Shown piece after piece: positions 1-64,000 of a stretch of DNA of 64,000 nt (position 1 is the first letter of the stretch; each line of letters starts with the position of its first letter). Position numbers and translations under genes: made by a program. The DNA is from Microbulbifer thermotolerans (GTDB lineage Bacteria; Pseudomonadota; Gammaproteobacteria; Pseudomonadales; Cellvibrionaceae): the NCBI RefSeq assembly GCF_900112305.1, contig NZ_FOKT01000001.1, forward strand, positions 124,001-188,000, in the 5' to 3' direction. The notes under the pieces were generated by a model that saw only the letters and a program-made list of their open reading frames with translations, did no database searches and had not been told where the DNA came from.

Positions 1-630
1 CGGAAAATCACCGAGTTGCTGAAAAGCTCCGATGGCGCTTGGCTTTCCACTTCCACCAATGTCATGCCACGGCTGGTGAATGGCGCCGTCAGTCCCTTTA
101 CCCCCGAAGGTGAAACCGGCACTCAGCTGCTCGGCGTGATTAGTGCCGGTCGATTTGATTCCTATTTCGCAGGCAAGCAGCCGCCTATGTTGGCGGAGAA
201 ACTGGCGGAAAAAGAAGAGGCGCAGGAAGGCGACAGCGAGGGAGAAAGTGTTGCGGAACTGGAGTCACTGCCGACTCAGATCAACCGCTCGCCTGAGTCC
301 GCGCGCATTATTCTCTTTTCCTCCAACGACTTCCTGCGCGACCAAGTGGTGCGTATGACCAGTTCCGCCGTGGGCAGTGAATATTTGAATTCACTACAAA
401 TGATCGCCAACAGCGTCGACTGGGCGCTCGAAGATGCGGGGCTGTTGTCGATTCGCTCGCGCGGTCACTTCAACCGCACATTGCCGCCAATGGAACATGG
501 CACGCAAATGTTTTGGGAATATCTGAACTATATCTGTGCCCTGTTGGCTTTGGGGCTGGTGGCACTGATTCAGCAGCTGCGTAAGCGCGCGCGGCAAAAC
601 AAATACCGCGAACTGCTCGGGGCAGAGTAG
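1..630 (+). CDS. GldG-like ABC transporter auxiliary protein, C-terminal part
   Basis: The reading frame is open from base 1, so only the last 209 residues are present and the start lies upstream. The fragment has an acidic, Glu-rich linker (about residues 65-90), then a region containing SSNDFLRD and a QMIANSVDWALED stretch, one C-terminal transmembrane helix (about residues 175-195) and a basic cytoplasmic tail. This matches the C-terminus of the Gldg-family (ABC-type uncharacterised transport) proteins, which sit beside ABC-2 permeases in gliding-type and related export systems. A DUF4340 protein follows 28 bases later, the usual partner. The transported substrate is unknown. Confidence 0.75.
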   Translation, partial: RKITELLKSSDGAWLSTSTNVMPRLVNGAVSPFTPEGETGTQLLGVISAGRFDSYFAGKQPPMLAEKLAEKEEAQEGDSEGESVAELESLPTQINRSPESARIILFSSNDFLRDQVVRMTSSAVGSEYLNSLQMIANSVDWALEDAGLLSIRSRGHFNRTLPPMEHGTQMFWEYLNYICALLALGLVALIQQLRKRARQNKYRELLGAE

Positions 631-658
631 TTCCCGTAGCGAAACGAGGAATGGAACA

Positions 659-1603
659 ATGAAAAAACTGCAGTTTTATTTGAGCGGTTTTCTCGCCTTG
701 CAGCTGATATTGGCCGCGGGTCTCTTTTGGCGCGAACAGCATCAACAGAGTCTGCAACAGCAGCGCGAAGCGCTGCTGGCGGTGACGCCCGGCCAATTGC
801 AACGATTGGAAATCAGTGCGGGCGATGACACTGTCAGCTTGAAAAAAGAGGGCGATCACTGGCTGTTGCCCGAATTGCATAACCTGCCGGTAGACAGTGA
901 GAAATTGCAATCTCTACTGGATAAAATCGCAGATTTGAAAACCGGCTGGCCGGTGGCCACCAGTGCCGCCAGCCACGAGCGTTTCGAAGTGGCCGAAGAC
1001 AAATTCCAGAAGCGATTGCGTTTCTACAGCGGCGGCGAGAAACCGGTGGCGGAACTCTATGTCGGTACTTCTCCAGGCTTCCGCAAGGTCCATGTGCGGG
1101 CCGCCGGTGACGATGCCATCTACGCGGTGACATTAAACAGCTATGAAATGCCCGCACAGGCGAATAACTGGCTGGATAAACAGCTCCTTGCCGCCGGTGA
1201 TGTGGAGCGTATCACCGGTCCCGATTACCGGCTGGAAAAGCGCGAGGGCAAGTGGCAATTCGCCGAGGGCGAGAAAAAACTGGATGCAGACAAGGCCCGC
1301 CAACTGGCTGTGGCCTTGAGAAGTTTGCGCATAACCAAACCCGCGGACGAGGTGCCAGAGGCGGATCCGGTCCGTCTCCAGGTGGCTGGCAGCGAGGGCG
1401 AACTCGAATACGAGTTTATGCAGGCGGACGATCGCTTCTTCGTCCGTCGCGGCGACCGCGAACAGCTGTTCGAACTCTCCCGCTATGATTATGAACGCAT
1501 TGCGGATTTGCGTAATGAGGCCCTGGTATTAGAGGAAAAGGAAGAGCCGGAACAAACGGCTGAAGAGAAACCCGAGGAGGAGAAAAACGCGGCGAAGAGC
1601 TAA
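659..1603 (+). CDS. DUF4340 domain protein, partner of the GldG-like ABC system
   Basis: 314 residues. A single N-terminal membrane anchor (about residues 5-22, FYLSGFLALQLILAAGLFW) is followed by a periplasmic domain with the DUF4340 pattern: an LQRLEIS strand, the VSLKKEGDHWLLP strand-turn, and later PAQANNWLDKQLL. The C-terminus is very acidic (EEKEEPEQTAEEKPEEEK). A GAGGAA ribosome site precedes the ATG. DUF4340 proteins are regularly encoded after GldG-type proteins; their molecular role is not established. It is last in the operon, as a terminator-like hairpin lies about 200 bases downstream. Confidence 0.8.
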   Translation: MKKLQFYLSGFLALQLILAAGLFWREQHQQSLQQQREALLAVTPGQLQRLEISAGDDTVSLKKEGDHWLLPELHNLPVDSEKLQSLLDKIADLKTGWPVATSAASHERFEVAEDKFQKRLRFYSGGEKPVAELYVGTSPGFRKVHVRAAGDDAIYAVTLNSYEMPAQANNWLDKQLLAAGDVERITGPDYRLEKREGKWQFAEGEKKLDADKARQLAVALRSLRITKPADEVPEADPVRLQVAGSEGELEYEFMQADDRFFVRRGDREQLFELSRYDYERIADLRNEALVLEEKEEPEQTAEEKPEEEKNAAKS

Positions 1604-2051
1604 GGGGTTGGTGAATTTTTTTGCCTGTGGTGCCTAAGGGCAATCCGCGCCGGTCGGAAAGATCGGACAGTGGCGCGATCGGGGGCACAGGGGTTTGATG
1701 CTCTCCTGTGTTTCCGAAGACCCCCGCACCGCTGCCCGAGTACTCCGGCACCTCTGATTCCACCACGGCAAAAAAATCGTGCTTACATCGGTGTTTTGTC
1801 ATTGAGAATAAAGGCGGCTTTTGAGTCGCCTTTTTTATTCATTTAATACTTAAATGACTTTTTGTTACAGTTTTTTTCAGTAATACTGACACTTGATTCA
1901 ACTGGTCAATATTTGATTGAAGATTGCGGTCGAATCCCATATTCTGGCTCAACACTTTGGTGTTGTCGCTGAAGTAGGAAACACATAACAATAAATTTCC
2001 CAAAACCGGAATATTTATCCGGATAATAATAAACAGAGAGGACGGGCGCTC
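1604..2051 (+). other. Intergenic region before the TonB receptor
   Basis: 448 bases without a supported gene. It holds a terminator-like hairpin (1811-1836) and then about 200 A+T-rich bases that presumably carry the promoter of the TonB-dependent receptor. I see no clear Fur box or other recognisable operator. Confidence 0.6.
1811..1836 (+). terminator. Rho-independent terminator
   Basis: AAGGCG and CGCCTT arms flank a 10-base loop, followed directly by a run of T. It probably ends the GldG/DUF4340 operon. Confidence 0.65.
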
Positions 2052-4667
2052 ATGCATAATCCATACTCCTTCACCCCCTTGTCTCTTGCCATTGCCACCG
2101 CACTGACATTACCAATATCCCCTGTTTTTGCGCAGAACGAGCAATCTCCTTCTACCGGGGCCGGTGCGATTGAGGAAGTTGTTATCACTGGTACGCGGAA
2201 AGAAGGCGTTTCTCCCACTGAAACCCTGTCGCCGGTGGATCTGGTCGGCGGGGCCAATCTGACGGATCAGGCGAGCTTTGACCTCACCGAATCCCTGAGC
2301 AAGATAGCACCATCGTTTAATACCCAGCGCTTTCCGATTGCCGATGGTACGGCGTTTATCCGCCCGGTGACTCTGCGCAATTTGTCTCCGGACCAGACAC
2401 TGGTTTTGGTCAATGGCACCCGCCGCCACCGCTCTGCACTGGTCAACCTGCAGGTGGCGCCTTTGGGTACGATCAATCAGGGTGCGCAGGCGGTGGATTT
2501 CTCCGCGCTGCCATCGGCCGCCATTGAGCGCGTGGAAGTGCTGCGCGATGGCGCTTCGGCCCAGTATGGTTCCGATGCGATCGCGGGGGTGGTCAACGTT
2601 ATTCTGAAAGACGACGCCGAGGGCTTCAGTGTGTCGGCGCAGACCGGTGAATATTTTGAGGGCGACGGAACGCGTTACAGTGTGTCCGCCAATGCCGGTT
2701 TCGCTCTGGGTGAGCAGGGCTTTGTCAATACGACTTTCGAGTATTCCAGCGCGGATACAACCTCCCGGGGCGGAACCCACGCCGATGCGGCGCAGGTGGG
2801 TGAAGTGGTCGGTGTGGACCAGGTGCCACTGGATGGTCTCGGGCAACGCTGGGGCGATCCGGAGGTGGAAATTTCCAAGCTGTTTGTAAATACCGGTTAC
2901 GATATCAGCGACAGCATCGAGCTATACGGCAACTTCGGCTATTCCGAGAACGAAACCATATCGGATTTCTTCTACCGCACCCCGGTGCTGGATCCGCAAT
3001 ACGGAATTGCCGCCCAAGCTACATTGCAGAAGGACGCGGATGGCGATTTCCTGCCCGATCCGGCACCGCAATCACTGATTGATGATATTGTCGCTGCGGG
3101 AATGAATCCGTCCGATCTGCTGGTGGCGGATGCTTCCAGTCCCAGCGGATACGTGCTGCGCAATCCCATCTATACCCTGTTTCCGGGCGGCTACAATCCG
3201 AAGTTCGGAGCAAATATTACTGACATTTCCGCTGTGTTTGGTGCCCGTGGCGAATTCGCCAGTGGTATGACCTGGGATCTGCGCGCGCGCACTGCGGAGA
3301 ACGAGCTGGAGTACGTGTTGGAGGGGTCCATCAACCCAAGTCTGGGATTGTTGACGCCCACCAGTTTCAACCCGGGCACACTGACCCAGGAGGAAACCAG
3401 CGTAAATGCCGATTTCGTCCAACCCATCGATATATCCGCTTTGGCATCGCCTTTAAACGTGGCCTTCGGTGCGGAGTGGCGACGGGAAACCTACAAAATT
3501 GGCGCTGGCGATGAAGCCTCGCGGGCCAGCTCTCCCACGGCAAATTACTTCGGTGAAGGTTCCGACGGCTTCCAGGGCTTTCCCCTGGAGGCCGCCGGCA
3601 GCTACGACAGTGACAGCGTGGCCGTCTATGTGGATCTCGAGGCCGATATCACCGATCAATTCACTGCCGGTGCGGCGCTGCGCTACGAGGACTACGATCA
3701 GTTTGGCTCCACTTCCGACTGGAAGTTGTCCGCCCGCTACAACTTCAACGAGCGTTTCGCACTGCGCGCAACCGCCAATACCGGCTTCCGCGCACCGACG
3801 CCGGGCCAGGTCAACACACTGAATGTGACCACAACGGCGAACTCTGAGGGCAAGCTGATTCCAAACGGCACCTACCCCGTTAACCATCCGGTTGCACAGG
3901 CCTTCGGCTCTGTGCCGCTGGTGCCGGAGGAATCCACCAGTTTTACCCTGGGGGCGGTGATTACACCGTTTGATAACACCAGTATTACCATCGACTACTA
4001 CAACATCGATATCGAGAACCGGCTCGCCCTGCGCAATATCACCATTGGCAACGGTGAGGGGGACGATACCGATGGTGTTAATGAATTGGCACTGTTGACT
4101 GCTGCCGGTGTTGCCAACGCCGATCAGTTCCTCGAAGGTAACGTCAACTACTTTGTCAACGCCTACGACTCGGAGGTGAGAGGGATAGACCTGGCAATCA
4201 CCAGCGACTTCGAGCTGGGGGGCAGTTTGTTGACGGTGGATTTGCGCCACAATCACAACGAGCAGGAGGTGACCCGTGTCGAGGAAAATACCATCAATGC
4301 CCTGCGCGTGTACGACCTGGAAAATCAGGTGCCGAGTGACCGGACCACACTGACGTTCAATTACGATACCGGCGAGCTGTTTAGCGGTTACCTCCGCTTT
4401 AACCGCTACAGTGATTGGGAGTCCACAGGCGGTCTGTTTGGCTCCGAAGCCGCGACCTACAGTGGCGAGGTGCTGGTGGATCTGGAAGCCACCTTTGACC
4501 TGGCTGAAAACTATCGGGTGTCCGTGGGTGGAGAGAATATTTTCGATGTCGAGGCGGACCAGGAGGCAGATCCCGTTCTGCAATACCTGGGGGTACGCCA
4601 GTCTCTCACTTCCCCCTTCGGATTTAATGGCGGCTTCTGGTATCTGCGTGTCAGTGCGAACTTTTAG
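2052..4667 (+). CDS. TonB-dependent outer-membrane receptor
   Basis: 871 residues, a typical length. A signal peptide (about residues 1-27, ending PVFA) is followed by a TonB-box-like IEEVVITGTR (40-49), a plug domain containing LVLVNGTRRHRS and the ERVEVLRDGASAQYGSDAIAGVVNV region typical of the family, and a 22-strand barrel ending in an aromatic residue (RVSANF). A D-x-D-G-D motif (DADGDFLPD) lies in an extracellular loop region. It imports a ligand across the outer membrane using TonB energy. No partner transporter, hydrolase or siderophore gene is adjacent, so the substrate cannot be told. A GAGAGGA ribosome site precedes the ATG. The TAG stop is the first three bases of repeat element E1. 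Confidence 0.92.
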   Translation: MHNPYSFTPLSLAIATALTLPISPVFAQNEQSPSTGAGAIEEVVITGTRKEGVSPTETLSPVDLVGGANLTDQASFDLTESLSKIAPSFNTQRFPIADGTAFIRPVTLRNLSPDQTLVLVNGTRRHRSALVNLQVAPLGTINQGAQAVDFSALPSAAIERVEVLRDGASAQYGSDAIAGVVNVILKDDAEGFSVSAQTGEYFEGDGTRYSVSANAGFALGEQGFVNTTFEYSSADTTSRGGTHADAAQVGEVVGVDQVPLDGLGQRWGDPEVEISKLFVNTGYDISDSIELYGNFGYSENETISDFFYRTPVLDPQYGIAAQATLQKDADGDFLPDPAPQSLIDDIVAAGMNPSDLLVADASSPSGYVLRNPIYTLFPGGYNPKFGANITDISAVFGARGEFASGMTWDLRARTAENELEYVLEGSINPSLGLLTPTSFNPGTLTQEETSVNADFVQPIDISALASPLNVAFGAEWRRETYKIGAGDEASRASSPTANYFGEGSDGFQGFPLEAAGSYDSDSVAVYVDLEADITDQFTAGAALRYEDYDQFGSTSDWKLSARYNFNERFALRATANTGFRAPTPGQVNTLNVTTTANSEGKLIPNGTYPVNHPVAQAFGSVPLVPEESTSFTLGAVITPFDNTSITIDYYNIDIENRLALRNITIGNGEGDDTDGVNELALLTAAGVANADQFLEGNVNYFVNAYDSEVRGIDLAITSDFELGGSLLTVDLRHNHNEQEVTRVEENTINALRVYDLENQVPSDRTTLTFNYDTGELFSGYLRFNRYSDWESTGGLFGSEAATYSGEVLVDLEATFDLAENYRVSVGGENIFDVEADQEADPVLQYLGVRQSLTSPFGFNGGFWYLRVSANF

Positions 4668-4753
4668 GAAACCCCTGATAAATTCGCTTCCTGGAAGGAA
4701 AGAGACTTCGAGGCGAGAGAAGAAGCTCGGGTGATTGAATCGCAGGTTCCCTA
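4665..4753. repeat. Element E1: internally deleted copy of the 220-bp inverted-repeat family
   Basis: 89 bases filling the entire space between two convergent genes. One end reads TAGGAAACCCCTGATAAATT, and the other, on the minus strand, TAGGGAACCTGCGATTCAAT. The stretch from 4671 to about 4730 aligns with the right arm of E2 in reverse orientation (shared CGCTTCCTG and GAAGCTC-GGTGAT); the middle of the element is missing. The two ends supply the stop codons of the TonB receptor (4665-4667) and of the phosphodiesterase (4751-4753). Confidence 0.75.
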
Positions 4754-5527
4754 GGGGACCTGCGGTATATCCCCTCCGTCTACCTGCATCTGCTGATTTA
4801 ACAGCATCTCCGCGGTTAAGCGGGCGTTGTAGTCCATCACTATCCGAGGCTCGTCGGTGAAGACGCCGTCCGCGCCCATGGCGGCGATCAGGGGCAGGTC
4901 GTCGGGGTGGTTAACGGTGAAGATGTAATTTTTCAGGCCGCGCCGTTTGCCGTCGGCGATCATCTCCGTATCGGCGAAATCCAGGTTCAGGTGTACCGAA
5001 TAGGCTTTGAGCGGTTCCGCACACGCGGCTAGGTTCAGGGGAACGCCATCGATCAATACGCCGCGGCGCACCTCGGGCAGCAGCTGCAGGCTCTCGTAGA
5101 GCTGGCGGTGATCAAAGGATGAGATCAAGTATTGCTCGAAGCTGGCGCCGCTGTCGCGCACGTAGGATTCCAGTTCCGTCGCCACCAGGGCGGCGCAGCC
5201 GGGCCCCTTCATTTCGATATTCAGCTGCGCGTTGTTGCCAACCAGTTCCAGTACCTCACGCAGGGTTGGTACCTGCTGGCCGCAGGGGAGGAGTCTCTGG
5301 CGCAGCGCCTCGGGGCAAAGATCGGTGAGCAGTTCGCTGCCGGCGATCAGGCGTCCGAGCCGGCGGTCGTGCTTGACCAGCAGTTGTCCGCGGATATTCC
5401 AGATATCCACCTCTATACCGTCCACGTCGAATTCCAGCGCGTGCGCGATGGCCTGCAGGGTGTTTTCTGTGGCGCGCTGGCGGTAGCCGCGGTGGGCAAA
5501 GCAGAAGAGAGGGGTAGGTGTCTGCAT
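4751..5527 (-). CDS. Glycerophosphodiester phosphodiesterase
   Basis: 258 residues from the ATG at 5527; the frame stays open to an ATG at 5563, but the later start places the HRG motif at the usual distance from the N-terminus and neither start has a strong ribosome site. The GDPD signature is present: HRG with a following EN pair, the metal-binding E-x-D (EVDIW), the KHD strand, and an IEMKG strand with catalytic-type Glu and Lys. It hydrolyses glycerophosphodiesters to glycerol-3-phosphate and an alcohol. There is no signal peptide, so it is probably cytoplasmic like UgpQ. It is convergent with the TonB receptor across E1. Confidence 0.85.
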   Translation of the reverse strand: MQTPTPLFCFAHRGYRQRATENTLQAIAHALEFDVDGIEVDIWNIRGQLLVKHDRRLGRLIAGSELLTDLCPEALRQRLLPCGQQVPTLREVLELVGNNAQLNIEMKGPGCAALVATELESYVRDSGASFEQYLISSFDHRQLYESLQLLPEVRRGVLIDGVPLNLAACAEPLKAYSVHLNLDFADTEMIADGKRRGLKNYIFTVNHPDDLPLIAAMGADGVFTDEPRIVMDYNARLTAEMLLNQQMQVDGGDIPQVP

Positions 5528-5625
5528 TTTGTGTCGGCCTATCGGCTGGCTGGGCGCCAGCATGCCAGGAAATTATGACGTTCCGGTTACTGGATTGCCA
5601 TTGGGCGGGGGCCTTTCGTTGTAAT

Positions 5626-6180
5626 TCAGTCTCCGGCCAGAGTGCGGTAGCGGCCGCGGTGGAAGATCAGCGGCTCTCCGCCTGAGGCGGAAAATTCCAG
5701 TACCTCGCCCAGCAGTATCGTGTGGTCGCCGCCGTCGACGCACTGGGCCAGCCGACAGTGGAAAAGGGCGGCGCAGTCGTCCAGGCGGGGCACCCCGTCG
5801 GCTCCCGTATGCCAGTGCACCTGGCCGAACTTATCGGCGCCACGGCCGGCAAAGAGGTTGGATACATGCTGCTGGTCGGCCTTCAGTATGTGTACGGCAA
5901 AGTGCGGTTGGGTGGTGAAGGCGTCGTAGCTGAGGGACTGTTTGTCGATGCTCCACAAGATCAGCGGCGGCTCCAGCGATACGGAATTGAAGCTGTTGAC
6001 CGTCATGCCGACGGGTTGGCCCGCCGCGTCGCGGGTGGTGACCACAGTCACGCCAGTGGCAAATTGGCCCAGGGTGTCGCGCAGCGCGCGGCTTTGTTGG
6101 TCTGTTGGGGACAGGGCTTTGGGGCTGTTTGTGGTCATAGGGTTGTTTGAATTTTGTACAGCATTGGGTTTGGACGCCAT
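5626..6180 (-). CDS. Flavin reductase-like protein (HpaC/FMN-binding split barrel)
   Basis: 184 residues with the flavin reductase fold pattern: FATGVTVVTT, GMTVNSFNSVSLEPPL, then FAVHIL and the late GDHTILLGEV strand. Such proteins reduce FMN or FAD with NAD(P)H and hand the flavin to a two-component monooxygenase; some act alone. It lies 74 bases downstream of the rubredoxin reductase fusion on the same strand, so the two redox genes may be co-transcribed. No monooxygenase is nearby, so the acceptor is unknown. An alternative start is the ATG 14 codons in (MTTNSP). Confidence 0.8.
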   Translation of the reverse strand: MASKPNAVQNSNNPMTTNSPKALSPTDQQSRALRDTLGQFATGVTVVTTRDAAGQPVGMTVNSFNSVSLEPPLILWSIDKQSLSYDAFTTQPHFAVHILKADQQHVSNLFAGRGADKFGQVHWHTGADGVPRLDDCAALFHCRLAQCVDGGDHTILLGEVLEFSASGGEPLIFHRGRYRTLAGD

Positions 6181-6254
6181 TCTACGTCAAAAGCTGTCCC
6201 GTTGCGCGCTTTGCTTCCCCGGAGGCGGCCTTTCAAGCAGGCACCGCGTAATCA

Positions 6255-7898
6255 TTATCCCATTACTGGCACGCATTCAGCGGCGAGGTCATCCCTTGCG
6301 GCGATGGCGGCGCCGGTCAGGGCAAAGCCGAGTAATTGACCGTCTCCGGTGCGATATTCTGCCCGCACTCCACGCTCATTACTGTCGATGTGCCATTTGC
6401 CCTCCGCTTCGGCGGGTGGCGGGCAGATGGTGACGGGGCGCAGGGTGGTTTTGACGGCGAGGGGCATGACGCCGTAGCGCACCGGCGTGGGTGTTCCAGC
6501 CAGCGTCTTGGCCAGGGCGCGGGCGCAGGCCATCAGCGGGGCAACAAAGTAGAGCAGATTGCCCTCCACCTCGGCACAGTCGCCCAGGGCGAAGATATTG
6601 GCGTCACTGGTGCGCAGATGACGGTCCACGGCAATACCGCGCGCGACTTGCAATCCGGCTGCGGCGGCCAGGCTGGTGTTGGCGCTCAGGCCCAGGGCGG
6701 CCAGTGCCAGGTGCGCTTCCAGCTGCTCGCCATTATCGAGGTAGGCGCGGATGCCGTTACCGTTGCGGTCCAGGCGCAGTACCCTGGTGTTGCCATGGAA
6801 GCGTACGCCTTCGGATTCGAGTGCGCGCTGCAGGTCTCGCCCCGCGGCTTCCGGCAGCAGTGTGGCCAGGGGCCAGCCCAGAGTATCCACCATTTCCACT
6901 TGATAGCCGCTTTGAGTCAGATCGTTGGCAAACTCGCAGCCGATCAGGCCGGCGCCCAGCAGCAGTACGCGTTTGCGGCCCACCAGTGCGGTGCGGAAGC
7001 GGTGATAGTCGGCGAGGTTGTTGATGCGGAAGAGGCGGGCGTGGCCATCGCCGCCGATCGGCGGCAGGGGACGGCAGCTGGCACCGGTTGCGAGTACCAG
7101 CCTGCCGTAGCGAACTTCCGCACTGCCATTATCCGACGTCAGGGTCAAAGTCCTGGACCCGGTGTGGATCGCGGTTACCTGGGTGAATATCAGTATCTCT
7201 GCGTTGAGCTCCCGCGCCATCTCCTCGGCGGAGGTGCCGGCCAGTTGTTGCGGCGTCTTGCCGTGGGCCAGGGAGGCGGAGAGCAGCGGCTTGGAATAGA
7301 AAGTGCCGTCGTCGCCGGTGATCAACAGCAGCGGGGTGCTTTGGTCCAGTTTGCGAAATTCGCGAGCCAGATTGTAGCCGGCGAGACCGGTGCCGACGAT
7401 CACCAGCGGTTCCTCACCACTATCGACACCGGAAGTGGGCGATTGGGGCGGGGCCGGGGGTTCAACCTCGGCCACCAGTACCATATCGAATTCGTCTTTG
7501 CCCACGCCGCACTGAGGGCAGCACCAGTCGTCGGGGATATCTTCCCAGCGGGTGCCCGGCGCTATGCCGTCTTCGGGCCAGCCCTTGGATTCATCGTAGA
7601 CCCAGCCGCACACCATGCATTCCCAGATGCGGTAGGTGGCCTGTGCCGGTGCGGCGTTTGTTTTTTCGCTTGAAGGCGCTTCTTTAGAGGTGGCGGCGTT
7701 CAGCGCCTCCGGCTGTTGCTTGCGGCGCACCTCCACCATCTCAAAATCTTCTTTGGCGGCGCCGCACTGGGGGCAACACCAGTCATCGGGGATATCTTCC
7801 CAGCGGGTGCCCGGCGCTATGCCATCCTCGGGCCAGCCTTCGGCTTCATCGTAGATCCAGCCACAGATCTGACACTCCCACACGCGGTACTCGGCCAT
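6255..7898 (-). CDS. Double rubredoxin fused to FAD-dependent rubredoxin reductase
   Basis: 547 residues from the ATG at 7898, chosen because GAGGGAG lies just upstream; the ATG at 7913 has no ribosome site. Two rubredoxin domains come first (about residues 1-55 and 88-145), each with a CxxCG pair and a CPQCG pair and with near-identical cores ([20 protein letters not shown]). A reductase follows, with an FAD Rossmann motif ([11 protein letters not shown]), an NAD motif ([13 protein letters not shown]) and the conserved FALGDCAEV. The family passes electrons from NADH through FAD to rubredoxin, normally as separate proteins (AlkT, AlkG). Fusing both cofactors makes a self-contained electron-transfer enzyme. 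Acceptors could be a hydroxylase or an oxygen- or peroxide-detoxifying protein; none is adjacent. Confidence 0.88.
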
Positions 7899-7917
7899 TG
7901 CTCCCTCGGTCATCTAT

Positions 7918-7941
7918 AGAAAACCCGGCTTCTGCCGGGTT
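7918..7941 (-). terminator. Rho-independent terminator after carbonic anhydrase
   Basis: An 8-bp stem (AACCCGGC/GCCGGGTT) with a four-base loop is followed on the minus strand by TTTTC. It separates the carbonic anhydrase gene from the rubredoxin fusion gene. Confidence 0.7.
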
Positions 7942-7983
7942 GGTTTGGAATGAAAATATTAAGAAAAATATTCGCGAAAGTCG

Positions 7984-8670
7984 CTATTCACGGTCGCGCT
8001 GGGCGATATTGGTCAGGGCATTGTGGTAGATCTCGGCGATCTCGCCCGGATGGGTGATGGAGATGCCCAGATCGTGCACCAGACCGTCCTTGAGACCGTA
8101 GACCCAGCCGTTGACCGACAGCGGTTGGCCGGCGCGCCAAGCGTCCCGCACAATGGTGGTTTGACACACGTGGATCACCTGCTCCAGAACATTCAGTTCA
8201 CACAGCAGATCGGTGCGCTCCTTTTGTTGGAAAAGATCGATCAGCGTGTGGTGTTTGTCGCGGACATCCTGAATATGGCGCAGCCAGTTGTCGATCAGGC
8301 CCAGCTGCTGATTATCCAGCGCCGCTTGCACGCCGCCACAGCCGTAGTGGCCGCAGACAATAATGTGTTTGATCTTGAGAATTTCCACCGCATACTGCAG
8401 TACCGACAGGCAGTTGAGGTCTGTGTGGACTACCACGTTGGCCACGTTGCGGTGCACGAACAGTTCACCCGGCAGCAGCCCGACAATTTCGTTGGCGGGC
8501 ACCCGGCTGTCGGCGCAGCCGATCCACAGATACTCCGGGGATTGCTGTTCGGAGAGCTTGAGGAAAAAGTCTGGGGCCTGCTCGCGGGTTGCGAGGGACC
8601 ACTGTCTGTTGTTCTTTAGTAGGTGCTTGAGCGGGGGCAAAGGGGATTCCTGATCTGGCCGATTGTCCAT
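7984..8670 (-). CDS. can: Beta-carbonic anhydrase
   Basis: 228 residues from the ATG at 8670. The frame is open to TTG/ATG codons at 8748 and 8745, but the later start matches the family N-terminus (LKHLLKNNRQWS) and earlier codons lack a ribosome site. Zinc ligands are visible in CADSR (Cys, with the Asp/Arg dyad) and HYGCGG (His and Cys). It interconverts CO2 and bicarbonate in the cytoplasm, supplying bicarbonate for biosynthesis in ambient air. It is monocistronic, with its own terminator, and divergent from the small ORF/GNAT pair. Confidence 0.9.
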   Translation of the reverse strand: MDNRPDQESPLPPLKHLLKNNRQWSLATREQAPDFFLKLSEQQSPEYLWIGCADSRVPANEIVGLLPGELFVHRNVANVVVHTDLNCLSVLQYAVEILKIKHIIVCGHYGCGGVQAALDNQQLGLIDNWLRHIQDVRDKHHTLIDLFQQKERTDLLCELNVLEQVIHVCQTTIVRDAWRAGQPLSVNGWVYGLKDGLVHDLGISITHPGEIAEIYHNALTNIAQRDRE

Positions 8671-8761
8671 GTGATGCGCAGCATAGCGGCTTTGTCGGTA
8701 GTGGCCAAGCGCAAAGTCCCCGCTGGGAAATGCCGGTTTCGACATCAAGGGAGGGTAGTCT

Positions 8762-8920
8762 GTGGGCAGAAAGAGAGTGGGGGTATCCCGCTGGCGGCGC
8801 TGGCGCTCCTATCGCGCCAGTGCCCTGTGTCGGCATCGCAATCGGGTGCGCTGGTTGCTGGCGCAACGTACCCGGTTGCGCAATTATCTGCGCCGTTTTG
8901 CCGGATTTGAGGGCGGGTAG
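8762..8920 (+). CDS. Possible arginine-rich microprotein (52 aa)
   Basis: A GTG-started frame of 52 residues preceded by a very good ribosome site (AGGGAGGG, six bases before the start). Sixteen residues are Arg, with several Trp and Tyr (for example RWRRWRSYR), and most Arg codons are CGC or CGG. It has no Cys pair or membrane segment, and its charge suggests nucleic-acid or ribosome binding. The GNAT gene begins 16 bases after its stop, suggesting one transcript. I do not recognise a family. It could be a non-coding leader, since no conservation evidence is available. Confidence 0.45.
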   Translation: MGRKRVGVSRWRRWRSYRASALCRHRNRVRWLLAQRTRLRNYLRRFAGFEGG

Positions 8921-8936
8921 CAGAAGGATGCACTCA

Positions 8937-9446
8937 ATGGGAATACCGATACGGGATGCTGAAACAGCTATAACCACTTCGATCGCCGACTATCGCGACG
9001 AAACACACGCGCGGGACATATTGGCGCTGATGGAGGAATACGCCCGCGATCCTTTCGGCGGGGGGGAGCCTCTATCCGACTTTTGCCGGGCACACCTGGT
9101 GCAGAGGCTGGCGGAATTCCCCGGCGCTTTCAGCGTGCTGGCCTACCGTGAAAACCGCGCGGTGGGGCTGGTCAATTGCTTTACCGGATTCTCCACTTTC
9201 CTGTGCAAACCACTGGTGAATATCCACGATGTGATCGTCAGCAAGAATGCCCGCGGTGCCGGTGTTTGTACGCAGATGCTGGAGCTGGTGGCGAAGGAAG
9301 CGAAAAAACGCGGTTGCTGCAAGTTGACCCTGGAAGTGCTGGAGAAAAACCTGCCGGCGCAGGCTGCATACCGAAAGTCAGGCTTTAGGCCCTATGCCCT
9401 GGATGAAGCAATGGGGCAGGCGGCATTTTGGCAGCGGTATTTGTAG
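8937..9446 (+). CDS. GNAT family N-acetyltransferase
   Basis: 169 residues from the ATG at 8937, which has AGAAGG nine bases upstream; an ATG at 8928 is too close to that site, and the longer open frame from 8730 overlaps the small ORF. GNAT motifs are present: the VNIHDVIVSKNARGAGVCTQ region forms the acetyl-CoA pyrophosphate loop (R/Q-x-x-G-x-G/A), followed by LTLEVLEKNLPAQAAYRKSGF, typical of motif B. It transfers an acyl group from CoA to an amine; the acceptor is unknown. Confidence 0.85.
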   Translation: MGIPIRDAETAITTSIADYRDETHARDILALMEEYARDPFGGGEPLSDFCRAHLVQRLAEFPGAFSVLAYRENRAVGLVNCFTGFSTFLCKPLVNIHDVIVSKNARGAGVCTQMLELVAKEAKKRGCCKLTLEVLEKNLPAQAAYRKSGFRPYALDEAMGQAAFWQRYL

Positions 9447-9691
9447 GGGGCTGAGACTCCCGGCGCCGCTCTCTTTTCCGGAGCTCCGTGTCTTTCCTCT
9501 AGAGGGGCGAAAAAATCCAAGCCCTTTTGATATTCCGAGCGCTCTTTGCAGCGCGGCTTTCTACTTTTCGGCGGCGGCTTGCCACGGCGCCGCGCGCCGC
9601 CCTGTGCAATACTTTTGAAAGTAGTGTGTTCCGGGTGTGTGGCGAATCAACGCCTCAGTTTGGTGCGCGCGGAACAGGGAGGGAGTTTGCA

Positions 9692-10414
9692 ATGCGACTG
9701 AGTACAACTTTGGCACAGGGCCGTTATCACTACAGTTGTGACGGCCGGGCCATGCCAGTTCAGGACAGCTGGCAACTGGGTGAGGACACCGAGGGCCACC
9801 GTATCGTGATCAGTCGACGCCTGGTGGGTGAAGAGGGCTTCGGCATGGAAGTTTGCGCCCGCTTCTGCGAGGGCCTGGTGAGCGACTTCCGCATACGCTG
9901 GCGGGACCAGGTGGGTGAGGAGAATGCCCGCTACCGCCTGTGCCATGACGCCGGCCAAAAGCCGCGACTGGGAGACCCGATAGCGGTGGACTGGACGGGA
10001 CCCAACGGTCCGCAGAGTGCGAGTGTCGAGGGCGCGGGGCGTCTGTTGTTTCCGCTCATGCGCATTTTTATGGGGCCTTTATTGCTCAAGCTGGAAACCT
10101 TTCGCGAGGGGCTGGAAGTCGTCAGTCCCGATATCGTCGACCCGTCCCAGCGTGGCAAGTTGCTGGCACCGCGGGTCAGCCACCGAAGCGCACGGCCGCT
10201 AGCCGGCGATGCCGCTACCCAGGGCGCGCAGGAGCTGGGGGACAATGTCTGCGGTTATATCTATCAGGGAGAGGAGGCCGAGCGCGACGCCCATTGCTAC
10301 GTGGATGAGCGCGGCCTGTTGGTCGGTTATGACTGGCCTTCAAGTACCGGTCGGCTGTGGCAGGTACGGTTGCGGGACCTCGAATGGTCGCCGAAGTTGC
10401 TGCGCCTCGTGTGA
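9692..10414 (+). CDS. Conserved-looking protein of unknown function
   Basis: 240 residues. The ATG at 9692 is chosen because GGGAGGGAG lies just upstream; upstream in-frame sequence looks non-coding. There is no signal peptide or clear membrane span, although a hydrophobic stretch (GRLLFPLMRIFMGPLLLKL, about residues 110-130) could be buried or membrane-associated. The rest is a soluble mixture rich in Arg, Asp and Gly, ending DLEWSPKLLRLV. I do not recognise a family. It stands alone, with E2 65 bases downstream. Confidence 0.6.
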   Translation: MRLSTTLAQGRYHYSCDGRAMPVQDSWQLGEDTEGHRIVISRRLVGEEGFGMEVCARFCEGLVSDFRIRWRDQVGEENARYRLCHDAGQKPRLGDPIAVDWTGPNGPQSASVEGAGRLLFPLMRIFMGPLLLKLETFREGLEVVSPDIVDPSQRGKLLAPRVSHRSARPLAGDAATQGAQELGDNVCGYIYQGEEAERDAHCYVDERGLLVGYDWPSSTGRLWQVRLRDLEWSPKLLRLV

Positions 10415-10737
10415 TAGTGAGTGCTGACTCTGCAGCGCCTGCCTGTACGCCTTATCACGCTAAACCAGCCCGGCGAGTCTAAGGAACCTCTGATTAATTC
10501 GCGTGAACGCTTTGGTTAGTTCCGTGGCGCTCAGGCAATAGGATGGCTATTTCGAAAACGCACGAGTACTTCCCTGTAGCTCCGACGGATACCTCCCTGT
10601 ATCCGTCGGTTTCGAAATGGCCATCCTATCACCTGAGCTTCTCATCTAGCTCCTAAGAATTTTTACCGTCAGGAAGCGAATTAATCAGAGGTTACCTACG
10701 CTTTTTAGGTAGTTGGCTTTAACAGGGAGTAAAAGCC
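10415..10737. other. Intergenic region dominated by element E2
   Basis: 323 bases, of which 219 are repeat element E2 (10480-10698). The 39 bases between E2 and the phospholipase start leave little room for a promoter, so E2 may carry or border one. Confidence 0.6.
10480..10698 (+). repeat. Element E2: full-length 219-bp nested inverted repeat
   Basis: The ends read TAAGGAACCTCTGATTAATT and its imperfect reverse complement, both bounded by TA. Inside, an arm of 29 bases (10529-10557, GCTCAGGCAATAGG... to TTCGAAA) pairs with 10610-10638 at 26 of 29 positions. The centre is an 11-bp perfect hairpin (CCGACGGATAC/GTATCCGTCGG, loop CTCCCT, 10582-10609). No open frame is present, so it is non-autonomous (MITE-like). 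Confidence 0.8.
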
Positions 10738-11664
10738 ATGCCTTCCGCTTTTTGCCAGGGATGCTGGGTTTGTCTGTGCGTTTTGTTTTTCCCTCAGAGT
10801 CCGCTGCTCGGCCAGGAGTTATCGCAGGAAGCGGCGGTGGCGCCCGGCGGAGGAGGTCCCGTCTCTTCGCATTCGGCTACCGAGGTACATAGCAGCGACC
10901 GGGTTCAGGCGGTGCGCGAGGCGTCGATGAATCGTTTCTCGCTCGTTTCTCACAAGTCCAATTATGTCTTGCCCCTTTCCTACGGCGACACCCGCGATGC
11001 GGAAAACACTGACAGCCCTGAAACGGCCGATTGGAATGCGTTCGAAATGGAGTTTCAGTTTTCAGTGCAGGTGCCTGTCTGGGCCGGAATTCTGGGCGAG
11101 GGCTCTTACATCAGCTTCGCCTACACCAATCACAGCTTCTGGCAGGCTTATACCAGCTCTGCGCCCTTTCGCGAAAGCACTCACGAACCGGAACTGATGA
11201 TGACATGGCTGAGTGACTGGACACTGTTGGGTTTGCGGTGCGTTGTCAGCCAGCTTGCGATCAGCCATCAGTCCAACGGCCGAGGGGGCGAGATGTCCCG
11301 CGGTTGGAACCGCGTATACGCCAATTTTGTATTTGAACGGGAAGATTTTTTTCTATCAGTTAAGCCTTGGTACCGTATTCCGGAAGAGGGGGCGGGCGAT
11401 GACAACCCCGATCTTGCGTTTTACCTGGGCAACTTTGAGCTGGAGGGGGGGTACCGCACGTCGGGCTATGGGGTGTCTGTGCTGGTGCGCAATAATTTGC
11501 GGGCGGAAAACCGCGGTGCTTTTGAGGTGCGCTGGCGTTTTCCCCTCGGGCAGAGGCTGAGCGGCTACGTTAAATATTTCAACGGCTACGGTGAGAATCT
11601 GATCAATTACGATCGCCGTCAGCAGTCACTTGGTGTGGGGTTTGAGTTGGCGCAGGGGTTTTAG
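10738..11664 (+). CDS. pldA: Outer-membrane phospholipase A (first of two tandem copies)
   Basis: 308 residues with a signal peptide (about 1-26). It has the OMPLA barrel signature: VPVW, SFAYTNHSFWQAY, and catalytic ISHQSNG with His177 and Ser179, plus Asn191 in GWNRVYANF, the spacing of the H-S-N triad. The C-terminus ends in an aromatic residue (AQGF). OMPLA dimerises with calcium and hydrolyses phospholipids that reach the outer leaflet. A second copy lies 194 bases downstream on the same strand. Compared with that copy it lacks the N-terminal 45-residue insertion. The TAG stop is followed by a decayed element end (GGGTATCCCTGACC). Confidence 0.9.
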   Translation: MPSAFCQGCWVCLCVLFFPQSPLLGQELSQEAAVAPGGGGPVSSHSATEVHSSDRVQAVREASMNRFSLVSHKSNYVLPLSYGDTRDAENTDSPETADWNAFEMEFQFSVQVPVWAGILGEGSYISFAYTNHSFWQAYTSSAPFRESTHEPELMMTWLSDWTLLGLRCVVSQLAISHQSNGRGGEMSRGWNRVYANFVFEREDFFLSVKPWYRIPEEGAGDDNPDLAFYLGNFELEGGYRTSGYGVSVLVRNNLRAENRGAFEVRWRFPLGQRLSGYVKYFNGYGENLINYDRRQQSLGVGFELAQGF

Positions 11665-11852
11665 GGGTATCCCTGACCTATTCGTATGGGGGCTGTCGTT
11701 GCAAAAATCCACACGCCGGCCACGATATGCGGCATTTACGCGGACTCATCGAAGCCTCCCCCAACGGGTTTGGGCAAAGTTGTCGGGTTGTTCGGGTAAT
11801 ATTCATTCAAGCAGTGTAAGCTTGCCGCCGGACTCAATTCTAAAGGGGGGAG
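11662..11852 (+). repeat. Possible decayed member of the inverted-repeat family
   Basis: The bases following the pldA stop (TAGGGGTATCCCTGACCTAT) resemble the left end of E5, and about 11822-11852 (CCGCCGGACTCAATTCTAAA) weakly resembles the right end of E2. The interior shows no clear match, so this is tentative. Confidence 0.3.
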
Positions 11853-11858
11853 GGCGCT

Positions 11859-12953
11859 TTGTTGTGCCGCAAGCTTGTTCACGGCTTCTTTCTGTCTCTA
11901 TTTTGTAACCTGCCCGCAGTAGCGGACGTGCAGGAGGCGGATTTAACCCCGAAGACGGTGGACGCCCAGTTGACCATGGAGCAGCGGGAGTTGACCTGTC
12001 TGCGCGAGCAGTTACTGATGGCCCAGTCCGATGTCACCGTGGCGGAAATGCGCCGTTTCTGTACTGAGCAGGTGCACGGTGATCCGGTGTTGCGGGAGGA
12101 GCGCTCGCACTTTGCCACTGAGTCCGCACCTGAGCCGGTATCCGGCGATGAGGTCATTACCAGTGATGCCGCCATGGCCATACGTGATGCCGCCAGCAAC
12201 CCCTTTACCCTGGCTTCTCACAAGACCAACTATTTGCTGCCGCTGGTCTACAATCCGTCACCGGATGAAGCGGGTCTGGAAGATATCGAGCCACTTATCG
12301 GCGACACAGAAGAACTGGATTCCCTGGAAGTGCAGTTTCAGTTGTCAGTGCAAGTGCCCGTGTGGCGCGGCTTTCTCGGCCAGGCCTCTTTTATGAGCGT
12401 CGCTTACACCAATCGCAGTTTTTGGCAGGCGTACAATTCCGATAATTCTTCGCCTTTTCGCGAGACCAATCACGAACCGGAACTGATCATGACGTGGCTG
12501 AATGATCGGAGTCTGTTCGGTTGGCAGAATGTGGCCAACCAGCTGGCGATCAACCACCAGTCCAATGGTCGCAGTGAACCCCTGTCGCGCAGCTGGAATA
12601 GAATCTATGCGAATTTTGTTTTTGCACGGGACTGCTACCTTATCAGTTTCAAGCCCTGGTATCGGATTCCCGAGAAGCGCGAAGATGATGACAACCCGGA
12701 TATAGAACACTACCTCGGACATTTCGAGTTGAGCGGCCGCTACCAGCGGGGCGAGCACTCCATCTCTTTGATGCTGCGCAACAACCTGCGCTCCGACAAC
12801 CACGGTGCTGTCGAGCTGTCTTGGGGCTTTCCCATTGGTAACCGGGTGCGCGGTTACATGAAGTATTTCAATGGTTATGGAGAGAGCCTGATCGATTACG
12901 ATGAGTCGGTGCAGACGCTCGGATTTGGTTTCGAGCTGGCGCAAGGGTTCTAG
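11859..12953 (+). CDS. pldA: Outer-membrane phospholipase A (second tandem copy)
   Basis: 364 residues if started at TTG 11859 (another TTG follows at 11862); no better start exists and a strong GGGGGGAGG lies six bases upstream. A signal peptide (about 1-23, ending AVA) is followed by a Glu-rich segment (TMEQRELTCLREQLL, EMRRFC) absent from the first copy. Then comes the OMPLA domain with catalytic His233 and Ser235 in INHQSNGRS and Asn247 in SWNRIYANF, ending AQGF. The two copies share the same block order but clearly differ in sequence, so the duplication is old. The NUDIX gene starts four bases later. Confidence 0.9.
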   Translation: MLCRKLVHGFFLSLFCNLPAVADVQEADLTPKTVDAQLTMEQRELTCLREQLLMAQSDVTVAEMRRFCTEQVHGDPVLREERSHFATESAPEPVSGDEVITSDAAMAIRDAASNPFTLASHKTNYLLPLVYNPSPDEAGLEDIEPLIGDTEELDSLEVQFQLSVQVPVWRGFLGQASFMSVAYTNRSFWQAYNSDNSSPFRETNHEPELIMTWLNDRSLFGWQNVANQLAINHQSNGRSEPLSRSWNRIYANFVFARDCYLISFKPWYRIPEKREDDDNPDIEHYLGHFELSGRYQRGEHSISLMLRNNLRSDNHGAVELSWGFPIGNRVRGYMKYFNGYGESLIDYDESVQTLGFGFELAQGF

Positions 12954-12957
12954 TGCA

Positions 12958-13362
12958 ATGGGATTTGAAGACACCTATCGTCTCAGCGCGCACGCCGTTA
13001 TTACCAACGGGCAGGGAGAGGTGTTGCAGTTGCGGGCCACCTATGGAGATAAAAACTGGGGTCTGCCCGGAGGCGCGCTGGACCCGGGCGAAACCATTCA
13101 CGAAGCGCTGCTACGGGAGTGCCGCGAGGAGCTGGGGCGGGCGGTGCGCATCGAGTATCTGAGCGGTGTTTACTACCACAGTGTCTACCGCTCCCATGTA
13201 TTTATTTTTCGTGCCCATTTCTCCGACACCGGTGAGATCACTCTGTCCGACGAGCACTCGGACGCGGCCTATTTTCCGCTCGAAGCGCTGTCTCCGGTGC
13301 AGCGTCAGCGGGTGCGGGACTGCCTGGAATTCAACGGGTGGGTGCATAGTGCAAAATTCTAA
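12958..13362 (+). CDS. NUDIX hydrolase
   Basis: 134 residues from the ATG at 12958, four bases after the pldA stop, implying coupling. A full Nudix box is visible (residues 39-60: G-x5-E-x7-REC-REE-LG), preceded by NWGLPGG. The family hydrolyses nucleoside diphosphates linked to another moiety, using Mg2+. Phe- and Tyr-rich strands later (YLSGVYYHSVYRSHVFIF) are usual for small Nudix proteins. Its substrate is unknown, and the link to phospholipase is positional only. Confidence 0.88.
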   Translation: MGFEDTYRLSAHAVITNGQGEVLQLRATYGDKNWGLPGGALDPGETIHEALLRECREELGRAVRIEYLSGVYYHSVYRSHVFIFRAHFSDTGEITLSDEHSDAAYFPLEALSPVQRQRVRDCLEFNGWVHSAKF

Positions 13363-13583
13363 AAATTTTCGCTATGTGATATCTTGTGTGGGTTTTGGTT
13401 TTGCTTTTGGTGGATGGTGCTGAAATCTTGCCGACTCGCGGAATTTCCACGTTGCCTCCTTTAGACTCTGCCTCCTGTCCCGCGGGGCATTTCCCTCCGG
13501 TTCCGATGCCGCAGCGGGCAAAAAATCAAATAATATCAATAGGTTAATAGAAGCATGCAGCGGCCTGTGGAAAGTGTCGGGCT

Positions 13584-15605
13584 ATGCTGATGGATAAGAC
13601 TATGGGTTTGGAACTGAAGATGCCTGATCTGGGCAACCTGAGTGAGAGTGTGCAGCCGCTGGAGTGCCGGGTCGCCCTGGTCAGTGCCGATCGCACACTT
13701 GCGGGCGATTGGGTCAATGCGCTGAATACCACTGCCGCGCAGCACGAGAACCCTTACGGTGTGCGCTTTGAGGCGGTTACTCCCGCCGGTGTTGAGCACT
13801 TGCTGCGGGAGGAAGACCGATTACAGGCGCTAATCGTCGACGGCGGCAGCGACGCTCAGGGTCTCGCCGCGGCGGAGGCGCTGGCGGACTTGATCCACGG
13901 TCTGCGCTCAGAACTCAACATTTTTCTCATCACCCACGGGGCTTTTGCCGGTGCCGCGCCGCAGTCGACGGGTTCCATCGCGACATTGCGCCAGCGCTTC
14001 GACGAGCTGTTCGACCGCCGTGAGGGCAACTTCAACCATATGTTCCGCTTGGTGCAGGCGTTTATCGCTCGCCGCGCCTCCACCCCTTTTGCCGACACCC
14101 TGAAGGAGTATGTTTTCAGTGCCCGGGACGCCTGGCACACTCCCGGCCACTCTGGCGGCGACAGCCTGCGCAACAGTCCCTGGGTCGGCGATTTCTACCG
14201 TTTTATGGGCGAGCATGTGTTCAACACCGATCTCTCCGTATCGGTGCAGGTGCTGGACAGCCTGCTGGAGCCCCACTCGGTGATTCAGGAGGCTCAGGAT
14301 CTGGCGGCCCAGGCTTTCGGTGCCCAGCATACCTTTTTCCTGACCAATGGCACCTCCACCGCCAACAAGGTAGTGATACAGCAGATACTCGGCGGCGGCG
14401 GCAAGATTATCGTTGACCAGGCCTGCCATAAATCGGTTCACCATGCGATAGTGATGAATCGCTGTGAACCGGTGTATTTGAAATCGGTTCTTCATCCGGA
14501 ATTCGGCATCTACGGCCCGGTCAGGCGCAGCGATATCGAAGCCGCGCTGGATGAACACAGTGATGCGCGCCTGCTGGTGATTACTTCCTGCACCTACGAC
14601 GGTCTGCGCTACGATTTGCGGCCGATTATCGATTACGCCCACGAGCGCGGCGTCAAGGTGCTGGTGGATGAAGCCTGGTACGCCCACGGCTACTTCCACC
14701 CGGAGCTGCGTCCGACAGCCCTGGAATGCGGCGCCGACTATGTGACCCAGAGCACCCACAAGATGCTGTCCGCCTTCTCTCAGGCCAGCATGATCCACGT
14801 GCAAGACCCGGATTTCGACGACCACCGCTTCCGTGAAAACCTGAACATGCACGCCTCCACCAGCCCGCAATACGCGATGATTGCCAGCCTCGATGTGGCG
14901 CGCAAGCAGATGGCGATGGAGGGCTATGGCCGCCTGAAACAGTGTCTGCAAATGGTGGAGACTCTGCGCCGCGCGGTGGATGAGACAGGCGTTTTCCGCG
15001 CCCTGACCCGCGAAGACCTGATCGCGGAGCCGCTCGGTGGCGACAATATCCGTCTGGACCCCACCAAGGTGACCATCGATATTTCCGCGAGCGGCTACTC
15101 CGGCAAGGAGATGCAGATCAAGCTGTTCGACCAGTACGGCATCCAGGTGGAAAAGACCACCTACAACACCATTACGGTATTGGTGACACTCGGCAGTACC
15201 GAGAGCAAACTGCTGCGCCTGATCCATGCCTTCAAGCAGTTGGCCCGCAATCCCCGCAAGCGCGCCCACGTGGGTTCCCCCAGGCGGTTGCCGGAGTTCA
15301 CCCACTTCAACTGTCTGCCGGCGGATGCCTATTTCGCCGAGACGGAGGAGTTGCCGCTGATGGACAATGGCGCCGTGGCGGCGCAAGACTTGATTGGCCG
15401 CACCAGCGCGGATGAAATCGTGCCCTACCCACCGGGCATTCCGGTGCTGGTTCCGGGGCAGGAAATCTCCGCGCAGATTGTGCAATATCTGCAGCAATTG
15501 CTGCAGGGCCAGACGGCCACCGAAATTCACGGACTGATTTTTCGCTCGGACGAGCCGCTGCTGCGGGTGGTCAGGGAAACGAGAGAGAAAAAGCGGGAAG
15601 AGTAA
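13584..15605 (+). CDS. Orn/Lys/Arg decarboxylase family protein (PLP, fold III type)
   Basis: 673 residues. An N-terminal response-regulator-like wing domain (about 25-160) is followed by the PLP domain with HTPGHSGGD (186-193), FFLTNGTSTANK, the cofactor-binding VDEAW (Asp362) and the Schiff-base lysine in STHKMLSA (Lys393). The C-terminal domain follows. These enzymes decarboxylate a basic amino acid to a diamine (putrescine, cadaverine or agmatine). Which substrate is used cannot be read from the sequence. No antiporter gene is adjacent, arguing against a simple acid-resistance cassette. The downstream ATPase gene begins within about 45 bases. Confidence 0.88.
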   Translation: MLMDKTMGLELKMPDLGNLSESVQPLECRVALVSADRTLAGDWVNALNTTAAQHENPYGVRFEAVTPAGVEHLLREEDRLQALIVDGGSDAQGLAAAEALADLIHGLRSELNIFLITHGAFAGAAPQSTGSIATLRQRFDELFDRREGNFNHMFRLVQAFIARRASTPFADTLKEYVFSARDAWHTPGHSGGDSLRNSPWVGDFYRFMGEHVFNTDLSVSVQVLDSLLEPHSVIQEAQDLAAQAFGAQHTFFLTNGTSTANKVVIQQILGGGGKIIVDQACHKSVHHAIVMNRCEPVYLKSVLHPEFGIYGPVRRSDIEAALDEHSDARLLVITSCTYDGLRYDLRPIIDYAHERGVKVLVDEAWYAHGYFHPELRPTALECGADYVTQSTHKMLSAFSQASMIHVQDPDFDDHRFRENLNMHASTSPQYAMIASLDVARKQMAMEGYGRLKQCLQMVETLRRAVDETGVFRALTREDLIAEPLGGDNIRLDPTKVTIDISASGYSGKEMQIKLFDQYGIQVEKTTYNTITVLVTLGSTESKLLRLIHAFKQLARNPRKRAHVGSPRRLPEFTHFNCLPADAYFAETEELPLMDNGAVAAQDLIGRTSADEIVPYPPGIPVLVPGQEISAQIVQYLQQLLQGQTATEIHGLIFRSDEPLLRVVRETREKKREE

Positions 15606-15647
15606 TTGCCCCGCCGAAAAAAGGCCCACAGCCGCCCCGACACAGCA

Positions 15648-16454
15648 ATGGAAGAACGATCTGCACACACTATGCAATCTGTTGACTGGAAAAAAAATCG
15701 AGCCGCTATTTGGCGGGCCAAACACGCCCGTCTGAAACCCGTTGTCCGCCTGGACCCGATCCGCCTGGACGATTTACTCGGGATTGAGCAGCAGAAACAG
15801 GCACTGCTGGAAAATACGCGGCAATTTCTGCGTGGCGAGCCTGCCAACCACGCCCTTTTGTGGGGAGCGCGCGGCACTGGAAAGTCCAGTCTGATTCGGG
15901 CGTTGTTGAACGAGTTCGGCGACGAGGGGCTGCGCTGTGTGGAAGTGAATCTGGCGGATCTGGATGATCTGCCGGAAATTGTCGACCTGCTGGATGCCGC
16001 CGAGGCCCGCCAGTACAAATTTATTCTCTACTGTGACGATCTCTCCTTCGAGACGGGCGATACCAGTTATAAGGGTTTGAAGACGATACTTGCCGGCTCC
16101 CTGGAGCTGCCGCCGGAAAACATTCTCCTCTATGCCACCTCCAACCGCCGCCACCTGTTGCCGGAGGATGCGCGGGACAACGAACAGACCCGTGTGGTCG
16201 GCACTGAGTTGCACTACGGTGACAGTGTCGAGGAGACTCTGTCCCTCGCCGACCGTTTCGGTCTGTGGCTGAGTTTTTATCCCGCGGATTGGAGCACTTA
16301 TCTGCAAATTGTCGATAGCTACTTTCCCGACTACCCGGGCGACCGCGAAGCCTTGCACCGGGCGGCGAAACAATTCGCCATGCTGCGGGCCAATCACAGC
16401 GGCCGCACCGCACTGCAGTTCCGGCTCAGTTTCGACGGCGCCCCCGGAGAGTAA
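15648..16454 (+). CDS. DUF815-type AAA ATPase
   Basis: 268 residues from the ATG at 15648; the frame is open from a TTG at 15606 just after the decarboxylase stop, and an ATG at 15672 is also possible. The Walker A motif is GARGTGKS (about residues 73-80), the Walker B region is FILYCDDLSFE, and a sensor-like LLYATSNRRHL follows. The DUF815 pattern (RLDDLLGIEQQKQALLENT) precedes Walker A. DUF815 ATPases are widespread and have no firmly assigned function. It probably shares a transcript with the decarboxylase. Its stop codon lies inside a GC-rich hairpin. Confidence 0.85.
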   Translation: MEERSAHTMQSVDWKKNRAAIWRAKHARLKPVVRLDPIRLDDLLGIEQQKQALLENTRQFLRGEPANHALLWGARGTGKSSLIRALLNEFGDEGLRCVEVNLADLDDLPEIVDLLDAAEARQYKFILYCDDLSFETGDTSYKGLKTILAGSLELPPENILLYATSNRRHLLPEDARDNEQTRVVGTELHYGDSVEETLSLADRFGLWLSFYPADWSTYLQIVDSYFPDYPGDREALHRAAKQFAMLRANHSGRTALQFRLSFDGAPGE

Positions 16455-16463
16455 TCCGGGGGG
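16441..16463 (+). terminator. GC-rich hairpin at the end of the DUF815 gene
   Basis: CCCCCGGA and TCCGGGGG form an 8-bp stem around GAGTAA, which contains the stop codon. No T-run follows, so termination or mRNA 3' protection are both possible. Confidence 0.4.
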
Positions 16464-16550
16464 CCGTTGGGCGTGCGCGTCAAGGCAGTTGCCCTGGGGC
16501 ACCTGCCTCGAGTTCCATAAAGCTCTGGGCCTGCCGAGTCCTGTTGCCGG

Positions 16551-18848
16551 TTATTCGGCCGCGGCGCGCGAGCTGTTTACACGGGTGGGTGCCGCCTCGC
16601 CCTGTCGCGCAGCCGTGGGGAGAAAGAGTCCCTTGACCACTTGCAGGCTTACCGCCAGGGCGCCGACGATAAACACCACATCGCCGATGGTGCGCACCCA
16701 GCGCAGGGTGTGCAGCAAGTCGCTCTGCAGAAGCGCTTCACTGCGCGCATACCACATGCCTTTCGAGGCGCTGGCGGCGAACTGAATGATGCCGATCGGC
16801 AAGAGACTGGTAAACAGCATCATCGCCAGACCGATATTCAGCCACCAGAAACCGGTGCTCATCAGTTTGTCATTAAACTGCATGTGCGGGCGAATATAGC
16901 GTAAAACCAGCAGAGTAAAGCCCAGCGCCAGCAGGCCGTAGACTCCGAAGAGGGCACCGTGCGCGTGGGTCGCGGAAGTGTTCAGGCCCTGCACATAATA
17001 GAGGGAAATCGGCGGGTTGATCATAAAGCCGAAGACCCCGGCTCCCAGCATGTTCCAGAAAGCAACGCCGACAAAGAAAAGCAGGGGCCACTTGACGTTT
17101 TGCATCCAGGGTGCGCGCTGTTTCAGGCGCCAGTTTTCCCAGGCCTCGTAACCGAGCACTACCAGAGGTACCACTTCCAGGGCGCTGAAGGTGGCGCCGA
17201 CGGCCATTACTGGCGTGGTGGTGCCGGAAAAATACAAATGGTGGAAGGTGCCGGGCACGCCCCCGAGCAGGAAGAGGGATGCCGATGCCAGAGAGGCTGT
17301 GGTGGCCATGGTGCGGGAAACCAGCCCCATGCTGCAGAAGATAAAAGACAGGGCCGCGGTGGCGAAGACTTCGAAGAAACCTTCCACCCACAGATGTACC
17401 ACCCACCAGCGCCAGTACTCCATTACCGAGATATGCGTGCGTTCGCCATAAGCGAGACCTGCACCGTAAAAGAGACCGATCGCCATCACAGAAGCGGTCA
17501 GCAGTGCCAGCAGGTTTTTATCCCCCGGTTGCCGCAGGGCCGGAACAATGCCGCGCAGCATTAACACCAGCCAGAAGACCACGCCGAGGAACTTGCCGAT
17601 TTGCCAGAGGCGGCCGAGATCCACGTATTCGTAGCCCTGGTGGCCCAGCCAAAAGCTCCACTCGGGGGGGAGCAGCTGAGCGATGGCGAGAAAGTTGCCG
17701 GCAAAGGAGCCCACCACCACGAGAACCAGCGCCCAGAAAAGAATATCCACACCCAGTTTCTGAAACCTGGGGTCCCTGCCGCCGTTGATAATGGGGACGA
17801 GGAAGAGGCCCGCGGCGAGAAAGCCGGTGGCGATCCAGAAGAGTGCCGCCTGAATATGCCAGGTGCGCACCAGACTGTAAGGGAACCATTGCGAGACATC
17901 GATACCGTAAAAGCTCTGCCCCTCCACCGTATAGTGCGCGGTAAAGCCGCCGAGGAAGACCTGCAAGGTAAACAGTGCCACCACTACAAATAGATATTTG
18001 CCCAGCGCTTGTTGCGATGGTGTGAGGGCGAAAGTCGTAATGGGATCCTGTGCGGGCGCGGTGATTTTCTCTTCATCTTCGGCGCGCAAAAAGGCCCAGC
18101 CCCACACCAGGAATCCCACACCGGCAATCAGCAGCACCACACTGGTAATGGACCAGATGATATTTTCCGCCGTGGGCTTGTTGTCGATCAGTGGCTCGTG
18201 GGGCCAGTTGTTGGTATAGGTGGCGCCGCCGGGTGAGCGCTCCGTGGCCGCGGCCCAGGCGGTCCAGAAGAAGAACTGGGTCATCTTTTCGCGCCGCTCG
18301 GGATCGGGCAGGGTGTTTTCCTTCATGGCGTAACTCTGCCGTGTGCTCCGCAGTTCGGGCGCATCGCTGAACAGGCGGCGGTAATAATCCGCCGTCTGCG
18401 CGATCGCCTGCGCGCGCCGCGCGGACACAACCAGGGTGCCGGTTTCCGGGTCATAAGTGTTGGTGCGGTAGGCGGTTTTCAGAGCATAGCGGAGCGCATT
18501 TTGTTGTTCGCCGTTAAGCTCCGCATACGCTTTGCCATATTCATCCCGGGCCGCCAGCTGGAGCCAGGTGGTGATTTCCCGGTGCAGCCAGTCGGCGGTC
18601 CAGTCCGGTGCCTGGTAGGCGCCGTGCCCCCAGATGGAGCCTAGCTGCATACCGCCGACCGACTGCCAGGCGGTCTGGCCGTCGAGAATGCTGTCGCGGG
18701 TCATCATTAGTTGTTGGTTTTCCGTGACCACGCGGGCCGGCACGGGTGGTGCCTTGCGATAGACCTCCACGCCCACGTATCCCAACAGCGAAAATGTAAC
18801 GGCGAGAATGCCGATTAGTGTCCACCACAATTTGCGATATTGCCCCAT
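16551..18848 (-). CDS. norB: Quinol-dependent nitric oxide reductase (qNOR)
   Basis: 765 residues, the length expected for single-subunit qNOR, in which a NorC-like periplasmic domain is fused to the N-terminus. The first membrane helix (about 10-30) is followed by a periplasmic region including SIWGHGAYQAPDWTADWLHRE. The catalytic membrane core then has metal-ligand His motifs: TWHIQAALFW, HLWVEGFFEVFATA, GTFHHLYFSG and THAHGALFGVYG. It reduces two NO to N2O using quinol in the inner membrane. It begins two bases after the ric stop, so the two form one operon. There are no nir or nos genes here, so it serves NO detoxification rather than full denitrification. Confidence 0.95.
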   Translation of the reverse strand: MGQYRKLWWTLIGILAVTFSLLGYVGVEVYRKAPPVPARVVTENQQLMMTRDSILDGQTAWQSVGGMQLGSIWGHGAYQAPDWTADWLHREITTWLQLAARDEYGKAYAELNGEQQNALRYALKTAYRTNTYDPETGTLVVSARRAQAIAQTADYYRRLFSDAPELRSTRQSYAMKENTLPDPERREKMTQFFFWTAWAAATERSPGGATYTNNWPHEPLIDNKPTAENIIWSITSVVLLIAGVGFLVWGWAFLRAEDEEKITAPAQDPITTFALTPSQQALGKYLFVVVALFTLQVFLGGFTAHYTVEGQSFYGIDVSQWFPYSLVRTWHIQAALFWIATGFLAAGLFLVPIINGGRDPRFQKLGVDILFWALVLVVVGSFAGNFLAIAQLLPPEWSFWLGHQGYEYVDLGRLWQIGKFLGVVFWLVLMLRGIVPALRQPGDKNLLALLTASVMAIGLFYGAGLAYGERTHISVMEYWRWWVVHLWVEGFFEVFATAALSFIFCSMGLVSRTMATTASLASASLFLLGGVPGTFHHLYFSGTTTPVMAVGATFSALEVVPLVVLGYEAWENWRLKQRAPWMQNVKWPLLFFVGVAFWNMLGAGVFGFMINPPISLYYVQGLNTSATHAHGALFGVYGLLALGFTLLVLRYIRPHMQFNDKLMSTGFWWLNIGLAMMLFTSLLPIGIIQFAASASKGMWYARSEALLQSDLLHTLRWVRTIGDVVFIVGALAVSLQVVKGLFLPTAARQGEAAPTRVNSSRAAAE

Positions 18849-18850
18849 GT

Positions 18851-19519
18851 TCAGAGCCCCCCTCGTTCTTCGATGCGTTTAAACAGCAGGTTGTTTTCCA
18901 AGTGGATGTGTTCCGCCAGATCCCGCGCCAGGGTGGCCGCCTCTCGGTACAGCGCGCGCCAGTGCTCACAGGCCTCTGCGGGCGGGCTGAAATAGTGGGT
19001 CAAGCGATCCAGGCGCTCGAGGGCCCGGCCGTGGTCGAGATGCTCGTGGCGCATTACACTCGCCGGCGCCCGTGCCATTTCGGTCATGCCGCGCAGAATC
19101 ATGGGAAAGAGAATCCGCTCCTCCTTTTGCATGTGGCTCTCCAGCTCGGCGAGCATCTGCCTTAGGTGTTCCGCCAGGCCGGCGGGACAATCCGGGTGAT
19201 CCCGGTGTGTGGATTCGACCTGAGCGGCCAGGTTAATCAGCGCCGGTAGCTGTTTGCGATGGCGCTGGTGATAGCGGGTGAGAATGTGCTCGACCAGTGC
19301 GCTGTCTGGCGCCTGATCCCAGCTTTCCGTTTCCGTTTCCCTTGCGAGCGCTTCTAGCTCCGCGGCGATGGCTGCGGGGTCCAGCGCTTTGCGGGCAGCG
19401 GCTTCCCGCAGGGTCTGCTCGCCGCTGTTACAGAAATCCAGGCGGTGATCAAAAAACACCTCAGTTGCGCCTGGGATCCGGTGCGCCAGTCGGTCCAGGC
19501 GTTGATCCAGGGTATTCAC
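18851..19519 (-). CDS. ytfE: Di-iron iron-sulfur cluster repair protein (RIC; YtfE/ScdA)
   Basis: 222 residues from the GTG at 19519, chosen because GAGGAGG lies six bases upstream; the frame remains open to 19564. An ScdA_N-like start (IPGATEVFFDHRLDFC) is followed by a hemerythrin-like four-helix bundle with metal ligands in YHQRHRKQLP, HMQKEERILFP, HEHLDHGRAL and HIHLENNLLF. The family repairs iron-sulfur clusters damaged by NO or peroxide and may release NO from nitrosyl iron. It is co-transcribed with norB downstream. Confidence 0.93.
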   Translation of the reverse strand: MNTLDQRLDRLAHRIPGATEVFFDHRLDFCNSGEQTLREAAARKALDPAAIAAELEALARETETESWDQAPDSALVEHILTRYHQRHRKQLPALINLAAQVESTHRDHPDCPAGLAEHLRQMLAELESHMQKEERILFPMILRGMTEMARAPASVMRHEHLDHGRALERLDRLTHYFSPPAEACEHWRALYREAATLARDLAEHIHLENNLLFKRIEERGGL

Positions 19520-19566
19520 AAAACTCCTCCTCGCTGTCGGTTTGTCAGATTGGTGGGGTGCCACTT

Positions 19567-19589
19567 AAGATTCATTATGTTTGCATCTT
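19567..19589. promoter_or_regulatory. NsrR-type operator 1
   Basis: A 23-base palindrome with AAGAT and ATCTT ends and 11-bp half-sites (AAGATTCATTA, then GTTTGCATCTT), close to the known NsrR pattern AAGATGYATTT plus its complement. It lies 47 bases upstream of the ric start. Confidence 0.75.
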
Positions 19590-19592
19590 TTA

Positions 19593-19615
19593 AAGATGTA
19601 AAATATTTGCATCTT
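19593..19615. promoter_or_regulatory. NsrR-type operator 2
   Basis: A second 23-base palindrome three bases from the first (half-sites AAGATGTAAAA and ATTTGCATCTT). Centres are 26 bp apart. It overlaps the likely -10 region of a promoter positioned by the FNR box. Confidence 0.75.
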
Positions 19616-19629
19616 AATTCGGGATCGAA

Positions 19630-19643
19630 TTGATCTCGATCAA
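19630..19643. promoter_or_regulatory. FNR/ANR-type box
   Basis: TTGATCTCGATCAA matches the FNR consensus TTGAT-N4-ATCAA at every fixed base. Placed at -41.5, it would set a ric-norB transcription start near 19595, with NsrR site 2 covering the -10 region. Confidence 0.7.
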
Positions 19644-19721
19644 CCATGGGGAGTCTTTGAGCAATTTGCATAGGTGCTATGTCTGTATGGGTTATGGGGC
19701 GCTCAGTATGTGGGTCTTGAG

Positions 19722-19762
19722 GTTTCTTTACCGCCAGGCAGCGAATTCATCAGAGGCCCTTT
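19722..19762 (+). repeat. Solo right end of the inverted-repeat family
   Basis: TTTACCGCCAGGCAGCGAAT and the following TCATCAGAGG match the right end of E2 (TTTACCGTCAGGAAGCGAAT, then TAATCAGAGG). No matching left end is visible. Confidence 0.55.
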
Positions 19763-19791
19763 GGGTGTTGATCGTTGATGTGCTTAAGTAA

Positions 19792-19814
19792 AAGTTGTAA
19801 ATTAAATGCATCAT
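19792..19814. promoter_or_regulatory. NsrR-like operator before nnrS
   Basis: A weaker 23-base site: the half AAATGCATCAT has one mismatch from the consensus, and the half AAGTTGTAAAT has about three. It lies 17 bases upstream of the nnrS start. Confidence 0.5.
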
Positions 19815-19830
19815 TTGTGAGGGGTTCGGC

Positions 19831-21054
19831 ATGAACATTCATCCGATGCAGCCGCGGGAGGTACCGCTGATGCAGAAGGGGCAGGCTCCGGTTTTGCTCG
19901 CCTATGGTTTCCGGCCTTTTTTCCTGTTGACCGGGGCTTACGCACTTGTACTGATTCTGGGGTGGCTGGGGTTTCTCTTTGCCGGCTGGTCGCTGCCTCT
20001 GGGGTGGTCGCCTTTTCAATGGCATAGCCACGAGATGTTGTACGGCCTGGTGTCTGCCGCCATCGCCGGTTTTTTGCTGACTGCCGTCACCAATTGGACG
20101 GGAGCGCCGCCTCTCAAAGGGGGGCGCCTGTTGGCATTGGTGCTTTTGTGGATGGGCGGGCGAATCTCCATGTGGCTGGCGTCCTGGATACCCACCTGGC
20201 TGGTGGCACTGGTGGATCTGGCATTTCTGCCGGTGCTGGCACTTTACCTGCTGCGGGTGCTGGTTGCGTATAAGAACCGTCGCAATTTGCTCCTGGTGGT
20301 GGTGCTGTCGCTGCTGTTCGGCGGCAATTTGCTGATGCATTTGGGGTTTGTCAGTGGGCGCACGGACCTGCTTGCTGCTGGCGAACGCTTGGGCCTGGAT
20401 TTGATTCTGCTGCTGATGGCGGTTATCGGCGGGCGCATTATTCCGGCGTTTTCCGCCAACTGGCTGCGCATGCACGGAGGGGACGCCAACTGGGTGACGC
20501 GCTCAGTTTGGACCGATCGCGTGGCACTGATGTCCGTTGCTTTGTTGATTGCACTGGATGGGCTGGGTGTATCGGAGACGTCGCTCGGTCTGATAGCCTT
20601 GGTTGCGGCGTTGAGCAACGGTCTGCGCCTGTGGCAGTGGGCCGGTTGGCGCGTGTGTAAAGAGCCCATGCTGTGGATTTTGCACCTCGGCTATGCCTGG
20701 GTTGTGTTGAGTCTGTCGTTGCGGGCGCTGGCGGCCCTGATTGGTGCGGTACCCGATAGCGCCTGGCAGCACGCCCTCGGTGCGGGAGCGATCGGCACGC
20801 TGTTGCTGGGTGTTATGACCCGTGTAGCAGTGGGGCATACGGGGCGCCCGTTAAAGCTGGCTCCATTTGGTTTGGGTATTTACCTGGCGATTACCGCCGC
20901 TGCCGTACTGCGCCTGCTGGTTGCCTTGCAAGTTCTGGATTTTCGTCTGGGGCTGTCCCTGGCGGGGCTGGCCTGGACCCTGGCCTTTGGGCTATTTACG
21001 GTGCTCTACTGGCCGATACTGAGCCGTCCGCGGGCGGATGGCCGCCCGGGATAA
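19831..21054 (+). CDS. nnrS: NnrS family haem-copper membrane protein
   Basis: 407 residues, strongly hydrophobic, with about 12 predicted membrane helices. The N-terminus PVLLAYGFRPFFLLTGAYA is the NnrS signature, followed by QWHSHEMLYG with conserved His residues, and TAVTNWTG. NnrS proteins are found with NO-metabolism genes and reduce nitrosative stress, probably by lowering formation of iron-nitrosyl species. It heads a run of three same-strand genes with nsrR (12 bases later) and the SirB-like gene. The NsrR-like site upstream suggests repression by the neighbouring regulator. Confidence 0.9.
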   Translation: MNIHPMQPREVPLMQKGQAPVLLAYGFRPFFLLTGAYALVLILGWLGFLFAGWSLPLGWSPFQWHSHEMLYGLVSAAIAGFLLTAVTNWTGAPPLKGGRLLALVLLWMGGRISMWLASWIPTWLVALVDLAFLPVLALYLLRVLVAYKNRRNLLLVVVLSLLFGGNLLMHLGFVSGRTDLLAAGERLGLDLILLLMAVIGGRIIPAFSANWLRMHGGDANWVTRSVWTDRVALMSVALLIALDGLGVSETSLGLIALVAALSNGLRLWQWAGWRVCKEPMLWILHLGYAWVVLSLSLRALAALIGAVPDSAWQHALGAGAIGTLLLGVMTRVAVGHTGRPLKLAPFGLGIYLAITAAAVLRLLVALQVLDFRLGLSLAGLAWTLAFGLFTVLYWPILSRPRADGRPG

Positions 21055-21066
21055 CGAGATTGAAGT

Positions 21067-21504
21067 ATGCATATTACCCGCTATACCGATTACTCCCTGC
21101 GCGTGTTGATGTACGTGGCCCTCAAGGGTGAAGAACTCGCCACAATCCGCGAAATCGCCGAGAGTTACGAAATTTCCAAAAACCACCTGATGAAAGTGGT
21201 GCAGTCTCTTAACAGCAAAGGCTATCTGATTGCCATTCGCGGCAAAAACGGCGGTGTGCGCCTGGCGGGCAGACCGGAGGACATCAATGTCGGTCACCTG
21301 GTCCGGGATACGGAGCAGGATCTGGCGTTGGTGGAGTGTTTCAATAATGGCAAGGGCTGTGTGATCACTCCGGCCTGTGAACTCAAGCGGATATTTGCCG
21401 AGGCGTTGGAAGCTTTTTTCCAGGTGCTGGACCAATACACCCTGGCGGATTTGTTGCCAAAGGGAAAGGCGCAGCACATGGTGCGTTTATTGAGGATCGG
21501 CTGA
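21067..21504 (+). CDS. nsrR: NO-sensing Rrf2-family repressor NsrR
   Basis: 145 residues. An N-terminal winged helix (MHITRYTDYSLRVLMYVAL, with the Asp8 typical of NsrR) is followed by the recognition region ISKNHLMKVVQSL. Three cysteines in CFNNGKGCVITPACE match the C-x5-C-x5-C [Fe-S] ligand pattern of NsrR. NO damage to the cluster releases the repressor. It lies between nnrS and the SirB-like gene, and NsrR-type operators flank the island, so it probably controls both transcripts and, through nnrS, itself. Confidence 0.93.
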   Translation: MHITRYTDYSLRVLMYVALKGEELATIREIAESYEISKNHLMKVVQSLNSKGYLIAIRGKNGGVRLAGRPEDINVGHLVRDTEQDLALVECFNNGKGCVITPACELKRIFAEALEAFFQVLDQYTLADLLPKGKAQHMVRLLRIG

Positions 21505-21872
21505 TGGTCAATGTACTGCTTCTGAAGCACTTGCACGTTACTTTGGTGGCGGTTTCCGTCAGTTTTTTTGTGCTGCGCTTTCTCGGGCGTCAGATGGGGG
21601 CGGGCTTTGTCGAGGCCAGGTGGATTAAGCCCGCGCCTCATTTGATTGACACGCTGCTGCTGCTATCGGGTATTGCCATCGCCACGCTCTACCGGCTGTC
21701 GCCACTGCAGGCGCCCTGGCTGTTGGTCAAGTTGTTGTTGATTGCGGGTTATATCTGGGCCGGTATCGGCGCCATGCGGGCGGCCGATGCCGGCCGCCGG
21801 ATGTTGTTCGGGCTCTTGGCGCTCTGCCTGGTGGGCGGTGCGGTGATGATGGCCGTCTTGAAGCCGTTCTGA
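21504..21872 (+). CDS. SirB family membrane protein
   Basis: 122 residues with four hydrophobic helices, beginning LLLKHLHVTLVAVSVSFFVLR as in SirB2-like proteins. Its start overlaps the nsrR stop by one base, so translation is probably coupled. The family function is poorly defined. The position at the end of an NO-response operon suggests a membrane role in that response. Confidence 0.8.
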   Translation: MVNVLLLKHLHVTLVAVSVSFFVLRFLGRQMGAGFVEARWIKPAPHLIDTLLLLSGIAIATLYRLSPLQAPWLLVKLLLIAGYIWAGIGAMRAADAGRRMLFGLLALCLVGGAVMMAVLKPF

Positions 21873-21901
21873 TTCGACAGCCTGTAAAGTCCGCGCGGAG
21901 A

Positions 21902-23596
21902 TCAGAGGTTCCCCTGCGGGTTACCGCGCTCGATCAGGGTGGCTACATCCAGTCCTTTCGGCAGAGTGCCGGTGCTGTGCGCGCCCCGCGCGCTCAGGCG
22001 CGAGGCGATAAAGGCCTCGGCCACGGCACTGCTGCTGCCCTGTATCAGCAGGTGCGCTTGCATCGCCAGTGCCAGTTGGTCTGCCAGTTGGCGGGCGCGG
22101 AATTCGATCTGGTCGCTGTCCGCCAGTTGGTTTTTCAAACTGAGAATCCATCTGTCCAGTAGAGGATCGGCGCCAGTGCTGTCCGCCAGCTCGTCGAACC
22201 AGTGGTCGATGGCCGCGGGCATTTTGGCGGCGGCGCGCAGTACATCCAGTGCCTGAATATTGCCGGACCCCTCCCAGATGGCGTTGATGGGGGCGTCCCG
22301 GTAGAGCCTGGCGGTAATGAAATCCTCGATCACTCCGTTGCCGCCCAGGCACTCCATGGCTTCGTAGGCGTGGTGCGGTGTGCGCTTGCAAATCCAGTAT
22401 TTGCCCACGGCGGCGCCCAGGCGCATCAGCATTCTTTCGTGCTCTTTCTCCGGGTGATCGAAAGCGCGGGCCATGCGCATGGTCAATGCGACGGAGCCCT
22501 CCACCTCCAGTTGCAGATCGGCCAACACATTCTGCATCAGCGGTTGGTCGATCAGGCGCTTGCCGAAGGCGCTGCGCTGTGAAGCGTGGTGGATGGCCTG
22601 TGCGACAGCCTGGCGCTGGCCGCCCGCGGAGCCGATCATGCAGTCGAAGCGGGTTACGGCCACCATTTCGATAATGGCGTTGATTCCTCGGCCTTCTTCT
22701 CCTACCAGCCAGCCCAGGGCGCCGCGCAACTCGATTTCGGAAGAAGCGTTGGAGACGTTGCCGGCCTTGTTTTTCAAGCGCTGGATCTGGACGGGGTTTT
22801 TGCTGCCGTCCGGCCGCCAGCGGGGTACCAGAAAACAGCTGAGGCCGGCATCGGTGCGGGCCAGCATCAGGAAGGCGTCGCACATAGGGGCCGAGGTGAA
22901 CCACTTGTGCCCCACCAGCTCGTAGCAGCCGTCGCCGAGCGGCGTAGCGGTAGTGGTGTTGGCGCGCACGTCGGAGCCGCCCTGTTTCTCTGTCATACCC
23001 ATGCCGATGGTGACGGCGGTTTTCTCTGTATGGGGGCGGTTGCTCGGGTCGTAGCCGCGATTGGTAATCTTGGGCAGCCACTCTTCGGCCAGTGCCGGCG
23101 CCAGGCGAATGGAAGGCACAGCGGCGAAGGTCATGGTTACCGGGCAACCGTGGCCCGCTTCCAGCTGGCAGTGCAGATAGTACTTGGCCGCCCGCGCCAC
23201 ATGGGCGCCGGGTTTGGGATCTGTCCAGGGGCTGCTGTGAAGACCTTCGCTCAGAGCCAGCTGCATCAGCTGGTGGTAGGCCGGGTGGTAGCGCACCAGA
23301 TCGACACGGTTGCCCACGCGGTCGTGGGGTTCGAAGATCGGGGGGAATTCGTTGGCGTCGAAGCCGCGCTGAATCATCTCCGGGCGGCCGCAGACTTCAC
23401 CGTAGCGCTGCAGGTCGTCCTCCGCCCAGTGGCCGCCGTTGTACTGAACGGCCTGACGCAGGGCGGTATCGGCGGCGTAGAGATTGTGGCCGGCGAGCGG
23501 CGCTACCTGATTGAAAACTTCGTGGGTGTCGGCCCAATTTGTGGCTTTGACGGACGGAGTGGTTGGTTTTGGCACTGGTCGTATCCCTGGCAGCAT
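21902..23596 (-). CDS. Acyl-CoA dehydrogenase, AidB-like
   Basis: 564 residues, matching AidB (about 540) rather than short acyl-CoA dehydrogenases. Family motifs: GMGMTEKQGGSDVRAN, GHKWFTSAPMCDAFL, the FAD-contacting AFGKRLIDQPLMQN, and ECLGGNGVIEDF with IWEGSGNIQALDVLR. AidB is a flavoprotein linked to the alkylation response that binds DNA through its C-terminal domain. Close homologues also act as isovaleryl-CoA dehydrogenases, so the function is not certain. The last codons and the TGA stop lie in sequence identical to a repeat end (GGGAACCTCTGAT). Confidence 0.85.
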   Translation of the reverse strand: MLPGIRPVPKPTTPSVKATNWADTHEVFNQVAPLAGHNLYAADTALRQAVQYNGGHWAEDDLQRYGEVCGRPEMIQRGFDANEFPPIFEPHDRVGNRVDLVRYHPAYHQLMQLALSEGLHSSPWTDPKPGAHVARAAKYYLHCQLEAGHGCPVTMTFAAVPSIRLAPALAEEWLPKITNRGYDPSNRPHTEKTAVTIGMGMTEKQGGSDVRANTTTATPLGDGCYELVGHKWFTSAPMCDAFLMLARTDAGLSCFLVPRWRPDGSKNPVQIQRLKNKAGNVSNASSEIELRGALGWLVGEEGRGINAIIEMVAVTRFDCMIGSAGGQRQAVAQAIHHASQRSAFGKRLIDQPLMQNVLADLQLEVEGSVALTMRMARAFDHPEKEHERMLMRLGAAVGKYWICKRTPHHAYEAMECLGGNGVIEDFITARLYRDAPINAIWEGSGNIQALDVLRAAAKMPAAIDHWFDELADSTGADPLLDRWILSLKNQLADSDQIEFRARQLADQLALAMQAHLLIQGSSSAVAEAFIASRLSARGAHSTGTLPKGLDVATLIERGNPQGNL

Positions 23597-23698
23597 TGGC
23601 GGTTTCCGTGTTGCCTAGGTTAGTGCAACTGCGCTTTTGCCGGCCAGCCCGTTTGCATCTTTGTGTTCAAGACGCGCGGTTCGAAGGCGGTGTTCGCT

Positions 23699-24700
23699 TC
23701 AAATGCTGCGTTTGCCGGACAGATTCAAGGCGAGTTCCAGCAGCCCGATCCAGGGGTCCTGATCTCTGCCGCCCTTGATGGCTGTGTCCACCGCACGTGC
23801 GCGCAGCAGCAGGCTTTCCAGCCGGGCGGGAGTGAGGCGGGCGAGGGCGGACTGCACTAGCGGTTGGCGTTTGGGGATGCGGACCAGGCGTGCGATCGGC
23901 TGTCCCCGGTCCAGTTTTTCGCCGATTTCCAGCAGGCTGCGGATTTCCCGCGCCAGGGCCCAGAGCACCACTGGCGCTTCGACGCCTTCCGCGCGCAGGC
24001 CCTGTAGTGTTTTGACCGCCCCCTCGGCATCGCCAGCCAGGGCGCGGTCGATCAGGTTGAAGACATCGTAGCGGGCGGAGCTGGCCACGGCGTCGCGCAT
24101 CAGGTCGGCGGTGATCAGCTTGTCTGAACCGAGCAGTTTGAGTTTCTCGATTTCCTGGCTGGCGGCGAGCAGGTTGCCCTCGACTCGGTCCGCCAGTATC
24201 TGGATCGCCTCTGGCTCGGCGTCCAGACCGGCGGCGCGCAGCCGCTGGTGAATCCAGCGGGGCATTTCCGCGGCCTCCACCGGCCACACCTGGATCAGCA
24301 CGCCGTTTTGTTCCAGGGCCTTGATCCATTTGCTGTTGAGCTGGGATCTGTCCAGCCGAGGCAGAACCAGCAATAGCAGCAGGTCATTGCCGGCGAGCGC
24401 GGCGAACTCCTGCAGCGCCTTGCTGCCTTTGTCGCCGGGCTTGCCACCGGGCAGGCGCAGTTCGATGATTTTCTTTTCCGCGAACAGGGACATACTCCCG
24501 GCAGAGGAGAGCAGTTGCCCCCAATCGAAGCTGTGTTCCGCGTGCAGCAACTCCCGCTCCGAGAAGCCGCCGTTCCGGGCAGCGGCGCGGATACTGTCGC
24601 AACACTCCTGCACTATCAGGGGTTCGTCGCCAGTGACGACATAGATGGGCATCAGGCCCTTGCTGAGACTCTGTTGCAGTTGCCGGGGGTTGATGCGCAT
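23699..24700 (-). CDS. holA: DNA polymerase III delta subunit
   Basis: 333 residues from the ATG at 24700, the family start (MRINPRQLQQSL); the frame continues upstream to 24769, overlapping lptE. HolA features: LMPIYVVTGDEPLIVQE, then the ELLHAEHSFDWGQL and SMSLFAEKKIIELR regions, and a C-terminal collar domain. It is the wrench subunit of the clamp loader that opens the beta clamp. It is third in the conserved leuS-lptE-holA order, 16 bases after lptE. The nadD gene that often follows is absent here. Confidence 0.93.
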   Translation of the reverse strand: MRINPRQLQQSLSKGLMPIYVVTGDEPLIVQECCDSIRAAARNGGFSERELLHAEHSFDWGQLLSSAGSMSLFAEKKIIELRLPGGKPGDKGSKALQEFAALAGNDLLLLLVLPRLDRSQLNSKWIKALEQNGVLIQVWPVEAAEMPRWIHQRLRAAGLDAEPEAIQILADRVEGNLLAASQEIEKLKLLGSDKLITADLMRDAVASSARYDVFNLIDRALAGDAEGAVKTLQGLRAEGVEAPVVLWALAREIRSLLEIGEKLDRGQPIARLVRIPKRQPLVQSALARLTPARLESLLLRARAVDTAIKGGRDQDPWIGLLELALNLSGKRSI

Positions 24701-24716
24701 AAATGGCCCGGAAATA

Positions 24717-25235
24717 TTAGTTTCTTTCTTCTGCGCTCGCCTCGACGTCGATGCGGCGCAGGCGGTCAATGATGCGGCTGATCAGCTCGCGGCGCATCTC
24801 CTCGCGCAGCAACCGTTCTTCCTCCCCCTTACTGACGATTTCGTTATCGTCCCATTCCAGGGTGCGGTAGACGTCTGCCTGGGCGTTGTTCAACAGCCAG
24901 TTGCCGCCGCTGTCGCGCACGCTGTAGAGCGCACTAGTGATCAGCTCGTACTCGGAGGCGCGGCCCCGCGCGTCCACGGAGACGGTGCGCTTGCGCTCGG
25001 TCTCTTTGTGGATAAGCAGCGTATAGTCTGCCTCCAGTGGGGAGGACGCCATAGGTACCCCGGTATTTTGCAGCAGGCGGGTCAGCTCGTTGGCGATATC
25101 ACTGCGCGAGTCTTCGCTGGAAATGTATAGCAGGCTGCCCGGGGGAAAGTTTTGCGGCGCGCCGCGCAGGTGCCATCCACAACCGGCGGTGGCGAGCAGG
25201 GTAAGCAGCAGTAGTGGGGGGAGGATTTTCATCAT
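24717..25235 (-). CDS. lptE: LPS-assembly lipoprotein LptE
   Basis: 172 residues from the ATG at 25235 (a second ATG is adjacent at 25232). A lipoprotein signal ends in LLATAGC, giving a lipidated Cys, followed by the characteristic GWHLRG. Later strands (VPMASSPLEADYTLLI, ASEYELITSALYSV) match the LptE fold. It plugs the LptD barrel that inserts LPS into the outer membrane. It lies in the conserved order between leuS and holA. Confidence 0.92.
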   Translation of the reverse strand: MMKILPPLLLLTLLATAGCGWHLRGAPQNFPPGSLLYISSEDSRSDIANELTRLLQNTGVPMASSPLEADYTLLIHKETERKRTVSVDARGRASEYELITSALYSVRDSGGNWLLNNAQADVYRTLEWDDNEIVSKGEEERLLREEMRRELISRIIDRLRRIDVEASAEERN

Positions 25236-25352
25236 TGTTTGCTTCTGTTCTGAGCGCACTCTAGCAGTTTTCCGGGCGCAGGTTGCGATGTGTCGGGACA
25301 GCCCCGACTGCGTTCGCCTGTGGTTCCCTGGGTGGCGGGCTGCGTCAGGCAG

Positions 25353-25369
25353 GGGCGGCAGTGCCGCCC
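25353..25369. other. GC-rich hairpin between leuS and lptE
   Basis: GGGCGGC and GCCGCCC form a 7-bp stem with loop AGT. It lacks a T-run; attenuation or mRNA stabilisation are possible. Confidence 0.3.
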
Positions 25370-25402
25370 GCAAGCCTGCTTGTGACGGGTTTGAGCCCCG
25401 GA

Positions 25403-28090
<2,688 letters not shown>

Positions 28091-28100
28091 TTAGGCGCAT

Positions 28101-28114
28101 TTGATCTCGATCAG
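28101..28114. promoter_or_regulatory. Possible FNR-type box
   Basis: TTGATCTCGATCAG matches nine of ten FNR consensus bases. It lies 59 bases before the ybeL-like start and 101 bases before leuS. Given its short length, chance occurrence is possible. Confidence 0.3.
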
Positions 28115-28172
28115 GGATAGTTCTGATAGCACCGGTTAGGATGCACAAGCGCGGAATTATATGAGGGTTGTC

Positions 28173-28622
28173 ATGACGAAGGAACCGAAGTTGCCGCAGG
28201 AGGAGAACCTGGCGGAGACGTTGCGCCGGGATTTGGAAGAACTCGTAGAGGATGAACTGGCGGTGGAGGCGCTGACGGCCAACAAGGCCGCTTTTCTCCG
28301 CGCCTGGCTAAAAGATGATCTTCACCGGGCTGCAGACTATTTGCGCGGTCTTGGCGGTGAGCTGCAAACCCTGGAGGAGCGTGGCGGCAGTTGGTTGCTG
28401 GACGCCGCCGATCCCACGGAAACTGCCTGGCCCAACCTGATGCGCTGTATCAAGGAGGGTAAACCCTGGGCACTGGCGGGAGAGCGCACGGTGGGCGGAG
28501 AAGAGTTGCAGTGCCTGGGGTGCGGCTACCGCGCCTTGCCTGAGGCGGGAACCCAAATCACTCCCTGCCACCGCTGTGGCTATGGCTGCTTTCTACAAAT
28601 AGAGGGTGGCCTGGAAGACTGA
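28173..28622 (+). CDS. Zinc-ribbon protein, YbeL/DUF1451 family
   Basis: 149 residues from the ATG at 28173, which has GAGGG five to six bases upstream; an ATG at 28161 is possible. An N-terminal helical region with many Glu and Leu precedes a C-terminal zinc ribbon with paired CxxC motifs (CLGCG and CHRCG). YbeL-type proteins have no established function. Its position next to leuS matches E. coli ybeL. The next gene starts within its stop codon. Confidence 0.8.
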   Translation: MTKEPKLPQEENLAETLRRDLEELVEDELAVEALTANKAAFLRAWLKDDLHRAADYLRGLGGELQTLEERGGSWLLDAADPTETAWPNLMRCIKEGKPWALAGERTVGGEELQCLGCGYRALPEAGTQITPCHRCGYGCFLQIEGGLED

Positions 28623-29401
28623 TGGAGACGCACGCCATCCTCGCGGCGTTGGTAATGCCCCCGCTGGCACCACTGCTGGGCCTGGTGTTGGCATTGGTGT
28701 TGCGGTTTTTTCCGGCCGGTTCTTTTTTCGCAAAATTGTCATTGCCTCTGACTATTCTCTCCGTCGCTGTTTTGTGGGTCTCTGCGACTCCCGCTTTTTC
28801 CTCTTGGCTGGGCGCGCGCCTCGGCGCACCGCCCGAGGCGCCACAGGCGGTGCCGCGGGCGGTGGTTGTGCTGGGGGGTGGCCGTTACCGGGATGAGAAT
28901 TCCGGTAACGAACGCCTGTCTGCGACCAGCCTTGAGCGGGTGGCCGGCGCCGCCCGGATGGCGCCGGAGCGATTGCCCATACTGGTTTCCGGGGGGCGGG
29001 TTTTCGAGCTGGAGCGGGCGCCGGAGGCCGGGTTGATGGCGGAGTTATTGCAGGAAACTTTCCACCGTCCGGTAACTTGGCGCGAGATTTGCAGTCGTAC
29101 GACTGCCGAGAATGCGGTCAACAGTGCCGCGCTCCTGCACGACTCCGGTGTTGAAAGCGTACTGCTGGTCACCCACTGGTGGCATATGCCCCGGGCTGCC
29201 GAGTTGTTCGCACGCGCAGGCCTGCAGGTGCAAACGCTGTCGGTGGGCAGCCCGTCGGAACTGTTGCCGAGGGCGCAAAGCGGTCTGCTGCGCTGGCTGC
29301 CGAGTGCCTCGGCGCTGTTGCGCACCCAGGTGTACTGGCGGGAGATACTGGCGCGCAAATGGTATCAGTGGCGGCCTCTGCCGCCGGTTCGAAGCTGCTG
29401 A
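28622..29401 (+). CDS. YdcF-like membrane protein (DUF218, SanA/ElyC family)
   Basis: 259 residues whose ATG overlaps the preceding stop. Two N-terminal hydrophobic segments (about 10-55) anchor a DUF218 domain with AVVVLGGGRY, then LPILVSGGRV, TAENAVNSAALL and VLLVTHWWHMPRA. ElyC/SanA relatives affect envelope integrity, possibly through undecaprenyl-phosphate carrier use. The role here is inferred from the family only. Confidence 0.85.
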   Translation: METHAILAALVMPPLAPLLGLVLALVLRFFPAGSFFAKLSLPLTILSVAVLWVSATPAFSSWLGARLGAPPEAPQAVPRAVVVLGGGRYRDENSGNERLSATSLERVAGAARMAPERLPILVSGGRVFELERAPEAGLMAELLQETFHRPVTWREICSRTTAENAVNSAALLHDSGVESVLLVTHWWHMPRAAELFARAGLQVQTLSVGSPSELLPRAQSGLLRWLPSASALLRTQVYWREILARKWYQWRPLPPVRSC

Positions 29402-29566
29402 GGAACTCATGTCCATGTGGGGACTCTTAAACTGCAGATGCGGCCTTGTCCGCGACCCGCAAGGGCCACTAAGATGGTTGGCCTCGCAGCAGACGCCAGT
29501 GGATGTTTATCACTACGGAGTGGCGGCTGTGAATACAACCATAACAATAAAAGAGGTAACGCTGAG

Positions 29567-29941
29567 ATGAAGGGCATTCCTGCTTCCTTTTCCCCGATTC
29601 AATTACACAATCGCCTCAATCGTCCCGTCTGGATTGGTTTCAAGCGCGCGCACCGGGATAAGCGGGAGCTGGTATTCCTCTGCGCCGGCGGTGAAGGGGA
29701 TGCACAGGTGAGCAAGAATTTCGAGACATTTGCCGGTCAAATAGTGCGGGAGTTTCGCCTGGATCCCGAGCAGGTGGACTTTGTCGAACTGCGCTGTAAT
29801 GGCGAAGAGCAGCAGTGGTACCGGTGGCACGCCCAGTGGGTGGGCTCCGCCCCCATGGAATGCCGGGCGGAGCTGGTGGCCGGTGAGTCCGGCCGCCGTT
29901 ATCTGGACCAGGCGCTCAACCGAAGTATAGAGGCCGCATAG
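29567..29941 (+). CDS. Small protein of unknown function
   Basis: 124 residues from the ATG at 29567 with AAGAGG about ten bases upstream; the frame extends upstream to 29417 but that part looks non-coding. It has no signal peptide or membrane segment. Features are GFKRAHRDKRELVFLCAGG, an acidic EFRLDPEQVDFVELRCNGEEQQWYRW segment and AELVAGESGRRYL. I do not recognise a family. It is convergent with the epimerase gene 28 bases away. Confidence 0.6.
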   Translation: MKGIPASFSPIQLHNRLNRPVWIGFKRAHRDKRELVFLCAGGEGDAQVSKNFETFAGQIVREFRLDPEQVDFVELRCNGEEQQWYRWHAQWVGSAPMECRAELVAGESGRRYLDQALNRSIEAA

Positions 29942-29969
29942 AAGCCGCGGCCGCGGCAGACGAGCCCAT

Positions 29970-30887
29970 TTACCTGTTTCCCTCTGCCGCCCTGCGCTTG
30001 TTCGGCATCAGGTCCGCAAGGGCCTGTTCCAGAGTCGGGAATCGAAAGGTGTAACCGCTGTCCAGCGCGGCGCGCGGTTCCATCTTCTGGCTGGCTAGCA
30101 GCAGTTCTTCCGCCATTTCCCCGAACATCAATTTCAGCATCCAGGCTGGTGTGCGCATCAGGCAGGGCCGGTGCAGCTGCCTGGCCAGGAGGCGGGAAAA
30201 ACTGTTGTTGGTCACCGCCTCCGGAGCACAAGCGTTGAAGGGGTGGCAGAGGTGCTTGTCGATTGCGTGCAGCATCAGGCCGACAATGTCTTCCTCGTGA
30301 ATCCAGCTCATCCACTGTTCGCCGGACCCCATGGGGCCGCCGACCCCGAGGCGGAAAGCGGGCAACATTTTGGCGAGGGCGCCACCGCGTGTGGAGAGTA
30401 CGATGGCGGTGCGCATAGTGCCGACACAGATTCCAGCCTGTTGCAGAGGCAGGGTAGCCGCCTCCCAGTCGCGACAAAGCTGTGCGGCGAAGCCGCCGCC
30501 GGGAGGGCTGTTTTCTCGCAACAAGTCTCCGCCGCGGTCACCGTAGTAGCCGACTGCGGAGCCGGATAGAAAGTACCTGGGACGCGGGGCCTGGGACAGG
30601 GACCACCGCACCAGCTTTTCCGTGGTGCGCAGGCGCGAATTGCGGATTTCTGTGCGGTGTGTTTCCGTCCAGCGCCGGGTGATTGTCTCTCCAGCCAGGT
30701 TGACCACCACATCCACCGGCCCTTCCACGTCCCGCAGTTCGCGGCAGCTCTGGGTGGCCTCACCGCAGAGAAGGTGCACTTTTTCTGGCCGTCGGCTCAA
30801 CACGGTCAATTTTCCGCCGCGCGCCAGCCAGTGCTTACAAAACAGCCGGCCGATCAGACCGGTGCCGCCGCTGATAAGACAGTGCAT
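29970..30887 (-). CDS. TIGR01777-family NAD-dependent epimerase (YfcH-like)
   Basis: 305 residues from the ATG at 30887, which places the Rossmann motif at the N-terminus (CLISGGTGLIG). Further motifs: VVVNLAGETI, YFLSGSAVGYYGD (an SDR-type Tyr region) and FNACAPEAVTNN, with a DUF1731-like C-terminus. YfcH/SulA-type extended SDRs have an unclear substrate. It lies downstream of lnt on the same strand. Confidence 0.85.
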   Translation of the reverse strand: MHCLISGGTGLIGRLFCKHWLARGGKLTVLSRRPEKVHLLCGEATQSCRELRDVEGPVDVVVNLAGETITRRWTETHRTEIRNSRLRTTEKLVRWSLSQAPRPRYFLSGSAVGYYGDRGGDLLRENSPPGGGFAAQLCRDWEAATLPLQQAGICVGTMRTAIVLSTRGGALAKMLPAFRLGVGGPMGSGEQWMSWIHEEDIVGLMLHAIDKHLCHPFNACAPEAVTNNSFSRLLARQLHRPCLMRTPAWMLKLMFGEMAEELLLASQKMEPRAALDSGYTFRFPTLEQALADLMPNKRRAAEGNR

Positions 30888-31014
30888 AAGGTAGGCTTCC
30901 TTGCCGCCGTTTGCTTGTTTTTGCAGCATAGCAGCGGTGACCGGCAGCGGCGGAGGGTAGTGGGCTTTGCTGCGATTTAGGCAAAAATTTTGGCGTGCGA
31001 GGTCATTTTCGCGG

Positions 31015-32601
31015 TCAGTCTGAAATCTCTCCTGCCAGCGGGGCCTTCGCCGCGGCGGGCCGGCGGCGCCGGAACAGAGAGGCGGCAACCAGCATTGGCA
31101 GGGCCAATGCGAATACCGGGGTAATGCCGGTGAGCATAAAGGGGGTGGCACCGCGCATCGCGCGGACCTCCCCAGTTAAATTGGCGCGTTCGAACTGGGG
31201 GAGCCTGTGCACTATGCGGCCGCGCGGGTCGACAATAGCGGTAACGCCGGTGTTAGTGCTGCGCACCAGGTAGCGGCCTGTTTCCAGGGCGCGCATCTGG
31301 GCGATCTGCATATGTTGCAGCGGGCCTATGGAGTCGCCGAACCAGGCATCGTTACTAATGGTCAGCAGAACTTGTGCCGATAGCGCACTGTCGGCAACCA
31401 TACGCGGATAGACGATTTCGTAGCAGATCAGCGGGGCCCAGCTGGTGCCGCCGGCGTTCAGCGGCTGCTGTTCCTCCGGCCCCGGCTGGATGAAGGATGT
31501 GGGCAGATTAAAAAATTCGATGGTGCCGCGCAGCCAGTCTTCCAGCGGCACATATTCGCCAAAGGGGACCAGGTGGCGTTTGTGGTAGATGCCGGGATTG
31601 CGGCCGAAAACGGTGGCGGAATTGTGCACTACCCGGCGTCCGGGCTCCCGGCGGTCGTAGAGTATACCGGCGATCAGATCAGTCCGGGTCTGCTCCGCAT
31701 TGCGTTGTAGGGCCTGCATCAGATTCGGAGCGTGGCTGTAGAGCACGGGCAGAGCGGCTTCGGGCCAGACAATGACGTCGACACCTTGTTCACTAAGCGC
31801 GCGGCTGCCGTCCTGGTAACGCCGGATGGTTTCGCCGCGAAATTCCGGTAGCCACTTTTTTTCCTGGGGAATGTTGGCTTGTACCAGGCCGACAGTGATG
31901 GCGTCGCCTTCCGGCTGGGTCCACTCTACCTGTGCCAGGAGAGCGCCGATCGGCCAGGGCAGGAGCGCCGCCACTACCAGAAGTACGGATGCGCCCTGCC
32001 CAGCGGGATTGGCCCTCAGTGCCAAGCGCCCCGCCGCGGCCAGGGCGATAACTGCCGCGCTTAAGGCCAGCAGTAGCCCCATGCCGTAGACGCTGAGCAC
32101 CGGCGCCCAGCCGGACAACCAGGTTTCAATCTGTCCGTAGCCGGCATAGAGCCAGGGGAAGCCGGTAAATATCCAGCTGCGCAGCCACTCGCTGACAAAC
32201 CACAGTGCGGGAAAGGCGAGTGCGAAGCTGAGCCCGCGACCGGTGAAGTGCCCGAGGAAATAAAAGGGCAGGGCCAGCAAAAGCGCCATGATAGAAACAA
32301 AGGCACCGGTTAGTGCGGTGCCCAACAATACCGAAGAGTTGCCGAACTCGGTGATAGATACATAGACCCAGGAGCCTCCGCTGCCGAAAAGGCCCAGGCC
32401 GAAACAAAACGCCAGCCACAGACTTCTGCGCCCGGATAGTTGCCTGCCCCCGGACGCGCGCAGGTACAGCCAGGCGAGCAGGGACAGGGATCCCAGACCA
32501 CAGGGCCAGTAGCCGTAGGGCGCGAAAGAGAGGGTCAGCAATCCGCCAGCGATAGCCGATAGCACGAAATTGGGAATGCGGAATGCGAAGGCTTTTCTCA
32601 T
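31015..32601 (-). CDS. lnt: Apolipoprotein N-acyltransferase
   Basis: 528 residues with about seven membrane helices followed by a periplasmic nitrilase-type domain. The catalytic Glu is in VWPEAALP, the Lys lies in the Trp-Leu-rich loop and later HKRHLVPFGEYVP, and the Cys in LICYEIVYP. Lnt adds the third acyl chain to lipoproteins in the inner membrane, needed for Lol sorting, including for LptE encoded nearby. It is last in the miaB-phoH-ybeY-corC-lnt run, 40 bases after corC. Confidence 0.95.
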   Translation of the reverse strand: MRKAFAFRIPNFVLSAIAGGLLTLSFAPYGYWPCGLGSLSLLAWLYLRASGGRQLSGRRSLWLAFCFGLGLFGSGGSWVYVSITEFGNSSVLLGTALTGAFVSIMALLLALPFYFLGHFTGRGLSFALAFPALWFVSEWLRSWIFTGFPWLYAGYGQIETWLSGWAPVLSVYGMGLLLALSAAVIALAAAGRLALRANPAGQGASVLLVVAALLPWPIGALLAQVEWTQPEGDAITVGLVQANIPQEKKWLPEFRGETIRRYQDGSRALSEQGVDVIVWPEAALPVLYSHAPNLMQALQRNAEQTRTDLIAGILYDRREPGRRVVHNSATVFGRNPGIYHKRHLVPFGEYVPLEDWLRGTIEFFNLPTSFIQPGPEEQQPLNAGGTSWAPLICYEIVYPRMVADSALSAQVLLTISNDAWFGDSIGPLQHMQIAQMRALETGRYLVRSTNTGVTAIVDPRGRIVHRLPQFERANLTGEVRAMRGATPFMLTGITPVFALALPMLVAASLFRRRRPAAAKAPLAGEISD

Positions 32602-32641
32602 GACTGTCTTTTACGCCCGATAAGTCTGCGCTATCCGCGGT

Positions 32642-33538
32642 TTAACCAGATGTCGGTGCCTGCGGCTCCATGCGACTCACCCGCAGCAGGTGGATTTGTC
32701 GGCTGTCGGCGTAGAGGACCCGGAACATAAAGTCTCCCAGGCGGGTGACCTCGTCGCGGCCGGGCAGGTGCCCAAAGGACTGCATAATCAGACCGCCGAT
32801 GGTATCGAATTCCTCGTCGCTGAGTTCGCTGTTGAAGTATTCGTTGAAGTCTTCAATGGGGGTGAGTGCCTTAACGATAAAGTCGTTTTCGCCCACCTTG
32901 CGGATAAAGCTGTCTTCCTCTTCCTCGTCCGTTTCGTCTTCGATCTCGCCGACGATTTCTTCGAGGATATCCTCAATGGTGACCACACCGGATACACCGC
33001 CGTACTCATCGATGACTACCGCCATGTGGTAGCGGTTTTCACGGAATTCCCGCAGAAGAATGTTCAGGCGTTTGCTCTCGGGAATGATATTGGCCGGGCG
33101 AATGATGTCTTCCAGCTGGAAGTTGTCGGTGCCCTTGAGGATGAGTGGCAGTAGATCCTTGGCCAGCAGAATACCGCGGATATCGTCGATGCTGTCGCCA
33201 ATCACTGGGAAACGGGAATGGCCAGACTCGATAATTTTCTTGAGGAACTCTTCCGGCTTTTCCCCCAGACTGACCACCACCATCTGCGAGCGGGGGATCA
33301 TGATCTCGCGCACCTGCTGGTTGGAGACGTCCAGAGCGCCCTCAATGATGGATAGCGCCTCGGCATCCAGCAGCTGGTTTTCAGCGGCGTCCTTGATGAT
33401 CTCCAGCAGTTCGTCACGGGATTTGGGTTCGGTGGAAAAGGCGCCGAAGAGCTTTTCCAGCCAGTTCTTTTCTCCCGATCGGGATTTGCCAGCTGACTGA
33501 CTACTTGGGGGTTCGTCTGTGGTCATGGGAGTGGCCAT
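32642..33538 (-). CDS. corC: CorC/YbeX magnesium and cobalt efflux protein
   Basis: 298 residues. Two CBS domains (from EIMIPRSQMVVV; GHSRFPVIGDSIDDIRGIL; HMAVVIDEYGGVSGVVTIEDILEEIVGEI) are followed by an acidic linker (EDETDEEEED) and a CorC_HlyC domain (FDTIGGLIMQSFGHLPGRDE). It lacks the membrane DUF21 domain, as YbeX does. The family affects Mg/Co homeostasis and ribosome function, consistent with its phoH and ybeY neighbours. A start at the ATG four codons in (MTTDEP) is possible. Confidence 0.93.
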   Translation of the reverse strand: MATPMTTDEPPSSQSAGKSRSGEKNWLEKLFGAFSTEPKSRDELLEIIKDAAENQLLDAEALSIIEGALDVSNQQVREIMIPRSQMVVVSLGEKPEEFLKKIIESGHSRFPVIGDSIDDIRGILLAKDLLPLILKGTDNFQLEDIIRPANIIPESKRLNILLREFRENRYHMAVVIDEYGGVSGVVTIEDILEEIVGEIEDETDEEEEDSFIRKVGENDFIVKALTPIEDFNEYFNSELSDEEFDTIGGLIMQSFGHLPGRDEVTRLGDFMFRVLYADSRQIHLLRVSRMEPQAPTSG

Positions 33539-33583
33539 GCTCCGGATTTCTCTCGTATTTACGTTAGTCGGTAGTAGGTCGCG

Positions 33584-34078
33584 TCAGTCTGTCGCGGCGC
33601 GCGGCTGCGCCGCGCTTTCCTCCATGGGGGCGTAGGGGTCTGGGTAGCCGAGCCCGGCGAGCAGGCCGGTTTCCAGCTTTTCCATCACCTCGGCGTCCGC
33701 GTCTTCGACGTGGTCGTAGCCCAAAAGGTGCAGTGTGCCATGGACCACCATATGTGCCCAGTGTGCGGAGAGTGCTTTGTGCTGTTCATCCGCTTCCTGC
33801 GCAACAACCGGTGCGCAGATGACAAGATCACCCAGAAGCGGGAGATTAATGTCACTGGGAAGATCTGCGGGAAAAGACAGTACATTGGTGGGTCTGTCCT
33901 TGCCGCGGTACTGACCGTTGAGCTGTCGGCTCTCATCGGCGTCGACAATGCGCACCGTCAGCTCCGCTTCATCCCGTCGGCCCGCCAGGGCGGCGGTGAC
34001 CCAGGTGCGGATCTTCTCATCGGAAGGTAAATTGACGCAGCAGCTGGCCCGCTGCACTTCGAGTTGCAGATCGATCAT
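33584..34078 (-). CDS. ybeY: Endoribonuclease YbeY
   Basis: 164 residues with the zinc-binding H3 motif [15 protein letters not shown] (three His) and the conserved [13 protein letters not shown]. YbeY functions in 16S rRNA maturation and ribosome quality control. It starts eight bases after the phoH stop. Confidence 0.96.
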
Positions 34079-34086
34079 GGCTGGAT

Positions 34087-35139
34087 TCAGGCCGCGTTTT
34101 CATCCCGGTTGCCGGTTGCTGTCTCTGCGGTGGCAGCTTCGCCCTCCGCTTCGTGGGCGTCGTATGCCTCGACAATGCGCTGTACCAGCGGGTGGCGGAC
34201 TACATCCTTGGCGCCAAAGTGTGTGAAGCTGATGCCGTTTACCTTGCTCAGCACTTCGGTCGCGTGGCGCAGGCCGGAGGCCTGGCCTCGGGGCAGGTCG
34301 ATCTGGCTGGGGTCGCCGGTGATCACCGCGGTGGAGCCGAAGCCGATGCGGGTCAGAAACATCTTCATTTGCTCGCGGGTGGTGTTCTGGCTCTCATCGA
34401 GAATCACGAAGGCGTTATTCAGTGTGCGGCCGCGCATATAGGCGAGGGGAGCCACTTCAATCACGTTCCGCTCGATCAGCTTGCCCACCGTTTCGAAGCC
34501 GAGCATCTCATACAGTGCATCGTAGAGGGGGCGCAGGTAGGGGTCCACCTTCTGGCTTAGATCGCCGGGCAGGAAACCGAGTTTTTCGCCGGCTTCCACT
34601 GCCGGGCGCACCAGCAGTATGCGCTCCACCCGGTCCTTCAGCAGTGCCTCCACGGCGCAGGCCACCGCCAGATAGGTCTTGCCGGTGCCCGCCGGGCCAA
34701 TGCCGAAGTTGATATCGTTGGTCTGTACCGCGCGCACGTACTTGCGCTGGTTCAGGCCGCGGGGCCGCACTGTGCACTTCTTGGTGCGGATCAGCACCAC
34801 CTGCTCTGCCTCAGCGCCCTCGTCGTCGCGGCGCTTTTGTAGCTCCTCTACCCCCGACTGCTGCAGGGCCAGGTGGATCTCTTCCGGCGTCAGGTGGTCG
34901 CGGCTGCCGGTTTCCCGGTACAGGAAACTCAGCACTTCGCCAGCGGCGCGGGCGGACTCGGGCTCTCCGTAGAAAGCGAACTGATTGCCGCGATTGCGGA
35001 TTTCGATATCCAGGCGCTCTTCAATCTGGCGCAGGTGTTGGTCAAATTGGCCGCAGAGATTGGCCAAGCGGCGGGCGTCGTTGGGCTCCAGAGTAATACT
35101 GTGAGCGAGGGTGAGCGTTTCCAAATTGGTTTCAGACAC
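34087..35139 (-). CDS. ybeZ: PhoH-family ATPase (YbeZ)
   Basis: 350 residues with an N-terminal KH-like extension and the PhoH NTPase domain: Walker A GPAGTGKT and a [11 protein letters not shown]alker B. RNA-helicase-like activity is proposed for the family, working with YbeY. It is co-transcribed with ybeY, and miaB ends 161 bases upstream. Confidence 0.95.
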
Positions 35140-35257
35140 CTTTATCTGGGGAATTCACTGCTAGGTTATACCCATTTTCCCGCTAGGGGAAAGCATTGAG
35201 TGTGACGAATGGGTTCTAGCCGGTCGTCAAGCTTATAACATACCGGCATTACAGTTA

Positions 35258-35275
35258 AGGAATCTCTGAGCCTTC
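35258..35275 (-). repeat. Solo end of the inverted-repeat family
   Basis: TTAAGGAATCTCTGAGCC in the miaB-phoH gap matches the outer 14 bases of the repeat end; no partner end is visible. Confidence 0.35.
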
Positions 35276-35300
35276 GACCGCTTGTGATCCTGCACTTTAT

Positions 35301-36680
35301 TTAGGATAAGGGACCGTCCAGCTCCGAAGCCACCAGAGTTCCGCGCAGTGAATTGGGCAGTGCCTCCTCGATCAGAATGTCGGCAAATTTGCCGATCAGA
35401 GCCGGGTCGTCGGCGCGGAAGTTGACCACGCGGTTGTTTTCGGTCCGGCCCTGCAGTTGGCCAGGATCCTTCTTCGATACGCCGGTAACCAGCACCCGCT
35501 CGGTGTTGCCCACCATACGTCGGGCGATGGCTGCCGCCTGTTGGTTGATGCGGTTTTGCAGCAGTTGCAGGCGCTGCTTCTTCACTTCTTCCGGCGTGTC
35601 ATCCGGCAGGTCCGCCGCCGGTGTGCCGGGGCGCGGGGAGTAGATGAAACTGAAGGAGATGTCGAAGCCCACCTCCTGAATCAGATTCATCGTCGCCTCG
35701 AAGTCTTTTTCCGTCTCGCCTGGGAAGCCGACGATAAAGTCCGAGGACAGACAGATATCCGGACGTATTTTGCGCAGTCGGCGGATCTTGGATTTGTATT
35801 CCAATGCCGTGTGGCCGCGCTTCATCGCCATCAGTATGCGGTCCGAGCCGCTCTGCACGGGCAGGTGCAGGTGGTTCACCAGCTCCGGCACCTCGGCGTA
35901 GACGTCGATCAAGGCATCGGAGAACTCCACCGGGTGGGAGGTGGTATAGCGGATGCGGTCGATGCCTTCGATAGCCGCCACGTAGGTGATTAACTCGGCG
36001 AAATCGACTATCTGGCCGTCTTCGCCAGGTGCGCGGTAGGCGTTGACGTTCTGGCCCAGCAGGTTCACCTCGCGCACACCTTGTTCGGCCAGGTGGGCCA
36101 CCTCTTCGAGCACATCCGCCACCGGGCGGCTGACTTCCTCCCCGCGGGTGTAGGGCACTACGCAGAAGGTACAGTATTTGGAGCAGCCTTCCATAATGGA
36201 GACGAAGGCGGTGGCGCCATCCGCCTCGGGTTGCGGCAGGCGGTCGAATTTCTCGATTTCCGGGAAAGTGACATCCACCACCACGGCCCCGTTTTTCTGG
36301 CGCTTGGTTTCCATCATCTCCGGCAGTCGGTGCAGTGTCTGCGGGCCGAAGATCAAGTCGACATAGGGTGCGCGCTTGGCGATGGCTTCACCTTCCTGGC
36401 TGGCCACGCAACCGCCGACGCCGATAATCAGGTCGGGTTTCTTTTCTTTCAGGTGCTTCCAGCGCCCGAGTTGGTGAAACAGTTTTTCCTGTGCTTTCTC
36501 GCGGATGGAACAGGTGTTGACCAGCAGCACGTCCGCGTCTTCCGGATCGTCGGTGGGAACCATGGCGTGGGATTCGCCGAGCAGATCGCGCATGCGTGCC
36601 GAGTCGTACTCGTTCATCTGGCAGCCGTGGGTCTTGATATAGAGTTTCTTCACCCCGGTTTTAGCTCTGGTTTCGGACAT
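35301..36680 (-). CDS. miaB: tRNA-2-methylthio-N6-isopentenyladenosine synthase MiaB
   Basis: 459 residues: an N-terminal methylthiotransferase domain ([15 protein letters not shown]), a radical SAM core with CSKYCTFC, and a C-terminal TRAM domain. It adds a methylthio group to i6A37 in tRNAs. It heads the conserved miaB-phoH-ybeY-corC-lnt run. Confidence 0.97.
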
Positions 36681-36948
36681 ATCCTGCCTGGTTAAAAACT
36701 GCTCAATGAAAATGGTGGGGCATTATAGCGATACGTTTCGGGACTGCATAGACGGAGGGGCATTAGAGTGCTACTCTTCCGCGCTTTTTCAGGCTGTCCC
36801 GCTTGCGCAATGCGGGTCGGCGAGCAGCGTGGACGGCTGTGCCCGGGTTTGCCGCAATGCCCGGAGATAGCGCCAGGGAGGGCGGTATTGAACCGCGAGG
36901 TATTCCCGCACGTTAGAATCCAGGGACAGTCCCCATTTAGAGAGTTTT

Positions 36949-37281
36949 ATGGCCAATCCGATTTACAAAGTCATCTTCCACAACCAGAACCAGGTGTACG
37001 AACTCTACGCCCGGGCCATCTACCAGAGCGATATGTATGGCTTTATCGAGGTGGAGGAGTTTGTTTTTGGCGAGAAGGCCCAGCTGGTGGTCGACCCCAG
37101 CGAGGAGAAACTGAAGGCGGAGTTCGCCTCGGTGACCCGTTCCTATATACCGATGCACAGCATTGTGCGCATCGATGAGGTGGAAAAAGAGGGGACTGGA
37201 AAGATTGTTCCGGTCAAAGGGGAGAAGGTGGCGCAGTTCCCCTTCGCACCGCCGATGCGTCAGCCGCAGGATACGGAATAG
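36949..37281 (+). CDS. DUF1820 family protein
   Basis: 110 residues with a GAGAG ribosome site. It begins IYKVIFHNQNQVYELYAR and contains YGFIEVEEFVFGE, both characteristic of DUF1820, a small cytoplasmic family of unknown function common in gammaproteobacteria. It is divergent from miaB. Confidence 0.85.
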   Translation: MANPIYKVIFHNQNQVYELYARAIYQSDMYGFIEVEEFVFGEKAQLVVDPSEEKLKAEFASVTRSYIPMHSIVRIDEVEKEGTGKIVPVKGEKVAQFPFAPPMRQPQDTE

Positions 37282-37301
37282 CTTTTACATCTCCACGCCG
37301 C

Positions 37302-37320
37302 GCCGGGCGTTCCGCCCGGC
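37302..37320 (+). terminator. Terminator-like hairpin after the DUF1820 gene
   Basis: GCCGGGCG and CGCCCGGC form a perfect 8-bp stem with loop TTC. No T-run follows immediately. Confidence 0.45.
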
Positions 37321-37327
37321 CACAAAG

Positions 37328-37371
37328 TCTCTTTATCGCCAGGGAGCAATTCAATCAGAAACAGAGGCTCC
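37328..37371 (+). repeat. Decayed solo right end of the inverted-repeat family
   Basis: TTTATCGCCAGGGAGCAATT, then CAATCAG and AGAGGCTCC, resemble the right end of E2 with small insertions. Confidence 0.4.
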
Positions 37372-37467
37372 TGCTTGCAATATAAGCTTCAATAAACAGC
37401 CGCTTAATTGTAAAAAAACTGATGCAAAGTTTCCCAATACCGCAGGGTTAAAAACTGGGAACTTGCT

Positions 37468-38259
37468 ATGAGTAACCGCTACCGCGCACTGTGGATTTCT
37501 GATGTTCACCTGGGCAGCAGGGACAGCGAGCCACAACGACTGGCGGACTTCCTGGCGCAGAATCGCGCCGACACCGTCTATTTGGTCGGCGATATTTTCG
37601 ATATGAAGGCTCTGGCCCAGGGCAAGGGCAGCTGGTGCCAATCCTCGTCTCTCTTGCTGGGCATGCTGTCGGAGCTCTCCAGTAAGACCCCCGAAATTAT
37701 CTATGTCCCCGGAAATCACGACGCGCCGATGCGCAGTTGGGCCGGCAAGCGCCTGGGCAATATCCGTGTGGAACGCGAGTGGGTTCACACTGCGGAAGAC
37801 GGCAAGCGCTACTGGGTAACTCATGGCGATCAGTTTGAGCACCAAATCAAGGTCAATCCCATCAGTTATCACATCGGCGATCAAAGTTACTACTTCATGC
37901 TGCGCATGAACCGCTGGATTAATTACTGGCGCGGTCGTTTTGATCTGCCCTGGTGGTCGCTTGCCAATCACGTGAAAAACCGCGTGCACGCGGCCAGGCG
38001 CTTAATGAACAGTTTTGAGGAGGTCGCGATACGGGAGACGGGCGCGCGTGGCTTTGACGGTGTGATATGCGGTCATATTCACCGCGCCGCCATCCGCGAG
38101 GGGGGAGGCGGGGCGCGCAGTGTGACTTATGCCAACTGCGGCGATTGGGTGGATTCCATGAGCGCGGTAGTGGAGAAGCACGACGGCAGTCTGGATCTGT
38201 TGCACTGGCATCGCGCGCCCAAGCTGGCCAGCATTATGACGGAGGTGGTGGCGGCATGA
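37468..38259 (+). CDS. LpxH-like UDP-2,3-diacylglucosamine diphosphatase family protein
   Basis: 263 residues with all calcineurin-type metallophosphoesterase motifs: SDVHLGS, GDIFD, PGNHD, THGD and CGHIHRA. The length and the SYYFMLRMNRWINYWR region fit the LpxH-like diphosphatase subfamily, which hydrolyses the pyrophosphate of UDP-2,3-diacylglucosamine in lipid A synthesis or acts on related lipids. It overlaps the next gene by four bases (ATGA), so this phosphatase and the acyltransferase are translationally coupled. Confidence 0.85.
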   Translation: MSNRYRALWISDVHLGSRDSEPQRLADFLAQNRADTVYLVGDIFDMKALAQGKGSWCQSSSLLLGMLSELSSKTPEIIYVPGNHDAPMRSWAGKRLGNIRVEREWVHTAEDGKRYWVTHGDQFEHQIKVNPISYHIGDQSYYFMLRMNRWINYWRGRFDLPWWSLANHVKNRVHAARRLMNSFEEVAIRETGARGFDGVICGHIHRAAIREGGGGARSVTYANCGDWVDSMSAVVEKHDGSLDLLHWHRAPKLASIMTEVVAA

Positions 38260-39929
38260 TCCAGTTGGAAAACTTGCTACAGCAAAACCCGTGGTACAGT
38301 GCGGCCCCTTCCCGCCCGACGCGCCGGCTGGTGTCTGCGACTTTAAAGAAAATTTGCTGTGAAGAGCGGATTCAGGCGTTTGGCCGCCGCTATCCGCATT
38401 TGGGTGGCTTGGATTTTATTCGCCAGGTATTCGCCGACTTCGATTTTCGCTACGACCTCAACCCACTGGAACTGGAGCGGGTGCCCCGCAACGGGCCGCT
38501 GGTGATTGTGTCCAATCACCCGCTGGGCAGTCTCGACGGCCTGGCGCTGATCGATATGGTGGCGCGGGTGCGCAAGGATGTGCGCGCTATCGCCAGCCAA
38601 CTGTTGTGGAATATCGAGCCGCTGCGGCCCTATCTGCTGCCGGTGGATAATTTCAACGGCCGCACCCGTCGGGGGGATGTGGAAGCCATCTACCGCCACC
38701 TGCATAACGGCGGGGTAATCATTGTGTTTCCGTCCGGTGAGGTTTCGCGCCTCACTCCCCAGGGTGTGCGCGATGGTCGCTGGAATCCGGGGTTTGTCCG
38801 CTTCGCGGAAAAGACCGGCGCCCCCATCCTGCCGGTGCAGGTTCGAGGGCGCAATTCCTGGTGGTTCTACGGCCTGTCGATGGTGAACAAGCCGTTGTCG
38901 ACCCTGTGGCTGGTACGGGAAATGTTTAAGCAGTCCAGGCGCAGCATCGATATCCGTATCGGCACGCCAGTGGAGACCGCGCATTTCAGCGAATGGCCCA
39001 TGGCGCCGCGGGCTCAGGCGGCACTGTGGCGCAAGCATGTGTATAAACTGCACAAATCGCCCCGCCCGTTGGGGCCTGAGCCTATCGCCGCCGCCGAGCC
39101 GGTGGAAGAAGTGATGCGGGTGATGGAAAACTGCGACACCTTGGTCGAACAGGGGGCGTTTTCCGTGAAACTCTACCGCCAGCAGGTCGACTGCCCGGTG
39201 ATGCGCGAGTTGTCGCGCATTCGCGAGATCGCCTTCCGCGCTGTGGGGGAGGGCACAGGCCAAAGCCGGGATTGGGATGCCTTTGACGCGCATTACGATC
39301 ACCTGCTGCTCTGGGATGGCGAGCGGCAGCAGATTGCCGGAGCCTATCGCTTGGCGAAGACCGATGATCTGGAACCGGAGCAGATATACAGTTCGACGCT
39401 GTTTAATTACCCGCGGCCGCCGCGGCAGTGCCTGCCGGGCTCTGCGGAACTGGGGCGCAGCTTTCTTCTGCCCGAGTATTGGCGCAGCCGCGGACTTGAC
39501 TTGCTCTGGTGCGGTATCGGCCAGTGGATTGCACGCAATCAGGTGCGTTATCTGTTCGGGCCGGTATCCATGCCCGGCACCTTCTCCGCGCGCGCCAAAT
39601 CGGCCATTGTGCGCTACTTCCTGCACCATTTTGCTACCGACAACCCCTTGGGCGACGCCCGCTTACCTTTCGTGGAAGCGCGCGAGGATCTGCCGGAACT
39701 TTCCGGCGATGCGGGAGCGGACATGGTGCAGCTGAAACAGATTTTGAAGGAAGAGGGCGTTGTGTTGCCGCCTTTGTTCAAGAAGTACACCGCGGTGACC
39801 AGGCCCGGCGGTACCAGCTTTCACGCTTTCAACGTGGACCCGGATTTTTGCGATTCGGTGGACGGGTTGGTGGTTGTCGATCTGGAGCGGGCGGACCCGA
39901 AATTTGCCAAACGCTACCTCGGTGGTTGA
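38256..39929 (+). CDS. Bifunctional lyso-ornithine-lipid acyltransferase-like protein (OlsF-type)
   Basis: 557 residues; the ATG is in the overlapping ATGA. The N-terminal half is a PlsC-type acyltransferase with SNHPLGSLDG (His and Asp five residues apart) and IVFPSGEVSR. The C-terminal half (from about 300) resembles the GNAT-like N-acyltransferase of ornithine-lipid synthesis (OlsB-like), with REIAFRAVGEG, AGAYRLAKTDDL, ELGRSFLLPEYW and a terminal FNVDPDFCDSVDGLVVVDL. OlsF-type enzymes make ornithine or related amino lipids by successive N- and O-acylation. This fits the coupled phosphatase but the amino acid acceptor is not known. Confidence 0.75.
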   Translation: MIQLENLLQQNPWYSAAPSRPTRRLVSATLKKICCEERIQAFGRRYPHLGGLDFIRQVFADFDFRYDLNPLELERVPRNGPLVIVSNHPLGSLDGLALIDMVARVRKDVRAIASQLLWNIEPLRPYLLPVDNFNGRTRRGDVEAIYRHLHNGGVIIVFPSGEVSRLTPQGVRDGRWNPGFVRFAEKTGAPILPVQVRGRNSWWFYGLSMVNKPLSTLWLVREMFKQSRRSIDIRIGTPVETAHFSEWPMAPRAQAALWRKHVYKLHKSPRPLGPEPIAAAEPVEEVMRVMENCDTLVEQGAFSVKLYRQQVDCPVMRELSRIREIAFRAVGEGTGQSRDWDAFDAHYDHLLLWDGERQQIAGAYRLAKTDDLEPEQIYSSTLFNYPRPPRQCLPGSAELGRSFLLPEYWRSRGLDLLWCGIGQWIARNQVRYLFGPVSMPGTFSARAKSAIVRYFLHHFATDNPLGDARLPFVEAREDLPELSGDAGADMVQLKQILKEEGVVLPPLFKKYTAVTRPGGTSFHAFNVDPDFCDSVDGLVVVDLERADPKFAKRYLGG

Positions 39930-39932
39930 CGC

Positions 39933-39953
39933 GGGAGCGGTCGCACCGCTCCC
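39933..39953. terminator. Hairpin between convergent genes
   Basis: GGGAGCGGT and ACCGCTCCC form a perfect 9-bp stem with loop CGC between the acyltransferase and aminotransferase stops. It could act in either direction; there is no T-run. Confidence 0.5.
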
Positions 39954-39971
39954 CGGCATTGAGGGAATTTC

Positions 39972-41246
39972 CTACAGCATTTCCAGCTGTTTGCGTACAC
40001 TCGCCAGCTTCACGCACAACACAAACACCGACATGGCGGTGTCCAGCTCGTCCAGCGGCGGGAAGCTGGGCGCTATGCGGATATTGCGGTCTTCCGGGTC
40101 CACTCCGTAGGGAAAAGTGGCGCCCGCCGGCGTTAGCTTCACGCCCGCTTGTGCGGCCAGTTCTACTACCGCGGCGGCGCATCCGGGGCGGGTGTTGAAG
40201 GAGACAAAATAGCCCCCCAGGGGATTTTCCCACTCACCGAGATCCGAATCTTTGAACGCTTTTTCCAGATGGCTCAGCACGCACTGGAACTTCGGTTTCA
40301 GGATCTGTGCGTGCTTGTGCATATGCTCTTTGAGCAGGGTGAATTCGGCAAAGAAGCGCGCGTGGCGCAGCTGGTTAATCTTGTCTGGACCGATAGTCAT
40401 GGCCTGCATTTGTTTTTTCAAAGAGGCCAGGTTGTCGCTGCTGGCGCTGACAAAGGCGAGGCCGGCACCGGCGTGGGTCACCTTGGAAGTGGAGGCGAAC
40501 TGAATCACCGAATCGGCGGTGTCGTTTTCCACGGTAGCGGTGCGGATATTGGCCAGGTTTACCTGGTTGTCCAGGTCGTGAATCGCGTAGGCGTTGTCCC
40601 AGAATATGCGGAAGCCGGGATTGGCGATGCGGCCCAGTTGTGCCAGCCGCTCCACGGTCTCCGCGCTGTAGGTGACACCGGTGGGATTGGAGAATTTGGG
40701 GACGCACCAGATGCCGATGATGTCCCGGTCTTTTTCGATCAGTGCCTCCACGGCGTCCATATCGGGGCCGCTGTCGGTCATTGGCACGTTCACCATGCCA
40801 ATCCCAAGTTGTTCACAGATGGCGAAGTGGCGGTCGTAGCCCGGTACCGGACAGAGGAATTTGGGCGCTTCCAGCTCCTTCCAGGGTTTGTTGCCGGCAT
40901 AACCGAACAGGTAGCCGGTGAGCACGGCGCAATACATCAGGGTCAGGGAGCTGTTGCCGCCGGCAATCACTTCCTCAACGGGTACCTGCAGGATATCCGC
41001 GCCCAGTTCGCGGGCGCACATCAGCCCCTCGAGGCCGCCGTAGTTGCGGGTATCGGTGCCGTCTGCCGCGCGGTATTCGCCATTTAGAATACCGTCCAGT
41101 CCGTCGGACAGGTGCAGCTGGTCCGCGGAAGGCTTGCCCCGGGTGATGTCGAGGCTCAATTCGTGCTCGCAGATGCGCTGATACTGCGCGTTCAGTTCTT
41201 TTTCCCAGTTTTGCAGCTGTTCGCGCGTGGCGGCGTCGATATCCAC
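39972..41246 (-). CDS. MocR-type aspartate aminotransferase-like enzyme (PLP, fold I)
   Basis: 424 residues. Family motifs: SLDITRGKPSADQL, the phosphate-binding AGGNSSLTLM, WCVPKFSNPTG, and the PLP lysine in FASTSKVTHAGAG. The overall pattern fits the aminotransferase family PF12897 (subgroup 1c aspartate aminotransferases), which transaminate aspartate and related acids. It is monocistronic, with element E3 64 bases upstream. Confidence 0.85.
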   Translation of the reverse strand: MDIDAATREQLQNWEKELNAQYQRICEHELSLDITRGKPSADQLHLSDGLDGILNGEYRAADGTDTRNYGGLEGLMCARELGADILQVPVEEVIAGGNSSLTLMYCAVLTGYLFGYAGNKPWKELEAPKFLCPVPGYDRHFAICEQLGIGMVNVPMTDSGPDMDAVEALIEKDRDIIGIWCVPKFSNPTGVTYSAETVERLAQLGRIANPGFRIFWDNAYAIHDLDNQVNLANIRTATVENDTADSVIQFASTSKVTHAGAGLAFVSASSDNLASLKKQMQAMTIGPDKINQLRHARFFAEFTLLKEHMHKHAQILKPKFQCVLSHLEKAFKDSDLGEWENPLGGYFVSFNTRPGCAAAVVELAAQAGVKLTPAGATFPYGVDPEDRNIRIAPSFPPLDELDTAMSVFVLCVKLASVRKQLEML

Positions 41247-41309
41247 GGGTTGTTCTCCATCTGGTGAGTGAGAGCGGCGAGCTTAGCAGTAAGCGGGCGC
41301 TAATTGCAC

Positions 41310-41529
41310 TAGGGGCACCTCAGATTAATTCACACGAGCGCTGTCATTGGTTTCGGGTCGCTCGGGCAATAGGACGGACATTTCGAAAGCGCACGAGTAC
41401 TTCCCTGTAGCTCCGACGGATACATCCCTGTATCCGACGGTTTCGAAATGTCCGCCCTATCACCTGAGCCTCACATCCGCCCGCGAAGAGCTTCTGCCAC
41501 CAGAAAGTGATTTAATCAGAGGTTCCTTA
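41310..41529 (+). repeat. Element E3: full-length 220-bp nested inverted repeat
   Basis: Same orientation as E2, with TA at both boundaries. The central stretch of about 34 bases (from CGCACGAGTACTTCCCTG through the first hairpin arm) is identical to E2. Long arms pair as in E2 but with substitutions on both sides: GGACGGAC faces GTCCGCCC where E2 has GGATGGCT facing GGCCATCC. Its right end contains the TAA stop of the DUF6279 gene (41527-41529). Confidence 0.8.
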
Positions 41530-42393
41530 GTTTGCGGAGAGTGTGCGGAAGTCTTGTGCGTATTTGCGCAGGGTGCGGATCAGGTGGGCGCGTTGGGCTT
41601 CGGTGGTGCTGGCGAGTATACGCTCGCCCAGCCGGCGGGCTTGGCGCTGGCGTTCTTCCTGTATCCGGCGGTAGTCCTTCGACCAAAGTTGTTCCGGATA
41701 GAGCACCAGATTGCGCAACTGGGCCTGGTAGCCTTCGGGTTTGTTGCGCAGAAGTTCCACAAAGCGCGCCTGCCAGATTTCCCTTTGATGGTTGCGTTCC
41801 AGTGGGTTGTATTCCACTTGTGTGACCCAGGCGGCAATCATTTGTTCCTGTTCAAGGCTCAGGGACCCGAGCCAGCGCTTGCTCTGCTTGCGTATATGCT
41901 TGTTGCGTCGGCGCTGGATTTTATCCGGTGTTTTTTGCCATTTCTCCAAAGATTCTTCGCGCTTTTTTCGCAGCGTTTTTTCCAGAGTGTCTATTTGTGC
42001 CGGAGTCAATGTTTCGGCCAGGGGCAGTAGCAGGTCGCAGAGCTGCGCGCTGGCGGTGTGCAGGAATTTTTGGATCTGTATTTCCGTCGATTCCAAATGT
42101 GGCTTTCGCAGTTGGTTTTTTTCGACCCTCTCGGCGAGCAGCTCGAGATAGTCCGCGTAGCGGGGTAGTTGGGTTTGGCGGTGCCAGGTGTGAAAGCTGT
42201 CGAGTGCGGCGTGCAGCGCGGCTTTCTGCTCGGCGTTAAAGTCGACATAGTCGTCCAGTTGCCAGCGCATCCACAGGTCCAGGTGGTTGTACGCAAATTG
42301 GACGCTGGAGCAGCTGGCGAGAAGCAGCAGTGTGGAAATCAGTGTCGCGAAGTTGCGTGTACGCTTCAGAATTGCTGCAGCCGGGCGCGCCAT
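41527..42393 (-). CDS. DUF6279 family lipoprotein
   Basis: 288 residues with a lipobox (LLLLASC), giving a lipidated Cys near residue 28, then the family signature SVQFAYNHLDLWMRWQLDDYVDFN. The rest is a long, charged helical region rich in Arg, Gln and Glu. Function is unknown; it should be anchored in an outer- or inner-membrane leaflet. The TAA stop codon is the outer TAA of repeat element E3. Confidence 0.85.
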   Translation of the reverse strand: MARPAAAILKRTRNFATLISTLLLLASCSSVQFAYNHLDLWMRWQLDDYVDFNAEQKAALHAALDSFHTWHRQTQLPRYADYLELLAERVEKNQLRKPHLESTEIQIQKFLHTASAQLCDLLLPLAETLTPAQIDTLEKTLRKKREESLEKWQKTPDKIQRRRNKHIRKQSKRWLGSLSLEQEQMIAAWVTQVEYNPLERNHQREIWQARFVELLRNKPEGYQAQLRNLVLYPEQLWSKDYRRIQEERQRQARRLGERILASTTEAQRAHLIRTLRKYAQDFRTLSAN

Positions 42394-42531
42394 CTGTTAT
42401 TCCCTGTAAATATCGGCCCATCGTCTTAAGGGGCCAATCTTCACTATAGATGAATGGGGAGCCCCCCGTTCATTGCGCGACGTTTCCGGCTTGGGCCGTG
42501 GTGCGCGACCGGGTCGCGTTTTGCGCCGATA

Positions 42532-43866
42532 TCAATCGGCCGTTTCCGTGTTTATCCACACCTCGACACGGCTGTTCTTAATCGGCGCCTGTTCCCGGTC
42601 GGCGGTGAGGGGGGCGAAGGCTCCCAGAGCCAGAATTTTTACGCCCTTAAGTTGATGGTCGCGCAACAGTGCCCCTTGGACTTTGAGGGCGCGGAAGCGC
42701 GAAATAATATCGGTGATCTTGTCGTTGGATTTCTGATCCGAAAAGCCCACCAGAGTTAGATCCAGCGCATTACCGTTTTGGTCGATGTACTCCTCCAGCC
42801 GATGCAGATCCACGAGTGCACGGCTGTCCAGGTCGGCGCTGCCATCGGCGAAGCGGAAGGAGATGCTCAGGCGTTCGGCGCGTTCCATCAGCTCCCGGTA
42901 TGCCTGTGGTGCATTGGGATAGGCGGGGATCTTAAGGCGCACCGGTGTCAGGTTGATGTAGCCGGATTCAGCCACCAGCTTCTGCCCCTCCGCGGATTCG
43001 ACAAAGTGCAGAAAATTGTCCACATGGGGCTTGAACTGGCTGGGGTTTTTATAGAGGTAAAGGCGCCGGGTGAGGGGGAAGTCTTCGGTGGCGATAATGC
43101 CGCGGTCTGGCACTGTGGCGGCTAGATCGCCTGCCTTGATGGCCACTTTCTTTACCCCTTCGGCGTCGGCGAAGGGCAGGTAGCCAATGGCGCCAGCTTC
43201 ACGCAGGACAATGCGCTGGGTCTCGGCGTTGCCAGAGACTTCATAAATGCCGGGGGCCGCCGGGCGGCTGTGGCCAAAAATTTCTTCGTCAAAAGTGGCG
43301 CGGGTACCGGACTCGATATCCCGGTGCAGGGGGTGGATCGGAAGGTCGGCACCGCCCAGCTCGGCCCAGTTCTTGATTTTTCCGCTGTAGATCTGCGCCA
43401 CCTGAGCCAGGGTCAATTGGCTGACAGGGTTGCTTGGATGTACGGCGATTGCCAGCGCATCCAGGCCGATTACATGCTCCGCTTCCGCGCCAGCGAGATT
43501 GCCAAAGCGCGAGAGCATACGGATTTCCTGTCGCTTGATTTTGCGGGAGGACATGCCGATATCGGCGGTGTCGCTATTTAGCGCCTTGAAGCCGGTGCTG
43601 GAACCGAGGGCGACGATGGGTATTTCCACTGTGCGACCTTCCATGGTTGCTTTAATCCAGTGTCGCTCGCCGGCACTGCGTTGCTCGATATTGCTGGCAT
43701 TCAGGCTGCGCAGATAGCCTTTGACCAAAAGCGGCGCTAATTCGGCGCCGACAGTATTGGAACCGGTCATACGGAAGAGTGTTTGGGTTTCCGCCCAGGT
43801 GTGTGAGGAAAGCAGTTGACAGTACAAAAGGGCGATCGCCAAAACGCGCGTGGGTAACCCCGCCAT
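42532..43866 (-). CDS. Phosphate-binding PstS-like protein fused to an OmpA domain
   Basis: 444 residues from the ATG at 43866, which has AGAGGA seven bases upstream; the frame runs to 43962. A signal peptide precedes a PstS-type domain (about 30-325): TGSNTVGAELAPLLVKGYL, DIGMSSRKIK, IAVHPSNPVSQLTLAQVAQIYSG and the phosphate-loop-like SGTRATFDE. A C-terminal OmpA-like domain (about 335-444; ISFRFADGSADLD, LVGFSDQ, NSRVEVW) should bind peptidoglycan. So a phosphate-binding-type module would be tethered to the cell wall. No pstCAB genes are adjacent. Confidence 0.85.
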   Translation of the reverse strand: MAGLPTRVLAIALLYCQLLSSHTWAETQTLFRMTGSNTVGAELAPLLVKGYLRSLNASNIEQRSAGERHWIKATMEGRTVEIPIVALGSSTGFKALNSDTADIGMSSRKIKRQEIRMLSRFGNLAGAEAEHVIGLDALAIAVHPSNPVSQLTLAQVAQIYSGKIKNWAELGGADLPIHPLHRDIESGTRATFDEEIFGHSRPAAPGIYEVSGNAETQRIVLREAGAIGYLPFADAEGVKKVAIKAGDLAATVPDRGIIATEDFPLTRRLYLYKNPSQFKPHVDNFLHFVESAEGQKLVAESGYINLTPVRLKIPAYPNAPQAYRELMERAERLSISFRFADGSADLDSRALVDLHRLEEYIDQNGNALDLTLVGFSDQKSNDKITDIISRFRALKVQGALLRDHQLKGVKILALGAFAPLTADREQAPIKNSRVEVWINTETAD

Positions 43867-44380
43867 CAAATTATCCTCTCGTCTGCATTTTGTGAGGGAC
43901 TTTCCGGCACGAATATTGCCGTTATTGTTATCGGGATGCCTGGACTGGCTGGAGCTCGACACAGGCGTAATTGCATGGGCGGTCGGTGCCGCCGGGGTGC
44001 GCTTTATCGCAGAAATGTGTGACGTGATTATTGCAACTGTTCCTGGGTTTATTCACAATTTTTTGTGATCAGGCTCTGAATGCGGCGGGTTTGGGCTAGT
44101 GGCCGCACTCTCTGCGCCACCCCAGTTGCGAGGGGGCGGATTTTGTTTATTTCACCAGGCTGGGCGGCATGCGGCGGTCCGGGCGTCGGTGAAGAGCTTG
44201 TTTCATGCATGGAAGGGAGGCTCAGGTACGCTTGTGCAAATTTTTTTAAAAATGATGTGACAACGCTGTCATAATTTGTGTAATATCGCTCCCGTGATGC
44301 TGGCGTTTGCGTCAGCCTCGGAGGCACTGGGAAGCCCGACAAAGGCACACAACAATACAAAGTCTTAGAGGCCGGTACAG
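43867..44380. other. Intergenic region between the PstS-OmpA gene and the nag operon
   Basis: 514 bases without a supported gene. It contains the nag promoter and operator near 44257-44286 and an A+T-rich tract before it. No confident Pho box was found for the PstS-like gene. Confidence 0.6.
44257..44286 (+). promoter_or_regulatory. nag promoter with NagR/NagQ-like operator
   Basis: GTGACA (44257-44262) and TAATAT (44281-44286) are spaced 18 bases apart and form a sigma-70-like promoter. The palindrome TGACAACGCTGTCA (44258-44271) overlaps the -35 element and resembles the TGACARCGYTGTCA core reported for LacI-type GlcNAc regulators in gammaproteobacteria. Confidence 0.6.
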
Positions 44381-45325
44381 GTGGTTGCTATAAGAGACAG
44401 AGACATTTTTTTTATTGGTATAGATGGCGGTGGCAGCAAGTGTCGGGCCTCTATTGTGGATGCCAATAACCAGGTGCTCGGTACCGGTGTCGCCGGTCCA
44501 GCTAATCCTCTGCACGGATATGCGCAGACGATTGACTCCATAGTGCGCTCGGCCGCCCTGGCGCTGGCGGACGCCGATTTGCCTGCCCAAATGCTGGGGG
44601 AGCTTGTGGCCGGAGCCGGCCTTGCCGGTGTAAATATGCCGCGCCTGTACAGTGAAATGGCCGCCTGGGCCCATCCTTTCTCCAAACTGTACCTCACTAC
44701 CGATCAACACACGGCCTGTCTGGGCGCTCACCGCGGCGGTGACGGTGCGGTGATTATCGTCGGCACAGGCTCATGTGGTTACGTTTGGGCTAACGGTCAG
44801 AGCAAACTGATTGGCGGCCACGGCTTTCCCCATGGCGATAAGGGCAGCGGCGCCTGGATGGGTATGGAGGCGGTGAAATACTTGCTGATGGCTTTGGATG
44901 GTCTCGCCGAGGACTCCAGACTGAAAAATGAACTGTTGCAGATGCTGGGTGCCGAGGACGCCAATGAGGTATTCGAGAAAATTGGCGGCAAGTCATCCAG
45001 CCACTATGCGCGCCTGGCGGTGCCGGTAATCGAGTGTGCCGAGGCCGGCGACCCGGTGGCGGAGGCCATAGTGCGCGATGGCGCCTCTTATATCAGCGAT
45101 CTGGCGGATAAGTTGCTGGAGCTGAAACCGCCCAGATTGTCGATGATCGGTGGTTTGGCGCAGCGCTTGCGCCCCTGGTTGGCTCCGCATGTCGTGGAGC
45201 GCCTGGCCACCCCCCTGGAAGCGCCAGAAATGGGATGTGTTTATTTCGCCCGGCAGTCTCTGGCGAAGGAGGCAGGTGGCGGAGTCGATCACCCCGGAAC
45301 CGATTCAAAGGCTTTTTACAGTTAA
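44381..45325 (+). CDS. nagK: N-acetylglucosamine kinase, BadF/BadG ATPase family
   Basis: 314 residues; the start is a GTG. The ASKHA-type phosphate motif IGIDGGGSKCRASIVD is near the N-terminus, followed by IIVGTGSCGYVW and GDKGSGAWMG. This family phosphorylates GlcNAc or glucosamine at C6. Being first in the operon with nagB, nagA and nagP makes GlcNAc the likely substrate, though glucosamine kinase relatives are similar. Confidence 0.85.
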   Translation: MVAIRDRDIFFIGIDGGGSKCRASIVDANNQVLGTGVAGPANPLHGYAQTIDSIVRSAALALADADLPAQMLGELVAGAGLAGVNMPRLYSEMAAWAHPFSKLYLTTDQHTACLGAHRGGDGAVIIVGTGSCGYVWANGQSKLIGGHGFPHGDKGSGAWMGMEAVKYLLMALDGLAEDSRLKNELLQMLGAEDANEVFEKIGGKSSSHYARLAVPVIECAEAGDPVAEAIVRDGASYISDLADKLLELKPPRLSMIGGLAQRLRPWLAPHVVERLATPLEAPEMGCVYFARQSLAKEAGGGVDHPGTDSKAFYS

Positions 45326-45342
45326 CGGAAGTAGATTTTTTT

Positions 45343-46386
45343 ATGAGCAAAGCTACGCACGCCGAGGCAACACAGGCAGACAGCAGTATGGCTACCACGG
45401 TGATGGAATCCGAGGCCCGCGAGGCGCCTATGCGCGTCGCGGAGCAGTTGCAAAGCAATGCGGCAATCATGGCCCGACTGGGTGAGCGCTTGCGCCGGGA
45501 ACCGCCGCGGTTTGTGATGATCGTCGGGCGCGGCTCGTCCGACCACGCGGGTGTCTTCGCCAAGTATCTGATCGAGATTGAGACGGGCACACCCACTTTT
45601 GCCGCGGCGCCGTCGGTTTCCAGTGTCTACGGTCGCAAGTTGAAACTCGAAGGGGCGCTGGTGCTGGTGATTTCCCAGTCCGGCCGCAGCCCGGACATTC
45701 TCGCCCAGGCGCGGATGGCGAAGGCAGCGGGCGCTTATACCGTTGCGCTGGTCAATGACGAAACAGCGCCGATTAAAGACATCGTTGATCTGACGTTGCC
45801 CTTGAAGGCGGGGCCGGAAAAAGCTGTTGCCGCCACTAAGAGTTATCTGGCAACGCTTGCGGCAGTGCTGCAGCTGGTTGCCTACTGGAGCGAAAACCGC
45901 GAGCTGTTGAATGCGGTCGAGGCGTTGCCCCAGGCGCTCTCAGATGCGGTTGCCTCAGAGACCCAGCTGCGGCCTGAAGACCTGGCCGGAGTGAAGAATC
46001 TGGTGGTGCTCGGCCGCGGTCCTGGCTACGGCATCACCCGGGAGCTGGCGTTGAAATTAAAAGAGGTTTGCAATATTCACGCGGAGTCCTTTTCCAGTGC
46101 GGAATTCCTGCACGGACCGGTGACTCTGGTGGAGCAAGAACTCACGGTGGTCAATGTACCCATTGAGGACGAATCCTTCGAAACACACAGTGCGCAAATC
46201 GCCGATATCGTTCGCCGCGGCGGCACCATGATAAACCTGCACGTGCCCAGCAAAGGGGTGCACCCGCGGGTGGCACCGCTTGCGTTGCTGCAGCGTTTCT
46301 ATATCGATGTCGCCCATGTGGCGGTCAGTCGGGGTATCAATCCGGATGCGCCGGCGGGCCTGAAGAAAGTGACTCAGACTCTGTAA
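45343..46386 (+). CDS. nagB: SIS-domain glucosamine-6-phosphate deaminase (NagB-II type)
   Basis: 347 residues from the ATG at 45343. Two SIS domains are present: VMIVGRGSSDHAGVFAKYL and VISQSGRSPDI in the first, LVVLGRGPGYGITRELALK and the AEFLHGP loop in the second. It resembles the isomerase half of GlmS without the glutaminase half. NagB-II converts glucosamine-6-phosphate to fructose-6-phosphate and ammonia, replacing classical NagB in many marine gammaproteobacteria. It lies between the kinase and deacetylase genes. Confidence 0.9.
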   Translation: MSKATHAEATQADSSMATTVMESEAREAPMRVAEQLQSNAAIMARLGERLRREPPRFVMIVGRGSSDHAGVFAKYLIEIETGTPTFAAAPSVSSVYGRKLKLEGALVLVISQSGRSPDILAQARMAKAAGAYTVALVNDETAPIKDIVDLTLPLKAGPEKAVAATKSYLATLAAVLQLVAYWSENRELLNAVEALPQALSDAVASETQLRPEDLAGVKNLVVLGRGPGYGITRELALKLKEVCNIHAESFSSAEFLHGPVTLVEQELTVVNVPIEDESFETHSAQIADIVRRGGTMINLHVPSKGVHPRVAPLALLQRFYIDVAHVAVSRGINPDAPAGLKKVTQTL

Positions 46387-46404
46387 ATTTGGGAGCCCAC
46401 AGCG

Positions 46405-47535
46405 ATGCGCACTTTGGTAGCGGAGCGGCTATTCGATGGCGAACAGATCCGCAGTGATATTCCAGTGGTTATCGGCGACGACGGCCATATTTGCGCGATA
46501 GGCGGTGCGGTAACCGAGGGTGCTGAACGGCTTTCCGGACTGCTGGCTCCGGGTTTGGTGGATGTACAGGTCAACGGCGGCGGCGGCGCGCTCTTTAACA
46601 ATGACCCCAGTGTCGAGGCGCTGTGGAAAATGAGTCAGGCCCATGCGCGTTTCGGCACCACGGCTTTCCTGCCGACCCTGATCACCGACAAAGTAGAAGT
46701 GATGCAGCGGGCCGCGGATGCGGTCAGCGCCGCGCTGCGCGAAGGGATACCCGGGGTTATTGGCGTGCATTTTGAAGGGCCTCATCTCAGTGTGCCCAAG
46801 AAGGGCACTCACGAGGAGCGCTTTATTCGTCCGCTTAGTGACGCGGAGCTGGCCATTTATGCCCGCGACGATCTCGGTATCAAGGTGGTTACCCTGGCAC
46901 CGGAAAATGTGTCGCAAGAGGATATCCGCAGGCTGGTTGCCCTGGGTGTCAGGGTGTGTCTGGGGCACTCCAATGCCGATGGCGCTACCGCTGCGGCAGC
47001 GCTGCGGGCCGGCGCGACCGGCTTTACCCACCTGTACAACGCAATGTCGCCACTGCAGTCCCGCGAAGCGGGTATGGTGGGCACGGCGCTGATCAGTGAC
47101 GGCGCCTGGTGCGGAATGATTGCCGATGGACACCACTTGTGTGTCGAGGCCATGACTTTGGCATTGAAAGCCAAGCCGCGCGGAAAATTGATGCTGGTGA
47201 CCGATGCCATGTCCCTGGTGGGCAGTGATGAAACCAGCTTTCCTCTGTTTGAGCGAATCGTCACTAAGCGGGGGGACAAGTTGACCTCCACTACCGGCGA
47301 GTTGGCCGGTTCCCACTTGGATATGATCAGCGCCGTGCGCAATATCCGCGATTGGTGTGGTCTTGAGCTTGAAGAAGCTTTGCGTATGGGCAGTCTCTAT
47401 CCGGCACAGTTTTTGGGATCTAGTGCCGGCCGTATCGCGGTGGGCGGGGCTGCCGACCTGATTTTGTTGGATGATAACTTGCGGGTGCAAAAAACCTGGA
47501 TCGGTGGCAGGGAAGTTTTTTCTCAGCTTGCGTAA
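46405..47535 (+). CDS. nagA: N-acetylglucosamine-6-phosphate deacetylase
   Basis: 376 residues of the amidohydrolase superfamily: APGLVDVQVNGGGG, the metal ligand Glu in GVHFEGPHLS, CLGHSNAD, THLYNAMSP and the catalytic Asp in MLVTDAMSLVG. It removes acetate from GlcNAc-6-phosphate. It follows nagB by 18 bases in the operon. Confidence 0.96.
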   Translation: MRTLVAERLFDGEQIRSDIPVVIGDDGHICAIGGAVTEGAERLSGLLAPGLVDVQVNGGGGALFNNDPSVEALWKMSQAHARFGTTAFLPTLITDKVEVMQRAADAVSAALREGIPGVIGVHFEGPHLSVPKKGTHEERFIRPLSDAELAIYARDDLGIKVVTLAPENVSQEDIRRLVALGVRVCLGHSNADGATAAAALRAGATGFTHLYNAMSPLQSREAGMVGTALISDGAWCGMIADGHHLCVEAMTLALKAKPRGKLMLVTDAMSLVGSDETSFPLFERIVTKRGDKLTSTTGELAGSHLDMISAVRNIRDWCGLELEEALRMGSLYPAQFLGSSAGRIAVGGAADLILLDDNLRVQKTWIGGREVFSQLA

Positions 47536-47574
47536 AAACGATAGAACGAATCATAACGATAAAAAGGTGCTCTA

Positions 47575-48891
47575 ATGGAAACCGCAATTGCAACTCAGCG
47601 AGCCTCAAAAAGCAGCCTGCTGCCGATGGCGATTATCGGCACCCTGTTTTTTATTTTCGGCTTTGTGACTTGGTTGAACGGCTCCCTGATCCCGTTTTTA
47701 AAAATACTCTGCGATTTGAGTGATTTTCAGGCGCTGTTTGTTACTTTCGCCTTTTATATTGCCTACACGGTGATGGCGCTGCCGATGTCCTTTATCCTGC
47801 GCCGCGCCGGCTATCGCGACGGCATGGCCATAGGGCTGGGTATTATGGGCGTGGCGGCGCTGGTATTTATCCCCGCCGCGCAGATGGGCAGTTACCCGGT
47901 CTTCCTGCTGGCTCTGTTTGGCCTCGGTGGTGGTCTGACGATATTGCAGACCGCGTCCAATCCCTATGTGGTGCAATTGGGACCAGCCGAAAGTGCCGCC
48001 ACGCGCATTGCAGTGATGGGCATTATCAACAAAAGTGCCGGTGTGTTGGCGCCAATCGTATTTACCGCGCTAGTTCTTTCCGGCCTTGCGGATTTCAATA
48101 CCGAGGCCATCGCCAGGCTGGGCGAGGCCGAGCGCGAAGCGAAACTGAGCGAGGTGGCCAACCGCCTGGTAATGCCGTACATCTGTATGGCGGTGCTGTT
48201 GTTCTTACTGGTGGGGCTGGTGAAGCTTTCCGGTCTGCCGGATATTGAAGAGGAACATGCCTCTGATAGCGAAAGCAGGTCCGGCATATGGCAATTCCCA
48301 CAAGTGGTATTGGGGGCTTTTGCTCTCTTCGCCTATGTGGGTGTGGAGGTCATCGCGGGCGATACCATAGGTCTCTATGGAGAGCGACTCGGTGTTGCCA
48401 ACTTTGCGTCACTCACCTCCTACACCATGGTATTTATGGTGATCGGCTATCTGGTGGGTGTGACTTGCATTCCGCGCTTTATTTCTCAGCAACAGGCGCT
48501 GCTCGGCTCCGCTGTCGCTGGTTTTCTGTGTGTGCTTGGCGTTCTGTTGGCCTCCAAAGAGAGCACTGTAATTGCGAGTCTGCTCTGGGGCTGGTCCGGA
48601 ATCCCTGTCATACCGGATACAGTGGCTTTCGTCGCTCTGATGGGGCTGGCCCACGCTCTCGTTTGGCCCTCAGTCTGGCCTCTGGCGCTGGATGGCTTGG
48701 GAAAATTCACCGCGCAGGGTTCGGCGCTGTTGATTATGGGGATCGCCGGTGGCGCGATTATTCCACTGTTGTTTGGCAAGGTGGCTGAACTTGCCGGTAC
48801 CACGGGGGCTGGCTACAGCGTTGCGCTGCCTTGTTATCTGTTTATTCTTTTTTATGCAATCAAGGGCCACAAACTGCGCAGCTGGAAATAG
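47575..48891 (+). CDS. nagP: N-acetylglucosamine transporter NagP (FHS-type MFS)
   Basis: 438 residues with 12 membrane segments of the fucose/glucose-galactose (FHS) MFS type: LFFIFGFVTWLNGSLIPFLK, QTASNPYVVQLGP and INKSAGVLAPI. NagP is the GlcNAc permease of Shewanella-type operons. AAAAAGG lies before the ATG. A strong terminator follows, closing the operon. Confidence 0.9.
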   Translation: METAIATQRASKSSLLPMAIIGTLFFIFGFVTWLNGSLIPFLKILCDLSDFQALFVTFAFYIAYTVMALPMSFILRRAGYRDGMAIGLGIMGVAALVFIPAAQMGSYPVFLLALFGLGGGLTILQTASNPYVVQLGPAESAATRIAVMGIINKSAGVLAPIVFTALVLSGLADFNTEAIARLGEAEREAKLSEVANRLVMPYICMAVLLFLLVGLVKLSGLPDIEEEHASDSESRSGIWQFPQVVLGAFALFAYVGVEVIAGDTIGLYGERLGVANFASLTSYTMVFMVIGYLVGVTCIPRFISQQQALLGSAVAGFLCVLGVLLASKESTVIASLLWGWSGIPVIPDTVAFVALMGLAHALVWPSVWPLALDGLGKFTAQGSALLIMGIAGGAIIPLLFGKVAELAGTTGAGYSVALPCYLFILFYAIKGHKLRSWK

Positions 48892-48939
48892 TGAACTCGG
48901 TTGGATATCTATCCGTTATTTTTGGTTCTCGTCATCTTT

Positions 48940-48962
48940 GCCCTCTTCGCGAGGGCTTTTTT
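48940..48962 (+). terminator. Rho-independent terminator of the nag operon
   Basis: GCCCTC and GAGGGC form a 6-bp stem with loop TTCGC, followed by six T. Confidence 0.85.
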
Positions 48963-48974
48963 GTATTTTATTTA

Positions 48975-49172
48975 ACGTGGACCCAGGTTGGTTCGCGCAG
49001 CCGTAAAAACTATTTTGACAGTGGGTGGGGCGGTCAAAAAAGGGGAGGCTGCAAACCGCCTGGCAAAAGGTGTCCGGTGGCGTTCTAAGGCCGCACGCGT
49101 GCGTTTTACCGGTGTGTCTGAGCGCTCGGGAACCAGCTGCAGCGCGCATGTGAGTGCATCAGAGGTCCCTCA
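48975..49172 (-). repeat. Possible decayed member of the inverted-repeat family
   Basis: Reading the minus strand from 49172, TGAGGGACCTCTGATGCAC matches the repeat end, and further on GCGCTCAG and AAAACGCACG recur in the same order as in E2. The far end near 48978 (GACCCAGG, GGTTCGC) is weak. The lrgB stop TGA coincides with the repeat boundary. Confidence 0.4.
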
Positions 49173-49859
49173 ATTCAGCAGCTGGGAAAATAGAGGTGCG
49201 CAGAGCACCATGGCCACGCCGGTAAAAATCATCGTTAAACTGGCGATGACGCCTTCCTCACGACCAAGCTCACGGGCCTTTGCTGTGCCGGCACCGTGGG
49301 AGGCTGCACCCAGAGCGATACCCTTGGCCAGAGAGGTGCGGATCCCAGCGAATTTAAAGATCGGTTCGGATAATGCCATTCCCGTAATACCAGTCATAAT
49401 CACCAGCATCGCCGTAATATCGGGCACTCCGCCAAAAGCAGTGACTGCTTCCATTGCAAAAGGCATAGAAACGGAACGAACCAACATTCCGCTCGCCAGC
49501 GCCTCAGGCATGGGAAAAATTCGCACCAGAAGCCAGGATGAAAACAGGCCCAGTATTAGTCCGGTACCAACACCGATCGTCAGTGTTAGGGGGTACCGCA
49601 GAATTACCCTGCGTTCCTGATAGATTGGCACGGCAAAAGCAATTGTCGCTGGACCCAGCATCATCACCAGAAAATGGGTATAGAGATAGTAGTCTTCCAA
49701 GGGGATATGCAATACGAGGATTAGAGCGATGATACCCAGAGGAGCTGCCAGTAAGGGAGCCAGCAAAATATTTTTTCGGTGCTTATAGGCTGTTTTAGTC
49801 AGATAGTAAAAGCCTAGAGTGGCGGCCAGGCTCAGGGCCGCAAGCAGCGTGTCAGACAT
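49170..49859 (-). CDS. lrgB: LrgB family membrane protein
   Basis: 229 residues, strongly hydrophobic with about seven membrane segments, and the conserved LrgB C-terminus GIALGAASHGAGTAKARELG. With LrgA it forms the CidAB/LrgAB family linked to holin-like activity or pyruvate transport. It overlaps lrgA by eight bases. Confidence 0.93.
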   Translation of the reverse strand: MSDTLLAALSLAATLGFYYLTKTAYKHRKNILLAPLLAAPLGIIALILVLHIPLEDYYLYTHFLVMMLGPATIAFAVPIYQERRVILRYPLTLTIGVGTGLILGLFSSWLLVRIFPMPEALASGMLVRSVSMPFAMEAVTAFGGVPDITAMLVIMTGITGMALSEPIFKFAGIRTSLAKGIALGAASHGAGTAKARELGREEGVIASLTMIFTGVAMVLCAPLFSQLLN

Positions 49860-50259
49860 CGGCTTGGCCTCGCAAGTGACGTTTATGCAGGTGTTTTTCC
49901 AGGGTGAAAACGCGATCGACCACCCAGGCTGTTCCGGTCAAGACGAGTGCTGTGCCGACAATCAGTGTGGTAACGAGCACCCCGCCGTCCTCGCGGAGCA
50001 TCACCCAGTTCTTGATTACCGACACAACTGGGGGGATGAAAAACAACAAAAGATCGCCGAGCAGCCAGCTGGAAGCTGCAACGACCGCTTTTTCCGGAAC
50101 GATACGCAAGAGAAGCAACAAAGCGAGGATCGCCAAGCCGATGACACTGGCGGGGATCGGCAAATGTGTCAGTGCGACTATCTGATTACAGAGCCAGAAG
50201 AGTCCACAGAGGGCCGCAATCTGAAACAGTAGAAAAAGTGCAGAACCTGTGCGTGCCAT
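49852..50259 (-). CDS. lrgA: CidA/LrgA family membrane protein
   Basis: 135 residues with four membrane helices and the LrgA pattern LPIPASVIGLAILALLLL and LLLFFIPPVVSVI. It is the holin-like partner of LrgB. The regulator gene 50369-51256 is divergent, a common arrangement for cid/lrg control. Confidence 0.92.
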   Translation of the reverse strand: MARTGSALFLLFQIAALCGLFWLCNQIVALTHLPIPASVIGLAILALLLLLRIVPEKAVVAASSWLLGDLLLFFIPPVVSVIKNWVMLREDGGVLVTTLIVGTALVLTGTAWVVDRVFTLEKHLHKRHLRGQADV

Positions 50260-50368
50260 AAAGCGGATCGTTTCTCTGGGGGTTAAGAAATGGGAATGAG
50301 CGTTAGTTTAGCGTTGAGCTTGAGATATATATAATGAATGTTAAATATGAAATGTATGAAATTAAGTT

Positions 50369-51256
50369 ATGCAAATAGACCTGAAGGTATTGCGCTATTT
50401 AGTTGAAATCGTCCGCCACGGTGGTTTTGGCAAGGCGGCGGAACAGGTGCATCTTTCACAGCCAGCGCTCAGTAAAGCGATACGTGGCTTGGAGGAGGCA
50501 CTGGGCGAGACCCTGCTGGAGCGGGGAGGTCGCGGTAGCCGCGTTCGGCTCACGCCCGCAGGAAAAGTGGTATATCGCCACGCAAATGCACTGTTGGAAG
50601 GCCGGGAGCAGATGCTCAATGAACTCCGTATGCTGCGAGGGCTCGAGTGCGGGGAGCTGCGCATTGGTCTTTCTCCGCTGGGAAGTGGCGAAATCTTTGC
50701 GCCAGTGATCGCCCGTTTTCGTGAACTCTACCCGGGCGTTGAAATTCACTTGCGGGAGCGGGGCGGGGTAGAGCAGGAGGACGCTTTGCGCAACGGGGAA
50801 ATTGAACTGGCAACCAGTTTAAAACCGACGGATGAGGATATCGCCTGGATGCAGATTTGCGACGATCCGATGATGGTGGCATTGCCGCACGCCCACCCGA
50901 TGTCGGAGACCGGAGCCATCCGTCTGGAGGCACTGGCTGAGGTGCCAATTGTCGGGTTTGAACCTGGTTTTATGTTGAGCAAGCTGATTAGGGATAACTG
51001 TCGTGCTGTGGGATTTGATCCGAGAGTCGTCGCAGAGGTTTCCCATCCAGACTTCGGTCTCGCGCTGGTGGCCGCTGGTACTGGAGTTATGTTGTTACCC
51101 CGATTGATCGCGGAACGTCACAAAACAGACGGAGTCGTTGTCGTTCCTCTCGATAGTACGCTCTTGCGTTGGACTCTTTCTTTGATTTGGCGTCGGAATG
51201 CGAGCCTCTCTTTTGCTGCAAGAAAAATGCGGGAAATGATAAGGGAAATGCTCTGA
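50369..51256 (+). CDS. LysR-type regulator divergent from lrgAB
   Basis: 295 residues. An N-terminal winged helix (LKVLRYLVEIVRHGGFGKAAEQVHLSQPALSKAIRGLEE) is followed by the LysR effector-binding domain (GELRIGLSPLGSGEIF). It is divergent from lrgA across a 109-base A+T-rich gap, so lrgAB is its probable target; the inducer is unknown. Confidence 0.92.
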   Translation: MQIDLKVLRYLVEIVRHGGFGKAAEQVHLSQPALSKAIRGLEEALGETLLERGGRGSRVRLTPAGKVVYRHANALLEGREQMLNELRMLRGLECGELRIGLSPLGSGEIFAPVIARFRELYPGVEIHLRERGGVEQEDALRNGEIELATSLKPTDEDIAWMQICDDPMMVALPHAHPMSETGAIRLEALAEVPIVGFEPGFMLSKLIRDNCRAVGFDPRVVAEVSHPDFGLALVAAGTGVMLLPRLIAERHKTDGVVVVPLDSTLLRWTLSLIWRRNASLSFAARKMREMIREML

Positions 51257-53757
<2,501 letters not shown>

Positions 53758-53769
53758 TCACACCCGGAT

Positions 53770-53807
53770 ACAGGAGGGAGGCGCGGGCTTGCGCGCCTCT
53801 TTCCTGT
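53770..53807 (+). terminator. katG terminator-like hairpin
   Basis: A long interrupted stem joins ACAGGA, GAGGCGCG and CGCGCCTC, TCCTGT. The following bases are T-rich but not a clean run. Confidence 0.55.
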
Positions 53808-53928
53808 GCGTTTATTCACGCGTGACGGCCTGCAGAATCCAGGGGCCGTTGCATTTTTTCGGTTGGCGGTATCGCATTTCCCACCGGGAACAGGTCCCGA
53901 CAGCTCGCCGTCAGTGCAGGCTGGGCGT

Positions 53929-54972
53929 TTAGCCCGGTGCTGGCCCGCTGGAATCCCGTATCACCAGCTCCGGTGTGAACTCTTTTTGAATGCCTGCCTC
54001 TTTGTGTGCTTTTCCGTTCTCTGTGCCTTTGCTGCGGGCTTTGTTCAGAACCAGTGCGGCGGCGCACTTGGCGATTTCGTTGTTGGGTTGGTGAGCAGTG
54101 GTGAGTTTGGGCCAGGTTTGGCGCGAAAAGGGGCTATCCTCGAAGCCGACGATGGAAAGCTGCTCGGGGATTTTGATATCCATCAGTCGCGCGGCGAAGA
54201 GGGCGCCGGCAGCTATTTCATCGTTACTGGCAAAGATTGCCGTGGGCGGGTTGGCTGACTGTAGGAGCTTCTTGGCGCCCTCGACACCGGAATCAAAGGC
54301 GTATTCGCCTTTCAGTATCAGCTCCTTCTCGATTGGCAGGCCGGCTTCCCGCAGCGCCCGGCGGTAGCCGTCCAGGCGGGCGCGGGTAGAGATGTGACCC
54401 TCGCTACCGCAGAGAAAGCCGATGCGTCTGTGGTTGAGCTCTAATAGGTGCTTTGTCAGCGCATAGGCCGCTCCATTGTCGTCCACTTGTATGCAATTTT
54501 CCTCATCGTCCTCAGCGGCCGCGGCGGAAAGGATGCGTACATAGTGCAGGTCCAGAGAGCGGACGGTATCAATGATTGCCTGGTCTTCCGAGAATGGGGG
54601 TGTCAGGACCAGCCCCGCAATCCTGGAATGCCTCACCAGGTTTTTCAGTTCATCGTGCACTGCGTCCGATTTGGCATTGCTCGGGTGAATCAGCAGCTCG
54701 TAACCGCGTGCCCGGCAGGCTTCGAGTATGCCGTTCTGCATGTCAATCACATAGTAGGCATTCGGATTGTCATAGATAAAGGCAATAGTGTAGGAGCGGG
54801 TGCCGGCAAGATTGCGCGCGGCGAGGTTGGGTTGGTAATTGAGTGCCTCTACGGCGTCGATCACCTTTTTCCGGGTAGCGGGGCGCACCGAGGGCTCATT
54901 GTTGATAACGCGGGAAACTGTCTTGATGGAAACGCCGGCCTGTGCGGCAACATCGTTGATGGTGACTTTCAT
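53929..54972 (-). CDS. LacI-type transcriptional regulator
   Basis: 347 residues from the ATG at 54972; the frame is open much further upstream but that part has no coding character. The helix-turn-helix is TINDVAAQAGVSIKTVSRVINNE, with the hinge helix NLAARNLAGTRSYTIAF. The sugar-binding domain is complete (AIFASNDEIAAGAL; SIVGFEDSPFSRQ). It lies divergent from edd across a 1,081-base region, so a sugar-catabolic target is likely. Its ligand is unknown, and it is some 5 kb from the nag genes. Confidence 0.88.
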   Translation of the reverse strand: MKVTINDVAAQAGVSIKTVSRVINNEPSVRPATRKKVIDAVEALNYQPNLAARNLAGTRSYTIAFIYDNPNAYYVIDMQNGILEACRARGYELLIHPSNAKSDAVHDELKNLVRHSRIAGLVLTPPFSEDQAIIDTVRSLDLHYVRILSAAAAEDDEENCIQVDDNGAAYALTKHLLELNHRRIGFLCGSEGHISTRARLDGYRRALREAGLPIEKELILKGEYAFDSGVEGAKKLLQSANPPTAIFASNDEIAAGALFAARLMDIKIPEQLSIVGFEDSPFSRQTWPKLTTAHQPNNEIAKCAAALVLNKARSKGTENGKAHKEAGIQKEFTPELVIRDSSGPAPG

Positions 54973-55225
54973 CTGGGCGCTTGTCCTTGTAGTGGAGACC
55001 GCTGCCGATTGGAAGCTGGGCGCGGTGTGATATGAGCGGCTCGCCCGCGCCAAGCCCCCACGGAGTGGAGTTCTGTCCTCTTCGACTCCGCCAGCGCTGT
55101 CAGACCCTGTTTCGGCAAAATAAACGATTTTATCAGCAAATGGCTGCTTTTTGCTTGGAAATCGGGGAGGGCGGCTGACCCTGTTTCCAGTCGCTTTTGC
55201 ACAGGATGGCAGGCCATGCCTCTTT

Positions 55226-55240
55226 TGTAAATTTATTACA
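55226..55240. promoter_or_regulatory. HexR-like operator A
   Basis: TGTAAATTTATTACA matches the HexR consensus TGTARTTWWWTTACA at 14 of 15 positions. It lies about 250 bases upstream of the LacI start. Confidence 0.55.
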
Positions 55241-55380
55241 TATGGCGTATGTGGTCGTGTTGAGCTTGGTGGTGCGGGTTTTCCATCGGTGCGCCTGCTT
55301 AGGGGTGGGGGTGTTTGGGGTGGGGCTTTATAGGGTGGCGCGATCAAAAATTGAGGGTGTTCATTATTGTAGTCAGTCGT

Positions 55381-55599
55381 TAGGGGGTCTCTGATTAATT
55401 CATTTCCTGGGGGCGGAGTTTCTTCGGGGGCGTATGTGAAGCTCAGGTGATAGGAGGCGTATTTCGAAATCGCCGGATACAAGGGGGTATCCGGCGGATC
55501 TGCAGGGAAGTGCTCGTGCCTTTTTGAAATATCCGTCCTATTGCCTGAGCGTCCCGGAATCTAGCGTTGTGTTCACGCGAATTAATCAGAGGTTCCTTA
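55381..55599 (-). repeat. Element E4: full-length 219-bp nested inverted repeat, reverse orientation
   Basis: TA-bounded ends (TAGGGGGTCTCTGATTAATT and, on the minus strand, TAAGGAACCTCTGATTAATT). The central hairpin arms read CGCCGGATA and TATCCGGCG, where E2 has CGACGGATAC and GTATCCGTCG, a paired A-T to C-G exchange. It ends 80 bases before the edd promoter. Confidence 0.8.
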
Positions 55600-55678
55600 G
55601 CTTCAGTGAGGGTTTTCCGAGGGCTCTCGGGGTGGGGCTTGTGTGTGGCCGCCCCGCAATTGTTGCGGGGTGGGGTGC

Positions 55679-55708
55679 TTGAAAGAGTTTGTAAATTTAC
55701 TACATAAT
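55679..55708 (+). promoter_or_regulatory. edd promoter with HexR-like operator B
   Basis: TTGAAA and CATAAT are 18 bases apart. Between and overlapping them lies TGTAAATTTACTACA (55690-55704), 13 of 15 matches to the HexR consensus, positioned to block RNA polymerase. Confidence 0.6.
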
Positions 55709-55767
55709 AGCGCACCGGCCAGCAGCTCCGCCGGTTTAGTGCCGGATCTGCGGGAATCTGTTCAAAC

Positions 55768-55794
55768 CTGAGGCAGCACACTTTGCTGCCTCAG
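55768..55794 (+). other. Perfect hairpin in the edd leader
   Basis: CTGAGGCAGCA and TGCTGCCTCAG form an 11-bp perfect stem with loop CACTT; a second small hairpin (CCCGC/GCGGG) follows. There is no T-run, so it is more likely a leader structure than a terminator. Confidence 0.5.
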
Positions 55795-56053
55795 CTGAGT
55801 TCCCGCTCACGCGGGGGCGCCGGTCGCCATTGGTCAGGATCAAATTTCGCGGTTGGGAAGCATGAACGCAAAGTCGTTTTCCATGCCCGAACAGTGGCGT
55901 TGGGCAAAGGACCGGCCGCGGCGCTAAAACCACAGGTGGATAACGGTGAATCCGGAGGGCAAAGCGCCCCACCTGGCCCTGATATTTTCTGCCAGCGGGT
56001 AGAGACCTGCGTCGCCGCGCTGAAGTCTGCCGGCTGAGTAAAACGGAAGAGTT

Positions 56054-57871
56054 ATGCTACACAGCAAGGTTCAAGCAGTTACCGAGCGAATTATTGAACG
56101 CAGTGAGGAAACCCGCGCCCAATACCTCGCACAAGTCGATAAAGCGCATATCGAGGGGCGTGCCAGCAGTCGTCTCTCCTGCGGCAACCTGGCCCACGCC
56201 ATCGCCGCCTCCGATGAAAAAGACAAGAATCTGATTGCCTCTGGGCGCGGTCCCAACTTGGCGATAGTCACCGCCTACAACGATATGCTTTCCGCGCACC
56301 AGCCCTATGGCGCCTACCCGTCGCAATTGAAAGAGGCCGCCGCCCGCTGTGGTGCCACAGCCCAGGTGGCCGGTGGTGTGCCCGCCATGTGCGACGGCGT
56401 CACCCAGGGGCGCGCAGGTATGGAGCTCTCCCTGTTTTCCCGCGATGTTATTGCCATGTCCACGGCCATTGCCCTTTCCCACGATGTGTTCGAAGGGGCC
56501 ATGTATCTCGGTATCTGCGACAAGATCGTGCCCGGCCTGGTGATCGGCGCTCTGGCCTTCGGCCATTTGCCGGCGATGTTTGTGCCTGCGGGCCCCATGC
56601 CCACCGGGCTGGCCAACGCGGAGAAAGTGCGCGTGCGCCAGCTGTTCGCCGAAGGCAAGGTGGGGCGCAAAGAGCTGCTGGAGGCGGAGAGCGCGTCTTA
56701 CCACAGTCCCGGGACCTGCACTTTTTACGGTACGGCGAATTCCAACCAGATGTTGGTGGAGATCATGGGCTTGCAGTTGCCGGGCAGTTCCTTTGTGAAC
56801 CCCGGCACCGAGCTGCGCCAAGCGCTGAACGGGGCGGCGGTTGAGCAGCTGGTCCGGATTACCGAGCCCAGTCAGCACACCCCTATCGCCAAGATTCTCA
56901 CTGAAAAAGCCTTCGTCAACGGCATTGTCGGCCTGCTGGCGACCGGCGGCTCTACCAATCACACCCTGCACCTGGTGGCCATGGCCCGTGCCGCAGGCAT
57001 TCAGTTGACCTGGCAGGATATGGCGGAACTCTCCGAAGTGGTGCCCTTGCTTTGCCGTGTTTATCCAAACGGCACCGCTGACATTAACCACTTCGCCGCC
57101 GCCGGCGGCATGCAGTTTTTGATTCGCGAGTTGCTGGGCGCAGGATTGTTGCACGCGGATGTGCACACGGTACTCGGCGACTCGGGCCTGGAACCCTACT
57201 GCCGCGACCCCTTCCTCAATGAAGACAAAAGCGGTGTGGTCTGGCGGCCGGCGCCGGAAACCAGTGGCGACCCGGATGTGATCCGTCCGGTGAATGAGCC
57301 CTTCTCCCATCACGGTGGCCTGCAGCTGTTGGAGGGCAACCTGGGTCGCAGCGTGATCAAGGTGTCCGCGCTGAAGCCGGAAAATCTGCAGGTGAAGGCG
57401 CCTGCGGTGGTCTTCCACAGTCAGGACCAGTTGCTGGAGCGTTTCAAGGCCGGCGAACTGGAAAAAGACTTTGTTGCTGTCGTGCGTTTCCAGGGGCCAC
57501 AGGCCAACGGTATGCCCGAACTACACAAGCTGACGCCGACCCTGGGCGTGTTGCAGGACCGCGGTTTCAAAGTAGCGCTAATCACCGACGGCCGTATGTC
57601 CGGCGCTTCCGGTAAGGTTCCGGCGGCTATCCATATGTCGCCGGAGGCGGTGGAAGGCGGTCCCATCGCCAAAGTCCGCGACGGAGACCTGATCGAATTG
57701 GATGCCGATGCCGGAATTCTGCGCGTTCTTGTGGACGATGCCGAACTGGCCGCGCGCGAGCCTGCCTCTGGAGATCTCTCCAGCAGTGCCCGCGGCACTG
57801 GCCGGGAATTGTTTGCGAATATGCGTTCACTGGCTAGCGGCGCAGAAAGTGGCGCCAGCATTCTTTATTAA
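56054..57871 (+). CDS. edd: 6-phosphogluconate dehydratase
   Basis: 605 residues of the IlvD/Edd family: GNLAHAIA, the Cys-containing [55 protein letters not shown] and [23 protein letters not shown]. It dehydrates 6-phosphogluconate to KDPG, the committed Entner-Doudoroff step, using a 4Fe-4S cluster. It heads the edd-zwf-pgl-eda run. Confidence 0.96.
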
Positions 57872-57921
57872 ATTACGGCGCGCAAAACAGGCGCCGAAAG
57901 ACAGGAAATCAGAGCGAATAT

Positions 57922-59382
57922 ATGGCTAACCCATTTGACATGGTGTTGTTTGGCGGTGGAGGCGACCTGGCGTTGCGCAAGCTGATTCCCGCCTTGTACC
58001 GCGCACACAGGGAGGGCAGCCTGGCTGAGGGCTGCCGCATATTGCCGGTCTGCCGGCGCCAGGAGGATGCGGACAATTATCTGGAAACGGCCCAGCAGGC
58101 ACTGAAAACCCACTTGCGCGATGGCGAGTACAACGACAACTGCTGGCGGGAGTTCAGTGAGTTGCTGCGCGCCGTGGCCCTGGATATTTCTGTGCCGGAT
58201 GAACAGTGGGACTCTCTCACTGATGTTCTCGGCAGTGACTCGGAGCGGGTGCGGATTTTTTACCTGGCGATTCCACCGGCGGTGTTTGGTCCCTGTTGCG
58301 AGAATCTGTCGCTGAAGGGATTGATTCACGAAAACTCCCGCGTGGTGGTAGAGAAGCCCTTGGGTTACAACGCCCGCACTTCAGACGAGATCAACGGCAA
58401 GATTGCCACCTATTTTCCGGAACAGAACATATTTCGCATCGACCACTACCTGGGTAAGGAAACCGTTCAGAATCTGCTCGCGCTGCGTTTCAGTAACGTG
58501 CTTTTCGAGCATCTGTGGGATGCGAAGACCATCGACCATATTCAGATCAGTATTTCCGAAACTGTCGGCCTCGAGGGCAGAGCGGGTTTCTACGATGAAA
58601 CAGGTGCTTTGCGCGATATGGTACAGAACCACCTGCTACAGCTGCTGTGCCTGATTGCCATGGAGTCCCCCAACAGCATGTCGGCGAAAAATATTCGCGC
58701 CGAGAAGATCAAGGTGCTGGAAGCGCTGCGTCCATTGGTGGGAGAGGCGGTCGATCAGAATATTGTGCGCGGCCAGTATGTGGCGGGTGGTCTGGGAACC
58801 CAACTGGTGCCTGGCTATCTCGAGGAACTGGAGGCGGCCAGGAGCAGTACGGAGACTTTTGTTGCCATACGCGCACACATTGATAACTGGCGTTGGGCCG
58901 GCGTGCCTTTTTATCTGCGCACCGGCAAACGTATGGAGAAGCGCTGTGCGGAAATTGTGATCCAGTACAAGTGCGTATCTCACCGGGTATACGACGAATC
59001 CGCCGGCGAGGTGATACCCAACCGCCTGGTGATCCGCCTGCAGCCGGAGGAAAGCATCAAACTGGTGCTGATGGCAAAAAAAATGGACAGCCTGACCATG
59101 GAGCTGCAGCCGGCGGAGTTGAACCTCACCCTGTCAGATACCTACGACAGCTTCCGCAGCGATGCCTACAAGCGCTTGATGCTCGACGTGGCGGAGAACA
59201 ACCCGGCGCTGTTTATCCACCGCGACGAAGTCGCCGCCGCCTGGGCCTGGGTAGATCCAATCATCAACCACTGGCGGGATACCGGCAACCAGCCGCATCT
59301 TTACCGCGCTGGAAGCTGGGGTCCCCAGGCCGCCAGTGAACTGCTGGCCCGCGACGGTCGCCACTGGTTCAACGCGCAATAG
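57922..59382 (+). CDS. zwf: Glucose-6-phosphate 1-dehydrogenase
   Basis: 486 residues. The nucleotide motif is FGGGGDLALRKLIPALY, the catalytic region RIDHYLGKETVQNLLALRF, and EKPLGYN follows the coenzyme site. It oxidises glucose-6-phosphate to 6-phosphogluconolactone with NADP+ (or NAD+). It follows edd by 50 bases. Confidence 0.96.
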   Translation: MANPFDMVLFGGGGDLALRKLIPALYRAHREGSLAEGCRILPVCRRQEDADNYLETAQQALKTHLRDGEYNDNCWREFSELLRAVALDISVPDEQWDSLTDVLGSDSERVRIFYLAIPPAVFGPCCENLSLKGLIHENSRVVVEKPLGYNARTSDEINGKIATYFPEQNIFRIDHYLGKETVQNLLALRFSNVLFEHLWDAKTIDHIQISISETVGLEGRAGFYDETGALRDMVQNHLLQLLCLIAMESPNSMSAKNIRAEKIKVLEALRPLVGEAVDQNIVRGQYVAGGLGTQLVPGYLEELEAARSSTETFVAIRAHIDNWRWAGVPFYLRTGKRMEKRCAEIVIQYKCVSHRVYDESAGEVIPNRLVIRLQPEESIKLVLMAKKMDSLTMELQPAELNLTLSDTYDSFRSDAYKRLMLDVAENNPALFIHRDEVAAAWAWVDPIINHWRDTGNQPHLYRAGSWGPQAASELLARDGRHWFNAQ

Positions 59383-59395
59383 GCAGGTGGGCGCA

Positions 59396-60106
59396 ATGGT
59401 AGAAGAAAAATTCTATTCAGACCGCGAGCGGTTGGTTCAGGCACTGGTGCACGACTGTGCCAGTGAACTGCAAAAAGGTATTAAGGAGCGCGGTCAGGCG
59501 AGCTTCCTGGTTTCCGGTGGCAGTACGCCTGAGCCGGTGTATCGCGAACTGTCGAAGCGGCCCCTGCCCTGGCCGCAGATTACCGTCGCCCTGGTGGACG
59601 AGCGCTGGGTGGACAGAAACGAGAGCGGCAGCAATCAGGCGTTTATCGAGAAAACACTGTTGCAAAACTGCGCCGCTGAGGCGCCCCTGCTCGCCATGAA
59701 AACTCCGCACGCCACCGCCGCTGAAGGCGAGGAAGATTGTGAGCGCGCCTACGCAGAACTTCCGAAGCCTTTTGACGTTTGCATATTGGGTATGGGGAGC
59801 GACGGACACACAGCTTCACTTTTTCCGCACGCCGATGGGCTGGCCGCAGCGTTGAATCCGGACTCGCAAAAATTGTGCAGTGCCATTACCGCCAGACAAA
59901 GCGAAGTTACCGGCGTTCACACGGAGCGTATGACTCTGACTCTGGCGGCGATATTACAGGCCCGGGATATTAAGCTGCTGATTACCGGCAACGAAAAACT
60001 GAAAGTTTATCGCGAGGCATTGCTCGGCAGTGACGAGTTGGAAATGCCGGTGCGCAGTATTCTCAAGCAGGGCTTAAAACCGGTCACCGTTTATTGGGCG
60101 CCTTAA
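59396..60106 (+). CDS. pgl: 6-phosphogluconolactonase
   Basis: 236 residues from the ATG at 59396, 13 bases after zwf, with GGCAGGTGGG upstream; the frame remains open into zwf. Motifs: LVSGGSTPEPVYRELS, VALVDERWVD and ILGMGSDGHTASLFP. It hydrolyses 6-phosphogluconolactone, linking Zwf to Edd. Confidence 0.94.
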   Translation: MVEEKFYSDRERLVQALVHDCASELQKGIKERGQASFLVSGGSTPEPVYRELSKRPLPWPQITVALVDERWVDRNESGSNQAFIEKTLLQNCAAEAPLLAMKTPHATAAEGEEDCERAYAELPKPFDVCILGMGSDGHTASLFPHADGLAAALNPDSQKLCSAITARQSEVTGVHTERMTLTLAAILQARDIKLLITGNEKLKVYREALLGSDELEMPVRSILKQGLKPVTVYWAP

Positions 60107-60177
60107 ATTCAACGGCCCCGCTTTTGTCCCGATCGTGTAATCGGAGACTTTTGTAACAAAAGGTTTGGAATTCAAAG

Positions 60178-60801
60178 ATGCAAGAAAAACTCGCCGAAGT
60201 ACTGGAACAGGCCAAAGTAATCCCGGTGCTGGTAATCGACGATGTCGAAGATGCCCTGCCGCTGGCGGAAGCCTTGGTGGAAGGTGGTTTGAACGTACTG
60301 GAAATCACACTGCGTACCGAGGCGGCGTTGGCCGCGGTGGAACGCATCGCCAAACAGCTTCCGGACGCCCATATCGGCACTGGTACGGTACTGAGTGGCG
60401 AAGATGTGCGCCGCTCTGAGGATGCCGGCGCGTCTTTTATGGTCAGTCCGGGAACCACTGAGCAACTTCTGGACGCGGCGGAGAGCAGCGATGTGCCACT
60501 GCTTCCGGGGGTCGCCAACCCCTCTGAAGTGATGCGCTTGTTGGAGCGTGGTTACCGCTACCAGAAATTCTTCCCCGCCCAGGCCGCTGGCGGCGTACCC
60601 ATGCTCAAGTCCATCGGTGGGCCCCTGGCACAGGTGCGTTTCTGTCCCACCGGTGGTGTGAGTCCGAACAATGCCAGGGATTATCTGGCGTTGCCCAACG
60701 TCATCTGCGTGGGCGGCTCCTGGATGGCGGCAGTCAACCTGGTTCGGGAAAAAAGATGGGCCGAAATCACCCGTCTGGCGAAAGAGGCCGCCACCCTGTA
60801 A
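60178..60801 (+). CDS. eda: KDPG aldolase
   Basis: 207 residues. The conserved Glu is in LEITLRTEAAL and the Schiff-base lysine in YRYQKFFPAQAAGG, with GTVLSGEDV and CPTGGV. It cleaves KDPG to pyruvate and glyceraldehyde-3-phosphate. The TAA stop is the first three bases of repeat element E5. Confidence 0.96.
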   Translation: MQEKLAEVLEQAKVIPVLVIDDVEDALPLAEALVEGGLNVLEITLRTEAALAAVERIAKQLPDAHIGTGTVLSGEDVRRSEDAGASFMVSPGTTEQLLDAAESSDVPLLPGVANPSEVMRLLERGYRYQKFFPAQAAGGVPMLKSIGGPLAQVRFCPTGGVSPNNARDYLALPNVICVGGSWMAAVNLVREKRWAEITRLAKEAATL

Positions 60802-61007
60802 GGGAATCCCTGATGAATTTCCATGAGCGCTGAAGTTGACCCAGGGGCGCTCGAATTTTTGGGTGGATACTTCGAAAGTGCACGTACAGTCCCCGGTTAT
60901 ACCGTTTCCGGTAACCGGTAGTGTCGAAATATCTAGCCCGCAACTTGTACTTCTTATCCGGGCGCGGAGCGGTCTCGAATGCCTGGGGCGAATTTATCAG
61001 GGGCCTA
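60799..61007 (+). repeat. Element E5: diverged inverted-repeat element (209 bp)
   Basis: Ends TAAGGGAATCCCTGATGAAT and, at the right, CGAATTTATCAGGGGCCTA, bounded by TA. The interior keeps GGATACTTCGAAAGTGCACG and TGTCGAAAT in the E2 order with a new central palindrome, so it is a diverged subfamily. Its first bases contain the eda stop. Confidence 0.7.
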
Positions 61008-61028
61008 CGCGTTAATTCTCGTTCTCCT

Positions 61029-61040
61029 CTCCAGCTGGAG
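61029..61040. other. Palindrome before gap
   Basis: CTCCAGCTGGAG lies within a CTCTCC-rich and GAGAGG-rich stretch (61024-61075) resembling common dispersed proteobacterial repeats. Function unknown. Confidence 0.35.
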
Positions 61041-61100
61041 GGAGATAGGGGAATGAGGGGAGAGGGTAAAAGCGATTTGCAATAATGAGGCTATAGCGAG

Positions 61101-62135
61101 ATGAAAATTAAAATTGCCATTAACGGCTACGGCCGCATCGGCCGCAACGTCACCCGTGCCATCTACGAATCCGGATATAACGACCGTGTGCAGCTGGTGG
61201 CGATCAACGACTTGGCTCCGGTGGAGTCCAATGCCCACCTGACCCGCTTTGATACTATTCACGGTCGCTTTAATACCGAAGTGGCCGTGGAAGGCGAGGA
61301 CCTGCTGATCGGTGGCGACCGCATCCGCGTCTGCCAGGAGCGGGAACCGGCCAAGTTGCCCTGGGCGGAACTGGGTGTCGACCTAGTGCTTGAGTGCACC
61401 GGCCGCTTTACCGACAAGGCCTCCGCCTCTGAGCATATTGCCGCTGGCGCCAAGGCGGTACTGATTTCTGCGCCGTCCAAGGACGCGGATCTGACCGTCG
61501 TCTATGGCGTTAACCACGACAAGCTGACCCCCGATCACAAAGTGGTTTCCAACGCTTCCTGCACTACCAACTGTCTGGCGCCGGTGGCTAAGGCCCTGCA
61601 CCGCGAGTTGGGAATAGAGCGCGGATTTATGACCACGGTACACGCTTATACCAACGACCAGAATACCCAGGATGCGGTGCACAAGGATATCTACCGAGCC
61701 CGCGCCGCCGCCGACAATATGATTCCCACCAAAACCGGTGCAGCCGCAGCTGTTGGCCTGGTATTGCCGGAGCTGAAAGGCCGCCTGGATGGAATGGCCG
61801 TGCGCGTACCGGTCAACAACGTCTCCCTGGTGGACTGCCAGTTTATCGCCGGTCGTGAAACCAGCGTGGAAGAGGTCAATCGCATCATGAAAGCTGCCGC
61901 AGAGGCCAGTGGTGGTGTACTGACTTACTGCGATCAGCCGCTGGTATCCGTGGACTTCAATCACACCAATGCCTCCAGCCACTTCGACGCCAATCATACC
62001 CGCGTCAACGGCAATCTGGTCAAGGTAATGGCCTGGTATGACAACGAGTGGGGCTTCTCCCACCGCATGCTCGACACCAGCCTGGCCATGGCGGAGTCAC
62101 TGCAACTGAATCAGGTTGCGGCTGAAACTGCCTGA
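61101..62135 (+). CDS. gap: Glyceraldehyde-3-phosphate dehydrogenase family protein
   Basis: 344 residues. The NAD motif [11 protein letters not shown], the active-site Cys in [13 protein letters not shown] and the catalytic His in [10 protein letters not shown] are present. The [14 protein letters not shown] and C-terminal [11 protein letters not shown] and [14 protein letters not shown] segments also resemble erythrose-4-phosphate dehydrogenase (Epd), so specificity for the four-carbon substrate is possible. The position next to eda and pyk favours glycolytic GAPDH. It starts 93 bases after E5. Confidence 0.85.
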
Positions 62136-62231
62136 GTTTTCCTCCCGCCTCTCTCACGGTTGACTTGAGTGGGGCGGGGGCGTGCAGCCTTTCCGAACCT
62201 CATTTTTCATAATAACTCCCAACAGGATCCC

Positions 62232-63668
62232 ATGATTCGCCACACCAAAATTGTCGCCACCCTCGGCCCCGGCACAGACAAACCCCGTGTCATCGAAGAA
62301 ATGATTCGCGCCGGTGTCAATATTGTGCGTTTGAACTTTTCCCACGGCTCCGCCGACGACCACCGCCGCAGGGTGGAGGAAGTGCGCCGCGCCGCTGCGG
62401 CACAGAACAAGATGGTCGCTGTGCTCGGAGATCTGCAGGGACCAAAAATCCGCATTGCCCGCTTTGCCGAAGGCAGTATCTGGCTGGAGAACAACAGCGA
62501 GTTCACCTTGGATCTGGACTGTCCCGCGGACGGCGGTGACCAACATCGGGTCAATGTGGACTATCCCAGTCTGATCAGCGATTGCAAGGCGGGCGATATA
62601 CTGTTGCTCGATGACGGCAAGATCCGCCTCGAGGTCACTGGTACTACTTCGACGAAACTTTATTGCCGTGTACTGCAGGGCGGAAAACTGTCGAACAACA
62701 AAGGTATTAACCTGCTCGGCGGCGGCCTGTCTGCTCCGGCGCTGACGGAAAAAGACTACCGCGATATCAAGCTGGCAGCGGAACTTGAAGTGGACTTTCT
62801 CGCGGTCAGTTTTCCGCGCTGTGCGGAGGACCTGGAAACCGCTCGCAGCGCCATGCAGGAAGCCGGCAGCCGCGCTGCCATCGTCGCCAAAGTGGAGCGC
62901 GCCGAAGCGGTCGCCAGCGACGAACAGATGGATAGCCTGATTTTGGCTGCCGATGCAATCATGGTTGCCCGTGGCGACCTGGGCGTGGAAATCGGGGATG
63001 CCGCTTTGATCGGGGTGCAGAAAAAACTGATCAATCGCGCGAATGCTCTGAACCGGGGAGTGATTACCGCTACCCAGATGATGGAGTCAATGATCACCAG
63101 CCCCACTCCGACACGTGCCGAAGTAATGGATGTGGCCAACGCCGTGCTCGACGGTACAGATGCTGTCATGTTATCGGCGGAGACAGCAGCTGGCGAATAC
63201 CCGGTTGCGGCGGTGGAATCCATGAGTGAAATTATCGTCGGTGCGGAACAGTATCTCGGCAGCGTGCCGCAATCAGCCGCAAGCCAGAGCGCTTCCGAAC
63301 GCATCGACACGGTGATTGCTCAGGCGGCTATTGATGTGGCCGCGCGGGTGGAAAATCTCTGTGCTATCGCGGCGCTGAGTGAATCCGGCCGCACCCCGCG
63401 CATTATGTCCAGGGCCACTACGCGCCTGCCAATTTACGCCTTGACCCGCCACCCGTCGGTTGCCCGCCAACTGGTCTTGTTGCGCGGTGTGGAGCCCGTG
63501 GAGTTCGACCCCGCGTCCGTCCCGCTCGGCCATTTGACGGAAGCCATTATTGAAGTGTTGAGCTCTCGTCTGGATTTGCAAAAAGGCCAGCGCATTTTGA
63601 TCACTCAGGGCGAGCGACTGAATATGGGAGGGCATACCAACTCGATGCGGATTAAAGAAATCGAGTAG
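62232..63668 (+). CDS. pyk: Pyruvate kinase
   Basis: 478 residues from the ATG at 62232, with AGGA upstream, matching the family start IRHTKIVATLGPG. Motifs: NFSHGSADDH, the MVARGDLGVEIG region, TATQMMESM and MLSAETAAGEYP. It makes pyruvate and ATP from PEP. It lies 96 bases after gap. Confidence 0.95.
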   Translation: MIRHTKIVATLGPGTDKPRVIEEMIRAGVNIVRLNFSHGSADDHRRRVEEVRRAAAAQNKMVAVLGDLQGPKIRIARFAEGSIWLENNSEFTLDLDCPADGGDQHRVNVDYPSLISDCKAGDILLLDDGKIRLEVTGTTSTKLYCRVLQGGKLSNNKGINLLGGGLSAPALTEKDYRDIKLAAELEVDFLAVSFPRCAEDLETARSAMQEAGSRAAIVAKVERAEAVASDEQMDSLILAADAIMVARGDLGVEIGDAALIGVQKKLINRANALNRGVITATQMMESMITSPTPTRAEVMDVANAVLDGTDAVMLSAETAAGEYPVAAVESMSEIIVGAEQYLGSVPQSAASQSASERIDTVIAQAAIDVAARVENLCAIAALSESGRTPRIMSRATTRLPIYALTRHPSVARQLVLLRGVEPVEFDPASVPLGHLTEAIIEVLSSRLDLQKGQRILITQGERLNMGGHTNSMRIKEIE

Positions 63669-63690
63669 CCTTTTCTTCTCCCACTTCCCG

Positions 63691-63713
63691 TCCCGCCGCC
63701 AGGCAGGGCGGGA
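63691..63713 (+). terminator. Possible pyk terminator hairpin
   Basis: CCCGCC and GGCGGG arms with an interior GCCAGGC; no clear T-run follows. Confidence 0.4.
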
Positions 63714-63811
63714 GGCAGCCGGTGCGCCGGTTTCCCCGCCTATTCTCTCTTTTTATCACGCGGTCAGTTTTCCAAGAGGGGCTGACGGTTCGCTGTGGAT
63801 TGTATACCGGA

Positions 63812-64000
63812 AAGCCCTGATTCATTCACTCAATAAATTAGATTCTGCCCCCGAACAATTGGATGGCGAATGCAAGACGGGAGACACATCGTGAAAGCGG
63901 CGGGGAAGGTAGTGTTCGCTTGCGAAATGTACGTCCCTTCAGGCGGGGTATTTCTGGTGCGGTGGCAGGGGGGGGCGTGTGATCAGCTCGGAAATGCGTC
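63812..64000 (+). repeat. Possible decayed repeat element cut by the window edge
   Basis: GAAAGCCCTGATTCATTCAC resembles the left end, CAATTGGATGGC matches CAATAGGATGGC in E2, and CGAAATGTACGTCC matches the CGAAATGTCCGCCC arm of E3, in the correct order. The right end would lie beyond the window. Confidence 0.4.

Follow-up and report, generated by a model that had tools for sequence, protein, structure and literature searches.

Copies of a palindromic MITE, most likely of the IS5 family, keep stop codons through their YTAR target duplications and concentrate in gene 3' flanks

The repeats in the window (the whole stretch of 64,000 nucleotides of Microbulbifer thermotolerans DNA that was analysed) form one family of palindromic hairpin elements of about 213 bp, with ends GGAACCTCTGATTAATTCGC. 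Their ends are flanked by a 4-bp duplication of the sequence YTAR, and not by a 2-bp TA. Repeat ends do coincide with gene stop codons, as a preliminary description of this DNA had claimed, but a simpler cause than the one proposed there accounts for this, namely a known target preference. We consider it very probable that the repeat is a MITE of the IS5 family whose YTAR duplication keeps stop codons, whose copies are tolerated in gene 3' flanks, and which purifying selection removes from elsewhere. The strong effect is a roughly five-fold preference for gene 3' flanks.

The genome was searched with the copy at 10480-10698 as the query, and in the 40 of 281 candidate regions that were scored at least 144 matches were found, many of them the palindrome read backwards. 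The end sequence, allowing up to three mismatches, occurs at 508 places in the 3.92-Mb genome, as compared with 14 for a reversed control pattern. Copies were located with a profile made from 30 copies, in a sample of the genome that comprised the window and 94 systematically chosen 20-kb stretches, together 1.944 of 3.923 Mb or about 50% (one stretch contains 1,296 N). This gave 186 merged copies. Both ends are present in 101 of them, and 78 of the 101 score at least 150 bits and are called well preserved here. With a length of 213 bp (below about 300 bp), no transposase and 186 merged copies in 1.944 Mb, the repeat has the properties of a MITE and, judged from its sequence, is most likely a non-autonomous member of the IS5 family (IS5 group) with an IS5-type donor. 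For the two strands of the hairpin consensus, the folding energies are -109 and -116 kcal/mol. A match of the hairpin to the Rfam family MIR1432 (32 bits, against a gathering score of 90) was judged spurious. The first profile search found eight copies in the window and the larger one seven. The copies, together with one shorter stretch resembling a terminal inverted repeat (TIR), are as follows:

4664..4754, no strand assigned: shortened MITE with 83 bp between the duplications (4668-4750); profile match 4748-4665, E 1.4e-9
10479..10699, plus strand: full-length MITE upstream of pldA copy 1, intergenic and off any stop; profile 270 bits, flanks CTAA and CTAC
19725..19759, plus strand: possible remnant with one MITE end; 18 bits, E 7.6e-4 in the first sample, under the cut-off in the larger sample
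21900-21912, minus strand: 13-base TIR-like stretch GGAACCTCTGATC, seen from sequence and coordinates; no profile hit
37235..37359, plus strand: strongly decayed MITE remnant; profile 19 bits, E 4e-4
41309..41530, plus strand: full-length MITE at the DUF6279 stop; profile 190 bits, offset 0, left flank CTAG (41309-41312)
49003..49173, minus strand: decayed MITE, its right edge adjoining the lrgB stop; profile 22 bits
55380..55600, minus strand: full-length MITE, intergenic and off any called stop; 165 bits, TTAG at both flanks
60799..61003, plus strand: decayed MITE directly 3' of the eda stop; profile 52 bits

The shortened copy fills the gap between the convergent genes for a TonB receptor and GDPD, and both of their stops lie at its edges, as had been described: the receptor TAG (4665-4667) is part of TTAG (4664-4667), after which the inverted repeat begins, and the GDPD TAG (4751-4753) is part of the right flank, CTAG (4751-4754). 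The GDPD-side end of this copy is weak, with -1.1 bits when scored alone. The TAA of DUF6279 (41527-41529, minus strand) is likewise at a repeat edge, within the right duplication TTAG (41527-41530). Other coincidences in the preliminary description held in part. The eda TAA (60799-60801) does adjoin its decayed copy, but the site reads GTAA and is thus non-canonical, and the profile edge is one base off; being off YTAR, eda fits the overall account poorly. The lrgB stop (49170) lies at the edge of the weak 22-bit copy but is a TGA (TTGA in the lrgB sense). The TGA of aidB (21902) falls within the 13-base TIR-like stretch, yet the profile has no hit there, which leaves a weak case. A decayed end had also been placed at the stop of pldA copy 1 (11662); that stop is real, but the profile shows no element there.

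Among the 156 flanks of the 78 well-preserved copies, CTAG occurs 39 times, TTAG 39, TTAA 27 and CTAA 18, so that 123 are YTAR, and the two flanks are identical in 52 of the 78 copies. The outer letters are thus both constrained and duplicated, and the earlier view that the ends are bounded merely by TA does not hold. YTAR contains TAA or TAG, and its reverse complement is YTAR again. In a rough replicate in G037, a genome of another family of the same order, YTAR was found at 27 of 29 ends of related elements and 3 of the 29 lay exactly on stops, in 20 stretches several of which end at contig ends and with a gene model trained on the window's genome.

Two full-length elements in relatives, with the same end sequence as the MITE, bear on the source of the transposase: a 1,171-bp element in G033, flanked by TTAG on both sides (a second G033 copy has TTAA and CTAA), and a 1,158-bp element in G005, also flanked by TTAG on both sides. 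The proteins of both match NF033581 (IS5 family, NCBIfam), with E values of 1.2e-106 and 6.4e-96, and the G033 transposase matches DDE_Tnp_1 and DUF772 as well. Since elements of the IS5 family have the ends of the MITE and are flanked by YTAR, an IS5-type donor is the most likely one. Likeness between the MITE and the insertion sequences extends little beyond the terminal 18 bp or so. The window's own genome contains pieces of IS5-type transposases, several at contig ends and one beside a MITE; family searches of this assembly found no complete IS5 copy, only partial copies or contig-end pieces. The preliminary description had suggested a TA-targeting element of the IS630/mariner type, for which insertion would duplicate the 2-bp TA within a stop codon and rebuild the stop. 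A TA is present in every YTAR, and passages of PMC2229807 link known bacterial MITEs, RUP among them, with IS630 and TA targets. Nevertheless, the duplication spans 4 bp and its outer letters are fixed (YTAR at 123 of 156 ends), and the two full-length elements with these ends that were read encode IS5-family transposases; on these grounds we give such an origin next to no credence.

YTAR is the target of IS5 in passages of PMC10359306, and CTAA and CTAG are given as IS5 insertion sites in passages of PMC11677980. In the mechanism that we propose, a transposase of the IS5 group would insert the MITE at YTAR and duplicate four bases, the duplication itself being observed; the transposase would come, in trans, from IS5-type elements that share the ends of the MITE. 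Where the target consists of Y and the TAA or TAG of a gene end, one copy of the duplication would stay fused to the gene and the stop would be kept. As YTAR is its own reverse complement, this would apply to genes on either strand. The part of the earlier claim by which insertion restores a stop thus survives in altered form: it is the target duplication that keeps the stop codon.

Genes were computed with a codon-model script and not taken from an annotation (1,647 genes). In the 1.944-Mb sample, the inner three bases of the duplication are a stop codon at 31 of 266 element ends (offset 0), whereas each of the remaining offsets from -30 to +60 accounts for five ends at most, which bears out the claim that repeat ends coincide with stops. 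The stops at offset 0 are TAG in 20 cases, TAA in 10 and TGA in one, while TGA is the commonest stop among the called genes (TGA 732, TAA 625, TAG 290). The stops that are hit are therefore almost only those compatible with a YTAR target. The lone TGA at offset 0 agrees with lrgB in the window.

The coincidence could also arise from chance or from gene calling, if elements supplied the stops of genes that they had truncated. At 11 of the 266 ends a called gene does run 1-15 nt into the element before it stops, in five cases at the TAA in repeat position 13-15, and eda is 1-3 residues shorter here than in 27 of 29 relatives. However, a stop at offset 0 is part of the duplicated target rather than of the element, and so existed before the insertion, and for DUF6279 the end residue agrees with that of 18 of 29 relatives; we regard this explanation as very improbable. 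We also considered whether the TAA at 13-15, in frame with the duplicated TAR, could be a built-in back-up stop that rescues the loss of a stop. For two of the five genes that end at this TAA, 29 relative loci each were compared; these end earlier or at variable positions, with no stop at the duplicated codon.

The relatives were compared at the protein level. For the five genes examined the nearest relative has only about 68-86% protein identity, and at this divergence no empty site could be aligned at the nucleotide level. Of the 29 relatives compared for DUF6279 (of 30 matching), 18 end at the same position and 11 are two residues longer, and no recognisable end sequence was found within 300 nt of the gene in these 29; a related-locus search with DUF6279 found one distant locus. 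GDPD has the same end residue in 9 of 29 relatives (29 of 39 matching). For eda the same end residue was found in only 2 of 29, and the other 27 are 1-3 residues longer (29 of 31 matching), so that eda is not a clean case. At the protein level, the expectation that empty sites would have an intact stop thus agrees with 18 of 29 relatives for DUF6279, but with only 2 of 29 for eda. In relatives with both neighbours, the gap between the TonB receptor and GDPD genes has no recognisable counterpart.

Whether stops are hit more often than expected depends on the sites with which they are compared. Outside elements, the sample contains 4,442 YTAR sites in genes, 351 at stops and 2,834 elsewhere in non-coding DNA. 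The 78 well-preserved copies lie at stops in 21 cases, elsewhere in non-coding DNA in 57 and within genes in none, counting as stop cases two copies in which one end is overlapped by a gene, L202 (by 11 nt of a 408-codon frame) and L197 (by a short, possibly spurious frame), because their other end is on a stop. Stops account for 21 of the 78 insertions (27%) but for 11% of the YTAR sites in non-coding DNA as a whole (p = 8e-5), an enrichment in agreement with the excess that had been anticipated. When the count is restricted to YTAR sites no more than 60 nt from the 3' end of a gene, the excess disappears (21 of 49, or 43%, confidence interval 29-58%, against 45% expected; p = 0.78). This suggests that stops are not targeted as such. 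The same picture was obtained in an earlier count of the first 1.144 Mb (12 of 25 against 44%), and for all 101 copies that reach both ends, of which 23 are at stops and one overlaps a gene, the share within 60 nt is 23 of 61 (38%) against 45%. Among the 186 copies of any quality, with partial ones extrapolated to full length, 42 are overlapped by genes. Randomisation of each copy within its own intergenic interval, for which 73 of the 78 copies were usable, gave 20 stop cases against 15.2 expected (p about 0.05), and 22 against 16.0 with a laxer gene caller (p = 0.02); there may thus be a mild preference for stops, 1.3- to 1.4-fold by this null model.

Per-site rates point in the same direction as the comparison within 60 nt. 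Insertions per YTAR site amount to 0.056 at the stop, 0.077 at 1-20 nt and 0.054 at 21-60 nt, and fall to 0.020 at 61-150 nt, 0.012 beyond 150 nt and 0.007 where there is no facing 3' end. The use of YTAR at the stop does not differ from that at 1-60 nt downstream (p = 0.88), which rules out stop-specific targeting as the main cause. The zone of 0-60 nt after a 3' end differs clearly from other non-coding YTAR sites (odds ratio 5.2, p = 1.7e-12), although genes missed by the caller would inflate the far non-coding class and exaggerate this contrast, and copies already purged are invisible to such counts. Thus, the whole 3' zone is favoured, and stops are the position in it where YTAR is densest; a special stop-seeking mechanism is probably not involved. 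About a quarter of the well-preserved copies begin exactly at a stop, the stop being the most frequent YTAR site in the 60-nt 3' zone.

The notion of gene 3' ends as safe landing sites therefore stands in the sense that they are favoured or tolerated, about five-fold per site. Of the 78 well-preserved copies, 49 lie no more than 60 nt from the 3' end of a gene and 5 in divergent (5'-5') regions, where 17.8% would be expected (p = 0.003). The scarcity of copies elsewhere would most likely be due to purifying selection. The bias varies little with preservation (11 of 17 copies above 250 bits, then 21 of 33 and 17 of 28, and 13 of 23 below 150 bits), and an equal bias in the best-preserved copies fits an insertion preference as well as it fits selection. 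It is conceivable, if unlikely, that the transposase or a host factor actively targets 3' ends, guided perhaps by supercoiling, terminator hairpins or transcription; YTAR would then be only the local requirement. The roughly five-fold odds per YTAR site within 60 nt, found equally in the best-preserved copies, would be expected then; however, the same distribution is predicted if purifying selection removes insertions from promoters and coding sequences, even the best-preserved copies may have passed such a filter, and the contrast would look too large if genes in the far class had been missed. In E. coli, passages of PMC11677980 describe a bias of IS5 to intergenic, AT-rich and destabilised DNA, which could feed a 3'-end preference. 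A little less likely still is the stronger idea that the element senses gene 3' ends at insertion, via the transposase or a host factor, so that YTAR and the 3' bias make up a safe-harbour strategy; if it were true, a palindromic target with two of the three stop codons would provide a silent landing at the gene end of either strand.

Selection could also act on the hairpin itself, if insertions were retained because a hairpin after the stop serves as a terminator or as an mRNA-stabilising 3' structure. The stable folding of the consensus (-109 and -116 kcal/mol) and the position of 49 of the 78 well-preserved copies would agree with this, but a simple scan of the DUF6279 copy found no terminator-like site, the YTAR at stops is used no more than that 1-60 nt downstream, and decay is widespread. 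We therefore think such a function improbable, and prefer YTAR insertion together with tolerance in 3' flanks and purifying selection elsewhere.

This reading offers a quantified reason why hundreds of MITE copies are found with few broken genes: a palindromic YTAR would allow silent insertion at TAA and TAG gene ends on both strands, and 3' flanks hold about five times more insertions per site. That an apparent targeting of stop codons largely vanishes once target availability is counted may be a useful control for similar claims. Among the titles and the beginnings of abstracts in the literature, no description of IS5-type elements at host stop codons was recognised.

The system resembles ISPsp10 (IS5 family, IS427 group; passages of PMC4133298), in which the TA target of an IS5-family element also meets a TAA stop; there, however, the target provides a stop for the transposase gene of the element itself, and the duplication comprises TA alone, whereas here the stop of a host gene is kept. 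In QMITE (passages of PMC5896051), too, a MITE has inserted at the 3' end of a gene, and in one strain the stop adjoins the element; unlike the window MITE, in the example described it extends the protein in one strain while an indel makes the stop in another, and those passages mention no YTAR duplication. RUP, Correia/NEMIS and the enterobacterial RU-type MITEs (passages of PMC2229807 and PMC2759123) are likewise small non-autonomous palindromes, often intergenic and sometimes fused to gene 3' ends, but RUP differs from the window MITE in being tied to IS630 and TA targets (PMC2229807). With the IS5 group of the IS5 family (NF033581; E. coli IS5) the window MITE shares the 4-bp YTAR duplication and ends beginning with GG, and its full-length relatives share a DDE transposase, of 313-316 aa. 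The window copies differ from IS5 in that they carry no transposase and are hairpins of about 213 bp, present in hundreds of copies.

Five of the sampled MITE copies lie where a gene does not end at the duplicated codon, that is, at the stop position within the 4-bp YTAR target. In these cases a sense codon (CAG, AAG, CAA, TGG or another) is found where TAG or TAA would stand, and the gene reads through it to end at an in-frame TAA five codons into the terminal inverted repeat. The copies, given by sequence stretch, are:

L183:12966-13036, MITE copy with gene read-through to the internal TAA
L187:13135-13200, MITE copy with gene read-through to the internal TAA
L200:3919-3963, MITE copy with gene read-through to the internal TAA
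L068:419-473, MITE copy with gene read-through to the internal TAA
L099:12256-12306, MITE copy with gene read-through to the internal TAA

In a further copy (L202:18928-19139; 183 bits against the MITE profile), one end coincides with the stop codon (CTAG) of a gene on the minus strand, and at the other end a 408-codon plus-strand frame enters the element and stops 11 nt inside it.

When scored against the consensus of the window's own genome, that genome has 340 end matches with at most 2 mismatches, versus 0-14 in each of 36 same-genus genomes. This suggests a MITE burst specific to its lineage. At L084:16320-16880, three copies stand in tandem; that they are joined at internal points suggests that this array was amplified through recombination, not transposition.

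The same genome also carries pieces of IS5 transposase. On contig C15 (about 377,200-378,200), a MITE copy immediately precedes a broken IS5 transposase gene, the reading frame of which continues out of the MITE. On contig C30 (locus 662-1693), an open frame begins as an IS5 transposase and goes on as a different transposase tail, apparently IS66-like; the frame is either a chimera or a nested insertion.

Two other repeats were seen in the window. A 125-nt stretch (11158-11282 and 12447-12571, 79% identity) is common to two adjacent genes, a pattern like that of a tandem duplication:

10783-11664, phospholipase A1, holding one copy
11859-12953, the adjacent gene, holding the other

The 174-nt repeat within gene 6255-7913 (7473-7646 and 7728-7901, 81% identity) is an internal duplication.

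A distinct MITE of about 260 bp, with two hairpins, occurs in several species of the genus (stretches L124, L126, L127, L131 and L132), and a similar one was found in another family of the same order (L128). The ends of the ~260-bp element are of the same IS5-type kind, and its core is shared in part with the MITE of the window's genome.
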